Positions 1-64,000 of a stretch of DNA of 64,000 nucleotides are shown one piece after another. The notes under the pieces are model-generated. The model saw only the letters and a list, made by a program, of their open reading frames with translations, did no database searches and was not told the DNA's origin. The stretch is from Anadara kagoshimensis (Eukaryota > Mollusca > Bivalvia > Arcoida > Arcidae). The stretch is taken from assembly GCA_021292105.1 (NCBI GenBank), contig CM037870.1, forward strand, positions 11,705,353 to 11,769,352, in the 5' to 3' direction. Numbering within the stretch: position 1 is the stretch's first letter; the number at the start of each line of letters is the position of its first letter. The position numbers and the translations under genes are program-made.

Positions 1-344
1 ATCATGTGATGTATGTAATTACAAATAGTAATGGAGACATACATGTCCCCTTCTAAAATGCAGATTATAATTTTGTAAATTCTGTCAATGGAATTTATAA
101 ATTCTTTTCGAACAGAAGTATTAAGTATCAAATAAGAATTTAGTTTTTAATGAAATGCATTAAATTAGCTTTTAGAAGCAACTTTAGAAATATAGTATAT
201 TTAAAGTGAACAACATTGCACGCATATTTTGAATTCTTTAAATTTTAGGAATAAGCTTGTAGCTTACAGGCATGACTTTCTCAACAATCTATGACATCAA
301 AATCCACAAAATAAAATAATTAAAAGACAATCAAGTGAATATGA

Positions 345-505
345 ATACTAATCCATGTCCATGTCCGAATCACTATTTTACTACTAATACTAATCCAGAC
401 AAATTAGGTAAAACTCGTGGAAGTGGGACCGGGTGCTCTGAAAGGTTAAGCACCTCCTGTTTAGCTATCTACACCCATCACGTGTGTAATCGAAATTGAG
501 TGCTA
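345..505 (-). repeat. LINE-A 3' fragment
   Basis: Begins near the family 3' end (actaatccatgtcc) and reaches cacgtgtgtaatcgaaattg; UTR only. Confidence 0.7.
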
Positions 506-579
506 AATTTATTCTTATTTTATTTTGTTTTCACAAAAATGCATCATCAAGATGCTAAATTAGTACCTTTTATTTTGAA

Positions 580-762
580 TTTGGATTTCACACTTAGCTG
601 CCGTAATTACATGTAGCTCAACAGGTGTGGTTGTCATTCTGGAGCAACCGGACTCAATTCTCTAACGGAAGTCAAAGAATTGAACTGAATTTGCTAGTTT
701 TCAAGGTTTTACTTTAATTTGTTTTAAAATGTAATTTTGACATAAAATGGTATGTTTATTTT
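580..762 (+). repeat. LINE-A 3' fragment, diverged
   Basis: Recognised by tgtagctcaacagg, gcaaccggactcaattc and a decayed 3' end. Inverted relative to the copy at 345. Confidence 0.5.
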
Positions 763-1007
763 GCTTAGAAAATTAAAACATGGAAACTTAATACATGAAT
801 GACTGCTTTCCTTTTATAAAAAATGAATTTTCTTTTAGTTATCCCTGAATACTTCCTTCTTCGTCTATATATATTTTATATCATATCTTTTACCGATATA
901 TTTGAATACATGTCTTTTTATCGGTCTTAGTTCCTGATTATTTTATCATTTTAAAATGTCAGCCTCTCACCTAACAGAAAATAAATGTATTTTTAATCTG
1001 ATACATT

Positions 1008-1118
1008 AACAATGCTATCATTTTTCACAGATAAAACATGTATATAAAAGTCTCGATCACTGCGAAATCAATGTTTTGAATTCTATATAGGGACTTTTGA
1101 CATCATTGAACAGGCAAG
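1008..1118 (+). promoter_or_regulatory. Candidate promoter and non-coding exon of gene 1
   Basis: A TATA box (tatataaaag, 1041-1050) lies about 30 bp after a CAAT-like acaat. A possible first exon runs from about 1071 to 1118 and would end in a GC-type donor, aag/gcaagt. The non-coding exon is required by the acceptor that abuts the ATG, but this site is only the best-looking choice. Confidence 0.28.
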
Positions 1119-1629
1119 GCAAGTTTTGATTTTTTCTGGACGTTTATGTTATAAAAACATTCCACATTCCGTACTGTTTTTGTATTTCTCGTCATGTTAT
1201 TTACTATCATTATTTAAATTATTAGTTTGAAATAGATTCAAGGTACACACTAAAAGTAATTTTTATTTTTTAATCATCTCAAATGTTTTTGGTATTTCTT
1301 AAATGTGTTTATTTATACTGATTAAGCAGTAGGTAGTACAGTCATACAAAATAATATTTGCGTGGTAGAAGCTAACGTTTCATATTGACTTGCCAATTTT
1401 GTAAGATTTTTTGTAACATCCATATCACATCTCACATGACATATGAACTCTCGACGAATATCGGATCCTTGGTTTAAACCCTTTGTCTGATAGACACTAA
1501 ATTTTTTGCTGGTTAAAATATGAAATTCCTAAAAAATACGATACACAGTATTTCCTTAGCTAAATTTGCTAAAACTATATTTTGATTCTATGGATATCGT
1601 TTTAACTCGAAAATAAATTCTGGTTTCAC

Positions 1630-1695
1630 AATTTTGGCCCTAGCACTACTGATGAGGAATCGTATTCCCAAATGGCCGTCGTCTAGTGCTGTGAA
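1630..1695 (+). ncRNA. Hammerhead ribozyme motif, degenerate copy (gene 1 5' intron)
   Basis: Stem I AGCACTA (1642-1648) pairs with TAGTGCT (1684-1690). The core CTGATGA (1649-1655) is intact, and stem II GGAAT/ATTCC has a CGT loop. The conserved GAAA has become CAAA, and stem III carries an extra GTC. Loss of the conserved G12 predicts no activity. It lies 129 bp before the gene 1 coding exon. Confidence 0.6.
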
Positions 1696-1823
1696 AAAAC
1701 TGGTAAATTTGTAATTGTAGTCTAGGGTGCCGATATGACATATGATATGGATTTTACCATGCTTTATTCCATCATTATCTTGATTATAGTATGCATAGAT
1801 TGTTTAATTTATTTCTTTTACAG

Positions 1824-3455
1824 ATGGCAGCTAAATCAGTTTTAGTGATCGGATGTTTGTTGGTATTTCTTCTTATAAATCTAAATGGTAAGTTCATATT
1901 TTATCTTCCAAATTACCAAAGGTTCATAACAACCGGAGAAAGCCTTCACAACGATAAGCGTCAAGTGTTTATATGTAGACAAATAACATTGACCTGTCCG
2001 TTTGTCCATTACTTTAAATATTTATTATGAACGAATTTATTCATGTATAGGAAAAGCGCACGTGTTAATTACGTCTACATAAAGAGTAACACTAAACACG
2101 AACACTGTTTATGTATGGACTGCGAATCTTAATACTACCCATGTAATGGGTGGGTTCTCCTATATAGGCAAACAACATTGAACGTTTGACCTTTCATTAG
2201 GAATGTTCATATAGAATGGTCAACTCAATACATGGGTAGTGTTAGGATTTGCAGTTAATACATTATATACACATTGCCCATTATAAGTGTTCACATCTTG
2301 CAGGCGAAAAAACACGCATGATCACTATTACTTAATTTAACAATCCTAAATGAATATTTAAATCAAAGGTCAAGCCGACAGGTCAATGTTGTTTACCCAT
2401 ACCTGCCTATCTTACTTATTGTTTATTTGTTTCACAATGAAAACGTTGTAGTAGAGTTTTGTCCCCATACGAGAAATTTATACAACGAAGCAAGCTGCTT
2501 GGAAATAGATTGTTGATTCGGGGATATTACAGACTTATTAAAGCATCCAAAAACATTTGTGGCCGTCATTACAACATTGTTCATTATATGATTTCCCTGT
2601 AACCAAATTATCTTGGAGATTTATTCAACGTCCTTTTGTTTTGTTTTGGTTTTGATTCTCTATTTCGATTTCAATCAGGATGTTGAAGCTAGCTTATGAT
2701 TCACAGAAGTGCTTACTTACCCTTCCTAGTGGAAATTAACCAAATTTGCCATTTTCAAAGATTTTCCTTTGCTTTATGATTGCGGTTTAAACATGAGTCG
2801 GTAGGTTTCTTTTTTGATTGATATTCCGAGACACTTGTATAATAATATCGAGTATTTGGAAATACACGAATATCAATTAAAAACATACTAGTCATTGTGC
2901 AAATCACAATCCTAAAAGCAAAGAAAAAATTAAAAAACTGAAATTGCAAATTACATATTATACTAGCAAAGTAACGTGAAATTCTACCACCAGCGAAGTG
3001 AAGCAGTGCACTCTTGAAGGGTATGTACCTGCTATCGAGCTAGCGCTACACCCGCCACAACTATAATCTAAATTGAGAGTGAAACGAGCATGAAAAATTA
3101 ATAAAATAAACCAAATTCACGGCATACGTTAGTGAGGTACTTTTGTGCCATGGATAAAAATTTCGCGATAACTAAGTTTTTTATATAATGACGCACAGTA
3201 ATGATATGGCCCGTATACAATATCTCATATCTCAACGATAATTATTTTGTATTTGTAGATAGGACGAGGGTGGAAGGTGTATCCACACCGCCAGCAGGTA
3301 AACCTGGTGGAAGCCAAACTGGTAACAGCGCAGGAAAACCGTCAGGGCCAGGTAAAAAACCGGGAAATGGTAGTGTACAACTTCTTGCCGGAAAAGGAAC
3401 CTTTTTTGCTGTGGTAGGAGTCGGACTCTTCATATGTTCCTCTCTACGTTGGTAA
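1824..3455 (+). CDS. Gene 1: small secreted, tail-anchored Gly/Pro/Lys-rich protein (two coding exons)
   Basis: Coding exons 1824-1887 and 3259-3455, 86 aa. The ATG directly follows a ttttacag acceptor, so a 5' non-coding exon is implied. Exon 1 ends in phase 1 at a gtaagt donor; the intron ends in atttgtag and the split codon is Asp22. Residues 1-21 (MAAKSVLVIG...) form a signal peptide: one Lys, then an unbroken Val/Leu/Ile core. Residues 22-68 are rich in Gly, Pro, Ser and Lys (GKPGG, GKPSGPGKKPG), basic, and have no Cys. Residues 69-84 (TFFAVVGVGLFICSSL) are a hydrophobic tail ending in Arg-Trp, as in GPI-attachment signals or a single membrane tail. No known domain is recognised. Same leader length and intron phase as genes 2, 3, 4 and 6. 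Family membership is well supported; GPI anchoring and any function are inference. Confidence 0.72.
2105..2262. repeat. Small inverted-repeat element (gene 1 intron)
   Basis: ggactgcgaatcttaatact and agtgttaggatttgcagtta are imperfect complements, with cctttcattaggaatgttca between. Related pieces occur at 2345-2400, 39565-39655 and 50065-50160. Confidence 0.5.
2455..2820 (+). repeat. LINE-A fragment with coding remnant (gene 1 intron)
   Basis: Runs from the coding part (caacgaagcaagctgcttgg) through the 3' UTR to gagtcggtaggtttctttt. Lies in the intron of gene 1. Confidence 0.65.
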
Positions 3456-3787
3456 TATGACAACACAGTACAATAACAACAATAATAATGATGGCTCTAG
3501 TATGTTTTTTTAAAGTTCAAGACTGTGACGCATACTGATATTTAAATCATTATTAGACTGTTGAGGAAAATTTCTTGCAAATTAAATATACAATATATTT
3601 ATCAGGAACAGAACTTTTTTGCATGGTTTCGCGATAGGTGTACATAGACTATCATGATGATTACTTACAGATTATTATATTTATGTCTCCTTTTTAGGTT
3701 CTATTCAACATTTTGTTATAATTGTGATTCAAGTAATTTCGCGATTAAAAATTAACTTAAATAATATAGTTCGTTTTGTTTATATCA

Positions 3788-3935
3788 TTCAATCGAAAAC
3801 AAACATACCAACCCATCTTCAAACCAATATTCTAAAGCAGAGAGAAAATTTGAAGCTAGAAAATTAGGTTAAATAGGTTAAAACATGGGAACCTTTACCA
3901 GGGAAGTGAGGCTTCTTTTTAACCAGCTGCACTTT
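3788..3935 (-). repeat. LINE-A 3' fragment
   Basis: Starts aaacaaacataccaaccca and reaches accagggaagtgaggct. Confidence 0.55.
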
Positions 3936-3984
3936 TATTATGAGAATGTATATATAAATCCCCTTTTACCATTTTTCCGAATAA

Positions 3985-4430
3985 CTTATTTTCGGATCAT
4001 ACTGATCCATGTCCGAATAAGAATCCAAAAGCAAAGTAACCACTTTGGAACTGACAAGTTAGATAAGACACGTGAACATCCACCAGAAACGTGAGACCTG
4101 GTGCTCCGGAAGGGTAAGTATCTCCTGTTTAGCTATTTACACCCGCCAAGTGTGTAATCAAAATTGTGTGAATAAAAATGGAACTGTGGAACGTCAAATA
4201 TATCCAGGGCAATCATGGAGACAGAGACATCAAACTTATCAACAATACTGTGATGACGGTCAGAAAACTGTTTCGCCTTGTTAAGCCTAACTTGCAATAT
4301 CCCTAGGACAACAATTTATTTGCAAGCAGCCTGCTTTTTTTTGTTATACATTGTTCCCCGTATTGGGAACAATGTCTACCATTGCGTATTTATGGGAAAC
4401 AAATACACAATAAGCAGGAGCGTGGGCTAA
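3985..4430 (-). repeat. LINE-A fragment, near consensus
   Basis: Covers the 3' UTR and about 200 bp of coding remnant (atatccagggcaatcatgga to the tatttatgggaaacaaat region). Same orientation as the preceding copy. Confidence 0.75.
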
Positions 4431-4434
4431 AATA

Positions 4435-5620
4435 ACAATATATAACGAGTATTAATGTAATAATGGATGCATCATTACAATTAAGGTGCCAAAACGAATA
4501 AAAGTCAAACCCTGTATTAGGAACTCATATTAATAGGACTTGTACTTTTTTGCTTTTTTCTATGTCCATGGCAACAACTGTTATTTTGAAAATTTTAAAC
4601 CTTTAAATAAGATTTACATACAATGGAAAAACTGCAGAGAAAGCCAATAACTTTTTGCCATTGGCAACAAAAATATGATCACTTAGCATAATTTACAAAA
4701 TGTTTCACTAATTCATTTACATGGTATTACATTATTGTAAACATGTATTTAGTTGATCCCTTTTTATCAAATACAAGGTTTTCAAATTTAAAAATATGTT
4801 AACCAAATAGTAACACTTATTTTAATCCCTGCAAGGATTATTAGAAATTTTAAAATTGTAAAAATTTTACAATAATTTTATATATGTATATTGATTGGTC
4901 AATGACAAATATTCTAAAGTGGTTAATTAAATAGCCAGTGAACTGTGAAGGTGGAGGAACTTACTTGAGTGTAGATGATAGCCTTGGGATTAAAACAATT
5001 ATATCCATGAGGTCAATTTTTAATGGACCTATGTGGTTGTGTTGATTTATAATCCTATAAGCTTTTCTAGAGGCTAAAGGAATGGATATGCAATATGTTA
5101 CAAAGTTAGTGGTTTGGTTTTTGACATAATACAATTGGTTAGAAATTACCCTTGAGTTCCATTCTTCTATTATATCACTCTATCTAACTATTTACACAGA
5201 GCCAGGAAATATAAAATCTAAAGCTGAGGATCTCAACAATAAAAGTTAGTACCCCGCCAATGCCCCCTCCCTCGCTGTTGATGACTCCAGTGGTTCTTCA
5301 TCAGAATCAATATATTCTCACTTTTCACAATAAAACCAGGAAAATATACAGTTAAGAGTTGTTGATTTCAACTGTATAAAAGTAAATATCAAAATTGAGC
5401 ACATGACAGTTGTAGACAATCTGTGACATATTTTAGCAAATTTGTTCAACACTCCCTCCACCTTTTCATCCTTTTAGGATTTAATGTATAATGCTACAGT
5501 GCTAATGGAAATTTCATATATTTTAAATCATTTAATGCAGTTTAATTGAGAATTTATTTATCAAATAAAGACAGCTAAATTAGTCTTTAAAAAGAAGAAG
5601 ATTCAGTAACATTTATCTCT
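4435..5620. other. Intergenic, nothing recognised
   Basis: AT-rich, no convincing open frame. A short string, ccatggcaacaac (4567), recurs at 5683. Confidence 0.5.
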
Positions 5621-5824
5621 CTTTGTTCAAACTGGAATATATTCAATTTCGAGCACTTTTAATTCACCCGCCTTTTTCAGTTTCCATGGCAACAACCGCC
5701 ATTTTGGCATGGGCTCTTGGGAAGGGGATGGGGATCAACCTTCATGTAAGATTTTTAAAGATTGGACCAAGGGTCTTTGAGAAATTGGTGGGACAAGTTC
5801 ATGGCATTAAGACGGGAAGAAGAG

Positions 5825-5827
<3 letters not shown>

Positions 5828-5864
<37 letters not shown>
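5828..5864 (+). repeat. (ATA)n microsatellite
   Basis: About 12 aat/ata triplets. Confidence 0.95.
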
Positions 5865-5866
<2 letters not shown>

Positions 5867-6269
5867 TAAACGGTGCAAAAACAATAAGTCGCAAAGCTTC
5901 GTTTAAGCGCCTTAATAAAACATTTTGTCTACTTATGGTCTATGTGCCCTTTTAAACAATTAAAATATTTTTACATACATGTCAATAATAGGAGCAATAC
6001 ACAAGTTCTCTACATTGTTTACCTTCTGGTAGGTTTGTTCATACTTCGTGACGATTATGATATACTTCACTTCAGATTATGCAATTTGCGCATGTTTCAC
6101 TATCATTATCACCTAAGAAACGAAACAAAAACAAAGTCAATCCTTACATTCACAACTCATTTATCATGTCAATTAATTCAACGTTGAAATACTCGTTGTT
6201 GATGAAACATTGTGTTTTCTATCGATATACAGTTCCGTTTTGGGACATGCGTTTGTCACAAACAAATGA

Positions 6270-6700
6270 TCCTAATCAAAACCAAACATACTTATCCATG
6301 TCATAATGACAATCCAAAAAGCAAAGGAAAAACTTTGGAACTGACAATTTAACTTACACGTTAACTTCCTCCAAGGAAGTAGATCCGGGTGTTCCAGAAT
6401 GGTAGGCACCTCCTGTTTAGCTAACTATAACCGCCAAGTATATAATAAAATTGTGTGAAAGGAACATGAAACTACGAGAATTCAAATATATCCAGGACTA
6501 TCCTGGACACAGAGACATCAAACTTATAAACAATACTGTGATGACGGGTAAAAAAATGTTTAAGGGCCTTGATAAGCCCAGTCTTGTAATATCCCTGGGT
6601 TAAAATTTTATTTGCAAGCAGCCTAAAGAGTATGTTATACATTCATTATGCCAGAAACTACTTGCGTATGTATATTAAAGTTAAAAGAGCTATTGCGCAA
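6270..6700 (-). repeat. LINE-A fragment
   Basis: From accaaacatacttatccatg to the coding remnant gcaagcagcctaaagag. Confidence 0.7.
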
Positions 6701-6814
6701 ATTGTTCTTGGCGACATATTTTTGCAGTCTGTTCTGGCTCTATGGGAATCTAATCGAAGAAAGTGCTAGAATATTTACATAAGCAAATTATCACTGTCTT
6801 ATATTACGTAAGTC

Positions 6815-7090
6815 AATAGCAAACATACTAAATCATGTCCAAATCACAATTCAATAGCAAAGTAAAGACTTTGAAACTGACACATTCACACACATGTACT
6901 TTTACCAGGAAAGTGAGGCCGGGTATTCCGGAAAGGTCAAAACCACTTATAAGCTACCTACAACCGGCACGTTTGTAATTAAAATTGAGAATAAAAGGAA
7001 AATGTATCTTGAGACTGAGACGTCAAATATATCCACGGTAATTTTGGACACAGAGACTTCTTACTTATTAACAATATTGTTATGACTTCG
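6815..7090 (-). repeat. LINE-A fragment
   Basis: From gcaaacatactaaatcatg to the tattaacaatattgttatga remnant. Same orientation as the copy 115 bp upstream. Confidence 0.65.
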
Positions 7091-7239
7091 TTTCTAAAAC
7101 AATGTTACAGTTACCACGCTCATAAAAGACAAGCAGATACACACAATCCAATGCAAATATCTATGCAGAAATATTCTGGACAAACACTTTAGGAAAGTGG
7201 AAGAAAATAAGAGGAGATCGACAAGAAGTTGTTGATTAA

Positions 7240-7600
7240 TTGTTTGATTAATTGACTAATTGATTAAATGGTGTTTTACGTTCCAGTCAAGGATATTTAC
7301 TGACATCGAAACATCACCAATTTTAGGTAATGTGGCAGTAATTTTGATCCTTGCAGTATGTGCAGGACAATGTGGAAAGTTCTTTAACGTGCAACGCCTA
7401 TGCAGGTTGCATCGATTATAAAGGTATATTCATAAGGAACTCGGGACTTTCATTTCTCAATGCCGAGTTATTGGTGCATTAGCTACCGCTACCTAGTAAA
7501 CAGTCTTGATCAGACTGACCGGTATCCAAATCCACGACCTCCAACATACAGACCGAGCACTCTACCAAACGAGCCACTGTAGTGGTTCAACAAGTGTAAT
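7240..7600 (-). mobile_element. tRNA-derived SINE, minus strand
   Basis: The tRNA-like head is at the right end (reverse of tggctcgtttggtagagtg, about 7562-7582). The body, with tttaacgtgcaacgcc and ggactttcatttct, reads leftwards. Degenerate. Confidence 0.65.
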
Positions 7601-7785
7601 TTTTTCCAGAAGCTGTGGGTAAAAAGTATGCTTGTTATCACACCAATCATCTTTATCCACACACCAACCATACACTAGAACCTGTCAAATAAAAAATATT
7701 TTCATGTAAACTACATTACACTACACTTTTACTGTGACATAATACTGTTTATCTTACAAGATTAAATCATCAAATTGTGTACTAA

Positions 7786-7846
7786 GAAATAAATATATAA
7801 TCCTTTTGATATTATGAAATAAATATATAATCCTTTTGATATTATG
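7786..7846 (+). repeat. 29-bp direct tandem duplication
   Basis: gaaataaatatataatcctt occurs twice back to back with its ttgatattat end. Confidence 0.9.
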
Positions 7847-8118
7847 AACCAAAAACGACGAACAAAGAGGGAAACATTTCATTTAATAATCAGGCAACTT
7901 ACAAGTGGAAAGGTTACAATCTTTTATTATAAACATTAAAAGATTTGGGTGTAATTTTTGATAAACTAACGGTACCTTGTATTGAATTTACAAATCCGGC
8001 ATGCCATTTCCATATGGTAACAACTTAATGCCTATAGAAGGTTGTACAATAAAAAAACACCCCCTTGGAATTATGTACACCTTAGGTTTTATTTAATCAG
8101 CAATCGGTTTATCAGCAA

Positions 8119-8147
8119 CCAATCGCATTTTGACGATATAAAATATA
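8119..8147 (+). promoter_or_regulatory. Candidate CCAAT/TATA core promoter of gene 2
   Basis: CCAAT at 8119-8123 is followed by gatataaaatata at 8135-8147, the same TATA-like string as upstream of gene 6. No convincing donor follows directly (gttaag or gtaact are weak), so the first exon is not defined. Confidence 0.35.
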
Positions 8148-8871
8148 GCAAAAAAATGGTTTAAAGCCAGTTTTGACGTCACAGTAACTTCACAATAAAT
8201 TGGGTTTTAAATGAAAAAGACGTTAAGTAAAAGCTAAACATTCAAGCCTTAAGGAGCTACTAATGAAATAGGTTTAACTACTTAAGACCAAACATAGAAG
8301 GTTTCAAGACACATAGGAAAGGATTTAATATACAAAGGTATCTGTTGAATGTAAAATAAGAAATATTTGCAACATTTGGATTTAATATTAGTTTTGAAAT
8401 ATAAAATATATAATGAATTTAGTTATGAAACAAACATGATTTTTACAAATCTTCTGAATGATCTTTGACATGAAATTAATTGGATGATATTTAGCCATTA
8501 TATTTATTAATTTTCCAAAAAAGGAGATTTAGCAGCTATATATCCATATCTATTATATTTTTATTCTGTGTATTTCCTTCAAATGTCAAAATTGTGGGCT
8601 GTAAATATTAAGACATTTTGTCATTTTTGTTTATTTTGGAACGTTTTGCGTGTCCACTTTTGAAAACTATTTTTAAAAATATGTTTAATATATTAGTAAA
8701 TCGTTAAGACTTCAGCTTAATTCAAATATCATAACTCTTGAAAATTAAGACGAATCAAAATAATTACGGAAAAAGGAATTAGATTATTTTTATAACCAGT
8801 TTTATAAAAGATTTCACGCGTACATAAAAAGTAAGTTGCGAGATTAAATAACTTACTAATTTTGGTTTCAT

Positions 8872-8937
8872 AATTTTGGTCCAAGCACTACTGATGAAGA
8901 ATTGTATTCCGAAACGGCCGTCTAGTGCTGTAAAATT
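8872..8937 (+). ncRNA. Hammerhead ribozyme motif, nearly intact (gene 2 5' intron)
   Basis: Stem I AGCACTA/TAGTGCT is perfect, with outer AATTTT/AAAATT pairing across an internal loop. Core CTGATGA (8891-8897), GAAA (8911-8914) and cleavage triplet GTC (8920-8922) are all present. Stem II is GAAT/ATTC, but its closing base is A instead of G, giving an A-C mismatch. Stem III is a minimal AC/GU around GGCC. Type I layout. It ends 48 nt before the gene 2 ATG exon. Confidence 0.72.
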
Positions 8938-8985
8938 AAAACTGGTATAATATGTAATTACTACATTTTTTGGTTTTATTTTCAG

Positions 8986-10799
8986 ATGGCGAGTAAACTG
9001 GTACTTGTTGTTACATTCTTGGTTGTCCTCATCAATATAAATATGAAAGGTAAGTATTTATTATCACTAAACATGTTTCAATTCAACAGCACTAAATGCC
9101 CGTTTCTAAATACAATTCCTTATAAGTAGTGCTCTTCTGTGGAAATTGAAGTATTTTTAAAATGATGAAATTAGAAAAATAGAAAGATGAATTTTTTTTT
9201 AACAAATCAACCATGGGGCAATAGTTTGAAGATAAAGCATATATAGATTTTTGAGGAATTTTAAAAGCAGATATTTTGGATTAACAATGTTGATAAATGG
9301 TTAACATGTATAAATCTCTATATGTTTTGTTAACGATTCTTAAAGACAATATCCTTTCAAAATCTCTTGATTTCATCCAGGAAATGCTCTTTATCAGACC
9401 AATAATTTAAAACACTGATTTGTTAAGAAGTTTTTAAATTTAAGTGATTCAAACGTCCTAACTTCCTTGGTTGAGGTTCATGTGGCTAACCTAACGTCAA
9501 ACTTTAAATTTTTTACTTTGCCTCTAGATTTTAATTCGGACATTGATTAGTTTGTTTGTTTTTGATATATTCAAAAATAATGAGCAAATAAAAATAATAT
9601 TAAAGAAAATATCTTTATCTGAGCAATTTCAAAGCTGAAATTAGAAACTGAACAAAGCAAGGAACGATACAAAAGGTTAAAAAATATATATCACGAAGTA
9701 TAATTTTCCTAACTTTGGCATCCACTGATATGTTTCTCTTCTAAACATTCTATTTATTTTCTAATCATTTGTAAAAACACATTTGAGATTAGATAAACGT
9801 TCAAATAGAAATAGAAAAAGTTCGACAAGGGAACCAAGCTTATGTCATTTCACTAATATCGTAGTGACCAGTTTTGGAATGGCGAAGGACCCAAAAAGAG
9901 AATCTAGCTAAGACACGAATTTAATTACATGGAAATGACCCGATTGGGGAAGGGAATCAATAGTTGGGGGTAAGCGGCACTTCGATCTGTAAATTCACGC
10001 TTTTCATACGCCTTTAAACAAACTAACTGGCATACATGTGTTGTTTATTAAACCATGAATGTCTTGTTTTGCTGACGGATGTGATCGGATTATTTGTGTT
10101 CAACGCAATGTGGTATTTTTATACATACTATGCCTTTTTTGAGAGCTCTTTCTGTTCTACTTATTATCCATACAACTTGGTAAAATACGTGGTAATATTT
10201 GTAGTGACAGTAAGTGATCTTTACCTAAACAATACAGTTTCATTTTGAAATTAAGAATACACTTTCACTTATGCATATACATATTTATCTGGTGGTTTAT
10301 TATAAAACACCTGTACTTTGTAGGTTGCGACACTGCAACAACAGCCCCTGTTGGCGGCGGTCCTATAAGTGTCGGTGGTGGTGGTGGCGCTGGCGGAACA
10401 GGGAGTGGAGGTAGCGGAACCAGTGGTGGAGGAGGTAGCGGAACCAGTGGCGGAGGAGGTACCGGAACAAGTGGTGGAGGAGGTACCGGAACCAGTGGCG
10501 GAGGAGGTAGCGGAACCAGTGGCGGAGGAGGTACCGGAACAAGTGGTGGAGGAGGTACAGGAACAAATGGTGGAGGAGGTACCGGAACAAGTGGTGGAGG
10601 AGGAACAGGAACAAACGGTGGCGGTGTTGGTGGCGGAACCAGTGGTGGAGGAAGCGGAACCAGCGGTGGAGGAGGTAGCGGAACAAGTGGTGGTGGAGGT
10701 AGTGGAACCGGCAATGGAAAAAACAATGGAGCAGCTTTATCAAGCAACATTTTATTGGTTGTAATTGTTGCACTGTGTATCCTGATAATTAAGCAGTAA
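8986..10799 (+). CDS. Gene 2: secreted glycine-rich repeat protein with hydrophobic C-terminal tail
   Basis: Coding exons 8986-9049 and 10324-10799, 179 aa. The ATG abuts a ttttcag acceptor. Exon 1 is 64 nt, phase 1, with a gtaagt donor; the second exon starts after ctttgtag and the split codon is Gly22. Residues 1-21 (MASKLVLVVTFLVVL...) form the signal peptide, close to gene 1. After a short Cys-Asp-Thr-rich lead-in, residues about 46-155 are an imperfect 8-residue repeat of the type GGGG(S/T)GT(S/N), 24 nt per unit. The last 17 residues (ILLVVIVALCILIIKQ) are a hydrophobic tail. The Gly repeat recalls structural or silk-like secreted proteins (shell, byssus, mucus), but composition alone does not prove a role. 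Proline-rich and Val/Glu-rich readings of the other frames are by-products of the repeat. Confidence 0.74.
9455..9568 (+). repeat. LINE-A 3' end (gene 2 intron)
   Basis: ttccttggttgaggttcatg through gacattgattagtttgtttg. In the second intron of gene 2. Confidence 0.6.
10396..10710 (+). repeat. 24-nt coding tandem repeat of gene 2
   Basis: About 13 imperfect units such as agtggtggaggaggtaccgg, in frame and encoding the Gly-rich octapeptide. Far more GC-rich than its surroundings. Confidence 0.9.
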
Positions 10800-12040
10800 A
10801 TATATGTTTAGTGATTATTTCTATGATAAACATTCAATGGTTGCAATCGTAGCAAGTGTCTTTAAATGATCCATGGTTTTAACATCGTATATCTCGAAAA
10901 ACAAGACGTGTGAATTGAACATTCATGAAAATTTTGCTAATTGTGTCCTTATTATCGTCTGCTACACTAAAATACGTTTTGTTTGCAATCATTTTTCCAT
11001 GACATGACTCGAAGTGAAATGAGATTTTTCAAACAATCAAGAACAATTTATTATTCATGTCGTAATTGCAGTCTTGTACCTTAAAGTACGTTTGCTTACA
11101 AGCATTCTTCCATAAAACGACCAGGGATTGACAAACCTCAAAGAAAAAGGCTAGTGAATCGTCAAACAAACATGAAAAAATAGCCAAGTGTGTTAATAAT
11201 TTAAATTGATTGGTACTTTAAATATATTAATAGTGCGTAATCTTGTTGTTTGAATTTGCAAAACCGATGTAGCGATTTTAGAATATCCAAGAAAATAAAT
11301 CATGTAGAGATTCGTCTTAGCCATGAAAATGACTCTTTATGAAAGTAACAATAAAATTTGTGCTGGATATGACCTGATAGTAAAAATTTGATTTTATTAT
11401 TAACCATTAATGCAACCAAATACCTATTTATGTTTAAAAGTCATGGATCATGAGATTGCTCAAGTTTTGCACTATTAAACATGTATTTATTTTTTTTAAA
11501 ATCTGCCTACTGTGGTGAATCCGGAAATTGTACTACAAATGAACCTTGAATGTAAAAGCAGACAGAAAGATGATACATTGAAAGAAATATTAAAAAAATG
11601 TTGTTCGCAATTATTATATACCACAACTGTTGTAATTTTAACTTTTAATTTAATATACATGTATTCACAATTAGAAGTCGTTTTAAACTTTATTTAAAGA
11701 GATAAGAATTTCTGTCGAATATAAATATATTTTGGTATTTGCAATCTTTAAAATGCATTACATTTTGTTATCAAGGAACATTTGAGGTGACTTGAGTGAC
11801 AAGGTTACGCCTTTGATTTGTAGCCCGACTTCCAGATAGCTCTGTTATAAAATAATACCGGAGAAATTAATTTTAACTTTTATTCGTGTACTTATTTAAG
11901 TAAAAACTGAAGCAAGCAAACTTGGCAAGTGAACTTAATTTGTTATTTAACGTCGCAAAATCTACATCGATCATTGGCATTTGTACAGATTTGTGTTTAA
12001 AATTACAAAGAAGTTATTGCCCCGCACGTGTAAATAAGAA
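10800..12040. other. Intergenic after gene 2
   Basis: AT-rich; a 61-codon open frame at 11512-11697 begins GTG and resembles nothing. The gene 2 3' UTR lies in its first part, but I cannot place its poly-A site. Confidence 0.4.
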
Positions 12041-12436
12041 ATGTGTTATTACCACATATTTTTATACCCGTACTTTATAGTATACATGTACATGGGCTTT
12101 ATATAACTTTATGATTGGCTATAAATACATCAATTTAGTGATAATTAAAGTATATTTAATAGAAACTTGACATATTTGGTTAAAATAATAGATTATTTTA
12201 ATAAAAAACGTAAATACGGGTTTAGACCCACCATTTTGTTTTCGTCTCCGATCGGACCGTTTTTTGCAGTTCATCACGATCAAAGATCGATCATCAATCA
12301 TTTATACAGCAATTTTTTGGAAAAAATATCAATGAAATTTTGTTAAAATTCAAACTTGGACTATTTGATGCTATTCAATCGATGTATGAAATTATATGCA
12401 TACGGTTATATGGGTATAAAATATGTGGTAATAACA
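12041..12436. mobile_element. MITE with about 28-bp inverted repeats
   Basis: Left atgtgttattaccacatatt, right atatgtggtaataacat. The interior holds a 60-codon open frame (12119-12301, minus) of no recognised family. Confidence 0.6.
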
Positions 12437-13315
12437 TCCGCCTTAAAATTATTTATAAGAAATATTAGAATGTGATTTGGAAGAAATATAGCGTTATCAG
12501 GAGAGCTAAACTCTTAAAAATATACCTATTAGTGATGTAATGGCGTTTACTTACATATAAATCGAAGTAGTCAGATCAGGAACAGTACATGGGGCAAACA
12601 GGAGTGCCGGGAAAAACACATAAAGGCGAAATGACAACTTTTTTCACGCTAGGATCTGCCCTGAGTGGTATTCGAACATAGAAATTGACCACCCAGTTTA
12701 TATCACTAAGATTGTTTAAATAAATAAAAAAGACTGTTTATGCACTTTGATGCTCAAGTCATATCGAGTCATCAGGCCGGCCTAGAGTGTCGTGCTAGCA
12801 CTTGCACCACAATAGAATTGATATCTATACTTATCTGTATGACATTAAGTACATGTATTTAATACAAATTAACCTGAACACCACTGTATAATACTCTAAA
12901 TGTCCTTGTGTACTTGAAATGAGGTTCATGTTGTCTTAATCGTAAGTTGCTTGTAGGGAAGCACAACAAACTCAATACAAATATCTACCTCCCTCCTCCC
13001 GATCAGGGATCGATCGGTTGCAAATTTTTACCTTACTGACGAAAATTGTTCCAGGAGCTCGTAATGTTGTTGGATCGATCAGATGATATGGGGACTGTAC
13101 ATATTTGTACTACTTTTCATTCAAATCGTATTTAATGCCACTAGTAGATATTCTTTGCAGTTAAATTACAATGGTTTTTATAAGTATCATTACATAATTG
13201 ACGATAAATATGATGTCTGTATACAAATTATCCTGGATATATTTGACCTGCAATAATTTCATTTTTCTTTTGTTCTCAATTTTTATATTTACACGTGGGT
13301 GGCGGATGTACAGTA

Positions 13316-13723
13316 GAGACCTATCGAAAGTTTAACACTAAGGGAATAAATGCCGAATCTTCAACTCGTATCGGTCCCTTGTTACCTACATCTTGGCAGC
13401 CGCTATACATGTATAATTGATGTATCGCCGGCCACGCCCACTATGTTCCGACAAATGGTCGACATGCTTGAATTATACACAAAAAGAATGAAAACTCGGT
13501 CTGAATTTTGCGGTTTAATGACGTCACTGACATTAGAACGTCATTAGTTGCCGTGACGCTGCTTTGGTACCGTAATGGCGGCCAGTGTCGGAACATTGTG
13601 AGCGTGGCCGGCGATACGTCAATTCTACACCTATTCCACCACTAGCCTTTCCTATTTCGTCCCCACGACAACCGACCTTTGAACCCTTTCCGTCAGCCCA
13701 ATGTTAAACTTTCGACAGGTCTG
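13316..13723. mobile_element. MITE family T, with a nested palindrome
   Basis: Ends acctatcgaaagtttaacac and atgttaaactttcgacaggt. Contains an inverted repeat (13412-13627; gtatcgccggccacgcccac against gtggccggcgatac), which accounts for the extra 200 bp. Confidence 0.7.
13412..13627. mobile_element. Small palindromic MITE inside a family T element
   Basis: Arms of about 45 bp with four mismatches, starting tataattgatgtatcgc and ending gcgatacgtcaattcta. GC-rich for this window. Confidence 0.6.
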
Positions 13724-13784
13724 CACTGTTGCTAGCTAGACATAAAGTACTTAATACTTGCATTTTCAGATCATGTGTTTTCAC

Positions 13785-13880
13785 TCCCAAGGCCGGAGTT
13801 TTGGTTAAATTGCCAGTTTTTATTGTGTGCGTTTGGGGATTGTGGTTTGGACATGCACTAGTATGTTTCTATTCAGAAGG
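13785..13880 (+). repeat. LINE-A 3' end, diverged
   Basis: ttttcactcccaaggccgga to tggacatgcactagtatgtt. Confidence 0.5.
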
Positions 13881-13977
13881 AATCGGTAAAATTGTGTGAA
13901 TAACAGTAAAAAGCCATAGAATTAAGATATTCTGGTTTTGCGTATAAAGATTTACAAGGATTCAACGTGCCTTTGAT

Positions 13978-14385
13978 AACCAAGTCCGAATTACAATCCA
14001 ACTTTGAAACTGTAAGGTTTAACCCGGGAACATCCAGCAGGGAATGAGACCGGGTGTTCGGGAAAAGTAAGCACCTCCTTTTTAGCTAGCTACACCCGCC
14101 AAGTGTGTAATCAAAATTAAGTGAAAGAAACATGGAACTATTTACGTAACAGATATACGGGACAATCCTTGACACAGAGACGTCAAACTTATCAACAATA
14201 CTGTGATGACTGCCATAACACTTTTAGGGCATTGACAAGCCTAGGCTTGCAATGTTGCTGAGTCAACAATTTACTTGTAAACAGATTGGTTCGTTGTATA
14301 AAGTAACCGTACTTGGAATAAGCTCTACTACAGCGTATTAATTTGTAATATATAAACCATCAGCAGGAGAGGCAGGTTCTTGTTA
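13978..14385 (-). repeat. LINE-A fragment with coding remnant
   Basis: ccgggtgttcgggaaaagta, then atacgggacaatccttgaca, to aaaccatcagcaggag. Confidence 0.75.
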
Positions 14386-14625
14386 ACATATATTTAAGAG
14401 AAAATCGAGTTCTGATATTATTTTGCAAAAATTAATTATCAGACGTGAACGTGCCTTTGAGTGAGACCAGTTGTTCTGACACAATAAACGTTTCCTAGTT
14501 TACGAACAACATATCAACGGTTATGGTAAATGACATTGGAAGATAAGATTGCTTAAGTTTAGAAGGCTAAATGATTGCTCTTTCGTTCAATTTTAGCACG
14601 GCATCCATATTAAGAAATTGAACTA

Positions 14626-15053
14626 TTGTCCCAATCACTGTGTTTGTGACAGTGAACAACGCTTCATTTTCATAGAAAATAAAAAAAAATTGAATAATGT
14701 TTTATATTGTTCATTTGTGTCTAGTCGTAACTGAAATATCTTTTTGTGCATCCGCAATTTTCATAGAATATTTCTGTTGAAACCAATGTTGGCAATACGA
14801 ATGTACATGGCAAAAATGGCGATGTGACGTTTTGCGTCATATGCGCAGCATGATCCTCCATTGCATGTTAAGTCCCCATAGCGCCAACGTTTTATTCTGT
14901 GCAAAAATATGTTTCGCTAATCACGGGTGTGCATAGGTTTCCTGTTTCGACTGGGTACAAGTAAAGGAGAAATATTTATCTTCATACACGTTTATTTGAT
15001 TTTCAACAGAAATAAAGCGTTATTCACTGCCACAATCACAGTGATTCGAACAG
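14626..15053. mobile_element. Palindromic MITE, family P
   Basis: Ends ttgtcccaatcactgtg and cacagtgattcgaacag are complementary and TA-flanked; the two halves mirror each other (ccaatgttggcaatacg against cgccaacgttttattctg). Same family as 61105-61574. Confidence 0.65.
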
Positions 15054-15117
15054 TAGTAAAATATCTTAATATGGATACCGTATTGATACCGGAAATAATA
15101 CGATTTATGGGTAACTA

Positions 15118-15207
15118 GCTTTTAAAACCTAAATCTGTCAGTTTAAAGTTTTAACTTTACTTTGGGGTTGTGATTTGGACATGGATTTGTATGCTTGTTT
15201 TCGAATA
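15118..15207 (+). repeat. LINE-A 3' end
   Basis: gtcagtttaaagttttaact to tggatttgtatgcttgtttt, next to a TA-flanked MITE. Confidence 0.5.
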
Positions 15208-15591
15208 TGTACCAATTCAGTTAAAATGATATATAGACAGTAGATGTATATTTATTTAACATATTTAATGAATTAAATTTAAATAGTGATAAGTTAATAT
15301 ATTTGATAACAATATTTTTAAGTGTTTTCTGATCTTTAAATTAGTTTGCACTATGAATGAGCTATCTAAAATTGTACTCCAACAAAATTAAAGGAAAAAA
15401 ATTAAATATAACTTAGATATTAGTGACAATAATCATGACTTCCGGCATTGGTTGCGAGGTAACAAAAGCAATTAAATTTAAACTACTTAAATAAAAAGAA
15501 ACCTGTCTCATTTTATTTAAACAACACTTCACAAAGACAATATTTTTTCGGTAGTATTTGATAAAAATGAATCAATTTTTTCCTGCTTATT

Positions 15592-15692
15592 AAATCAAAA
15601 ACAAACATACCATGTCCAAAATATCAATCCCAAAGCAAGGTAAAATTTTGACACTGGCAAATTATGTTAAACTCGTGAACTTCCAACGGTCA
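15592..15692 (-). repeat. LINE-A 3' end
   Basis: aatcaaaaacaaacatacca to actcgtgaacttccaacggt. Confidence 0.6.
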
Positions 15693-16424
15693 TCTTTTAA
15701 ACTAAAATTAATATTATTGAAATAAAATTTAATTTGTCTGCTATCTTTATTGGTGATATACTATATGTCCAAATATGTTAAGATCTTCAGCGAATCAAAT
15801 AACTGGACAATTTAATCAAATTCAGACCAAGTTTACTTTGGATTACCAGACATAATAAAAAAGGATTCATATACATCGTGGTGTCAGCCAACAACCTAAG
15901 TTACCTTCAGATCAAATGTTAATAGGTGTTCATATACCTCATATAACTAAAAAGGAACATTTAACCATTTAGTAATAATAACATTTAAGGTAAGTTTACA
16001 AAACAAAAATTGCCAGTTTTTTTTAATTTTATTTTTTGCTATAAATTGCAATTTGGACATTGACCAAAATGTTTGTTTTATCAATAAACTTTTACAGTCT
16101 GAAAATGACTTCTGAATTTTGAGACATGGGTTTTTTTCGTGTTAGTAGCGTGATGAAACTGGGGGTTCATAAATTGCTCTTACAGAGGACGTCAATCGTT
16201 TACTCATTGTTTAACTTTGCTTCAAAAAAACACCAACAATATAAAATAATAAAACTAGAGTTGAGAGAAAACTTCAAAATCTAAATTGAATTTATATACC
16301 CCAAAAAGATTATGCATCAATAGTAACACATATTTTCAAAAACTCTTCAAATGCTTGGGGGATATTGCCATGAACATTCAGTACAAGTATATTTTCCAAT
16401 CTTTTGGTTTTCTATTAACGTTTT

Positions 16425-16532
16425 ATCAGTAGATATTCCAACAGGGAAATGAGGCCGGGTGTTACGTTATGTTAAGCACCTCCTGTTTAACTGGCTTCAC
16501 CCGGCACGTGTATAATTAAAGTCGTGTGCAAG
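16425..16532 (-). repeat. LINE-A internal UTR fragment
   Basis: aacagggaaatgaggccggg to cacgtgtataattaaagtcg; the outer 3' end is missing. Confidence 0.55.
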
Positions 16533-17018
16533 GAACAAATATTATAGTAATGTGACTATTTCCATCTTAAATAAGAAGGCACATCCTAAATGCAAAATCA
16601 AATCATCACGTAACATGTACTTCATGTTACTAAAAGTAATGCGTAGTTAACTTTACAGGTGTAATCTAATAATCCCTCTATCTTAAAACGATCAAAAGAC
16701 CCAGGAAATCATCTTCAAAATAAATGTGTACATTATGTGAATCACAGTGTTCTAAATGCCTTTGCGCTCCAGTAACTGTATGTGTCACATACATTCTTTG
16801 TCAAAACTTTAACATAAGGTCATCTAAACTCCTTTTTGCTTTGCGAAAGGCTATGTGTTAAGCTTTTGATTTATCTGATAAACCCATCATATTATTGTTG
16901 TTCACACATTATATTGGTGTTCTGTCCAGACCTGTGTATTTAAGAATACATCGTGAATATACACGTTTCAACGGTTGTTGAAATAAAAGAAACCCCATTT
17001 CACAAAAAATGAAAGCAT

Positions 17019-17707
17019 CCAATGAAATTCGTTTTCAAATATCCCACACATGATACCGTAAATCAGGAATTTAATGCGTCATGAAATTAATGCGAATTGT
17101 CGATTTTGCTGTAAAATGCGTATTTAAATTAATGCGATTTTTTTTAAATTCCAAAAATTACTTTTGCCATTTTTTATCTTGAAAAAATAACAAAAAATGT
17201 TGAATTAGTGTCTTATGACTTGTCCATAAACATGTAATAATCATACACTTCGGCACCACAAAGAAATTCGTTTGGTGCATATAAAGAATGTCCCGGGTCA
17301 CTGTAAATCATTGTGTTTTAAACATGGCAATGTGGAAGTTTGTGATTAAAATTATTTTACTTATATCGCTAAATTTTCGACAATTTATGAAGAGATCAAT
17401 AATATTTTATACCAGAACTAGAGAATTATCGTCATGAGTTCTAATAAATGACCCACAATTACAACTTCCGGTTCAGGGGAGATAAATAATTTTACATTGA
17501 ACTTTTGGAAATCGGAAAATTAATGCGACAAGAAATTAATGCGATGAAACGGGCCTCGCATTTTTCGCATTAATTTCTTGCTCGCATTAATTTCTTGATT
17601 TACAGTATATTCGCAGATCTGAATCTCTAAATTCATTTGATCAACTTAATTCATTTTATACCTTAAAAACGGAATTTATTTTTTTAGTTTTCCAGTTTTC
17701 TTTAAAT
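17019..17707 (+). promoter_or_regulatory. Candidate promoter and first exon of gene 3, split by a MITE
   Basis: CCAAT (17019-17023, ccaatgaaa as in genes 4 and 6) is followed by a MITE (17056-17605) at the distance where the others have TATA. Past the MITE the sequence resumes (tattcgcagatctgaa) and aligns with the gene 4 segment after its TATA. The string ttttctttaaat/gtaagt at 17696-17713 aligns with the gene 4 first-exon donor. Inferred by comparison with gene 4. Confidence 0.42.
17056..17605. mobile_element. MITE with 45-bp inverted repeats, TA-flanked
   Basis: Left ccgtaaatcaggaatttaat is matched by right attaatttcttgatttacag; each end is next to TA. The motif gaaattaatgcga repeats inside both arms. 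Non-coding, Tc1/mariner-type target. Sits at the inferred TATA position of gene 3. Confidence 0.75.
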
Positions 17708-17803
17708 GTAAGTTATTTTAGTATCCTTTATTATTTCTGCAATTTTTTGCTGATTTTAATTTTGTTTTTGCAAGATTTTTAAATTCTCTTAATAATAATA
17801 ATA

Positions 17804-20800
17804 ATGCATTTAAGAATTTTATCTTTGAATTGCCAAGGTCTAGGGGATAATTTTAAGAGAAAAACGTTTTTCAATATTTGGCAACACTTGACTACAATAT
17901 ATATTGCTTACAGGACACGCATTTTACTTCTGAAAATCAAGCATCTGTTGAAAGGGAATGGGGGTTCTCTTGTATTTTCAATTCCTATAGGTCAAATGCT
18001 AGGGGAGTGGCTGTATTTTTCAAAAATAATTTTGAATTTAAGCTACTTAAATCAAATTGTGACAATGATAATCTAATTTTACTCGAACTTCTGGTTGATG
18101 AAAGGAAAATAACACTCGTAAACCTCTATGGACCAAATAAAGATACTCCCGCCTTTTATAAAATGGTTTTTGATAAAATTGTTGAATTCGAAAATACCGA
18201 CTTTATAATCTGTGGCGATTTCAATCTTTGCTTAAATCCCGACCTAGACTCATTTAATTACATCAATATTAACAATCCAAATGCAAGACAGCTTGTGCTA
18301 GATTTCATTCAAGAAAATAATTGTATAGATGCTTTTCGAGAAAATAACCCAGATTTAAAACGTTATACTTGGAGAGAAGAAAAATCCAGTGAAACAAGCT
18401 AGATTAGATATGTTTATTCTAAGTGAAACTTATTCAACTAACAATTATACAACATTTATAAAATCTGGATATCGAACGGATCATTCTATAGTACAACTGC
18501 AAATAACATTTAATGACTACAAAAAGGGAAGGGGTTGTGGAAATTTAATAACTCCCTGTTACATGATAAACAATATATAGAAACAATTCAAATTCTTATC
18601 TCAGAAATAAAAAGACAATATGCACTTCCAGTTTATAATATAGACAATATTCTTAATATTTCAAACGAATCTATAGCCTTTTCGATTAATGATCAATTAT
18701 TCTTAGAAACTTTATTAATGGAAATAAGGGGCAAAACCATCTCATATGCTAGTTTTAAAAAGAAGCAAAATGAAAAAACGGAAACAATTTTGATAAGTGA
18801 AATAAAACAACTCGAAGATCAATTAAATGATAATAATTTCAATAAGTTAGAGGAAAAAAAGGAAGTGTTACAAAATCTTAGAAAAGACAAAATTAAAAGT
18901 TCTTTGGTTAGATCGAGGGTTAAATGGATAATGGAGGGGGAAAAACCAACAAAGTATTTTTGCAGTCTAGAAACTAAAAATTTTCAAAATAAAATAATAC
19001 CTAGAATAGAGAAAGAAAATGGAAACATTATAACAGATCAAAAAGACATCTTACAGGAAATAGAATATTTTTATAAAAACCTTTATTCGGAAAACTCAAA
19101 CATAATAGACGTAGATTTAAATAATTATATTGGATCGTGTAATTTTAAAAAATTGAATAAAGTTGAATCTGATCGTTTGGAAGGGGTTATAAGTAATAGG
19201 GAAGCTTTTGAAACGTTGAAAAAATGAAAAATGACAAAAGTCCTGGGTCAGATGGGTTTACTGTAGAATTCTTTAAAATGTTTTGGAAAGATATTGGGGA
19301 TTTTGTAGTAAGGTCTCTAAATTATGGTTATGAAAATGGGAAACTCTCAGTAACTCAGCGGGAAGGGATAATAACTTGTATACCAAAAGAGGGAAAACCA
19401 AAACATCTCTTAAAAAATTGGAGGCCAATTACACTCTTAAATACAGTTTATAAAATAGGGTCTGGAGTAATAGCAAATAGAATAAAACCGTTATTGGAAA
19501 ACATTATTGGCATAGAACAAACTGGTTTCATTTCTGGGAGGTATATTGGGGAAAACACAAGGCTTATATATGATATAATGCAATATACGGAAGATAAAAA
19601 TATTCCCGGTCAACTCCTATTAGTAGATTTCGAAAAAGCTTTTGATTCAATAAGTTGGTCATTTTTACATAAAGTCTTAAACCTATTTAATTTTGGTTCG
19701 TCTATACATAAATGGATTAACACATTTTATAAAGACATAAAGTCTGCAGTAACGCAGGGTGGACATTTAACTTCCTTTTTTGACATAAAAAGAGGTTGTA
19801 GGCAAGGGGACCCATTATCACCTTATCTTTTTCTATTATGCGTTGAAATTCTAGCTATAAAAATTCGAAACAACAAAGATATAAAGGGAATTAAAACTAA
19901 TAATAAAGAAGTTAAAATATCGTTATTTGCTGATGACACAAGTCTTATTCTTGATGGCTCAGAACAATCTCTAAGACAAGCGCTTAATGAATTAAATCTT
20001 TTTGCGAAAATTTCGGGTCTTAAAATTAATTTAGAAAAAACACAGATAATTTGGATAGGTAGTAAGATATATAGTGATGTTAAATTATGTAGAGAATTTA
20101 ATCAGCATTGGGGGGATACTAGGTTCACGTTACTTGGGATGATATTTGATGTTGACTTGCAAAAAATGCCTCATATAAACTTTGGTAAAAAAGTGAATAA
20201 TATCAAATCACAGATAAATTTTTGGAAAAAACAAAAACTTACACCTATTGGGAAAATCACAATTATTAAAACTCTGCTCATTGCTCAGTTAAATCACCTA
20301 TTTATTTCATTGCCAAATCCAAGCCAAAACTTTATTAATGAACTAAATACAATTTTTTATAACTTTATTTGGAATGGGGTTACTCATAGAATAAAAAAAG
20401 ATGTTATTGTAAAAGAATATGAAGAAGGTGGTTTAAAAATGATCGATTTGATCCCATATATAAATGCTTTAAAAACAACTTGGATTAAAAAATATTGCAT
20501 ACAAAGGGTTCCTGGTGTAATATCTTAGAATGTTACATAGATACAGAGAGATTTTTTAGCGTAGGAAATGAATTTATCGTAAAGAACATGAAATACTTTA
20601 AAAATGACTTCTGGACAGATGTGTTTAAGGCTTGGATACTATTGACAAACAATATTAAAAAACTAAGAATATTCAAAAACGCAGCTGAAAGTTATCTTTG
20701 GTATAATAGTGATATTATTATTGGAAATAGTTGTATTTACATTAAGAAATTATACGAAAAAGGGGTAATATTTATCAATGATCTACTTGATACTGATGGG

Positions 20801-21583
20801 CAATTTTTAAGCCTGCAAGATTTTATTCGGAAATATAACTACAACATACATTATCTTCACTATACTGGAATAATTGAATCGGTAAAATATATGCTGAGAA
20901 AACACAATGAGTATTGTCTGTCTAAATCTGAAACTCCTTTCATTCCTAACAATCTTAAGATACTATTTAAAAATGAAAAAGGCTCGAGGGACATGTATAA
21001 AATCTTGAAGCAAAATAATATCTTACCTACTTCACGGCAAAAATGGCAAAGCATTTTTGATAATATTAATTTAACTGAAAATGATTGGAAACAAATATAC
21101 AAAATAATTCACCTGACTACTCTAAATTCTAAAATACAATGGTTCCAATACAGAATAATCCATAATATAATTGCTACAAACTCTTTTTTGTTTAAAATAG
21201 GTATTAAAACAGAGGCTCTGTGTAGTTTTTGTAAACAGGAAAGTGAAACAGTTATTCATCTCTTTTGGGAATGCGACATAGTACAACAATTTTTAGAAGA
21301 CTTAGAAAACTATTTTTTATCGAATGGTATTTTGTTAGATCTAACAAAAATGAGTTTAATTTTTGGATATTTCAGATCGTTTAATAGAGTTAAAAATTTT
21401 ATCCTTATGCATGTAAAATATTACATTTATAAAACCCGTTGTACTGGTAAAAAACTGTCTCTTGAAAAGTTTAAATATATTTTAAAAGATGTATATTACA
21501 TCGAAAAAGAAATAGCAATAGGCAAAAATAAGTTAGAAAATTTTCAAAGAGAATGGCAACACATTCACCGTATTGTTATATAG
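17804..21583 (+). pseudogene. LINE ORF2-like endonuclease/reverse transcriptase, five frameshifts
   Basis: Read through five frame changes (near 17878, 18390, 18540, 19215 and 20500), the protein has an APE-type endonuclease (LNCQGLG, LQDTHF, VNLYGPN, CGDFN, TDHSIV) followed by reverse transcriptase motifs: SPGSDG (about 19239), NWRPITLLN, QTGFISGRYIGENT, VDFEKAFDSISW, GCRQGDPLSP and the catalytic FADD at 19926-19937. A C-terminal Cys/His motif (CSFC...HLFWEC, about 21218-21275) is typical of L1/Tx1 elements. Each break is a small indel, with motifs intact on both sides, so this is a fairly young dead copy. It would have made the enzyme for target-primed reverse transcription. Clade assignment is by motif style only. 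Confidence 0.88.
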
Positions 21584-21617
21584 AACAAAAAGAACAATCT
21601 TGTATCATAATGTGAAA

Positions 21618-21685
<68 letters not shown>

Positions 21686-21801
21686 CTAAAAACTATTCAA
21701 TATATATGTTTATCAAAATATTTGTAATGTTGTATTATCGTCTTTTTGTGTTATGTATATATTGAATATGAAATAAAGAAAATAAATATAAAAAAAAAAA
21801 A
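17811..21801 (+). mobile_element. L1/Tx1-like LINE with target-site duplication
   Basis: A 4-kb element with endonuclease and reverse transcriptase coding, a CT-rich tract and a poly-A tail (21790-21803). The 11-bp AATAATGCATT occurs at 17800-17810 and again at 21802-21812 just after the poly-A, the expected target-site duplication. The body starts right at the endonuclease coding region, so the 5' part is missing. It sits in the inferred 5' intron of gene 3, in the same orientation as the gene. Confidence 0.85.
21621..21687 (+). repeat. (CT)n microsatellite in the LINE 3' UTR
   Basis: About 65 bp of CT dinucleotides with two small interruptions, between the LINE stop codon and its poly-A. 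Confidence 0.95.
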
Positions 21802-22344
21802 AATAATGCATTATAGACAAAACCCGTTTTTATATCTCATTTATCTCAAAGTTTAAACACATTAAGCCAGGAATGCGTAAGGAAGCAATTCGTAGTTTTT
21901 GTTTAGACAACTTCCGTTGTATTTTAAATCTATAATTTAATACCTCGATTGATTTTTCACCTCTGTGACGATACAGTTTACATTTTAACGTGTTTCAATG
22001 CTGTATTTCTTGATAATATGGAATAACCGTTCAAATTATTAAAAAGTTTGTTTCAAACTGCTTTTCAAGGTAAATTAAAATATTGCTCATTATATGCAAT
22101 GGCAGATATTGGAGGGAATGAAATTATTTTTCTGCATAATCATATTTTTATATTTTTCTTATAATTACATGATAGACAGAAAAAATAATTTTTCTGCATA
22201 AGTATAATTTTTTTTCTGTATTTATTATAATATTATAATAAGAAACACTTATTGTGACATTCTTAATAGTGTTTATGTTTTGGACGATTACTTCTTGCCT
22301 CCAACATTATCTTTGATAATGTAAATTTCAAACTTGGTGTTGCA

Positions 22345-22668
22345 ATCAAAAACAAACATACTAATCCATGTCCGAATCATAATCCAGAAGCAAAGTAAAA
22401 ACTTTGGAACTGACAAGTTAGGTTAGACACGTGAACTTCCACCAGGGAAGTGAGGCCGGATGCTCCGGAAGGGTAAGCACCTCCTGTTTAGCTAGCTACA
22501 ACCGCCACGTGTGTAATCAAAATTGTGTGAAAGGAATATGGAACTATGAGACGTCAAATATATCCAGGGCAATCCTGGACACAGAGACATCAAACTTATC
22601 AACAATTCTGTGATGACGGTCATAAAACTTTTTAGAGCCTTGATAAGCCTAGGCTTGCAATATCCCAA
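22345..22668 (-). repeat. LINE-A fragment, close to consensus
   Basis: caatcaaaaacaaacatact to ataagcctaggcttgcaata. One of the least diverged copies. In the inferred 5' intron of gene 3. Confidence 0.78.
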
Positions 22669-22959
22669 TAACATATGTTGATCATACCGTTATCATATCG
22701 TATTTTTTTTTACTTAAACGTTATACGCGCATTTACTTACCTCCAACAACTTAATATAAATGTTACTTTTTCCAATAAATATTTTTATCATTTTTGTTTA
22801 TTTTTTTGTCAAAGATTAACAGTAGTTTGCCAAGATTTTTGTAACATGTTTTTGCAACGTAATAGTGTTGAAAACTACTTTTTGAACCTTCTTACACCTA
22901 CCTAGACATGTACATCAGTCAGCTACAACGTGTATTTTCCTTTCATTTTCAAATTGAAC

Positions 22960-23100
22960 TGCAGATGCTTACACTTCCGGAGCACACAGCCTCAATTCTG
23001 TGGTGGAAGTACACCTTTTTGATTAAATTTGCCAGTTGCAAAGTTTAAATTATATTTTCTTTGGGATTAAGATTTGGACATTGATATTTACGATTGATAT
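22960..23100 (+). repeat. LINE-A 3' end, diverged
   Basis: cttccggagcacacagcctc to gatttggacattgatattta, about 100 bp before the gene 3 ATG exon. Confidence 0.5.
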
Positions 23101-23198
23101 TGATCCATATGTCATTTGATATAAATAACACACTTTTATAAGATAAAACTAAAACAGGTATTAAATAAATTATTTACTGCAAATTCACATTTTTTCAG

Positions 23199-24466
23199 AT
23201 GGCATCGCACACCGTTCTCCTTTTGTCAGGCATCCTATTCTTGGTGGCTATCAGCATGACTGGTAAGTTTGATAAAGTAATCCATTGAGTTTTAACTTCA
23301 CGGTTAGATGTGAACTCTTGACTGATAACAGGAACTAAAGACGTTTTACCAAGATATACAACTATTTACATTTTAAAAAAGAACCATAGCGATATGAATA
23401 TTTTCTCGCTTCTGTAAAACATGGGAAATTCCTATTGCCAATTATAAGTCAACAACGGTTAAATTTGCTTTCTTATACTTATTTTGGCTTTTCCCTGTTT
23501 AGTTTATTTCAATTGTCAAAGTTCCCAAGCTAAATATTTTGATTTATAAATTAATAATACCAAACATATTCGTTGTTAAACTAAGCTTTATTTGTAATCC
23601 AGTTGACAGTATATTGAAAACCTATGGAACAACATTAAGTATATTGCAAGCACATGCTTACCAAAAGTTTTATAGTCGTTATTATTGTTAATAAGTTTGA
23701 TGTCCTTGTATCCAAAATTACTCTGGATATATTTGCCGTCCCAATAGTTCCATGTTTCTTTCATTCTCTATTTTAATTGCACACGTGTCGGTTATAGCTA
23801 GCTAAATAGGAGATGCTTACCCTTTTCGAACACCTGGCATCACTTCCACGGTGGAAGTTCACGTGTTTGACTTAACATGCGAATTTAGATTTTTGTTTAC
23901 TTTGTTCAAGGATAATGACTTGGTCGTAGACTGGTTTGTTTGTAATGGATTAATTTGAAGGTAAATCTAACACAAAGTAAAGTAAAAATTATTGAACACA
24001 CTTTCGAAAAAACCATCAGGCACTTGCAAACATATATAGTAGTAATCTGAACTTTTTGTTGCCAAAATCTATAAAAATAAGAGCTTTTTCTATTATTTCA
24101 TAGGTATTTTTTTATGTAATTGATAGCATCAATAATATAAAATGTTCAGTGTTGTAGCAATCAGAAAGAGAAAATCCGAGAAATACCTAATGTGAGATAA
24201 ATTATTGAATTTTAGAGTCTGCAACAACTGCAAATACTGGACCATCTGTCGCTATTCAGACTATCAAGACTACCAAGTTAGGGCCTAACCCTAAGACGAC
24301 TGTTTCACCTGGCCCTAGTTCTGGAACTAGAACAACCAGCTCTGGCTCAAATGGTAGTGGAAATGACGGATCTAAATCTGGCAAAAACAGTGCTGAAAGC
24401 TGCTGTGGAAATCTCACACTTTTTATAATTTTATGCATATGTGTAGCGTTGATAAAAAATATATAA
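23199..24466 (+). CDS. Gene 3: secreted Thr/Ser/Gly-rich mucin-like protein with hydrophobic tail
   Basis: Coding exons 23199-23262 and 24216-24466, 104 aa. The ATG abuts a ttttttcag acceptor; exon 1 is 64 nt, phase 1, donor gtaagt; the acceptor is gaattttag and the split codon is Glu22. The leader MASHTVLLLSGILFLVAISM differs from gene 4 at two of the first 21 residues. The body (22-83) is Thr/Ser/Gly/Pro-rich with Lys, suited to O-glycosylation. A Cys-Cys pair at 84-85 precedes the hydrophobic tail 88-101 (LTLFIILCICVALI), which ends KNI. The start of exon 2 (ESAT) and the tail are shared with gene 4, while the middle is not. The second exon has no internal ATG near its start, so it appears only when the splice is modelled. 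The 5' intron appears to hold a 4-kb LINE. Confidence 0.72.
23665..23960 (+). repeat. LINE-A fragment (gene 3 intron)
   Basis: ttttatagtcgttattattg through ggtggaagttcacgtgtttg. In the second intron of gene 3. Confidence 0.65.
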
Positions 24467-24514
24467 CAATTTAAAACTTCAAATCACGGATGACATTTAA
24501 ATAATAAAGATCAA

Positions 24515-24710
24515 TATGTTGAGAAATTAAGGGCGATAATTCATATGGTCAAATTGAGGGAGATATAACATTGTGATAAATTGAGGACGATGACAAATTG
24601 AGGGCGATATTTCATTGTTCATAGTAATGAATTGTGAGATATTTTTCATTGTTATAGTGAGAAATTGAGGGCAATATTGCATTGTTTATGATGAGAAATT
24701 ATATGACCAG
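24515..24710 (+). repeat. Degenerate tandem repeat in the gene 3 3' region
   Basis: Four or five imperfect units of the form aaattgagggcgatatttca-ttgtt, starting about 50 bp after the stop codon. The corresponding gene 4 region has one such unit at most. Confidence 0.65.
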
Positions 24711-24861
24711 TCTCTCTCTGTGATAAGATTTCTCTGATATAATGTTCGCGTGTACAACTTGTCCATAAATAAAAACCATGGCTATCTGATAGAGTGATGT
24801 AATTTAAATTTAGTTTAAATGATTCATATGGATTTGTATAATTGTTTGTTTTATTTATTGC

Positions 24862-25240
24862 CAATTGATACGCTATGGTAAAGCTTGTTTCCACTACGAG
24901 AACTTTCTACAACAAAGCAGACTGCTTGTAAATACATTCTTGACCCAGCGATTAGGCTTATCAAGGCCCTCAAAAAGTTTTATGACCGTCATCATATTGT
25001 TGATAAGTTTGATGATTCTGTTTCCAGAATTGTCCTGGATATATTTGACGTCTAACAACTTTGATTACACGCATGGTGGGTGTAACTAGCTTAACAAGAG
25101 GTGCTTACTCCTCCGGAGCACCCGTCCTCACTTCCCTGGTAGAAAATCATGTGTCTATCCTAACTTATCGAATCCAAACTACTTTACTTTGCTTCTGGAT
25201 TGTGATTCGGACATGGATAAGTATGTTTGTTGTTTGATAT
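24862..25240 (+). repeat. LINE-A fragment with coding remnant
   Basis: Starts in the RT tail (reads LIRYGKACFHYENF) and ends gacatggataagtatgtttg. Confidence 0.75.
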
Positions 25241-25565
25241 AACATAGATTAATTTTCAATCAGAATCATAAGAAGCATTTCTCGTTTGAATGTTTACAAT
25301 GAACATTTCATAACCGTATTTTGTTTAAGATTTTGAAACATTCATTATAAATAAAAACCACCTTGCTTCATGTTTTATGTATTATATAGCACATAGATTA
25401 GGTTATAAGTCAAGAATTAACTAATGACAATTGTTAGACAATTGTTAGACGATATTAAATGGTGTCAATTCATCAATGAAATGGTTCCATTTTAGACCAC
25501 AGTTCATTATATTTATACCCAGCCAATCACCAAGACACAGGTCTAGGGCAAAGAAAACCTTTTCT

Positions 25566-25735
25566 CGTGTGACAGGTGTAGCTAGCTAAACAGAGGGAGC
25601 TTAACCTTTGGAGCACCTGACCTCATTTCTCTGGTGGAAGTTCACTTATCTAACCTAACTTGTAAGTTTCAAAGTTTTTAATTTGCTTCTGAATTTGTGA
25701 TTCGGACATGGGTCAGTATTTTTGGTTTTTGATTC
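25566..25735 (+). repeat. LINE-A 3' UTR fragment
   Basis: gacaggtgtagctagctaaa to gggtcagtatttttggtttt. Confidence 0.7.
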
Positions 25736-25974
25736 TCAATTTGGATCTAATGAGATCAAACCCACAGTAGTGTAAGGTTGTCGATATTAAAGCAGTTGCT
25801 TAATCCATTACACCGCACGGCCATGATGATCCGAGTCTAATAACTGAAAGTTGATTAGGTCAAATAGAGAATCTTTTAAAATAGCTTACTTATTCTGCAA
25901 TGAACGCTGAAACCACTAACATCATACGTCTCTGCAATCATTTGGATCATAAATGTATTTGTATTATAAATTTA

Positions 25975-26480
25975 TATCTTATCAAGGCCTTCGAAATGTT
26001 TTATGGTCGTCATCACAATATTGTTATTTCGTATGATGGATCTGTAACCAAGATAATTCTGAACATATTTGACGTCCCGTTCATTGTCTATTTTTTAATA
26101 TAGTTAGTTAAATATGGTAATTACTCATCCGTTACACCCCTCCTCAATTCAATTTGTTTCACAATTATACGTTATGGTAGAACTGTAAACAACAAAGCAA
26201 ACTGATGTAAAGCCTAAAACAGTAATTGCCAGAAGATGTTATCTGCGGAATCTGAATGTTGCATTGCCGTCATCACACTGTTGTTGATAAGTATGCTACT
26301 TGACTTTCCATAGTTCCAAGTTTCTTACATTTCATGATTTTGATTACATAGGTGGCGAGTGTAGCTAGCTAACCAGCAACACCCTGCCTCAATATCATAG
26401 TGGAAGTTCACGTGGTTTAACTAAATTTGCCAGTTTACAAAGTTATTTGGACATGGATTAGTATGTTTATATTTGACATT
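25975..26480 (+). repeat. Two overlapping or joined LINE-A fragments
   Basis: A coding remnant (tcaaggccttcgaaatgttt, 25980-26090) is followed by a second start (acgttatggtagaactgtaa, 26168) and a 3' UTR ending tggacatggattagtatgtt at 26467. Confidence 0.6.
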
Positions 26481-26929
26481 TGCCAGATGCACAGACATCA
26501 TTGACACAGTTCCATACACTGGATTTAGACAGCCAAAAATATTTTCGACTTCCCAATGTTCAGCGGATAAAGCCAACTAGTAAACTTTGATGGCAACTTT
26601 ATTGTCAAGGATCTGACACGCATTTGGTATCTCGCTTTAGCGCTAGTTCCAACTGGCTGCATAAATAAAGTAAATAAGTAAATGTCTCTTTCAGCATATG
26701 GAAATTTTCAAGCTATTGTCATTGACCATCATTAAAAGTTTTTTGACAATATCCTCACACCATACTTCTAATCTGGGTCTTCTATACACATAATTTGTCT
26801 CGTTATATCTAGAATCGAGTCCATACTTAGGAAGCCTATCCATTGATGTTTATAATATATTTCGTATTATTGTCAGAAATATACTATAATTGTCTAAATT
26901 TCCTGCAAGTTAAAATTTGAAATTTCTCA

Positions 26930-27130
26930 AAAACTAAGGTATACTCCCTCATGCAAAGTATTTCCTTAGCTTAATTTGGTAAAATATATTTTTGTCCTTT
27001 TAATTTGGTAGCTTTTCAGCATCTTCAAAATAATTTTGGTTTCATAATTTTGGTCCAAGCACTACTGATGAGGAATTGTATTCCGAAACGGCCGTCTACT
27101 GCTGTAAAATTAAAACTGGTATAATATGTA
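26930..27130 (+). mobile_element. Retrozyme-like repeat carrying a hammerhead
   Basis: The block from caaaaactaaggtat through gtatttccttagc to the hammerhead and aaaactggtataat also occurs upstream of the gene 1 hammerhead (about 1525-1710), upstream of gene 2 (8855-8960, shorter), and reversed in the gene 4 intron (about 31309-31520). A dispersed non-coding repeat with a terminal hammerhead fits the known retrozyme class of non-autonomous elements. Borders are approximate. Confidence 0.5.
27046..27111 (+). ncRNA. Hammerhead ribozyme motif, intact core (free-standing copy)
   Basis: All core elements are present: CTGATGA (27065-27071), stem II GGAAT-TGT-ATTCC (27072-27084), GAAA (27085-27088), a short stem III around GGCC and the cleavage triplet GTC (27094-27096). 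Stem I AGCACTA/TACTGCT has one C-C mismatch; the outer AATTTT/AAAATT helix is kept. The best candidate for self-cleavage in the window, probably weak as a monomer because stem III is tiny, as known for animal retrozyme-type hammerheads. Confidence 0.75.
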
Positions 27131-27225
27131 ATACTATTCTTCCACGTGAAAGCAAAGCATATATGCTTTTGCATACATACGTTTTGCATGCTATGTAATG
27201 TTACATATGAAAGCCAACATCACCG

Positions 27226-27424
27226 CATGATCCGGGCTTTAGATGTAAGCAAACCTCGCCGCATGATCCGGATTTCAGATGTAAGCAAACATCATCGCAT
27301 GATTCGGGCTTTAGATGTAAGCAAATCTCGCCGCATGATCCGGATTTCAGATGTAAGCAAACATCACCGCATGATTCGGGCTTTAGATGTAAGCAAATCT
27401 CGCCGCATGATCTAGGCTTTAGAC
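27226..27424 (+). repeat. 36-bp minisatellite with a 72-bp higher-order unit
   Basis: Five full units and one partial, each catgatccgg-type start, then tagatgtaagcaaa. Two variants (gggctttag and ggatttcag) alternate, giving a 72-bp dimer. The frame stays open (RMIRALDVSKHH type) because 36 is a multiple of 3; no reason to call it a gene. Confidence 0.9.
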
Positions 27425-27449
27425 AGAATGGAAATGTTAGGTGTATCTA

Positions 27450-27760
27450 TCTAGAAAGGAAGCGCTAAATCTTCTGGAGCATCCCACCTTGTTTCTCCTG
27501 TGTGAATACGCCAGTTTTTAAAAGTACATATCAATGCAACATGTTAATGATTGCAGTGTATTTTTGTAATGTTAGTTACTTTCCATTCCAAATGTATTTA
27601 CTATTATCCCACCTCAGATAAAAAAAATCCTTTATTCCCATTGGCCTCACTTCCCTGGTGGAAGTTCACGTGTATAACCTAACATGTCAGTTCCAAAGTT
27701 TTTACTTTGCTTCTGGATTGTGATTCGGATATAGACTAGTATGTTTGTTTTTGATTAGTA
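27450..27760 (+). repeat. LINE-A 3' ends (one decayed, one good)
   Basis: A decayed stretch (ttctggagcatcccaccttg, about 27470) and a clean short copy from 27645 (cctcacttccctggtggaag) to tagtatgtttgtttttgatt. Confidence 0.65.
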
Positions 27761-28539
27761 ACCTAATATAGGGTTATATTTGGCTCCCCTACCCCCTCCC
27801 CCCAAAAAAAAGGTCAGTAGTGATTACGCCTCCTATAGCCTGTATAAACAGTGGCGTCATCAAAGCGTGTTTCTGCAGATATATTATGTTTTGACATTTT
27901 TAAGATCAAGAACTTCGGTAAGATAAATCCGTTACATAGTAATTACCTATAGTGACCTAATATGGTAATATATAGATTATTGAAATTCATATTAATACTA
28001 TTAATAAATTTGTGTAGCAAATAAATTTTTAGTAATTTGTTACAAAATAAATACATAATACATAAAAACGATTTCCGACTTTGGTTTCCAGATCACAAAT
28101 GTCATTAAATTTAAACTCTAGAAATGAAAAAATACCTTTCTGATTTTATTTAAACAACACTTTAAAATAGCAATATTATTTCTGAAAACGAATCAAATAT
28201 AAGTGTAGAACTTTTGAAAAAATAAAAATAGGGTATAAACAATTGCCTTCGGTTTATTAACGACACATTTGAACTAAAATTAATATTATTTAAGTGACAT
28301 ATAATGTACTTTCTATCTATACTGGTTATATACTACATATCAAAATATGTTATGATCTTTATTGAATTTAATATCCGGACAATTTTATCAAATTTAAACT
28401 GAGTTTACTTTGGATTACCGTACATCATAATAGTGCTTTAACACTTTCAAACAATCAGAATTGCATTAAGATTAAACGGCAATTGGTTTTATTTAGCTCA
28501 CGGGATTGTAATGTCATTTAGTTTTTTAGGCGAGTTGAA

Positions 28540-29010
28540 ATAAAAAACCAACATATTGATCCATGTCCGAATTACATCCCACAAGCAAAGTAAAAACTTT
28601 GGAACTGACAATTCAGGTTAGGCCCGTGAAGGGAAGTGAGCCCAAATGCTCCGGAAGGGTAAGCACTTCCTGTTTAGTTAGCTACACTCACCAAGTTTGT
28701 AATCAAAATTGTATGAAAGGAACATGGGATATCAAATATATCTAGGGCAATCCTGGACACAAATACATCAAACGTATCAACAATACTGTAATGACGGTCA
28801 TAAAAAATTTTTAAGGGCCTTAATAAACCTAGGCTTGCAATATCCCTGAGTCAATAATTTATTTGCAAGCAGTCTGTTTCGTTGTACAAAGTCATCGTGG
28901 AGGGAACAAACTCAACCACAGCGTATTAATTGGAAAACAAATACACCATAAGCAGGAGATCCAGGCATATTGCTGCATAGAAAAGGAAGTTGACAATAGA
29001 CAAAGGCAAA
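28540..29010 (-). repeat. LINE-A fragment with coding remnant
   Basis: From aaccaacatattgatccatg to atacaccataagcaggagat; among the longer minus-strand copies. Confidence 0.72.
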
Positions 29011-30030
29011 GTCTGAATATTAACAAAACTTTCGAAAATAGTGCTTAAACTGAAATTTGTCTGCAAATTTAAATAATTTCTGCTCTATTTTCTGATGTCA
29101 GTGGAATCAAAGGACTGAACGTTTATAACATGCCCATGGAGAGGACGCCATTCACACTAAGTTTAATTTTTCTTCATTTTCTTGCTAAAAGGAATTTAAA
29201 AAATAACAATTTAAAATGGTACAATTAGAATTGGAGATTTTTACAACACACCAAATAGAACTAAAATACGCACATAAAGATTTCAATTGATCTATCACTA
29301 ACACATATTGAAAAAAAAGTTTTTCTACAGTGTGAAAACGTGTTGATATATTAGTCATCTACAGTTGAAATGTGTTAGTTGCTATATATTTGGATTTATA
29401 TCAAATAGATTATGCGAACATCATCAAAGTACACAAGTTGATTTGTATTACAGTTTAGTAACTGGAAATGAAATTTGATAATAAAGTTAAGAACAATTTT
29501 AGGGAATGTTTATAACGAATATAAATGGAACATACTTATTAAAACTTAGTTTAGATCACTACAATCGTTTTAATCTTATATAAGAAGGTACATTCAAACC
29601 ATCAGTACTTTATGTAACTATAGAAACATTTCAACTTTACTGGTGTAATCAAACAATTTTTATCCAATAAATCAATCAAAATACCGTATACGTAATAAAT
29701 AAACGAAGTCAAATAATGTATACTAGAAACCCTATGCAATTCAGCAATTTTTTACTGCTAACACTATCCATAAATTTAACAATACAATATATTTAATAAG
29801 CTTCTTAAGTTTCTCTTTGATTTTCGACAGGAGAGTTTTTATTTCAAATTAATATGACAAAACCATAGTACATAATTTTCAGGTTAAGAGTTTTTTTTTT
29901 TTTTTTTGAAAGTGTATTTCGACCTTTTTTTAAATAAAAAACACGATTCCACATAGTTCGTCCTGATAAAAGTATGTACGATGTGTTGGATGTACAAAAA
30001 CGAAACGTCAGTTCAAAAAAGTTGAATCAG
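29011..30030. other. Intergenic before gene 4 promoter
   Basis: AT-rich, with a T16 run at 29892; no gene or element recognised. Confidence 0.45.
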
Positions 30031-30123
30031 CCAATGAAAACTGTTTATCAATTTTCCATATATTATATATTTTGAAATCTGACTTAGTTATTTCAATTTT
30101 CAATTTTCATTGCTTTTCTCAAG
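30031..30123 (+). promoter_or_regulatory. Candidate promoter and non-coding exon 1 of gene 4
   Basis: CCAATGAAAA at 30031, then TATA-like tatattatatat at 30059-30070, then a probable first exon from about 30090 to 30123 ending ctcaag/gtgagt. The resulting 5' intron (30124-30696) ends at the acceptor abutting the ATG. Confidence 0.48.
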
Positions 30124-30696
30124 GTGAGTTTCTTTTATGTAGTTCTATTATTTGTTTTTTGTTGTTTTAATTTTGTATTCTTTAAATACACTACCATGCA
30201 CTTTTAAAGTTAGAAATTTTAATCAACACAAATTATTTTGTACTAAATCTGCCACATAAAATGGATAAAATACAAAACTGTTTTCCGTTGCACGTCCTTC
30301 GTGCTTTGTTTGCATTTTATCACCAATATATATTCAATGGCAGTTTCTGAAACAGATATTGTCATATCTAAGTACGCACTACGTTTATTATTCCATATGT
30401 GTAGGAGTATAGTTGTCATTGCTAAAGCGGCGTCACTCATTTATTGCATATTCCTATAGCCGTGATGTAAATCGTTGGTTGTTTCAGTCATTGGAAATGC
30501 AAGTGATTAAGCATAGTGTTTTAAATTCATATCAGGATAAAAACTCTGAAACAAGTCCTAACATTGTACGAGGAATTGCGTTCATATTTAAAAGTGAAGC
30601 GGCCATTAATATTGCATCAGATGCATTTTTGTAAGTTAAAAAATTTGCAAACGTATAAAATTATCATATATAGTATAATTTCATGGCATTTTTCAG

Positions 30697-33224
30697 ATGG
30701 CATCGAGCGCTGTTCTCCTGTTGTCAGGTATCTTATTTTTGGTAGCGATTAGCATGACTGGTAAGTGATAAGTAATCTAATGAATCGTAGATTCGATGAA
30801 TTTTGACTACTTTTACAAAATGATTTCTTTTGAACAAGATTTAAAATTAACTTCATAAAAAACATATTGATCAAATCATATTTAAAAGCAAAGTAAAACT
30901 TGGATATGTATTTAATTATACGAATTTCAACTTGAGAAGCGCGACTAGGTTGTCTGGAAGGGTGAACCGTTTAGCTAGCCACATCCGCCACGTGTGAAAC
31001 TAAAATTCGGAATAAAAAGATGATAACAATATGATACTTACAATATATCTAGGATAATGAATACTTTCAGGCATCGCTTAAATGCCGAGCTTAAAATCGA
31101 TAGTTATTTAAAGTCGTAAAACCCTTTTGGCTATTTTGTACAGGCAGTGGTCGGTTTTTCTTTTCGTTGTCAGATTTTTATTTGCTTTGGTATTTCCATT
31201 TAAAAAGGTCACAAATATGTTAAAGCATTCGTTAAAAATGCAATAATTGTCAGAAAATGGCATTTAAAAATGACCAGTAAAACTGTATCCAATTACATAT
31301 CATAACAGTGTTATTTTTACAGCACTAGAACTGGTTGGTGGTTTTGGAATAGGTCAAATAATCAGTAGTGTTTAGACCAAAATTGCGAAACCAAAATTTG
31401 TCAAGAGGTTAAAATTATATCCAAAATACCAAAATACCAAAATATATCACCAACAGCTAGATAAGGAAATGCCTCGTATGAGGAAGAATACCTTAGTTTT
31501 TGAGGAATTTAAATAGCAGCATATTTAAACAATAGTATCCAAGGAGTATAAGAAAAGACAATATTTGACTATCCAACATCATGTTGACATACGACTTTTC
31601 AACATCATACAGTTAACATTATTCGTAAACATATGTTTGTTGATCACCTTGTATTAAGTATAAATTATAAAGTTTGTTTTCAAAATGGACAAGAAAGTAA
31701 TTAATATCAATAAAATATACGAGGGCCGTTCAAAAAGTCTTGTCCTTCATAATAAAAACACAAATTAAGACGTTTTATTTATGATATTAAGACCCTGGAT
31801 CCATTTTCTAAATACATTCGCATTTTCTTTTTTGGATATACCATTGAGAAACTGATGAATTGCTGAACCTATCGATGAGCGAGATCTGTATCGACGACCA
31901 GAAAGGTGTTTCTTAAGTTTAGAAAAGAGATAAAAGTCACACGGTGAAAGATTAGGTGAATAAGGTGGATGAGGTAAAACAACAACACGTTCCTTGTACA
32001 AAAATTCAGTCACCAACTTAAATTTGTGAGCAGGAGCATTGTCATGGAGTAACCGAATATCTCGAATTCCTGACTTTGGTCTTTTCTTTTCATAATTTTT
32101 CTTTCATTTTCTTAAGAATTTTATTTTTATAAATGTTTTCCGTGATACCTTTGCCTTAAAGGATGGGAATTTGGGCAACTATGTCGTTACTTTTGAAAAA
32201 TATAGCATAAAGAACTTTCTTTGTGCGTTGAGTGCGCCTTGCAATTTCAGGTCGTTTTCCTTTTCTGGTTAGCCATATTTTATTATTTATCTTTTTATGT
32301 GGCTTAAAGTAATATACCCGTGTTTCGTCACCTGTAACTATATCAACCAGACGCCTGCTGTTACATTTACCATATATTTTCAGCAGATTTTTCAGTTTTT
32401 ATCTGAGAATGAAATGTACGGCCCCCATTGATAAACCAACGACTTCAGCTATCTGTTTAACAGTCAACCTTCCATCCCTATTGACCAGTTTTTGAATTTC
32501 TGTAATGTTTTCTTTGGTGCATGCTGTTTTTGGTCCTCCAGAACGGGCCTTATCAGAAATGTCGTTAACACCATTTTTAAATTTACGTATCTAGCGTGAG
32601 ATGGACCTATATGACAGCTTTTGCTCACCAAAAACATCTTGCATTTCAACGAATGTTTGTTTGGGCGATTTAACGAGTTTTGCACAGGCTTTCATGAAGC
32701 TTCCCATTTCAATATTGTTTTTACCTGTCATGTCCGTCATTTTCCAAGCAGTGTAACGAGTGTTATGTTGAAAATATGGCAAGAAAACTAATTCTTTTGC
32801 ATATAAAAATGTTCCACGTGTTTGGGAATGAACTCAGTCACCCGTGACAAGTGACAATATAATAAATTACGGTGTTTTATTTACGGTTTACAGGAAGGGA
32901 CAAGACTTTTTGAACGACCCTCGTAAACGATTACAAAAAAATAATTCTAAAGCTATGCCAAAATTAACACACTATTGAATTTTAGAGTCTGCAACTCAAG
33001 CACCTATAACTCAAGGACCTGCAACTCAAGCACCTGCAACTCAAGCACCTGCAACTCAAGCACCTGCAAATTCAGCATCTGTAACTCAAGCACCTGTTGA
33101 ATCTACATCTACAGCAAACACTGGGGCTGGCTCTGGAAAAAATGAAGGTTCTACAAGCTCTCTGAGATATCTGACACTTTTCATAATGTTATGCATTAGT
33201 TTAGTATTGATGCAACATGTATAA
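30697..33224 (+). CDS. Gene 4: secreted ATQAP-repeat mucin-like protein with hydrophobic tail
   Basis: Coding exons 30697-30760 and 32986-33224, 100 aa. The ATG abuts a tttttcag acceptor; exon 1 is 64 nt, phase 1, donor gtaagt; the acceptor is gaattttag, as in gene 3. The leader is MASSAVLLLSGILFLVAISM. The body begins ESATQAP and carries a pentapeptide repeat (ATQAP and variants) over residues 24-59, then a Ser/Thr/Gly-rich stretch, then the tail LTLFIMLCISLVLMQHV (84-100). Closest relative of gene 3: near-identical leader, splice sites, tail and part of the 3' UTR, with an unrelated repeat in the middle. The 2225-nt intron holds a 1204-bp mariner; without it the intron would be about 1.0 kb, like that of gene 3. 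A CCAAT/TATA pair and a donor at 30124 suggest the promoter and first exon. Confidence 0.74.
30865..31018 (-). repeat. LINE-A 3' fragment, diverged (gene 4 intron)
   Basis: aacatattgatcaaatcata to cgccacgtgtgaaactaaaa. Confidence 0.5.
31315..31385 (-). ncRNA. Hammerhead ribozyme motif, decayed copy (gene 4 intron)
   Basis: Read on the minus strand: AATTTTGGTCTAAACACTA, then CTGATTA (core G lost), a stem II remnant ending ATTCC, AAAA in place of GAAA, and TAGTGCTGTAAAA closing stem I. Stem III is scrambled. Clearly the same repeat as the other three copies, and dead. Confidence 0.5.
31720..32923 (-). mobile_element. mariner DNA transposon, 1204 bp, flanked by TA
   Basis: Terminal inverted repeats: CGAGGGCCGTTCAAAAAGTC at the left and its near-perfect complement at the right (gactttttgaacgaccctcg), about 27 bp, each bordered by TA (31718-31719, 32924-32925). 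Size, TIR and TA duplication are standard for mariner. Inserted within the intron of gene 4, in the opposite orientation. Confidence 0.93.
31765..32740 (-). pseudogene. mariner transposase (D,D34D), frameshifted
   Basis: Transposase on the minus strand, about 325 codons from ATG at 32740 (MTDMTGKNN) to the stop at 31765. The N-terminal helix-turn-helix part (FVEMQDVFGEQKLSYRSISR) is interrupted by a stop and frame changes. The first catalytic Asp is in TGDETRV (about 32325), the second in HDNAPAH, the third in YSPNLSPCDF; exactly 34 residues lie between the last two, the mariner signature. The C-terminal part (31765-32055) is in one frame. Inactive because of breaks in the first two thirds. 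Confidence 0.88.
32996..33090 (+). repeat. 15-bp coding repeats of gene 4
   Basis: gcaactcaagcacct and variants, about six units, encoding ATQAP. Confidence 0.92.
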
Positions 33225-34100
33225 CATAAAAAAGTCAAATTAATGGTGACGTGAAATAACATAAGGGCAATGTTACGTTGTTTTGTTTTGGACGAAAAAT
33301 TGTATGATCAGTTGTTTCTGTGATGTAATTTCTCCGATACAATGTTTACTTGTACCATGTGAAAGAAACTTTTTATGCAAAAATTATAGACATTCGACAG
33401 TACATTGTACAAAAATCCAATTTGCTTTTGATTGTTTTTAATAACAGTAGCATGATTTATTGTAATATCAAAATCATAGGAATGTATTTACTTAAATCAT
33501 TAAAAGGAATATGTAATAACTATATTGAAGAATGTTTTCAACCATTTCAAATAAAATTCACCTTGTTAATTGTTTTTGTGTTGTGTTATTATCTTCCGAA
33601 ATTGTAAAATTGACACTTGTATTAAAGATTGGACGTATAAAACATAATTTAACTAACGCCAGTTGTTGGCCGATATTCAGACGCAGTTAACATCTTGACA
33701 CTAAGGCAGCTCACTTGGTATGTACTCGCTATGAATGTAAACACTCGAACCACTGCTGAATATGACAAGACTTTAAAAAGGACCCTGTTTCTATCGGCAA
33801 GCACCCAGTCTTTAGAAATGATAGTCATATTTTCTTTGGAAGAGACCTTACTGATGTACCGTTTAAAGTACAAGTTGTTTACTTAAGAACCCTGACGAGG
33901 TTATGTTCAATGTGCGAGGTTATGCGAAAATGTATACCAAAATTCAAGTATAAAATTTTTATCATAAATTCGGGAACTTTAAATATGCAACGAATTAAGT
34001 CGCTTAGAGATAAGTTTATTCGGATATTGCAAGCTTAACATTATCAAGGCTCTCAATAATATTTATGGCCGTCACCACCATATTGTTTATAATGCAAAAC
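33225..34100. other. Gene 4 3' region and intergenic
   Basis: 33290-33360 (tgtatgatcagttg, tttctccgatacaatgtt) matches the gene 3 3' region at 24695-24765, so it is shared 3' UTR. A possible poly-A signal, aataaa, is at 33550. Confidence 0.5.
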
Positions 34101-34104
34101 AAAC

Positions 34105-34570
34105 ACACCAATCGAAAACAAACATACTAATCCATGTCAAAATCAAAATCCCGAATCAAAGTACAACTTTGAATTTGAAAAAAAAGTCAAACACGTAAAT
34201 GTCTAAAAGGGAATTAAGACCGTTTGCTCCAAAAGGTCTAAGTACCTCTTGCTTAGCTAACTTCACCGCCACTGTGCAATACAAGTTGAGTATAGGAACA
34301 TGGATCTATTGAACATCAAATATATCCAGGGCAATCCTGGACACAGATACATCATAATTGTTAAAAGTACTGCGATAAAACTTTTTGAGGGCCCTGATGA
34401 CCCTGGGTTTGCAATTATTCTGGGTCAACATTTACATTGTAGGCAGTTTGCTCCGTTGTATAAAGTTTTCATATTGTGGACAAGCTTTACCGTAACGGAT
34501 CTATTTGTGCAAAGATACACCATTAGCAGGCTAAGCAAGTATAGAAAAGAAAAGTTGAAAATAGAAAATG
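34105..34570 (-). repeat. LINE-A fragment with coding remnant
   Basis: aaacaaacatactaatccat to gatacaccattagcaggcta. Confidence 0.65.
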
Positions 34571-34579
34571 TGTAGTCAT

Positions 34580-35040
34580 GACGTTTGTCAATATCCCATG
34601 CCCAAATCAAAAACTCAAAGCAAAGTAAAAACTTTAAAGCTAAAACATTAGGTGGTTTAACATATGAACTGCCACCAGGCAAGGAAGGCCTGATGCTCCG
34701 GAAGAGTAAACAACTCTTGTTTAGATAGCTACACCCGCAAAGTGTGTAATCAAAATTGAAAATCAAAGGAACATGGAACTATGGGACGCCAAATACATCC
34801 AGGTAATTTTGGACACAGACATCGTACGTATTAGTGCTATTTTGGTGACAGCCGTAAAACATTTTGAGGGTCGTGATAAGACTAGGCAAGCAATAAGTTA
34901 TTTGTAAGCAGTTCTTCGTCATATAAAGTTATCATAGTTCGAACAAACTCTACCATAGCGTATTAATTTAGAAACAAATATACCATCAGCACGAGACGCG
35001 AGTATATTGATGTATAGAAAGGCAAATTTACAATGTAAAA
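34580..35040 (-). repeat. LINE-A fragment with coding remnant
   Basis: Begins at once after the previous copy, same orientation: catgcccaaatcaaaaactc to ataccatcagcacgagac. Confidence 0.65.
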
Positions 35041-35157
35041 ATTGAAATCATCACCTTTGTCATACATACAAGATAAAATCAAAATTGTAAAGAACAGTTA
35101 TTTTGCCTTCTGAAGAAGCCACATATATATGTATATATATATATACATATACAGAAG

Positions 35158-35280
35158 TGGTCTGTCAAACGGTTGACTACTAACTAAGGAGTAAGTGCCG
35201 AATCAGCAGCTTTTCGGGGACACTTATTGGCTATCTATACATCGAGCACTCGCCAACGGTACTTCAACTTAAGGCTCAAA
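35158..35280. repeat. MITE family T partial copy
   Basis: ctgtcaaacggttgactact, then aagtgccgaatcagcagctt; the right end is not found. Confidence 0.45.
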
Positions 35281-36177
35281 TGTAGAATGTAAAATTAAAA
35301 ACTTATGCCTTTGCATCAATTTTATTGTTTCTAAAGTCTATGTGTTTTACGATCCACAACCTAATTAAAAGAATATCACCTCTATGAGTGTAAAATATGT
35401 TTTTCTGAACAAGAGTTTTGACATGAATCCGCAAACCTCATCTGGAATTATTTACTCAACACGAGTGTTCATAAAAACATTAACACAAATAGCAATGTAT
35501 GATTCATTTTCTCACTGCACTTTAGGGAAAAAAATACTTTCTCAATTTATTGCACACCGAAATGTAGAAATTACTGTGTAAAAAATGTTAAATATTTTTT
35601 CACGGAACGTAATATGTATATACATAATAATTGTCGACTACGGAAAGACAAAATGCCAACCCCGGGTTCAGAAAACGGGATATACTTACAAACGTAAAAC
35701 AAAAACAACACGTATAGGAAAACAATACGGACCTGTCCACTTGAACTTTAATTTTATTATTTATCATGGACCAGAGAATAACTTTATAGGAAATCAAAGT
35801 TAGTGTTTTTTGTCGACACGTTTTGAAACAAGAATTCAAATACGTATCCGTATATAGAATCAATGATCGTAAGTTTTAGGCAATAACAGAAATATTAACC
35901 AGGTTGTGCATTGTGTATGCATTAATTGCGGTTCTTAAACTGTCCATGTTTTTGGAAGATCATCGTGTATGAATAAATGGAAGGAAAAGCGGACAAGTCA
36001 AGTGTTGTCATTGAAATATTTATTACAATGTATGTCATTTAATAGACTATCCGTTTCTTGTGTACATGATAAGTCAGCGCGTAATAAATTCAAAATAACT
36101 TTTTAAAACGTGTTTGAATTATCAAATATTATCACATAATGAACACTCCCCAGCTAGACATGCCTTTCAAGTAAAAT

Positions 36178-36330
36178 AAATCAAAAATAAACATACTAAT
36201 CCATGTGTAAATCACACGTCTAAAGCAAAGTAAAATCCTTGGAACATGCAAATTTAGAAAATCCCGTGACTCTTTACTAGTTACGTGCGGTCGGATGCTC
36301 CGGAAGGATAGGACCTCCTGTTTAGCTTGT
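36178..36330 (-). repeat. LINE-A 3' fragment
   Basis: caaaaataaacatactaatc to ggacctcctgtttagctt. Confidence 0.6.
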
Positions 36331-36397
36331 TAAGTACACTAAACAAAACATCAAAACACTGTTTACACTCGAGAATTAACTTGTATAACATATTTCA

Positions 36398-36562
36398 CGT
36401 GGCAGGTATAGCTAGCTAAACAGGAGGATCTTACCCTTCCACAGCACCCGGCCTAACTTACCTGGTGGAGGTTAACGTGTTTAACCTAATTTATCAGTTT
36501 CAAAGTTTTTACTCTGGTTCTGGATTCTGATTAGGACATGGATTGGTATGTTTGTTTTAATA
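36398..36562 (+). repeat. LINE-A 3' UTR fragment
   Basis: cgtggcaggtatagctagct to acatggattggtatgtttgt. Inverted relative to the copy 70 bp upstream. Confidence 0.7.
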
Positions 36563-36759
36563 AACATATTTTTTCTGTAAATTGATGATTATGATAATAT
36601 CCTCCTATTCTGAACCAGAAAATGTACTTTTTTGGCCCCTGACTTTACAAATATTTATCCAGGATTAGCGTCCTCGTTTTCACATTACCGCATCAAATTC
36701 CATAGCAATCGTTGATTTGATTAATTGAATTGAGTTATGTCCAAGTCAAGTTTCAAATA

Positions 36760-36955
36760 CAGTGAAACATACCATAAACGCCACTTCACTATAAGGGCCA
36801 CTTGCTTATGATTTTTTCTTTTTGCTCCTTATTCATGTTATTTGAGCCTGTATATAGAGATCACCTGGTAATTAAGACCACTTTCACTGGTTCCCCTCGG
36901 TGATCTGATTCTAACACTATACCAAAAAGTAACCAGCTTAATATGAAGTTGCGGC
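36760..36955. repeat. Dispersed repeat, inverted partner of 38763-38955
   Basis: gagcctgtatatagagatca and actttcactggttcccctcg match the reverse complement of 38763-38955. Confidence 0.5.
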
Positions 36956-37471
36956 ATGTTTTACCTTGGCTAAGCTTTCTCGGCAAAAACCCGGGAACCC
37001 GAGTCATGCCTACCGTACTACGGAACATTGTTATTTAATGTCATAAAGACCCGATGTTTTATTTCTTAAAACAGAATACATGGCGAAAAAACAGTTCCAA
37101 CCTTTTTTAAGTCTTAGTAACAACTGCTCACAATTCGTACCCTTACCTCCAACCGAACTTCAGTCAGGTCGGTTCGGTCTACCAACTGAACTTCCTTAAT
37201 AGTATCTGATAGCAAAAGGAAATTAACTCATTCTAGAAGCTTATGTAATATTAAAAAATAGTATTTAAAGATTTCATTTCTCGGAACTCGTTATCTATTA
37301 CAGCATAAATCAAGGATTTACTTAAGCATAAAATAAATATTAGTTCAAATTTTTATTTTATAAGTTCTGCTATATATTTAGTTATTTAGTTTGTGGCTGG
37401 CTTAATGTGAAGGAAAAATATATAAATACAAAGGAAAAAGAAAAGTAAATTAAAAGTAAGTATAATAAAAA

Positions 37472-37472
37472 T

Positions 37473-37504
<32 letters not shown>

Positions 37505-37524
37505 AAGGAGGAGGAGGAGGAGGA
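37472..37524 (+). repeat. (GAT)n and (GAG)n microsatellites
   Basis: Seven gat triplets and six gag triplets, separated by acgataatgataag. Confidence 0.95.
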
Positions 37525-37767
37525 TTTTGCTTAGTAGTTTGCTTTCCGTAACCTTACTTAGTTCTCATTGACAAAAAAGAAAGTACTTTAGACTTAGTAA
37601 CAGCGAGGTGTAAGTGTTGCTAAGTAAATGTGTAACGTACCTGTCAACAGCCAAGTACACACGCACTTCAAAAAAGCTAAGAGAACAGAAACGTACAAAT
37701 TTTACCAAGTACAAAAACAAATTGACTAATACATAAGACACATAAAGGGACCACACATGATAGAAAT

Positions 37768-37935
37768 ATCTGGCTGGTGTAGCTAGCTAAACAAAAAGTG
37801 CTTACCCTTTCGGAGCACCCGGCCTCACTTCCCTGGTGAAAGTTCACGTGCCTAACCTAAGTTGTCAGTTCCAAAGTTTTTACTTTACTTCTGGGTTGTG
37901 ATTCGGACATCTATTAGGATGTTTGTTTTTGATTA
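37768..37935 (+). repeat. LINE-A 3' UTR fragment, near consensus
   Basis: atctggctggtgtagctagc to ttaggatgtttgtttttgat. Confidence 0.75.
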
Positions 37936-37964
37936 GATGTGATCTTAATATCAAGATTAATATC

Positions 37965-38500
37965 AAATAATATCTAAGGGCGTGGTTTTCATTGATGACA
38001 TTTACGTGACTATGTTAATTACAAGCACACATTCACTTAGAAGGTAAATTTACCTGAATTTTATATAGCACGTGAATTTTCAATTCAAACATATTAATCC
38101 ATGTCCAAAAACAATCAAGAAGCTAAGTAAAAATATTGAAATTGACAAGTTAGGTGAGACACGTGAACTTCCACCGGGAAGGGTAAAAACCTCCTGTTTA
38201 GCTAGCTACACACCCGTCACGTGTGTAATGTAAAAAAAAAAATCTAATATTATACCTAAGGGTGTGATTATCATGAGTGACAATCACGTGACTGTTTATC
38301 ACAAGCACACACTCACTTGGATGGTAAATTTACTTTAGTTTTATATAGCACGTGAATTTTTTAAAAAAAAACATACTTATTTATGTCCAAAAACCCAGAA
38401 GCTAAGTAAAAACTTTGAAAACTTTGAAACTGAAAAGTTTGGTTAGATACATGAAAGGAAAGCTAGCTACACCCGTCACGTGTGTAATGTAAAATAATAA
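37965..38500 (-). repeat. Tandem duplication containing two LINE-A 3' fragments
   Basis: Two direct units (about 37965-38235 and 38240-38500), each holding acaagcacacantcactt-type flank, attttatatagcacgtgaat, then a minus-strand LINE-A piece ending cccgtcacgtgtgtaatgta. The flank is duplicated too, so this is segmental rather than two insertions. The second unit has an internal deletion. Confidence 0.7.
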
Positions 38501-38686
38501 ATATATAACCTGTAGCATGTATATGTACATTAAGTTTTCTTACCAAAGGACTAAGTTCAACTCCTCGAAGTTTTTGCAACCACCTCCACAATGTTTCGAT
38601 CAAGTAGATATCTGTGTTGATCAAAATATGATCTCATCATATTGTCCAGACGAAGTATTTGAAAAAACGAAGTTGAGTCGAATGCT

Positions 38687-38750
38687 ATCCTTCAAACCCA
38701 CCGGAACTCGAACCCGTCATTCCACATGAGGAGCCAGCATTCTATCAACT
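38687..38750 (-). repeat. tRNA-like SINE head
   Basis: Reverse complement has an A-box-like tatctcagttgatagaatg and B-box gggttcgagttcc. No matching acceptor stem, so a SINE head rather than a tRNA gene. Confidence 0.5.
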
Positions 38751-38762
38751 GAGATACCATAG

Positions 38763-38955
38763 TGATACACTAAAACCTGCCTATAAAGGCCACCTATGGG
38801 AACCAGTAAAAGTGACCTTAATGGGAAGATGGCCTTCATATACAGGTTCAAATAATATGAATGAAGAGCAATCGGTATACAATTCTATTGATTTTTCAGC
38901 AGGTGATCCTTTCACACAGGTGGCCTTTTTTAGCAGGTTGGACTGTATTTTATAA
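38763..38955. repeat. Dispersed repeat with internal short inverted ends
   Basis: Begins aacctgcctataaaggccac and ends ggtggcctttttagcaggtt; the ends are roughly complementary. Confidence 0.55.
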
Positions 38956-38999
38956 CAAGAAATTATAAACTTTCTTAGGCATTTTTAATATCATACCAT

Positions 39000-40700
39000 G
39001 TCCGGGTTTGAACCCGAATTTCAAGGAGCATGCACTGTACCTGACCTATCGAATCCTATTGCAAGAGAAAATGAACTTAATTTTAGTGATTTATATAATA
39101 TCAAAAATGGTGTTTTAAGTTAAGTTTTCATTTCTCGGAATATGTTATCTATAAGTTAAGACATAAATCATTTTTGGAGATTTGCGCACATGGGAATATA
39201 GGTTAAGATTTAGCGTATATACATATGTAAGTATACATAAATTATCCATTTCTCTTGCGGTTGATTTATTTGAAAGAAAAAGTACATAAATACAGGGGGA
39301 AAATAGAACATCAATCAAAAGTGAGTATAATAATAATTATAATAACAATAATAATAATATTAGTAATAAAATTAACAAATTTTCGAAACCTTTTTTATTT
39401 TCATCACCAAAAATTGTAGAAAGTAATTTCGTAATGTTATTCGTAATGAAAAATGCGTACTTGGCAACAGCAAGGTATAAGTTTTTCCCAGTTAATGCAT
39501 GATGTACCTGTAAAAAACGAAGTACATACACAGTAACATGTCAACAAAAGTAAAGTCAAACAGCATTGATATGTCCTTTTGACCTTTCATTAGGAATATT
39601 CATAAAAAATAATCGATCAAATTTTAGTGGTAGTGTAAGGATTCGTAGTCGATACATAACCATGTATTTTTCAAATGGCGTGGCCGAAATAAACACATGT
39701 GTTCCCTATACATAAATGTACTTGTCCATAATGAATATTGAAATTAAAGGTAAAATGAACATGTCATTGGAGTTTGCGTATACATCGTAACACAAGTGTT
39801 ACAGGATGTACCATATATACTTTGCAACAGCGTAGTTTGAGAGAAAACAGATTCATAAAAGTAATTAAAACAGGACAATAAGACAAAAAAAAAAACAAAA
39901 AAAAAAAACAGATTTGACTACAGTTTATTGAACTCCTGACTTAAATTTGGCTCTGATTTTTTTAAAAAAGAGTATTTAAGAACGTTTTTATAGTACAGTT
40001 TCAAGTTACCTGTGTCATTTTTAAAATGTTTGTTAAAATAATTACACCATATACATATGTGCTGATAAACATTTGACATTTAGTCTTCATTCTGGTATTT
40101 AGGATCAATGAAAATTATTTCTTCACCTAAAACAAATGATAGATGGGATCTGAGTTATTGATAAAAAATATCATGACGTCCAGCCACAATTTAGCGTGTT
40201 TCAAAATATTTGTCTCATTTTAAGTTTGTCAAAAATAGTGACACCAAACACCTCAATGGAAAAATCATTAATTGATTTTCAAGTTTAATTCAGTGAAATT
40301 TCTTTATGCATCTAAGATAATATTTTTAAAAGGAAAAAATAAAGTTTGAAATATCAGTGTTTACATCAGTGTCGGATAATGTCGTCCTTTTCTTTTCGTC
40401 AAAATTTCAGAGAGCCAAAGAAACTCAAATAATGCGATTCAAGGCTCCACATCTGTTCTTTATAACCACAGAACATGCTAAATTTTAAACTTTGAGACCA
40501 TAAGACCTTACGTTGCAAGTCGTCTTTTTGCATCCTATTAAGGGCATTGGAAAAGGTATCAGTTTCTGTAACTTCGCTTTTGAAATAATTAGTGAAGTTT
40601 CCGTTGAAGAAAAACAATTTTGACCAAGATTAAAATCAAATGGACCTGTATTCATTGGTCAAAGAATACTAGCCACATACAGAATTAGTATTTCAACTAT
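39000..40700. other. Intergenic before gene 5
   Basis: Contains a tRNA-like B-box (gggtttgaacccg, 39005), an (aat)n stretch at 39327-39365, a small repeat piece (39565-39655) and A-rich runs. The gene 5 first exon must lie here, but I found no CCAAT/TATA pair. Confidence 0.4.
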
Positions 40701-40709
40701 ATTTTACAG

Positions 40710-41720
40710 ATGATTTCCAAAACCATTTTTGCCTTATTCCTGACGACAGTTGTCCAAACAAGTAAGTATCACTATACTTACACGAACCTAGAGAAATTGT
40801 AGCATCGGAGCACCCGGTCTTACTTCCGTGACGGAAGTTCACATGTTTAACCTGACTTAAGTTTTTACTTTGCTTCTGGATTGTGATTTGGACATTGATT
40901 GTTATGTTTGTTTTTTGATTGTATCATTGTGTTATCATACCTTCCGACATTCTCGTTATACGGAAAATTTGCGATATTGAGCTTGAACTGGAAAAGCTGA
41001 TGCATTGTCATTTCCTTTAAAATGACGAGTAGGAAGCCTATGCTTATTTTCCTTAATTAATCTGGATTTCATTTTTTCAACCAATTTTTCTGTAGCATTC
41101 AATATGAAAGTAAAGTGAAAAATGTTAACCCCTGAGTTTTATTATATTTGTTTTATTACACATAATATCTATACTCAATTTGTGAGCACTGAATTTTGAT
41201 TGGTATTGGTATCTAACACGATAATGCTACCCTGGAACACGCAAAATGCTCATTTAGAAAGTGGATTTTGATCAACAGAATATGATTTAAATGAACGTTT
41301 ATTCTTACAGTTTAAATATAAACAAAAAGTCATACAAATACATAATTACAACAGAAATACCTAAAGTTATAGTATATTCAAATTTGCACTTAATCCCTAA
41401 AAATATATTATCAATGTTTTTTTATTTCAGATATTACTATGTCAACGGATCTATTTGCTGGTTTTGGTGTAGTTGTTGGTACAACTCAAAGCCCTACTAC
41501 CGTCGGTGGTATTCCTGGAGGTTCAGGTGGTGACGTTACTACAGTGTTTGACACTGTTGGACAAGCAAATGGTGGTGGTGGACAAACAAGTAGAAATGGT
41601 GGAAATGGTGGAAATGGACAAAACGACAATGGACGTTACAACACTGCCACAATGTCTTTTGGAAATATAAACGTTTTACTCCTTTTTACAACATTTGCAA
41701 TATTCGCAAAATACTTGTGA
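40710..41720 (+). CDS. Gene 5: secreted Gly/Asn-rich protein with hydrophobic tail
   Basis: Coding exons 40710-40761 and 41431-41720, 113 aa. The ATG abuts a attttacag acceptor. The leader exon is shorter (52 nt, 17 codons plus one base) but keeps phase 1 and a gtaagt donor; the acceptor is tttatttcag and the split codon makes Asn18. The leader is MISKTIFALFLTTVVQT. Asn18-Ile-Thr is a potential N-glycosylation site at the mature N terminus. The body is Gly/Val/Thr-rich then Gly/Asn/Gln-rich (GGNGGNGQNDNG), and the tail INVLLLFTTFAIFAKYL (97-113) is hydrophobic. The most divergent member, placed in the family by gene structure and architecture rather than by sequence identity. An exon-internal ATG at 41439 could be mistaken for the start, but it would drop the signal peptide. 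Confidence 0.66.
40800..40922 (+). repeat. LINE-A 3' end (gene 5 intron)
   Basis: catcggagcacccggtctta to tgattgttatgtttgttttt. Confidence 0.7.
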
Positions 41721-42302
41721 CAAATTAATTTTTCCACCAATCAACACTTTTTCAAAAGAATCACCAATCAGTATCTCCAATGCAAATTATTTGAGAAAAA
41801 CTTTTATTTTGTGGTTTTTTATTTTGCTAGATATAAAAATTTACTTTATATTAGTTATTGATTTTTAACATTCTTGTCAAATGTGTTGTAAGAGATTGAA
41901 AAATGACGTCTTTTATTTTGCGGAAGACATCAAGAAGACACGTATTTTTGTTGGTATGTTTATTTATAACTATATACAATGTGCATACTAAATAGAATTA
42001 ACATAAATAGATTTATTTTCAATATAGTTTTTGAAATCATTATGTAAAGCGAAAAATATGACTTGATAAATATATGGAATATGTTTATGATGGATAACTC
42101 AACCCCCCCACCCCCGAAATGATTGCAATTCAAATTATACGTTTACACATCGTTCTGAAAACGTATTGGTTATGTATCTTGTGATAAAAATTACCATCCT
42201 AGCTTGAATTCCACATCGCATCGGTCAGTAATTAGACAAAACAGAACATTTAGTGTGTTTTCACGCCATTTTTTAAATGGGAAAATTTCATCATTACAAT
42301 CA

Positions 42303-42425
42303 CAAACAAGTTCAAATATCAAAATTCAAATCCTAAAGCAAAGTAAAAACTTTTAAACTGGCAAATCAAGTTAAGCACGTGAATTCCCAGACGGGAAGTT
42401 AGTCAGTATGCTCCGTATGGGTAAG
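42303..42425 (-). repeat. LINE-A 3' fragment
   Basis: caaacaagttcaaatatcaa to atgctccgtatgggtaagca. Abuts the long sense copy head to head. Confidence 0.6.
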
Positions 42426-42429
42426 CAAA

Positions 42430-42867
42430 AAATAATTCTTATTTATCTATCCTAGTGAGCTTTAAAATAAAGACACGACTGATTCCTCAAGTTCTGCTTC
42501 ATATTTAGACTTATACCTGAATTATGACGCACAGGAAAGGCTACATTTGAAACTTTATGATAAACGTGATGACTTCAATTTTTCTATTGTCAACTTTCCT
42601 TTCTTATGCAGCAATATACCTGCTTCTCCTGCTTATGGTGTATTTGTTTCCCAACTAATACGCTATGGTAGAGCTTGTTACCACTACGGGGACTTTGTAC
42701 AACGAATTCGAAGTAGGCTGCTTGCAAATAAATTGTTGACTCAGGGATATTGCAAGTCTAGGCTTATCAAGGCCCTCAAAAAGTTTTATGGCCGTCATCA
42801 CAGTATTGTTGATAAGTTTGATGTCTCTGTGTCCAGGATTGCCTTGGATATATTTGACGTTTCATAG
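42430..42867 (+). pseudogene. C-terminal fragment of a LINE-A reverse-transcriptase protein
   Basis: One frame reads YPSEL-stop-NKDTTDSSSSASYLDLYL, then KLYDKRDDFNFSIVNFPFL, SPAYGVFVSQLIRYGRACYH and LIKALKKFYGRHHSIV. I recognise this (YDKRDDF...YGVxxSQLIRYxRA) as the segment downstream of the RT domain in retroelement proteins common in bivalves and cnidarians. One internal stop near 42463. No RT catalytic motif is in the window for this family. The similar reading at 24865-24960 (LIRYGKACFHYENF) confirms the frame in a second copy. Confidence 0.72.
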
Positions 42868-43062
42868 TTCCATGTTCCTTTCACACAATTTTGTTTATAC
42901 ACGTGGCGGGTGTAGCTAGCTAAACAGGGGGTGCTTACTCTTCCGGAACACCCGGCCTTACTTTCCTGGTGGAAGTTTACGTGTCTAACCTAACTTGTTA
43001 GTTCCATAGTTTTTACTTTGCTTCTGGATTGTGATTCGGAAATGGATTAGTGTTTGTTTTTG
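42430..43062 (+). mobile_element. LINE-A, longest copy (RT ORF C-terminus plus 3' UTR)
   Basis: The reference copy for the family called LINE-A here. Sense strand +. The 5' end is truncated in coding sequence; a stop (42864-42867) is followed by about 195 bp of 3' UTR ending ggattagtgtttgtttttg. Other copies share this 3' end and differ in where they begin, the mark of target-primed, 5'-truncated insertion. Conserved 3' UTR landmarks: gtggcgggtgtagctagcta, then ccggagcacccggcctca, then gattgtgattcgga. Confidence 0.8.
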
Positions 43063-43239
43063 ATTTTGATACATTAACAATTCTAAATCTTAAAGCCGTA
43101 AATTCCAAAGGTATTCGGAATTCCTGCTGTATTAGGTTAACAAAATATCTACATTTGCTTTCTGTTGAGATATTGTAATGTGCAATAGGAATGATGATTT
43201 CGATTATCAATTTTGACGTAGCTTGTACGAGTTCGATGG

Positions 43240-43590
43240 AATCAAAACAATCATATCAATCCATATTCAAGCCACAATCCCAACATAAAGCAAGTTAAAA
43301 AGTGGCAAACTATGACAAACACGTGAACTCCCACCTATGAGACCGGAAGTGTAAACACCTCCTGTTTAGCCAGTCACACCTGCAACGTGTGTAATCAAAT
43401 GTGAAATATGAATCCTGCAATTGCTGTTGCACAAGTGTTATCATACCTTCCGACACTTCTCGTTATACGGAAAATTTGCATTATTCTGCTATTAAATGCT
43501 CATTTTCAACCAGGGAAGTGCGGCCGGGTGCTCCGGAAGGGTAAGTACCTAGTGTTGAGCTAGCAACACCAGCCATGTGTGTGGTAACAC
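43240..43590 (-). repeat. Two LINE-A 3' fragments around a shared 45-bp block
   Basis: 43240-43405 (acacgtgaactcccaccta, cagtcacacctgcaacgtg) and 43495-43590 (aaccagggaagtgcggccgg), with the block gtgttatcataccttccgac between them. Confidence 0.55.
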
Positions 43591-43699
43591 TTTGGGTTAA
43601 AAAAAAGATGAAAATACGCAGAAAAAATGAGTACGTGGTGTTCAATAATAATAAAGCACAAATGCATTGATATAATGGTTTGATGTAGAATATCATATT

Positions 43700-43835
43700 T
43701 ATACCCTTCTGGAGCACCCGGCCTCACTTCCCTAGTGGAAGTTCGCGTGTGTAACCTGACTTGTGAGTTCTAAATCTTTTTCTTTGCTTCTGGATTGTGG
43801 TTCGGACATGGATTAGTACGTTTGTTTTTGATATA
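43700..43835 (+). repeat. LINE-A 3' end, near consensus
   Basis: acccttctggagcacccggc to ggattagtacgtttgttttt. Confidence 0.75.
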
Positions 43836-44261
43836 TGCATACTAGGTGAATACGGGGTAAAGTCAACAACTACTCTAAGTTTGGTTATAAAATAGTAAAG
43901 ATTACTTATTCACAAGTGTTATTCTTATTTTAAAATATTGCTCCTCAAAATTTGCTGCTCAAGTGTATCGTCAAAAAGCATTATTTACGACAGTCATGTT
44001 TAAGAGACTCCTGAAGGTTATCAAAAGTCCAATTTACTAGTTACTTTATCAAACAAAATGTAGGACATAAATCATGTGTTTTTAAAGTAATTATAACAAA
44101 ATTTATTTAAAGAAATTTGATAAAAGGAATGACTAAATGTTATTTATCAGAAGACAATAATATTTTACTAGCAATGTTCAGTGATGTTCGAAATAACAAT
44201 AAGCCCCGAAAAAAAAACATAGTATCATTTTGGAAGTACTGGACACTTATTTATTAGTTAA

Positions 44262-44392
44262 CCCTTCCGGAGCACCCGGCCTTACTTCCCTGGTGGAAGT
44301 TCACGTGTCTAACCTAAATTGTCAGTTCCAAAGTTTTTACTTTGATTCTGGATTGTGATTCGGACATGGATTTGTATGCTTGTTTTTGATTA
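44262..44392 (+). repeat. LINE-A 3' end, near consensus
   Basis: acccttccggagcacccggc to tggatttgtatgcttgtttt. Begins at almost the same family position as the copy at 43700. Confidence 0.75.
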
Positions 44393-44464
44393 ATACGATA
44401 GACAATGTTGAAGTTATTAGACAAGGACTTGTTGAACAAATTAGCATTTTAAAAACTTAATTGA

Positions 44465-44530
44465 ATCAAACACAAACACAAACATATTGATCCATATTCA
44501 GACAATAATCTGTAAAGCAAAGTAAATTAA
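44465..44530 (-). repeat. LINE-A extreme 3' end
   Basis: caaacacaaacatattgatcc to gtaaagcaaagtaa only. Confidence 0.5.
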
Positions 44531-45077
44531 GTTCAGGAGAGAGTTGTAACTGAACAACATGCATTTAGCAATAGTCATTTAAACCAAGGACACGAAGCAA
44601 TACAAGTTAATGATAAAAAGACTAAATAGTCAAAGAAAAAACAGACACCGGGGCCACTGATAACAATACTTTCGACTGTTGAAAGAGCTAACAGTGATGT
44701 CCAACGGTGTGCTTATACTATTAATGGAAGACCCAGCCATTGCACTTATTGCCCAATCAATGTCTACATACATAACTGTTCACCAGTGTTGCATGGTTGC
44801 ATCAAGCCATTTCATTTGATATAAGATTGGGCTAAAAATAACTTGTTGTAAAACTATTATATAGTAAAATCCTTGAATCAACGCCACCATATGTTTAATT
44901 ATAGTTATAAAAGGATTTGACGATTCATCGAAAAAGAAAAACATAGAAAAAGTAAAAAATTGAAGAAGATTTATAAAGAATAAGATAAAAGAAATTTATG
45001 ATGATACTACGACCTAGTGTAGTGATAAGAGAGGTTGAAAAGTTACCGAGGGTTATTATAAAAATATTTTAATATTC

Positions 45078-45290
45078 TATGACAGTCATTACAGTACTGT
45101 TGATAAGTATGGTGCTTTTTTATCTTATTTAACCTAGATATATTTGGTTGCATAATTTATTGTTTCTTTTATTCCTAATTTTGATTTCGCAGGTTGCGGG
45201 TGTAGCTATCTAGACAGTATGTACTTACTATTTCCGGACACACAAACGCACAAAAGTTCATGTGGCCAGTTTTCACATTTTTTCCATTGT
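45078..45290 (+). repeat. LINE-A fragment, diverged
   Basis: gtcattacagtactgttgat, then cgcaggttgcgggtgtagct; the outer 3' end is lost. Confidence 0.5.
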
Positions 45291-45770
45291 TTTTATCGTT
45301 TTTTAACATGGATTAGACCATACATGTTATACGTTGCGGAATTTGATTCTCTAAAAACATTTTCCTCCGGGGCACATAAAATCGCGTTTTTTATCTCGTA
45401 AAATGTCGTAAATATGCAATCATATTTGACAGTTAAAATTTTTGAAGATCGCTTTTGCAATAAATATAGACTATAATTCAGGTTTTTGTTACTAAATGTA
45501 CCCATAAAAACAAATATTTTAAAGCTATTTTGATACAATTGACATCTTTGCAATTCTCGTTTCTGTTAGTCAAGATGATGTGTAAACAAACACAGGGGAT
45601 AGCTGTTTCGTTCAGAAGACCGATTTTAATGAAAAAAATAATTTTTTGTTAGTTTATTGTGTTCAAGTGTTTGTAGCTACAATATTATAAATGATTTATA
45701 TAATCCTTGTGTTTCAGGTATACAATGCGAACCATAGATACACTTAAGTCATCAAAACTAGTAAACAGAA

Positions 45771-45977
45771 CAGACAGTCGGAAGTCTAGCACTTTGCTAA
45801 CGAATTAGAACAAAAAATAGCAGCTCAGATAGGCTCCTAGTTCCAGATATATTGCCAGCTGTTATCTGTCTCTTACGGTGGTTTTTTGGTCTCTAAATCC
45901 CCAGCTTTCGGTCACTAGGCAACCAAGTTTTGATTCCCTTTTCGTTAGATCAGTTGAAAAATTTCGACTGGTCTGTA
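45771..45977. mobile_element. MITE family T copy
   Basis: cagtcggaagtctagcactt, then gctaacgaattag, to gaaaaatttcgactggtctg. Confidence 0.55.
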
Positions 45978-46524
45978 CTTTATATGCAAATCAGCATCAT
46001 TTATGGTCTCTATCCTGAGTATTGTAACAGCGATTTATGATATTGTTATCATACTAAATTGACATGAGGATTTTTTCTCCTGGTACAAAAACTATCTCCT
46101 TATGTATTCAATAAATGTGTCAAATATTGTTGACCACAGGGATACTTTAACACATTTTCACAGTTAAATGTGTTGAAGTCCTTTATTATTGCCATTATTA
46201 AGTCTCTGGTATAGACTTGAACAATGTTTCTTGTGTTGGTAATATCAAAGATATTTTATACTATTTTGGCACAGTAAACTATTTCTGTTATTATGCTGAT
46301 TTTTAAAGTTGTTTAATTGTGGCTCTTTGATGACTACAGGAAAGATTCAAACTACATGGAATGCATCTTCAGAAAACATATCAAAACGAAAAATATTAAA
46401 TAATGTTCTTAGTATTGAAATACCGTGGATCATGTGAATCTTGTACCCGTCATATAATTAAACATTTTTTGTTTATTCCGTGGCCAACAACCAACTACAC
46501 ACCGTTATCCACAGACGTCATGTA

Positions 46525-46640
46525 CTAGAAATAAAAAAGACATACTAATCCATGTTAAGATGCGACTAGGCTAATGGTATCCTCGAGGAAAATTCAACCA
46601 GCAGAGATACCGACCCAGTCAGAATGGTAAGCAAAAAGGA
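46525..46640 (-). repeat. LINE-A 3' fragment, diverged
   Basis: gacatactaatccatgttaa to accgacccagtcagaatggt. Confidence 0.45.
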
Positions 46641-46944
46641 AAATCTTTGATGGCATATGTCTTAAAATACGGAGTCAATTCAAAATGTTTAAACCCATCA
46701 AATAATAACCGAGAAAAAAAACTTAATAAAAACCTTCAAGATTCAGTACTATCTATCCGGGCCTGCACAATTAAAAAGGATCTATTTGAGCTTAAGGATC
46801 CTCTTCATACAAAAGCACTACATTACACAAACTGAAAGTTATACGACAACCAGCGAATCCCCTTTCAATGCATTAATGAGGAAAATGTCAAATGGGTTCA
46901 AATCTGGTGAATAAGGAGAATGCAAAAGTCACACCATCTTTAAA

Positions 46945-47108
46945 TAAAAAACAAACATACTGGTCCATGTCCAAATCACACTGCCAAAAGCAAAATTAAA
47001 GTTTTGAAACTGACAAATAAGGTTTAACATGTTGAACTTCTATCAGGGGAGCAAGGCCGGATGCGCAGCCTGTTTAGCTAGCTAAAACAGTCACGTGTAT
47101 AATTTTCG
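46945..47108 (-). repeat. LINE-A 3' fragment
   Basis: aaaacaaacatactggtcca to tagctaaaacagtcacgtgt. Confidence 0.6.
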
Positions 47109-47375
47109 AGGAACTACCGAGCTATCTTACTTTTGTAACAGGTTGCATTTACATGTATTTCAAAAACATTTGGATGCATCTTGCCTTGCAACCTAAACCT
47201 AAATGTTTACGCTTAAATTCAATTTTTTAAATATCGGTTCATGCTTCAGAAAAATGCTTTAACAGTCAAGAGATTAATTTAATAAAAATCTGATATCAGT
47301 TCATTGCAATAATAATAAAAAAATTTAGATAGTTCAACAATAACCACTGCTCAAATATCACTGGATTTTATTTAA

Positions 47376-47664
47376 GGATCCGTGTGCGGTAATATATTGG
47401 ACAGTTTACTTTTCGTAATCTGCGCTCCCTATGTCAGAATTCTTGCCCTTTACAACCAGCTATCTTCAAAAGTCACTTAAAGCAGACATTTACTCGATGC
47501 AAGGATCCAAGTGCGGTAGTATATTGGACAAGTCTACTTTTCGTAATTTGCGATCCCTGAATGTCAGAATCGTTGCCCTCTACAATATCCTTTCTTCAAA
47601 AGTCACTGAATGCATACATCATGAACTTCATGCAAGGACCAAGAACGGTAGCATACATGTCTAA
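47376..47664 (+). repeat. Tandem repeat, about 130-bp unit, 2.2 copies
   Basis: ggatccgtgtgcggtaatat (47376), ggatccaagtgcggtagtat (47503) and ggaccaagaacggtagcata (47634) start successive units sharing cttttcgtaat and cttcaaaagtcact. Confidence 0.8.
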
Positions 47665-48369
47665 GTAGTTTGACGACTTACAATAATTATGCATAGTATT
47701 ATCTCAGTCAAGTTTGCATTTCTTAACATGCGCTTTTTTAGTGTACGGGGTATTGCCTATTTTTATTTCATTCAATTTCATCTCTGTGTTATTTTTTTCT
47801 AAAATGAATTCTAAAATCATGGTTCATATAGTTAAATAAATTTGTATAACAATGTTAGTTATAGTATGTTCCTGGCGTCTTAATATGCGATACATGCAGT
47901 AAGTTAACTCCAAATGGGGCGATGCGAAGATGCGAAGCTGTTATCAAAAATAAAATCTTCGAATTAATAGTTACGCGAACAGTCTAGCGTACACTATTTT
48001 AGTTTCCAATGACAACCGTCAAGATCGTTATTGGTACATGTTCACAATATGAGAGTAATAATAACAGTAAATGATGATTTCGGACCAATCATTACACAGA
48101 ATTTTTAGAGGTGGAAAAATAGTTTTCTTCACGTAGGATCCACAACTTAACCCTATAACCCAAAATGAGATTTATAAAGCCTGTAAATAATGATTTCTGA
48201 ATATTCAGAGGTGGTAAAATAATTTTTTTGCGCAGGATTGGTATCACTTTTGATGCCTTATTTATTCAGATATTATTGTTTTATGATTTATAAATATTAA
48301 AATATTTTTGATAGATTTATTAAATATGTCTACAAAATATTTTATAATACAAGGTTAAATTATACATAT

Positions 48370-48460
48370 CCAATGAAAATGTATCAGTAGGATATAAAAT
48401 ATATATTAAATTTCAAATCGTTGCCATTTATATTCTGTAGCTTTCTCAAAAGACAAAAAG
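48370..48460 (+). promoter_or_regulatory. Candidate promoter and non-coding exon 1 of gene 6
   Basis: CCAATGAAAA at 48370, atataaaata from 48392, and a likely first exon from about 48422 to 48460 ending acaaaaag/gtgagc. The intron 48461-48813 (353 nt) ends at the ATG-abutting acceptor. Same layout as gene 4, including a shared ctttctcaa-like string in the exon. Confidence 0.46.
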
Positions 48461-48813
48461 GTGAGCAAACTTAATACTCTATTGCAAAAACTCCATTGAT
48501 ATTTTTTCATTCTATGTTCTATTGATGCATCTAAGCTAAATTTGTACTGCATTTTTGATTGGCATAATTAATCATTTCAGTTAGTATTTATAAAACATTT
48601 AAAGAGTTTGGTTTTGAAAAAAAATTTGATAATGCAAAACTATATTTTTTATATACGGAAGAAAATGTTTCTTTGGAGAATTTCGTTATTACTTATATTC
48701 ATAAATTCCTGTACACACCTGATGCGACTTCATTTTATTTTCAATTTGATTTTTAAAACCTACACATCTTCATATCCAGTATTAGTAAATAATTTTACTT
48801 TTTATTTTTCTAG

Positions 48814-49815
48814 ATGACATCAAAACCAATATTAGTTACCCTGTGTATACTGTTCGTTTTGACTTTATTATCAAATAGTAAGTATTAGAATATTATATGT
48901 ATGCAGGCTGGTGTACATGCACGTGTTTGTTCGTGCATACATACGAATGTGTGTTTAAGTTGAATCGATTCTTCAGAAAATTCTATTTTGCAAATTTATT
49001 GCTCTTAGCTAGATTTTTAAGGATAATGATAAAGATTTGTAAAGTATGATGGCTGTTTTTCTTTCGGATCTTTTAGGTAGACTTTTAAACATCTATAACA
49101 TTTGCATTTGGCTAATATTACTGTTTTATAAATCCCATCAAATAAAATTTGCAAATTAAAAATGTTTTACATTTTTTTGTTTTGTTTTACCACTTAATTG
49201 GCAAATGGAAACAACCGCTTTTTAAAATTGGTTTGATAATAAACGATTGACCAGGAAAAAAACAATAATGCTACTTTCTAAGCTTTCGGTAAAAATGCCA
49301 ACATTTATGTTAGCTGTGAGATGTAATAATGCTATTTCAACGGCATATTGTTCATTAGGTTTTAAATACTCGTTTCAGGAACAGATTCAGCATCAAGTAC
49401 AATAGCACCAGAAACATCGAGCCCTACAACCAATGCTCCGGCTCCAGCGGCATCAAGTACAATAGCACCAGAAATATCGAGCCCTACAACCAATGCTCCG
49501 ACTCCAGCGGCATCAAGTACAATAGCACCAGAAATATCGAACCCTACAACCAATGCTCCGACTCCAGAGGCAACTGCTGATCCACCAGCTGCGACCACTT
49601 CAAGTGGCGGTGATCCAACTACAAGTGTTGAGACCTCAGCGCCAGGTGTTGATTTATCCACTGTAAGCGGTAGTGAAGGTGACAATAGCACCGGAACCAG
49701 CAACAGCGATGATACCAATAAATATGATGACAATAGCGCATCCGTACCTTCTGGGAGCATCACATGGGGTTTCGTTGTGCTTGTAATTTTCATTTTTATA
49801 CAAATAATTATGTAA
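48814..49815 (+). CDS. Gene 6: secreted Ser/Thr/Pro-rich mucin-like protein with three 20-residue repeats
   Basis: Coding exons 48814-48877 and 49379-49815, 166 aa. The ATG abuts a tttttctag acceptor; exon 1 is 64 nt, phase 1, donor gtaagt; the acceptor is cgtttcag and the split codon is Arg22. The leader is MTSKPILVTLCILFVLTLLS. Asn21-Arg-Thr spans the exon junction and could be an N-glycosylation site if kept after cleavage. Residues 26-85 are three near-identical 20-residue repeats (ASSTIAPEISSPTTNAPTPA type), 60 bp each. Then comes a Thr/Ser/Gly/Asp-rich acidic stretch with Asn-Ser-Thr, and the tail ITWGFVVLVIFIFIQIIM (149-166). Composition is mucin-like. A 195-codon reading on the other strand is a shadow of the repeat. 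The intron (501 nt) is the shortest of the set and free of visible insertions. Confidence 0.74.
49390..49569 (+). repeat. Three 60-bp coding repeats of gene 6
   Basis: Units 49390-49449, 49450-49509 and 49510-49569, each starting gcatcaagtacaatagcacc, with only a few substitutions between them. Confidence 0.95.
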
Positions 49816-50064
49816 AGTCGTGTCGTACAATTGAACAGTAAGCTCAACATTTCGAAGAGACACCGTATGATCAGATATACACATATCTGTGATGAAAATT
49901 GTCTAAATAACATATTATACAAACAAGGGTATAGCCAAACAACATTCATCTGCCTGCTTGACTTTTATTTTAAATATTGATTATGGTTCAATACACGTGT
50001 ATATATATGTAATTCACCTACATGCATGTGATAAAAACATGCAGTGTTTATTTATTAGCTGTAG

Positions 50065-50160
50065 ATTCTAACACTACCTATGTATTGGGTGGATGATCCT
50101 ATATGAATATTCATAATGAAAGGTCAAACAGACGGGTCAATGTTGTTTGCCTATAGCATA
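50065..50160. repeat. Half-copy of the small inverted-repeat element
   Basis: gattctaacactacctatgt, then gaatattcataatgaaaggt and gggtcaatgttgtttgccta; matches the gene 1 intron element and the piece at 39565. Confidence 0.5.
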
Positions 50161-50956
50161 CGTTTTGTGTTTGTTGTGAACAGTGCATAATTGTGCTGTA
50201 TGAAATATACCGATTTAGTTTTTAACAAAATTGACAACAGGTTTTTTACAAAAACATTCGTAGGAATAAACATTGTTCTTTTACATGGTTTTGCTACTAC
50301 TGTGATATTTTTTCTCTTATACTTGATTTCCTATACAGCTAATTATTTATGTACAGCAATAACGTTTGAATATTGTGCTTTGCATCTCTGCGAATAACGA
50401 TTTTTTAGTTAAATATATTTCACACTATGTTATACATTAACTAGGATGATTTTTGTCTTTATACCGCTTTTACAATGCCATAAATAAATCATTATACATC
50501 CTAAAACTGGTCATATCATTTCAAACTGTAAATCTTTACAGAATTAAATTGTTAAAATATCATTCTGCTAAACTTGAATGTTTTTCATCGATTGTTTTTA
50601 TCTTGAAAATTTTGAAAATTTTGAAATTTTAAAAAAATTCGAAAAATCAAGAAAACTGCATACATTTATATCATGAAGTAAATCTATGGCTGCAAAGTTT
50701 CAAAATTTTAATTTTATGGATGAAATATGACATGATGCATATGACAAATACAGATTTGTATTGCAACGTAAATCATAGTCGTTTAAAAGCACCTTTATAG
50801 CGTTTGAATTTATAATTAAATTATTTATTTATTAAATGTAATCGTATTTCGCATGTCTTATGACTTCTTTGTAGTTAAATAGAATTTAACGCGTGGTTTG
50901 AAATAAATGCATGTATAAACCACAACGTTTTGGATTCATTTATTGTGTTAGTGCTC

Positions 50957-51165
50957 GATTGTCGAAATTTGAACACTAAGCTAACGAATTAGTGCCGAAT
51001 CGGCAGCTCATGTTTACCACACGTTAGCTAGTTAGCTAAAACTCTACCCTGTTTTTTACTTTGGGGGGGGGGGGGGTCACTAGTTATCCATATCTTGACT
51101 ACTTCGACTCCTTTTCGTCAACCCTTATTAGCTTGTTTCACATCCTTACCAACTTAGCTCAGGGT
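50957..51165. mobile_element. MITE family T copy with a 14-G run
   Basis: ttgtcgaaatttgaacacta, gaattagtgccgaatcggca, to cttagctcagggtttaat. The G tract is at 51063-51076. Confidence 0.6.
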
Positions 51166-51239
51166 TTAATTTGGTAAAATATTTTTTAACGCCATAGTTT
51201 ATAAGTTTGTCACTTATATAGAAGCTGTCAGTTCTGAGC

Positions 51240-51665
51240 ATTGTACCTGCTTTTCCTGCTTATGATGATGTATTTGTTTAAAATACGCTATATGTTCGAA
51301 CTTGTTCCCACAACTGGTGAACGTTTACAACGCAGAAATCAGCTTACAAATGAATTTTACTCGAGGATATTGCAAGCCGAAGTTTATCAAGACCTTGAAA
51401 CAATCGTGGTCGACCTCACAATATAATTAATTTCAATCTGTATCAAATAGCACTTTCGATATATTCGACGTCCCATAGATACAATCATGTATCTTTTAAT
51501 CCTCAATTTTAATGTCACGCATAGCCAGTGTAGATAGCTCGACGAGAGAGAAGTGCTGATCCTTCCAAAGGGAAAATTCACGTTATTAACTTAATATGCC
51601 AATTTTCATAGTCTTTTCGATTGGGATTGTGATTTGGACATTGATCGGTATGTTGTGTTTGAATT
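51240..51665 (+). repeat. LINE-A fragment with coding remnant
   Basis: tgtacctgcttttcctgctt to tggacattgatcggtatgtt; a short second 3' end (gaaaatgaattggtatgttt) follows at 51680. Confidence 0.65.
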
Positions 51666-52119
51666 TTTGGACTGTGATTTGAAAATGAATTGGTATGTTT
51701 GTGTTTTGCAGTGGTACTCTATGTTTTAATATGCAAGGTTTGCCAATCCACAAGGGTGGTCTCTCAAGATAATATATTATTATGTGTTTATTGTTGATTT
51801 TAATATGCTTATAAGTAGGGTATATTGCATGTAATAAATACAGAAATCCATTTCTCAGCTACTCGCACAGTGGTACAAGAGGGCTTATATTATAAGCGAA
51901 ATATTCTTGACTAGCATTATACAAACATCATAATAATAGTGAATATACATCTATAATTGTTCTCAAAACATATAAAATATGCATATATAAGTATATTTAA
52001 ATTAACTTACAGCAAGACATAATTTATACACTTGTGAGGAGGAGTTGTCAATCATTTTGTGTTCTGTGAGAACGGTTTATATTGTTTAGGGTAGGGTACA
52101 TGAATAGAGATATGATAGA

Positions 52120-52290
52120 AAATAAACATATTGATCAATGTCGAAATCACAATCCAAAAGTAAAGTCATAACTTTGAAACCAGCATATTAAGTGAAACAA
52201 GTGAACTTTCACTAGGAAAGTGAAGCCGGGTGTTATGGAAGAATAAGTACCTTCTAGTTAGCTCGTTACAACCGCCACCTGTGAAATAAT
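52120..52290 (-). repeat. LINE-A 3' fragment
   Basis: aaataaacatattgatcaat to tacaaccgccacctgtgaaa. Confidence 0.6.
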
Positions 52291-52790
52291 CAAAACAAAC
52301 ATACTAATCCATGTCTGAATCAGAATAGAAGTAAAAACTTTGAAACTGACAAGTTAGGTCAACACGTGAACTTTCACCAAGGACGTGAGGCCAGGTGTTC
52401 CGGAATGGTAAGACCTTGCTGTTTAGCTAGCTACATTTGCCACGTGAGTAATCTAAATTGAGTAAAAGGAATATGGAGTTATTGGACGTCAAATATACCC
52501 AGGGCAATCATGGACACAGACATCAAACTTATCATCAATACTGTGAGGGCAGCCATAGGGCCCTGATAAGCCTAGGCTTGCAATACCCCAGGGTCAACAA
52601 TTTATTTGTTAGCATCTTGCTCCGGTTGAGAGTCGTTGTATAAATTAAAATTCCCATAGTGGAAACAAGCTTTACCATAGCGTATTATTGGGAAACAAAT
52701 AAATACAGGATAAGCAGGAAAGCAGGTACATGTATACTGCTGCATAGAAAAGGAAAGTTGTCAATAGAAATATTGAAGTCATCACATCAC
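52291..52790 (-). repeat. LINE-A fragment with coding remnant
   Basis: aaaacaaacatactaatcca to acaggataagcaggaaagca. Inserted next to, or duplicated with, the preceding copy; a few extra bases (gttagcatcttgctccggtt) interrupt it. Confidence 0.72.
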
Positions 52791-53434
52791 GTTTGGCGTA
52801 CAGTTTAAAATGTAGCCTTTCGTGGGAGTCATAATTGAGGTACATGTCTTAATATGAAACAGAATCATTCGCACCTGTTATTTCAAGCTCGTTAGGACAG
52901 ATGACTTTCACATAGTCTCCAAATTTAGGATTGTAAAGACTCAAGTTTGTATACCGATTGTTTGCTGGAAAATTATATTTCCAAACTGGACAAATTGTCT
53001 AAAGATGTTGATCCCATTAAAAGAAGGAAATTTAGAACCGAAAAACATGCAATTGGCAACTGCAAACACAATCAAGAACACAAAGCAATGTAAACTAACG
53101 ATACAAATAAATCATAAGATTTTATTTTGTTCAAAATGTTTCATTGTGACATTTTATATTTTTTCAATTGAAATTACAATAAGAGAAGGATACAAATGGG
53201 AGTGTTTTCAAACCCTTTTGTGGTTTCAAAACATTTGAAGGGTACTCGACAATAATCCTAATGTTATTTTATAACCTCTTTTTCCATTAACACTTTTAAA
53301 GTTAAAATAAGCCAATTTGAAATAAAAGATACGATTGGTTCTTCTTCATATTTGGATTTACCTTAATTATAACAACCGTCGATACATTTGAAAGTATGTA
53401 ACAAACTTTATAACTTTAATATTTTTCTTTTTTT

Positions 53435-53880
53435 ATATAGTACAGCAATATACTCGTAGCTGCATCTCCTGATTATCATCGGGTGTATTTGTTTCATAGT
53501 TAATAAGATATAATAAAAACGTTGTCTCCACTACTCATATTTTATATAACTAAACAAGATGCTTACAAAGGAGTTGTTAAAGACGCGGGTATATTGCAAG
53601 ATTTTGCTTCTCAAGGCTTTCAAAAATGTTTAATTGGCGTCATCACAGTATTGCTGATAAGTATGTTTTCTTTGTATCTAAAACTTTCCTGGATATATTT
53701 GACTCTCCATAGTTCCATGTTACGTTTATTCTCATTGTTGATTACAAGTGTTGAGAGTGTGGCTAGTTAACAGGAGATTTTATTTCCTTCTGCAGAACCC
53801 GGTCTCACTGCCCTGGTTGAAGTTCACTTGTTTTTACTTTGCTTTTTTAGATTGTGATTTTAACATCGATTAGTATGTAA
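53435..53880 (+). repeat. LINE-A fragment with coding remnant
   Basis: tacagcaatatactcgtagc to ttaacatcgattagtatgta. Confidence 0.65.
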
Positions 53881-54084
53881 CTTGGTTTTTGTTTTGAGTA
53901 TTAAGTGGTCTTAAGTATTACAAAGTCTGTCTGTTCGCTCCTCACTGTTTGTTTTCTTTAGAAACTTTGGTTACTTATATTAGTGAAAGACTGTGACGTT
54001 TATCTATTACACTAAGTCATTACTTCACCATATATACATATCATGGTTATCTGACGCCGCGTAAGTCCATGTTTCATCCATTTT

Positions 54085-54275
54085 CAATTTTGATTATACA
54101 CGTGGCCTGTGTAGCTAGCTAGACAAAGGATGTCCTTAACTTTCCGGGAAAACAGTCTCACCCCTTTGGTGGAATTTCACTTTTATCACTGAATATGCCA
54201 GTTTTCATTTTTTTTATTTTAGTTTTACGACTGTAGTTAGGACATGGACCGGGATATGTTGGTGTTTTGAATTCT
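54085..54275 (+). repeat. LINE-A 3' UTR fragment, diverged
   Basis: acacgtggcctgtgtagcta to acatggaccgggatatgttg. Confidence 0.55.
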
Positions 54276-54500
54276 ATATCCATTTTTAACAAATCAGGGT
54301 GGTGGGTGTACAGGTATAAACGGCGAGATTAAATGGATTTTCTACTGTTAGGTAAAGACTTACTGGGCATGGTCACACACATATAATTAAACCCTATCAT
54401 AGACAGGCGCCGGGAATTCCGAGGGTTTAAAATAAATCGACATATCAAATTCTGATAACAAAATTAAATTAAGTATCGACCCTGGTAGCATTTACAATAC

Positions 54501-54712
54501 AGATCTGTCGAAAGTTTAACACTACGCTAAAGAACCATTTCCGAATCGGCAACATGTCGTAGCCCCTCGTTAGTTTTATCTATACAGCTTTTCTGCAGTT
54601 GCTATCTCTCTTAGCAGTTTTTGGACCAATATCAATCCATATATCGGCCATTGGGCAGCTGGATTTGACTCCCTTTTTGTTAGTTCAGTGTTAAATTTTC
54701 GACAGGTCTGTA
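54501..54712. mobile_element. MITE family T copy
   Basis: agatctgtcgaaagtttaac to gtgttaaattttcgacaggt; one of the two best-kept full-length copies. Confidence 0.7.
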
Positions 54713-54899
54713 CTATAACTATACATCCCGTTATCATTTATATTGCAGTATCACATTATATATGTCTACTGTGGAAGTTTGAATTTACTTAACCATTGAA
54801 CTACTGCGTGTTATTTTGTTGGCTTTCCACAGTATCTTAATGAAAGTAATTTAGCACTATTAACTCAATTTCTAGACAGTTAGTTCAATGTAAAAAAAA

Positions 54900-55275
54900 T
54901 TTTCAAATAAAAAACAAACTTTACCAACCCATACAAAAATCACAATCCTCATACAAACTAAAAGATAAAATAAAAAGTTTGAAAGATGTTAAATTAAGGA
55001 AATAAAAAAGAAAGAGTCAGGTGCTACGTAAAAGATTTATTTACATTTCCCCATTCCAGATAAACACAAAACAGAGAGAGAGAGAGAGAGATAATCAAGC
55101 ATATAGACCCATGTAATACAGGTCATAATTGAAAATAGTAAAATAAAGACTTGAAAACTGACAAACTAAAGTGAATACTCCGCACTGAACTTCAAACTCG
55201 ACCATGGAAGTTAGGCCGGGTGTTCCGGAAGGTTAAACACCTCCTGTCCGGATAGCTACACCCATTACGCGTAAA
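54900..55275 (-). repeat. LINE-A 3' fragments, diverged, with (GA)n
   Basis: Two starts (aaaaaacaaactttaccaac at 54908, atcaagcatatagacccatg at 55094) around agagagagagagagag; the second reaches ccgggtgttccggaaggtta. Confidence 0.5.
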
Positions 55276-55439
55276 AGACTTAGATTGCTATTATTAAATC
55301 TTAAGCTTAGTCTAGTAACCATAACATGAGAACTTTTTTCAAGTGCCCCAGCCTATCTTAAATACCAGTGTTACAATGACACTGTATTTTGAAACTTAAA
55401 ATAATTTCTTCTTATGTATGAAACGAATGGTTGATTGAA

Positions 55440-55700
55440 AGGATTTAACGTCCAAAGCAGTGCGCTTATCAAGGGAATGTGCGCGAAGGGTTCTTTTGCG
55501 TACATCACCTACCGCAACACGAGGTATTTATTCGAAAAAAAAAACCCCGTGGCTTACTCAGGACAATGTGCACGAAGTGTTTTTTAGTGTGCAACGCCTA
55601 CCGCAAAATGGAGCACCTCTTTGGGAAAACCCTTGACTTTCTTTTCTAAATGTCGAAATGCTTGTTGAAATAGCAGTCACTGTCATTTTTCCAAAAGCCT
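55440..55700 (-). mobile_element. SINE body fragment, partly duplicated
   Basis: Two half-copies of the same body segment in direct order (acctaccgcaacacgagg near 55508 and gcctaccgcaaaatggag near 55595), with no tRNA head. Immediately left of the 3.07-kb TIR element. Confidence 0.55.
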
Positions 55701-56489
55701 ATAAGCTCGGGCGTTATACCTCTCCTGACAACACTTTATATATAAGAACAAATCCTTCAGAAGAGGTCCATGATAAATTATATGTTATTGTTTTTAAATG
55801 AACCTGTAATATTTTATTCTTTCTACAACACTCACAGTGTATGAACGGAACTGTACGCAAAAAGGTAGCTACTGTTCGGCGAAGCGAGAGACAATGAGGT
55901 CAACGAGTAAATTGTTTCTTATTTTCTTGTTGCGCAAATAGCAACTCGAAATCAAATACGGTAAATAAGCAGTTGTTCTCTATCTTCTTCTTGGGCGTAT
56001 TTGTATGTTTTAGAATCTCAAAATAAATTAAATATTCCATTAAGAACAGTCATGAACACGTATTTGAGCAACGCTGGACCTATCTAAAATATAGATTTAT
56101 GCTTATTCAGTCGAAAATATCCGAGAATTTTAAAATACATGATGAAAACAAACCTTTTTTTCAATTAGTCTATATAGTTACAAAATCTACTTTGGCACAG
56201 AAACATATAAAATATTGATTCAAACGACCTGACTGACAAAATGTTACTGTACCGGTAGTTTATATTTTGTCTGTACCGGTAGTGAGTTTCTAGTAACAGA
56301 AAAACTGTACCGGTAGTTTTTATTGTGATACTTTAACTTCAGTATCTCTGGGATACTGGGGAAATTTCTCTTTTTCCAGTCAGAGATTTTTAGTACTTTT
56401 ATGCTTATTATGCTACCATATGATTTTATCTAATTAATTGTATAAGTATTATGGTAATACAGCCACCACTTCCTTTTAAACATAACCCC

Positions 56490-56712
56490 TGTGGTAGCTT
56501 AGTTGGTAGAGTGCTCGCTCCGTAAATGGCAACCCCGACCAAGTCTGACCCAAAACTTGGAAGTGGGAAGTGACTGTTTTTTCGCCAAGCACTCGGCATT
56601 ACGAAATGAAAGTCACGGTTTTTTGGGATGGGAACTTAAAATAAACGAGGTCCCGTGTCATGGTAGGCTTGGCGCGATAAAGAACCCTGTTGTAAATTGC
56701 CATCAGTGCAAC
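56490..56712 (+). mobile_element. tRNA-derived SINE
   Basis: tRNA-like head gtggtagcttagttggtaga (Pol III A-box region), then a body with gccaagcactcggcatt, gaaagtcacggtttttt and caacgcacag. The same body recurs reversed at 7240-7600 and 55440-55700. Confidence 0.7.
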
Positions 56713-57024
56713 GCACAGACAAAATTTATGCACCTTTACCTATAGCTAGCGATTTCTTGATATAAGTGAAATATTCATGACTGGGACGTAGAACACATTT
56801 ACTCAACTTAACTCCTCTTAAACTTGTGATATTGCTTTGGCCAAAAAAGATTGTCTTAAAATAAAATACTTGGTTTCTTACCATTGTTGTTACTGCAAAT
56901 AGTCTTCATACATTTTTATCTTTTACGACATTGAGCTTGAACTTGAGTTTAAAACTACTCGCACCTTAAAGTCGCCCTGAGTGTGCGCTAGTACATCGAA
57001 AACCATAAACTTAACTTAATGTTC

Positions 57025-58030
57025 TCTGCGCCAGAAGGTGCACAAGGCCTCAACGCTATCCTTCCATTTTTGTCTGTCCTTCGTTGTTGCTTTGGCCATC
57101 TACTCCATCCAGCAGCTGTTCTTTCCTTTTCCGTTGTTCTCCTCCATGTGGACTTAGGTCTTCCTTTTTTTCCGTCTGGCTGCCCCCTAGTGTTGTCTTG
57201 CAGTCATTTGTTCCCTCTTTCCTTAGTATGTGTCCGAATCAGTTCCACTTTCTTCTCCTGATCTCATAGCTTATGTTGTTAAGCTGTTTACAATATTTTT
57301 TTCATTAAGTATTTTCTGTTGCCATCTTATTCTTAGTATCCTTCTGAGGCAATATGTTTGGAAGCTGTTTGTAAGAGGTGTTCATCTTTCTTCGTTCTTT
57401 TCCACGTTACTGGTCCTACTAAGGTCTTAAATATGTGCATCTTTGTATTTTTTCCAATGTTTTTGGTGTTCCAAATCCTTCTAAGTTTATTTCTTTGAAT
57501 TTAATTTAAGCCATATCCTTGATGCCTCTTTTTTTCTAGTCTTATCATTCAGGTCTTAGAATTTGGAGGATAAAAGTGCTATATCTTCCGCAAACCCAAG
57601 ACCTAACAATAATGTTGTAAAGTCACTTCTTATTTCTCTTCTAACTCCATTTGTTGTTTTCTTTATCATCCAATTAGAAAGAAACCCTGACAATACACAT
57701 CCCTGTTTTACACCACTTTTAATTGCCAACCACTCTGACGTTTCATTTTCTTCAATGACAGCACATTCGAATCATTTATACATCCCTCTTATAGCATTAG
57801 TGATTTTAGTTGGAAACCCATAGTTCTTCGTTATCGTCCAAAGGGTCTTCCTGTGCACTGAGTCGAATGCCTTTTCAAAGTCCACAAAGTATGTGTATAT
57901 TGGAGATCTGAATTCATTTGCTTGTTCCAGTATTTTTCTCAGGATGCTCTGTTGTTACTCTCCCTGATCTAAATCCTGCATATTCCTTCTTGAGTCTCTT
58001 GTCCACTCCTGTCTAAATCCTTGCAATGAC
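57025..58030 (-). pseudogene. Degenerate non-LTR reverse transcriptase fragment
   Basis: On the minus strand, with frame changes and stops, one reads ILRKILEQANEFRSPIY, then VDFEKAFDSVHRKTLW (57840-57887), GVKQGCVLSGF (about 57680-57712), FAEDIALL (57574-57597; usual motif FADD, so a catalytic Asp is changed) and a C-terminal region with WRRTTEKERTAAGW and KDRQKWKDSVEALC near 57025-57160. These are motifs of an endonuclease/reverse-transcriptase LINE distinct from the L1/Tx1-like one. The copy is old. It lies inside the 3.07-kb TIR element. Confidence 0.8.
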
Positions 58031-59043
58031 CATACAGCTAAATTCCTTGCTAATGACTGATAGTAAACGCACTAGCAAATCTCACGCATATAGATTAATT
58101 CTCAGAGGGTAATAATCTTGTTCTCGTCGCGAATAGTAGCTTACGTTTAATAATATTTCTATATTATAGCTATCACCCCCTCAGTTCCTGCAATATGGAA
58201 ATTTGAGTAATAAATTGCCAAAAAACACGCTACAGTATACGATATATTTTAATGCAATTGCAAAATGTACTAAAATTAAGGGGCTATTGGTCTTTAATAT
58301 TGTCCATAGCATATTTTGCTTCAATAGAAAAGCATGATTTATAATTTATAATTGAATTACAAAAATTTCTAGTATCAAACTGAAAATTCCATCTAACTCG
58401 CATGGATGGCGTGGAAGAGAAAAGTAGCTACCGGTACAGAAACAATACAGATGTTGAAAACTACCGGTACAGTTCTAACTGTCGACCACGGAAGGAAAAC
58501 TTGCTTTTTTCAGTGTAAATACGAGTTTTGTAACATTCTGTACAAGCGTTAGGGAATCTAATAATATTTTTCTACATATAGGTACTGATAATGGAACATA
58601 CAATGTGAAATAATACGTATTTTACATCATTTAACTAGAAGTGAGAAGCCCACGGCTCGACGTTTGATGATGTTCATCATCATATTTATTATATAAGTTG
58701 ATACTTTTCTGAGAGCATATGGCTACCACTAAAGCTTTATATAGTGAAGATGGATTAAATAAAAGGGATAAACTAAATTCATTAAAATTGAGCTAGAGAG
58801 ATAGATAATCAACAACCTCGTGTCTCCCGATACACCTTCTTCTCGCTTCGACGAACAGTAGCTACCTTTTTGCGTACAGTTCCGTTCATACACTGTGACA
58901 CTTTTGCGTTAAAAAAGGACCTTTTATATTTTATTCAACAGATAGACACTCTATTGATTAGGTGTTTGTTATGTAAAACTTTTATTATTTATGATACCAA
59001 TAAAATTTGAAATCTTAAAAAAATCTTAAAATTATCACAGTAC

Positions 59044-59258
59044 ATGTCCGTCAAAAGTTTAACAATAACCAAAATAATTAGTGCCGAATCGGCAGCTGAT
59101 CTCGGCCCACTTTAACCGTTTCTAGCAGCTTTCCAGCTTTATACTATCTATCTCTCGGCATCTTTTTTGGACACTAGCTAGCCATATTTTAGCCAATCGG
59201 CAGTTGAGCTTCGAATCATTTTCGTCAGCTCAGTGTTAAACTTTCGACAGGTCTGTAC
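59044..59258. mobile_element. MITE family T copy
   Basis: gtccgtcaaaagtttaacaa, tagtgccgaatcggcagctg, to gtgttaaactttcgacaggt. Confidence 0.7.
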
Positions 59259-59259
59259 T

Positions 59260-60284
59260 GTACGTTTATACTTGTACAATTTTATTTTGTCCAGTCTTGT
59301 TTACAAATGTCTGGGTATTTTTAATTTATAAGGCCTCGGATTTGGTGATATCTTTATGTAAATAAGAACGAGTCCCCGCCGAGAATTGAAATGACATGCC
59401 GACCGAAATTTTTGAAAGGGTGTTAACTACTAAATCATATCTTATTTATATTTAAGCGATATCGTGAATTTTGATAAAATCCGTAATTCATGTGTCTGTT
59501 ACTTCCTAGTTTGAAAGTAATGTGACCTTCTATACCCGGCCATTGATCTGAAAACCACGATACCCCAGGTACATGTAATAGGTCATTCGATCGCACTTAC
59601 ATGATCTAACCAGTCAATGGCGATAACCATATCAGTATTTTTAAAACATGACACTGTATGATATCCCCAAGGTTATGTTAAATAATAGTGTTGACAATTT
59701 TCATAGGACCTTAAAAATGTGATAACCTTATCAGAAATAATAAAAAGAACGAATATATACTTTATGTCGGATGTGATGTTAAACTAGTTAATTAATATGT
59801 ACAATTTTGACAATTTGCATAGGACTTTTTATTGAAAAAATATTTATCCGAATTTCTTTACACATCCTTGTTTTCGACCTTCGCAACAAATCGAAATCAA
59901 ACCTTTCATTTATTTTACGCCATCCACAAAAGGAAATCACTAATCATGGGCGAAAACTGCTCAGTTTGGAGTCTGTTTGTCAGAAATTTTAAAGTTGGAG
60001 TATTCATCTTGTTTTAATGCATATTTGACTCTATTTAATATTTGTCATCATTTACCTTTTTCTTAAATGTTATAATTAGACACAAAATAGTATGGTAAAA
60101 TTCTTAAGGAAGTCCAACGCTTAATGGACGTCGGACTTCATTAAGCTTTTGCAATATCGACCCTTTATCACTATTAGATTATTCAAACGAGTTTTTATGT
60201 TATAAACATGTTTAATTCAAATACAATACAATTTTGATTAAGATCAATTGGCGGAAGCACAGCTTGCGGTTTCTTGCTCATGTG
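59260..60284. other. Intergenic, nothing recognised
   Basis: AT-rich; two overlapping open frames of 61 codons (59807-60017) have no recognisable features. Confidence 0.4.
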
Positions 60285-60430
60285 TACAATATCATAAGTG
60301 TGATGACTGCCTAAAAACATTTTGAGGGCTATGATAAGCATGACAATATCTGTTGATTCGACAATTTGTAGGTAAGCAGCTAGCTACTTCAATGTGTAAA
60401 AAAGTTCCCGTAGTGAGAACATTATCTCTG
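60285..60430 (-). repeat. LINE-A coding remnant
   Basis: aagtgtgatgactgcctaaa to gttcccgtagtgagaaca, without the UTR. Confidence 0.45.
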
Positions 60431-60446
60431 AGGTATTTTGATGGAA

Positions 60447-60710
60447 CTGGCCTCGGTTTCACAATCATTCCTTAGCTAAGATTTTCCTTAACTTAAAACT
60501 TGCACAATTTCAAATCTTAATAATTTTGTTAATTTTTAAGATATTCAGGAATTTAAGGCGTCAATTTTAAGATAATTTCTAGATTAAAACATTTGTATTT
60601 AGTTTTGACAGAAATATTTATCTGTAGTTCTAAAAAGGGGATACCAAAAATTTGCTAATTTTAACTTAAGGAAAATCTTAGCTAAGGAATGATTGTGAAA
60701 CCGGGGCCAG
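60447..60710. mobile_element. MITE with about 50-bp inverted repeats
   Basis: ctggcctcggtttcacaatc at the left, gattgtgaaaccggggccag at the right; the arms continue through attccttagctaagattttc with few mismatches. 264 bp, non-coding. Confidence 0.75.
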
Positions 60711-60973
60711 CTCAGAAGCTATATATGACGTCGTCATACGTTGTGCATTCCACTATTCAGTTTTAGTTACATAAATATAGTGCCTGAACATTAAATCGAT
60801 GCATGTATTACTGTTTAAAGAAAATGAAACTGCAGGCTGAACGATTTACGTAGAATTCACACCAATGTATTTTTCACATTCATTGTTTTCTGTTTGGGTC
60901 AGTAACCTTTGTGCACTGATGTAGCGTAATGGGAAAACGAAAACAAACTCGATTGCAGCTTATAATACAACTA

Positions 60974-61650
60974 GTCCTGTCGAAAGTTTATGAATAATCT
61001 AACGTAGAAGTGCCAATTTTTAACTCATCTCGACCCCTCCTTCTTTTCTATATCTCGACAGCTTATCGACACCTGCTGTCTAATTCTCCGCAGTTTTTCG
61101 ACTACTGTAGAAACCATTGTGGCTGTGACAGTAAAATTCTCTTTATATCCATTGAAAATAAAATAAATTTGAATAAAGATCGATATTTTTCACTTACTTG
61201 TACCTAGTCGTAACAGGAAATCTGCATGCGCATCCGCGATTAGCCTAAAATATATCTGCATAGGGAAAAACGTTGGTGCTATAGGGATTTAACATGTTAA
61301 AAAACCATGCAAATGGCGGCTTCTGTTACGCATATGACGTAAAACGTCACCAAGGACATCACTTCCGTTGTAAACATCGTCATTTTTGCATGTGTAAAAT
61401 CCCCATACCGCCAACATTTTCCTTTTTACAGACATACTTTTTTTGACAATCCCGGATGCGCATACAGATGACTAGGTACAAGTAAGTGAAAAATATCAAA
61501 CTTTATTCAAATTTATTTGATTTTCTATGGATATAAAGAGAATTTCACTGTCACAGCCACAGTGGTTTCTACAGTAGCAGTTATCCATATCCTAGCCAAC
61601 CGGCTTCCACCCCTTTCCGTTAGCTCAGAGTTTAACTTTTCACAGATAAG
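60974..61650. mobile_element. MITE family T (tcgaaagttta ends), with nested MITE
   Basis: Left end cctgtcgaaagttta, right end agagtttaacttttcacag. Removing 61105-61574 leaves about 205 bp, the usual family size. Confidence 0.6.
61105..61574. mobile_element. Palindromic MITE, family P, nested
   Basis: ctgtagaaaccattgtggct at the left and its complement agccacagtggtttctacag at the right, TA on both sides; the inverted arms extend through ctctttatatccat. Inserted in a larger MITE (60974-61650). Confidence 0.75.
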
Positions 61651-62224
61651 ATACATGTACTATACGAGTTATGTACAAAAAATAAATAAATAAGTAAAAT
61701 AGGTTGACATGACACTTTAAAGTATAAATTTATGTACAGTGATTTATAAATTTTGCAAAGATTTACGACATTTTTGTTTTCAATACATTAAATTTCATTA
61801 CAAAAGAGGTTTAATCCTTTTTACAGAAGTTCTGATTTTTTTTATTCATATCAAACAAGCAAGTTACTTACTATTCACGCTGTAGTAACAGTATAGTGGG
61901 TTTTTTAAAATGTGTAAATTACACTTTCACCTATATAACACGAGGTATATATGAATGATGCAAGTAGGATGGATGTTAGGTGTAATGTGGATTAAAGTTG
62001 CATTAGCAATTTTGTAGCTATTAGCGACGAGAACAGGATAAATCTTAAGAACTTGACGTGTATGCGTTTTATAATCTACCTTGTACTAGAACGACTTTAA
62101 GGTGTTAGCTCATATAGAAATTACCCTACAGACAAGCATACCACTTCTTATACTGACACCAGGTAAACTGGTTGATAATCTGACCTCTTAATACCAGCAA
62201 GAAAGCTGTATAACACAATAAAGC

Positions 62225-62305
62225 CTTATATATGACCCGACTGGGATTCAAACCCGGGTCCCGACGTTCTTCATGATGATGCTCCATCACTGAGCCACCG
62301 TCAAT
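62225..62305 (-). repeat. tRNA-like SINE head
   Basis: On the minus strand: cggtggctcagtgatggagc, then a B-box-like gggtttgaatccc. The tRNA fold is not kept. Confidence 0.5.
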
Positions 62306-62394
62306 GATGTAAAATACTGCATTGTTTAGAATATGTTTTTTCTACTCTATCCAAAATGTTTGTATTCATATTCACTCCGCTCTTTGTTGGATCT

Positions 62395-62760
62395 TCGGTT
62401 GCCGAGTTGTGAGCGCTTAAGGATCGCATTACCTCTAGATCTCCGGCGCCGCCTAGGTTCGAATCCAACAGGGGCAGATCGTAGTGCGATAAGTTTGTCA
62501 GTTCGCTTGTCGAAGGTCGGTGGCTTTCTATGGGTTTTGATATCCTCTATCATTTATAAAGTAACAACAATAACAAAAATAAAAGAATCTTGACTGAGGC
62601 GTATTTTTTTTAGTTAGCTTGTCGAAGTTGGTGGTTTTCGCCGGGTACTCCGGTTTCCTCCATCACCCCTGGGCTGGTCACCTCCATATTCATTATGAGT
62701 GAAAGAATCTTGACCGGGGCGCCCTTATCAACTTGACTCCTCCCGTTGCAGATAGCATTG
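62395..62760 (+). mobile_element. tRNA-derived SINE of a second type
   Basis: A tRNA-like head with B-box ggttcgaatcc (62457-62467), followed by a body in which the segment ggtggttttcgccgggtact is preceded by a partial copy (cggtggctttctatggg). The string ccgggtactccggtttcctc is familiar from invertebrate SINEs. The tail has tcttgaccggggcgccc. Confidence 0.65.
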
Positions 62761-63284
62761 AGCCTTATGAAAAGAGAGGTAACTCGTTCAGATTTCAGAT
62801 CATATAGATCATGATCATGTCAGATGTAGATTAGAAAAGAACAGATCAAAAACCCTATGTGATGCTCATTGTCTATCGCACGCCATTATAGTATCTGGTT
62901 TAGATACACACTGTACTTTACATATTAACAACAAATAAAATTAATTAACACGTATTTATTATGGTGTCAGCAAAAACTAACATTTCAATTTCTGACTGTT
63001 AAAAATCCAATCTATTAAAGGAAACAACATTAAACGACACCATAAAATATATGCCATTTTGGAGGTTTTTAAATTTTATTATGATTAAATTAAATATAAT
63101 GATAATATTGATGACAAAAAATATACATTGTTATAACGATTTTATATAAGGTATAACTTGATTGATATCTATATATTATAATTTTCTATCAGGTACCCTC
63201 CATCTATATTATTAATAACCAGAGGCTCTGTATGGCTGAGCCTGTATCGCTCACCGGACTAAAATGCTTTTAAAGCAAATTTGT

Positions 63285-64000
63285 ATATATATATGCTTTT
63301 CCCATAGGGTCCAATGTGAAACAATGTTCTCCGCTGGCAGTCATGTTTTATGGCAGATCAGAAATATTTTGGCAATCTATGTAAAGGACCTTCTATACAT
63401 CATTCCTGTAAAGTTTGGTTCAATTTGCTTCAGTCATTTCTGAGGACATAGTCAAAAATGCGTTTTTCCCATAGGTCCAATGTGAAACTATGTTCTCCGC
63501 TGGCAGCCAAGTTTTTTGGCAGATCAGAAAAATTTTGGCAATCTATGTAAAGGACCTTCTATACATCATTCCTCTAAAGTTTGGTTAAGTTTGCTTCTGT
63601 AGTTTCAGAGAAGATAGCCAAAATGTGTTTTTCCCATAGGGTCCAATGTTAAACTATGTTCCCCGCTGGCAGCCATGTTTTTAGGCGGATCAGAAAAATT
63701 TCGGCAATCTTTGCAAAAGACTTTCCATACATCATTCCTGTAAAGTTTAATTGAATTCGCTTCAGTCGTTTCAGAGGAGATAGCCAAAATGTGCATTTTC
63801 CCATAGGGCCCAATGTTAAACTTTGGCGGCCATTTTTTTTGGCGGATCAGAAAAAATTGGGCAATCTTAGTAAATGACCTTACATACATTATTCCTGTAA
63901 AGTTTGGTTCAAATTGGCTCAGCGGTTTCAAAGAAGATAGCAAATATATGCTTTTACCATAGGGTCCAATGTTAAACTATCTTCTGCGCTGGCGGCCATG
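63285..64000 (+). repeat. Satellite-like tandem repeat, about 165-bp unit, runs off the window
   Basis: cccatagggtccaatgt recurs at 63301, 63468, 63633, 63800 and 63956 (spacings 167, 165, 167, 156). Each unit has ctccgctggcagccatg, ggcagatcagaaaaattttg and tcctgtaaagtttggtt. An open frame on the minus strand (63605-63943) is incidental. Confidence 0.9.

Follow-up and report, generated by a model that had tools for sequence, protein, structure and literature searches.

According to PMC5636173, the MASP proteins of Trypanosoma cruzi belong to a multigene family of about 1400 genes and pseudogenes in which a conserved signal peptide and GPI signal lie around a strikingly variable mature middle. 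CD24 is described, in PMC9990587, as a heavily glycosylated, GPI-anchored molecule with a mature peptide of 30 residues. The SpTransformer (Sp185/333) genes of the sea urchin are small, clustered and built of two exons, the first encoding a fairly conserved hydrophobic leader and the second repeat-bearing and highly diverse (PMC5491942); the word GPI is absent from the main text of that paper. Myticalins and modiocalins, as portrayed in PMC5577615 and PMC12294457, are hypervariable low-complexity peptides of mussels; in their genes the first exon is 5' UTR only, exon 2 opens with the ATG and an intron lies in phase 1, and the myticalin genes are clustered.

Here we describe six neighbouring small genes on the + strand at 1824–49815 of a window of 64,000 nucleotides (the whole stretch of Anadara kagoshimensis DNA that was analysed), each with two coding exons recognised by open frames and splice signals (Table 1). 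The gene set has a common frame consisting of a leader, a phase-1 junction, a low-complexity middle and a GPI-type tail. Judging from the sequence, the six probably form a family that arose by local duplication and encodes small GPI-anchored cell-surface peptides. The best reading of the comparison with known systems is that the family would work like CD24 or the trypanosome MASPs, a likeness of design that is set by descriptions. As described, MASPs and the present genes both carry sorting signals at the two ends and vary in the middle, although there are six genes here vs. about 1400 and an intron separates leader from body here; the introns and transposon content of this DNA also point to an animal, unlike the trypanosomatid MASP and TcMUC families. 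The likeness to CD24, again by description, lies in a short GPI-anchored peptide (predicted in our case), and CD52 can presumably be placed alongside it. To our knowledge, neither CD24 nor CD52 has repeat arrays or a cluster of divergent copies. SpTransformer genes are described as mosaics built from shared elements; in the present genes there is hardly any alignment between middles, even in the closest pair.

Table 1. Exons of the six genes (G1–G6) and candidate non-coding first exons, in window coordinates.
Feature	Coordinates	Strand	Remarks
G1 leader exon	1824..1887	+	64 nt, phase-1 end
G1 body exon	3259..3455	+	basic Gly/Pro middle, GPI-type tail; protein 86 aa
G2 leader exon	8986..9049	+	64 nt
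G2 body exon	10324..10799	+	Gly-rich octapeptide (24-bp) repeats 10407-10709, GPI-type tail; protein 179 aa
G3 leader exon	23199..23262	+	64 nt
G3 body exon	24216..24466	+	Thr/Ser-rich middle, GPI-type tail; protein 104 aa
G4 candidate non-coding first exon	30090..30123	+	start guessed; donor AAG/GTGAGT (slash marks the splice point); prediction only
G4 leader exon	30697..30760	+	64 nt
G4 body exon	32986..33224	+	ATQAP (15-bp) repeats 32989-33096, GPI-type tail; protein 100 aa
G5 leader exon	40710..40761	+	52 nt
G5 body exon	41431..41720	+	Gly/Asn-rich middle, short 9-bp array 41593-41617, GPI-type tail; protein 113 aa
G6 candidate non-coding first exon	48425..48460	+	start guessed; donor AAG/GTGAGC; prediction only
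G6 leader exon	48814..48877	+	64 nt
G6 body exon	49379..49815	+	20-residue (60-bp) Ser/Thr/Pro repeats 49390-49572, acidic, GPI-type tail; protein 166 aa

The six-gene array is confirmed as a real observation: a preliminary description had placed six genes here on one strand, all six were found, and scans for leaders and, separately, for bodies converge on the identical set. The first leader scan, run over both strands of the window, gave 7 matches on the + strand and 4 on the − strand and found five of the six genes, missing the 52-nt leader of G5. A second scan, which also required AG before the ATG and whose limits were set with the genes already known, gave 9 matches on + and 0 on −, namely the six genes and three further positions (26236, 53005 and 58451) with pyrimidine tracts that look poor by eye; the corresponding first-order Markov null (200 sequences) has a mean of 0.47 matches per 64-kb strand and a maximum of 4. 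The body scan, with criteria (open frame, low-complexity middle, hydrophobic end) devised with the bodies already known, returned at its strict setting only the six genes on + and 0 on − (null 0 in 60 simulated strands), at a looser setting 6 and 1 (null mean 0.17) and at the loosest setting given 8 and 1 (null mean 0.65).

The leader exons had been called constant, which is an overstatement: five are 64 nt long and that of G5 52 nt, all six end in phase 1, and their sequence varies. Among the 64-nt leaders, G3 and G4 are identical at 53/64 positions and the other nine pairs at 25–36/64. In the window, DNA matches of the leader exons at E≤1e-6, which might betray leader copies lacking a body, are confined to that of G3 with G4. 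Leader similarity reaches p<0.01 in 4 of 15 pairs and stays at p≥0.1 in all five pairs with G5 (no correction for multiple testing). The fact that most pairwise similarities of leaders and tails are non-significant, with G5 standing apart, is what one would see if these were unrelated small secreted genes, or decayed ones, alike only through signal-peptide and GPI-tail composition. We give this explanation very little credence, since the genes lie on one strand with one exon order, one phase and intact frames in all six, five have a leader of 64 nt, and G2, G3 and G4 are similar at both ends. In every gene an AG stands immediately before the leader ATG, as it does for 46 of the 1228 ATGs of the + strand overall, and each gene would therefore be expected to begin with a non-coding exon; predicted first exons are convincing for two of the six. 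The G4 candidate has a TATA-like box 60 nt before its donor, with a weaker alternative donor at 29587 that also has TATA-like boxes upstream, and the G6 candidate has such boxes 61, 68, 172 and 288 nt before its donor.

The one pair for which a test of constraint was feasible is G3/G4. Over the leader there are 8 synonymous changes in 15.8 sites vs. 3 non-synonymous in 47.2 (dN/dS ~0.08), and these sequence counts point clearly to purifying selection on the leader; over the last 18 codons there are 4 synonymous changes in 11.2 sites vs. 9 non-synonymous in 42.8 (dN/dS ~0.5), a ratio indicating mild constraint only. The two genes match over 23 nt at the body start (13 of intron and 10 of body) and align again in the tails and the beginning of the 3' flank; the middle, which hardly aligns, has been rebuilt.

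All six proteins combine a hydrophobic leader with a GPI-type tail (by hydropathy and a rule of thumb, applied without a negative control), so that the hydrophobic tail reported earlier is present throughout and the proposal of secreted, surface-tethered products is well supported by this anatomy. The tails contain ~13–18 hydrophobic residues, a length that would also suit short single-pass membrane proteins without GPI that keep the tail as a transmembrane helix. With a cytosolic part of no more than a few residues, and with GPI attachment sites acceptable by the rule of thumb in all six, such proteins seem decidedly unlikely. The motif N-x-[AGS] lies 23–28 residues from the C-terminus in every gene, which occurred in a fraction of 0.00015 of 20,000 segment shuffles, for a motif that was picked post hoc and that single genes match in 6–46% of shuffles; the rule of thumb permits several sites per gene and ranks Ser, not Asn, first in G4 and G6. 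Similarity over the last 32 residues reaches p=0.0005, the lowest value the test can give, in four of 15 pairs (G2-G3, G2-G4, G3-G4 and G3-G6), and over the last 18 it reaches p<0.01 in only two (G3-G4 and G2-G3; G2-G4 0.09 and G3-G6 0.29, uncorrected). By these comparisons, G2, G3 and G4 form a group with similar C-terminal parts.

The hydrophobic stretch ends ~5 residues or less from the stop codon with small residues before it in all six, as in a GPI signal, and this bears on the suggestion that the products are secreted as structural or mucus components (of shell, byssus or mucin gel) and that their hydrophobic C-terminus is a mere sorting or assembly element. Gly-rich and Ser/Thr/Pro-rich low-complexity middles do resemble those of matrix proteins in composition, but the form of the tail and predicted mature parts of just ~37–134 residues make this suggestion unlikely. 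The roles in mucus, shell or byssus matrix raised in the preliminary description are likewise disfavoured, because a membrane tether argues against a loose matrix.

The middles, earlier said to differ completely, are quite different and often rich in repeats, but the bodies as a whole have features in common: a [DE][ST]A[ST] motif occurs within the first six body residues of four of the six genes (by eye) and the last 32 residues of G2, G3 and G4 are similar. In-frame arrays have units of 24 bp in G2, 15 bp in G4, 60 bp in G6 and 9 bp in G5 (2.8 copies), all multiples of three, and none is listed for G1 or G3. Diversification by repeat turnover, as proposed before, is thus favoured by G2, G4, G6, the short G5 array and the G3/G4 comparison, with G1 and G3 lacking a listed array. 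Pro, Thr and Ser make up 47% of the predicted mature part in G3, 40% in G4 and 51% in G6, vs. 35% in G1 (basic), 32% in G2 (57% Gly) and 23% in G5 (28% Gly). Pro/Thr/Ser-rich tandem repeats are found in G4 and G6, G3 is rich without a listed array, and G1, G2 and G5 have none. By this measure the earlier interpretation, well supported as to secretion and tethering, is only partly supported as to a mucin-like nature, which fits G3, G4 and G6 and fails for G1, G2 and G5.

The basic middles of G1 and G3 (net charge +6 and +4) also bring to mind the possibility that the genes encode precursors of antimicrobial peptides and are relatives of the mussel myticalins. Going by PMC5577615 and PMC12294457, the likeness would lie in the 5'-UTR-only first exon (here a prediction, convincing in two of six), the ATG at the start of the next exon, a phase-1 intron, clustering and low-complexity hypervariable peptides. 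Such a relationship is very improbable. In myticalins the signal and the mature peptide are both encoded by exon 2, whereas leader and body are in separate exons here, with the phase-1 intron directly after the leader and not inside a C-terminal extension; myticalins have a dibasic site and an anionic extension, whereas these genes have a hydrophobic tail, Lys-Arg or Arg-Arg in none of the six and one Lys-Lys in G1. The net charge is zero or negative in four of the six middles, and the signal-peptide consensus published for myticalins is, by eye, unlike these leaders. Prohormone precursors were rejected as well, since dibasic sites are absent beyond the G1 Lys-Lys.

For a family of GPI-anchored surface peptides, we infer splicing, GPI attachment, glycosylation, cell type and role as follows. 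The leader exon would supply a signal peptide, probably cut a few residues into the body (near [DE][ST]A[ST] in four of six), and the last 24–28 residues would probably be removed and a GPI anchor put in place, perhaps at the Asn before x-[AGS]. What remains would be a tethered peptide of ~37–134 residues that probably adopts no fold by itself, with Ser/Thr/Pro-rich members acting as O-glycan scaffolds and the others as flexible Gly-rich or basic spacers. Both ends would be constrained because the sorting signals sit there, and the middle would be free to change, mostly via in-frame gain, loss and swap of short repeats. Their likely role would be to determine how charged and how thick the glycocalyx of epithelial or blood cells is and which sugars it displays. 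A bolder proposal, which we regard as tentative and rather doubtful, is that a mollusc has evolved a hypervariable GPI-anchored coat family of its own, with fixed ends and a middle rebuildable from any short repeat. It would serve to evade pathogens, recognise self or filter microbes, would probably vary from one individual to another, and would be the animal parallel, in design, to the MASP coat of trypanosomes.

A protein search with G3 gave 8 candidates and one with an alignment of G1, G3, G4 and G5 gave 1601, with 0 at E≤10 in both cases; G2 and G6 were excluded from the alignment to avoid low-complexity words, and neither served as a lone query. A control query, a LINE reverse transcriptase, matched 2554 proteins at E≤1e-10 among 8000 scored, showing that the searched database contains at least some animal sequence, and the empty searches are weak evidence for an absence of relatives. 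The scan of bacterial and archaeal genome contigs with G3 gave 589 pattern matches and 0 confirmed, none of the six proteins matches Pfam at the curated cut-off (below it G4 has five matches, the best being DUF1180 at 17.3 bits vs. 27.7, G6 two and the others none), and the Rfam and tRNA scans were empty. Such genes may be easily overlooked since they are small, are divided between exons and have middles on which similarity searches fail. The empty protein searches agree with this without proving it. If transcripts and anchoring are confirmed, the locus would be a compact animal case in which sorting signals are kept and the displayed part is replaced wholesale, and a good place for measuring the turnover of low-complexity coat peptides.

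The regions upstream of G1 and G2 have 105 aligned positions in common (84% identical). A common promoter was considered and rejected; the element recurs at ~26880–27160 and, inverted, at ~31291–31513, and with these further copies a dispersed repeat is the likelier explanation.

The six small plus-strand genes (G1 to G6), each comprising a leader exon with a predicted signal peptide and a body exon with a low-complexity middle and a hydrophobic GPI-type tail, are listed in the table with the other features of the window (64 kb, 32.8% G+C, zero N). When no AG was demanded before the ATG, a leader scan matched at seven places on the plus strand and four on the minus strand, with five of the six genes among them. 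The stricter scan, which required an ATG preceded by AG, a hydrophobic stretch and a phase-1 donor, returned nine plus-strand matches, six of them G1 to G6, and none on the minus strand, as compared to a mean of 0.47 per strand (maximum 4) in 200 Markov sequences; for 64-nt leaders the window holds six matches, including a spurious one at 58451, and the Markov sequences a mean of 0.04 (maximum 1). A body scan blind to the leaders recovers exactly the six genes, with none in 60 second-order simulated strands, and on relaxation adds one and then three extra matches. Because both scans were built with the genes already known, these nulls are generous to the finding. Every body (6/6) sits just downstream of a leader, an adjacency that neither scan requires.

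Features of the window (plus-strand genes: leader / body exons; Pro+Thr+Ser computed on the predicted mature part)
Feature	Position	Strand	Structure	Middle; Pro+Thr+Ser
G1	1824-1887 / 3259-3455	+	intron 1371 nt; 86 residues	basic Gly/Pro; 35%
G2	8986-9049 / 10324-10799	+	intron 1274 nt; 179 residues	Gly octapeptide array; 32%
G3	23199-23262 / 24216-24466	+	intron 953 nt; 104 residues	Thr/Ser-rich; 47%
G4	30697-30760 / 32986-33224	+	intron 2225 nt; 100 residues	ATQAP repeats; 40%
G5	40710-40761 / 41431-41720	+	intron 669 nt; 113 residues	Gly/Asn-rich, short 9-bp array; 23%
G6	48814-48877 / 49379-49815	+	intron 501 nt; 166 residues	three 20-residue Ser/Thr/Pro repeats, acidic stretch; 51%
Insertion in G4 intron	31718-32925		broken minus-strand frames; inverted ends of 28 nt (96% complementary), each with TA on its outer side
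LINE-type element	about 17857-21583		endonuclease, reverse transcriptase, zf-RVT domains over several frames
Dispersed element, four copies	1497-1723, 8855-8963, about 26880-27160, about 31291-31513 (inverted)
36-bp tandem repeat	27207-27423		six copies, directly after the third dispersed-element copy
Open frame	42466-42867		133 aa, no Pfam match
166-bp tandem repeat	63297-64000		4.3 copies, reaching window end

The leader exon had been described as constant, which holds for its length and frame and fails for its sequence: among the ten pairs of the five 64-nt leaders, G3/G4 are identical at 53 of 64 positions and the rest at 25 to 36 of 64. By shuffling, leader proteins are similar at uncorrected p<0.01 in 4 of 15 pairs (G1-G2, G2-G3, G2-G4 and G3-G4), with G1-G6 next (p=0.023, likewise uncorrected) and G5 below p=0.1 in none of its five. 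Most differences between the G3 and G4 leaders are silent, with 8 synonymous changes in 15.8 sites and 3 non-synonymous changes in 47.2, indicating that in this pair the exon is translated and constrained. Since AG immediately precedes the ATG in all six genes, a non-coding first exon is expected upstream of each leader. Strong candidate donors for it lie at 30123 (G4, which has a second, weaker candidate at 29587) and 48460 (G6), each preceded at about 60-68 nt by a TATA-like box; the candidates of G2, G3 and G5 have no such box at that distance, and the same upstream scan found no candidate for G1.

At the other end, in all six genes no more than about five residues separate the hydrophobic stretch from the stop, and each protein carries an N-x-[AGS] triplet 23-28 residues before its C-terminus. 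Segment shuffling yields the triplet in all six at a frequency of 0.00015 in 20,000 trials (6 to 46% for single genes), for a motif picked after inspection of the tails. A rule of thumb permits more than one GPI attachment site in each protein, and in G4 and G6 ranks a Ser above the Asn of the triplet. Over the last 32 residues p<0.01 is reached in 5 of 15 pairs, with G2-G3, G2-G4, G3-G4 and G3-G6 at p=0.0005, the floor of the test; the last 18 alone reach p<0.01 for G3-G4 and G2-G3 only. Common descent of the tail is therefore well supported within G2, G3 and G4, and may or may not extend to G1, G5 and G6. G3 and G4 resemble each other most in leader and tail; they also share exactly the final 13 nt of the intron and the initial 10 nt of the body, and their tails align together with the start of the 3' flank. 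Because these ends align and the middle hardly does, the middle appears to be the part that turns over, the clearest sign of this coming from that one pair.

The sequence itself establishes only the gene frame and the constraint in G3/G4; secretion, anchoring, display and coat or spacer roles we infer from the anatomy. Most likely, the leader exon would direct secretion, a GPI anchor would replace the tail, and the mature peptide on display would measure about 37-134 residues. Thr/Ser/Pro-rich peptides may be O-glycosylated and serve as a coat, and Gly-rich and basic ones may act as spacers or charge carriers.

This design is the same as that of T. cruzi MASPs, where signal peptide and GPI signal are conserved and the middle is variable (PMC5636173). 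The genes are like CD24 in size (PMC9990587) and recall the two-exon layout of sea urchin SpTransformer genes (PMC5491942). Mussel myticalins share the intron before the ATG, the phase-1 intron, the clustering and hypervariable low-complexity peptides, but their dibasic site and anionic extension (PMC5577615, PMC12294457) were both sought in the six proteins and are absent. In Mytilus CRP-I genes, too, the first exon is purely 5'-UTR; the coding sequence spans exons 2-4, and exon 4 encodes a cysteine-rich peptide (PMC10138031), unlike the middles here, which hold at most two cysteines. Among the titles and abstract openings listed from openly licensed literature linking mussel, Mytilus, mollusc or bivalve to GPI together with mucin, threonine or low complexity, no such family appeared.

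Self-matches at E<=1e-6 cover 25% of the window. Genes that require splicing, the LINE-type element and short interspersed repeats give it an animal character. The G4-intron insertion resembles a mariner-type DNA transposon; with it subtracted, the intron is close to that of G3 in length. Names are attached to 13 of the 120 matches listed for the LINE reverse transcriptase: seven reverse transcriptases from symbiont metagenome bins (of Lucinoma, of Bathyaust..., Candidatus Thiodiazotropha endolucinida), the hosts being clams, one match from the limpet Patella caerulea, and five hypothetical proteins. These relatives point to molluscs and make a bivalve source likely, though unproven. The first two copies of the dispersed element share an orientation and closely precede the leaders of G1 and G2, respectively. 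An open minus-strand frame in the 166-bp repeat has no Pfam match. Part of the 133-aa open frame (42491-42700, where the comparison ended) recurs elsewhere in the window, and an apparent long imperfect palindrome was seen by eye at about 61130-61570.
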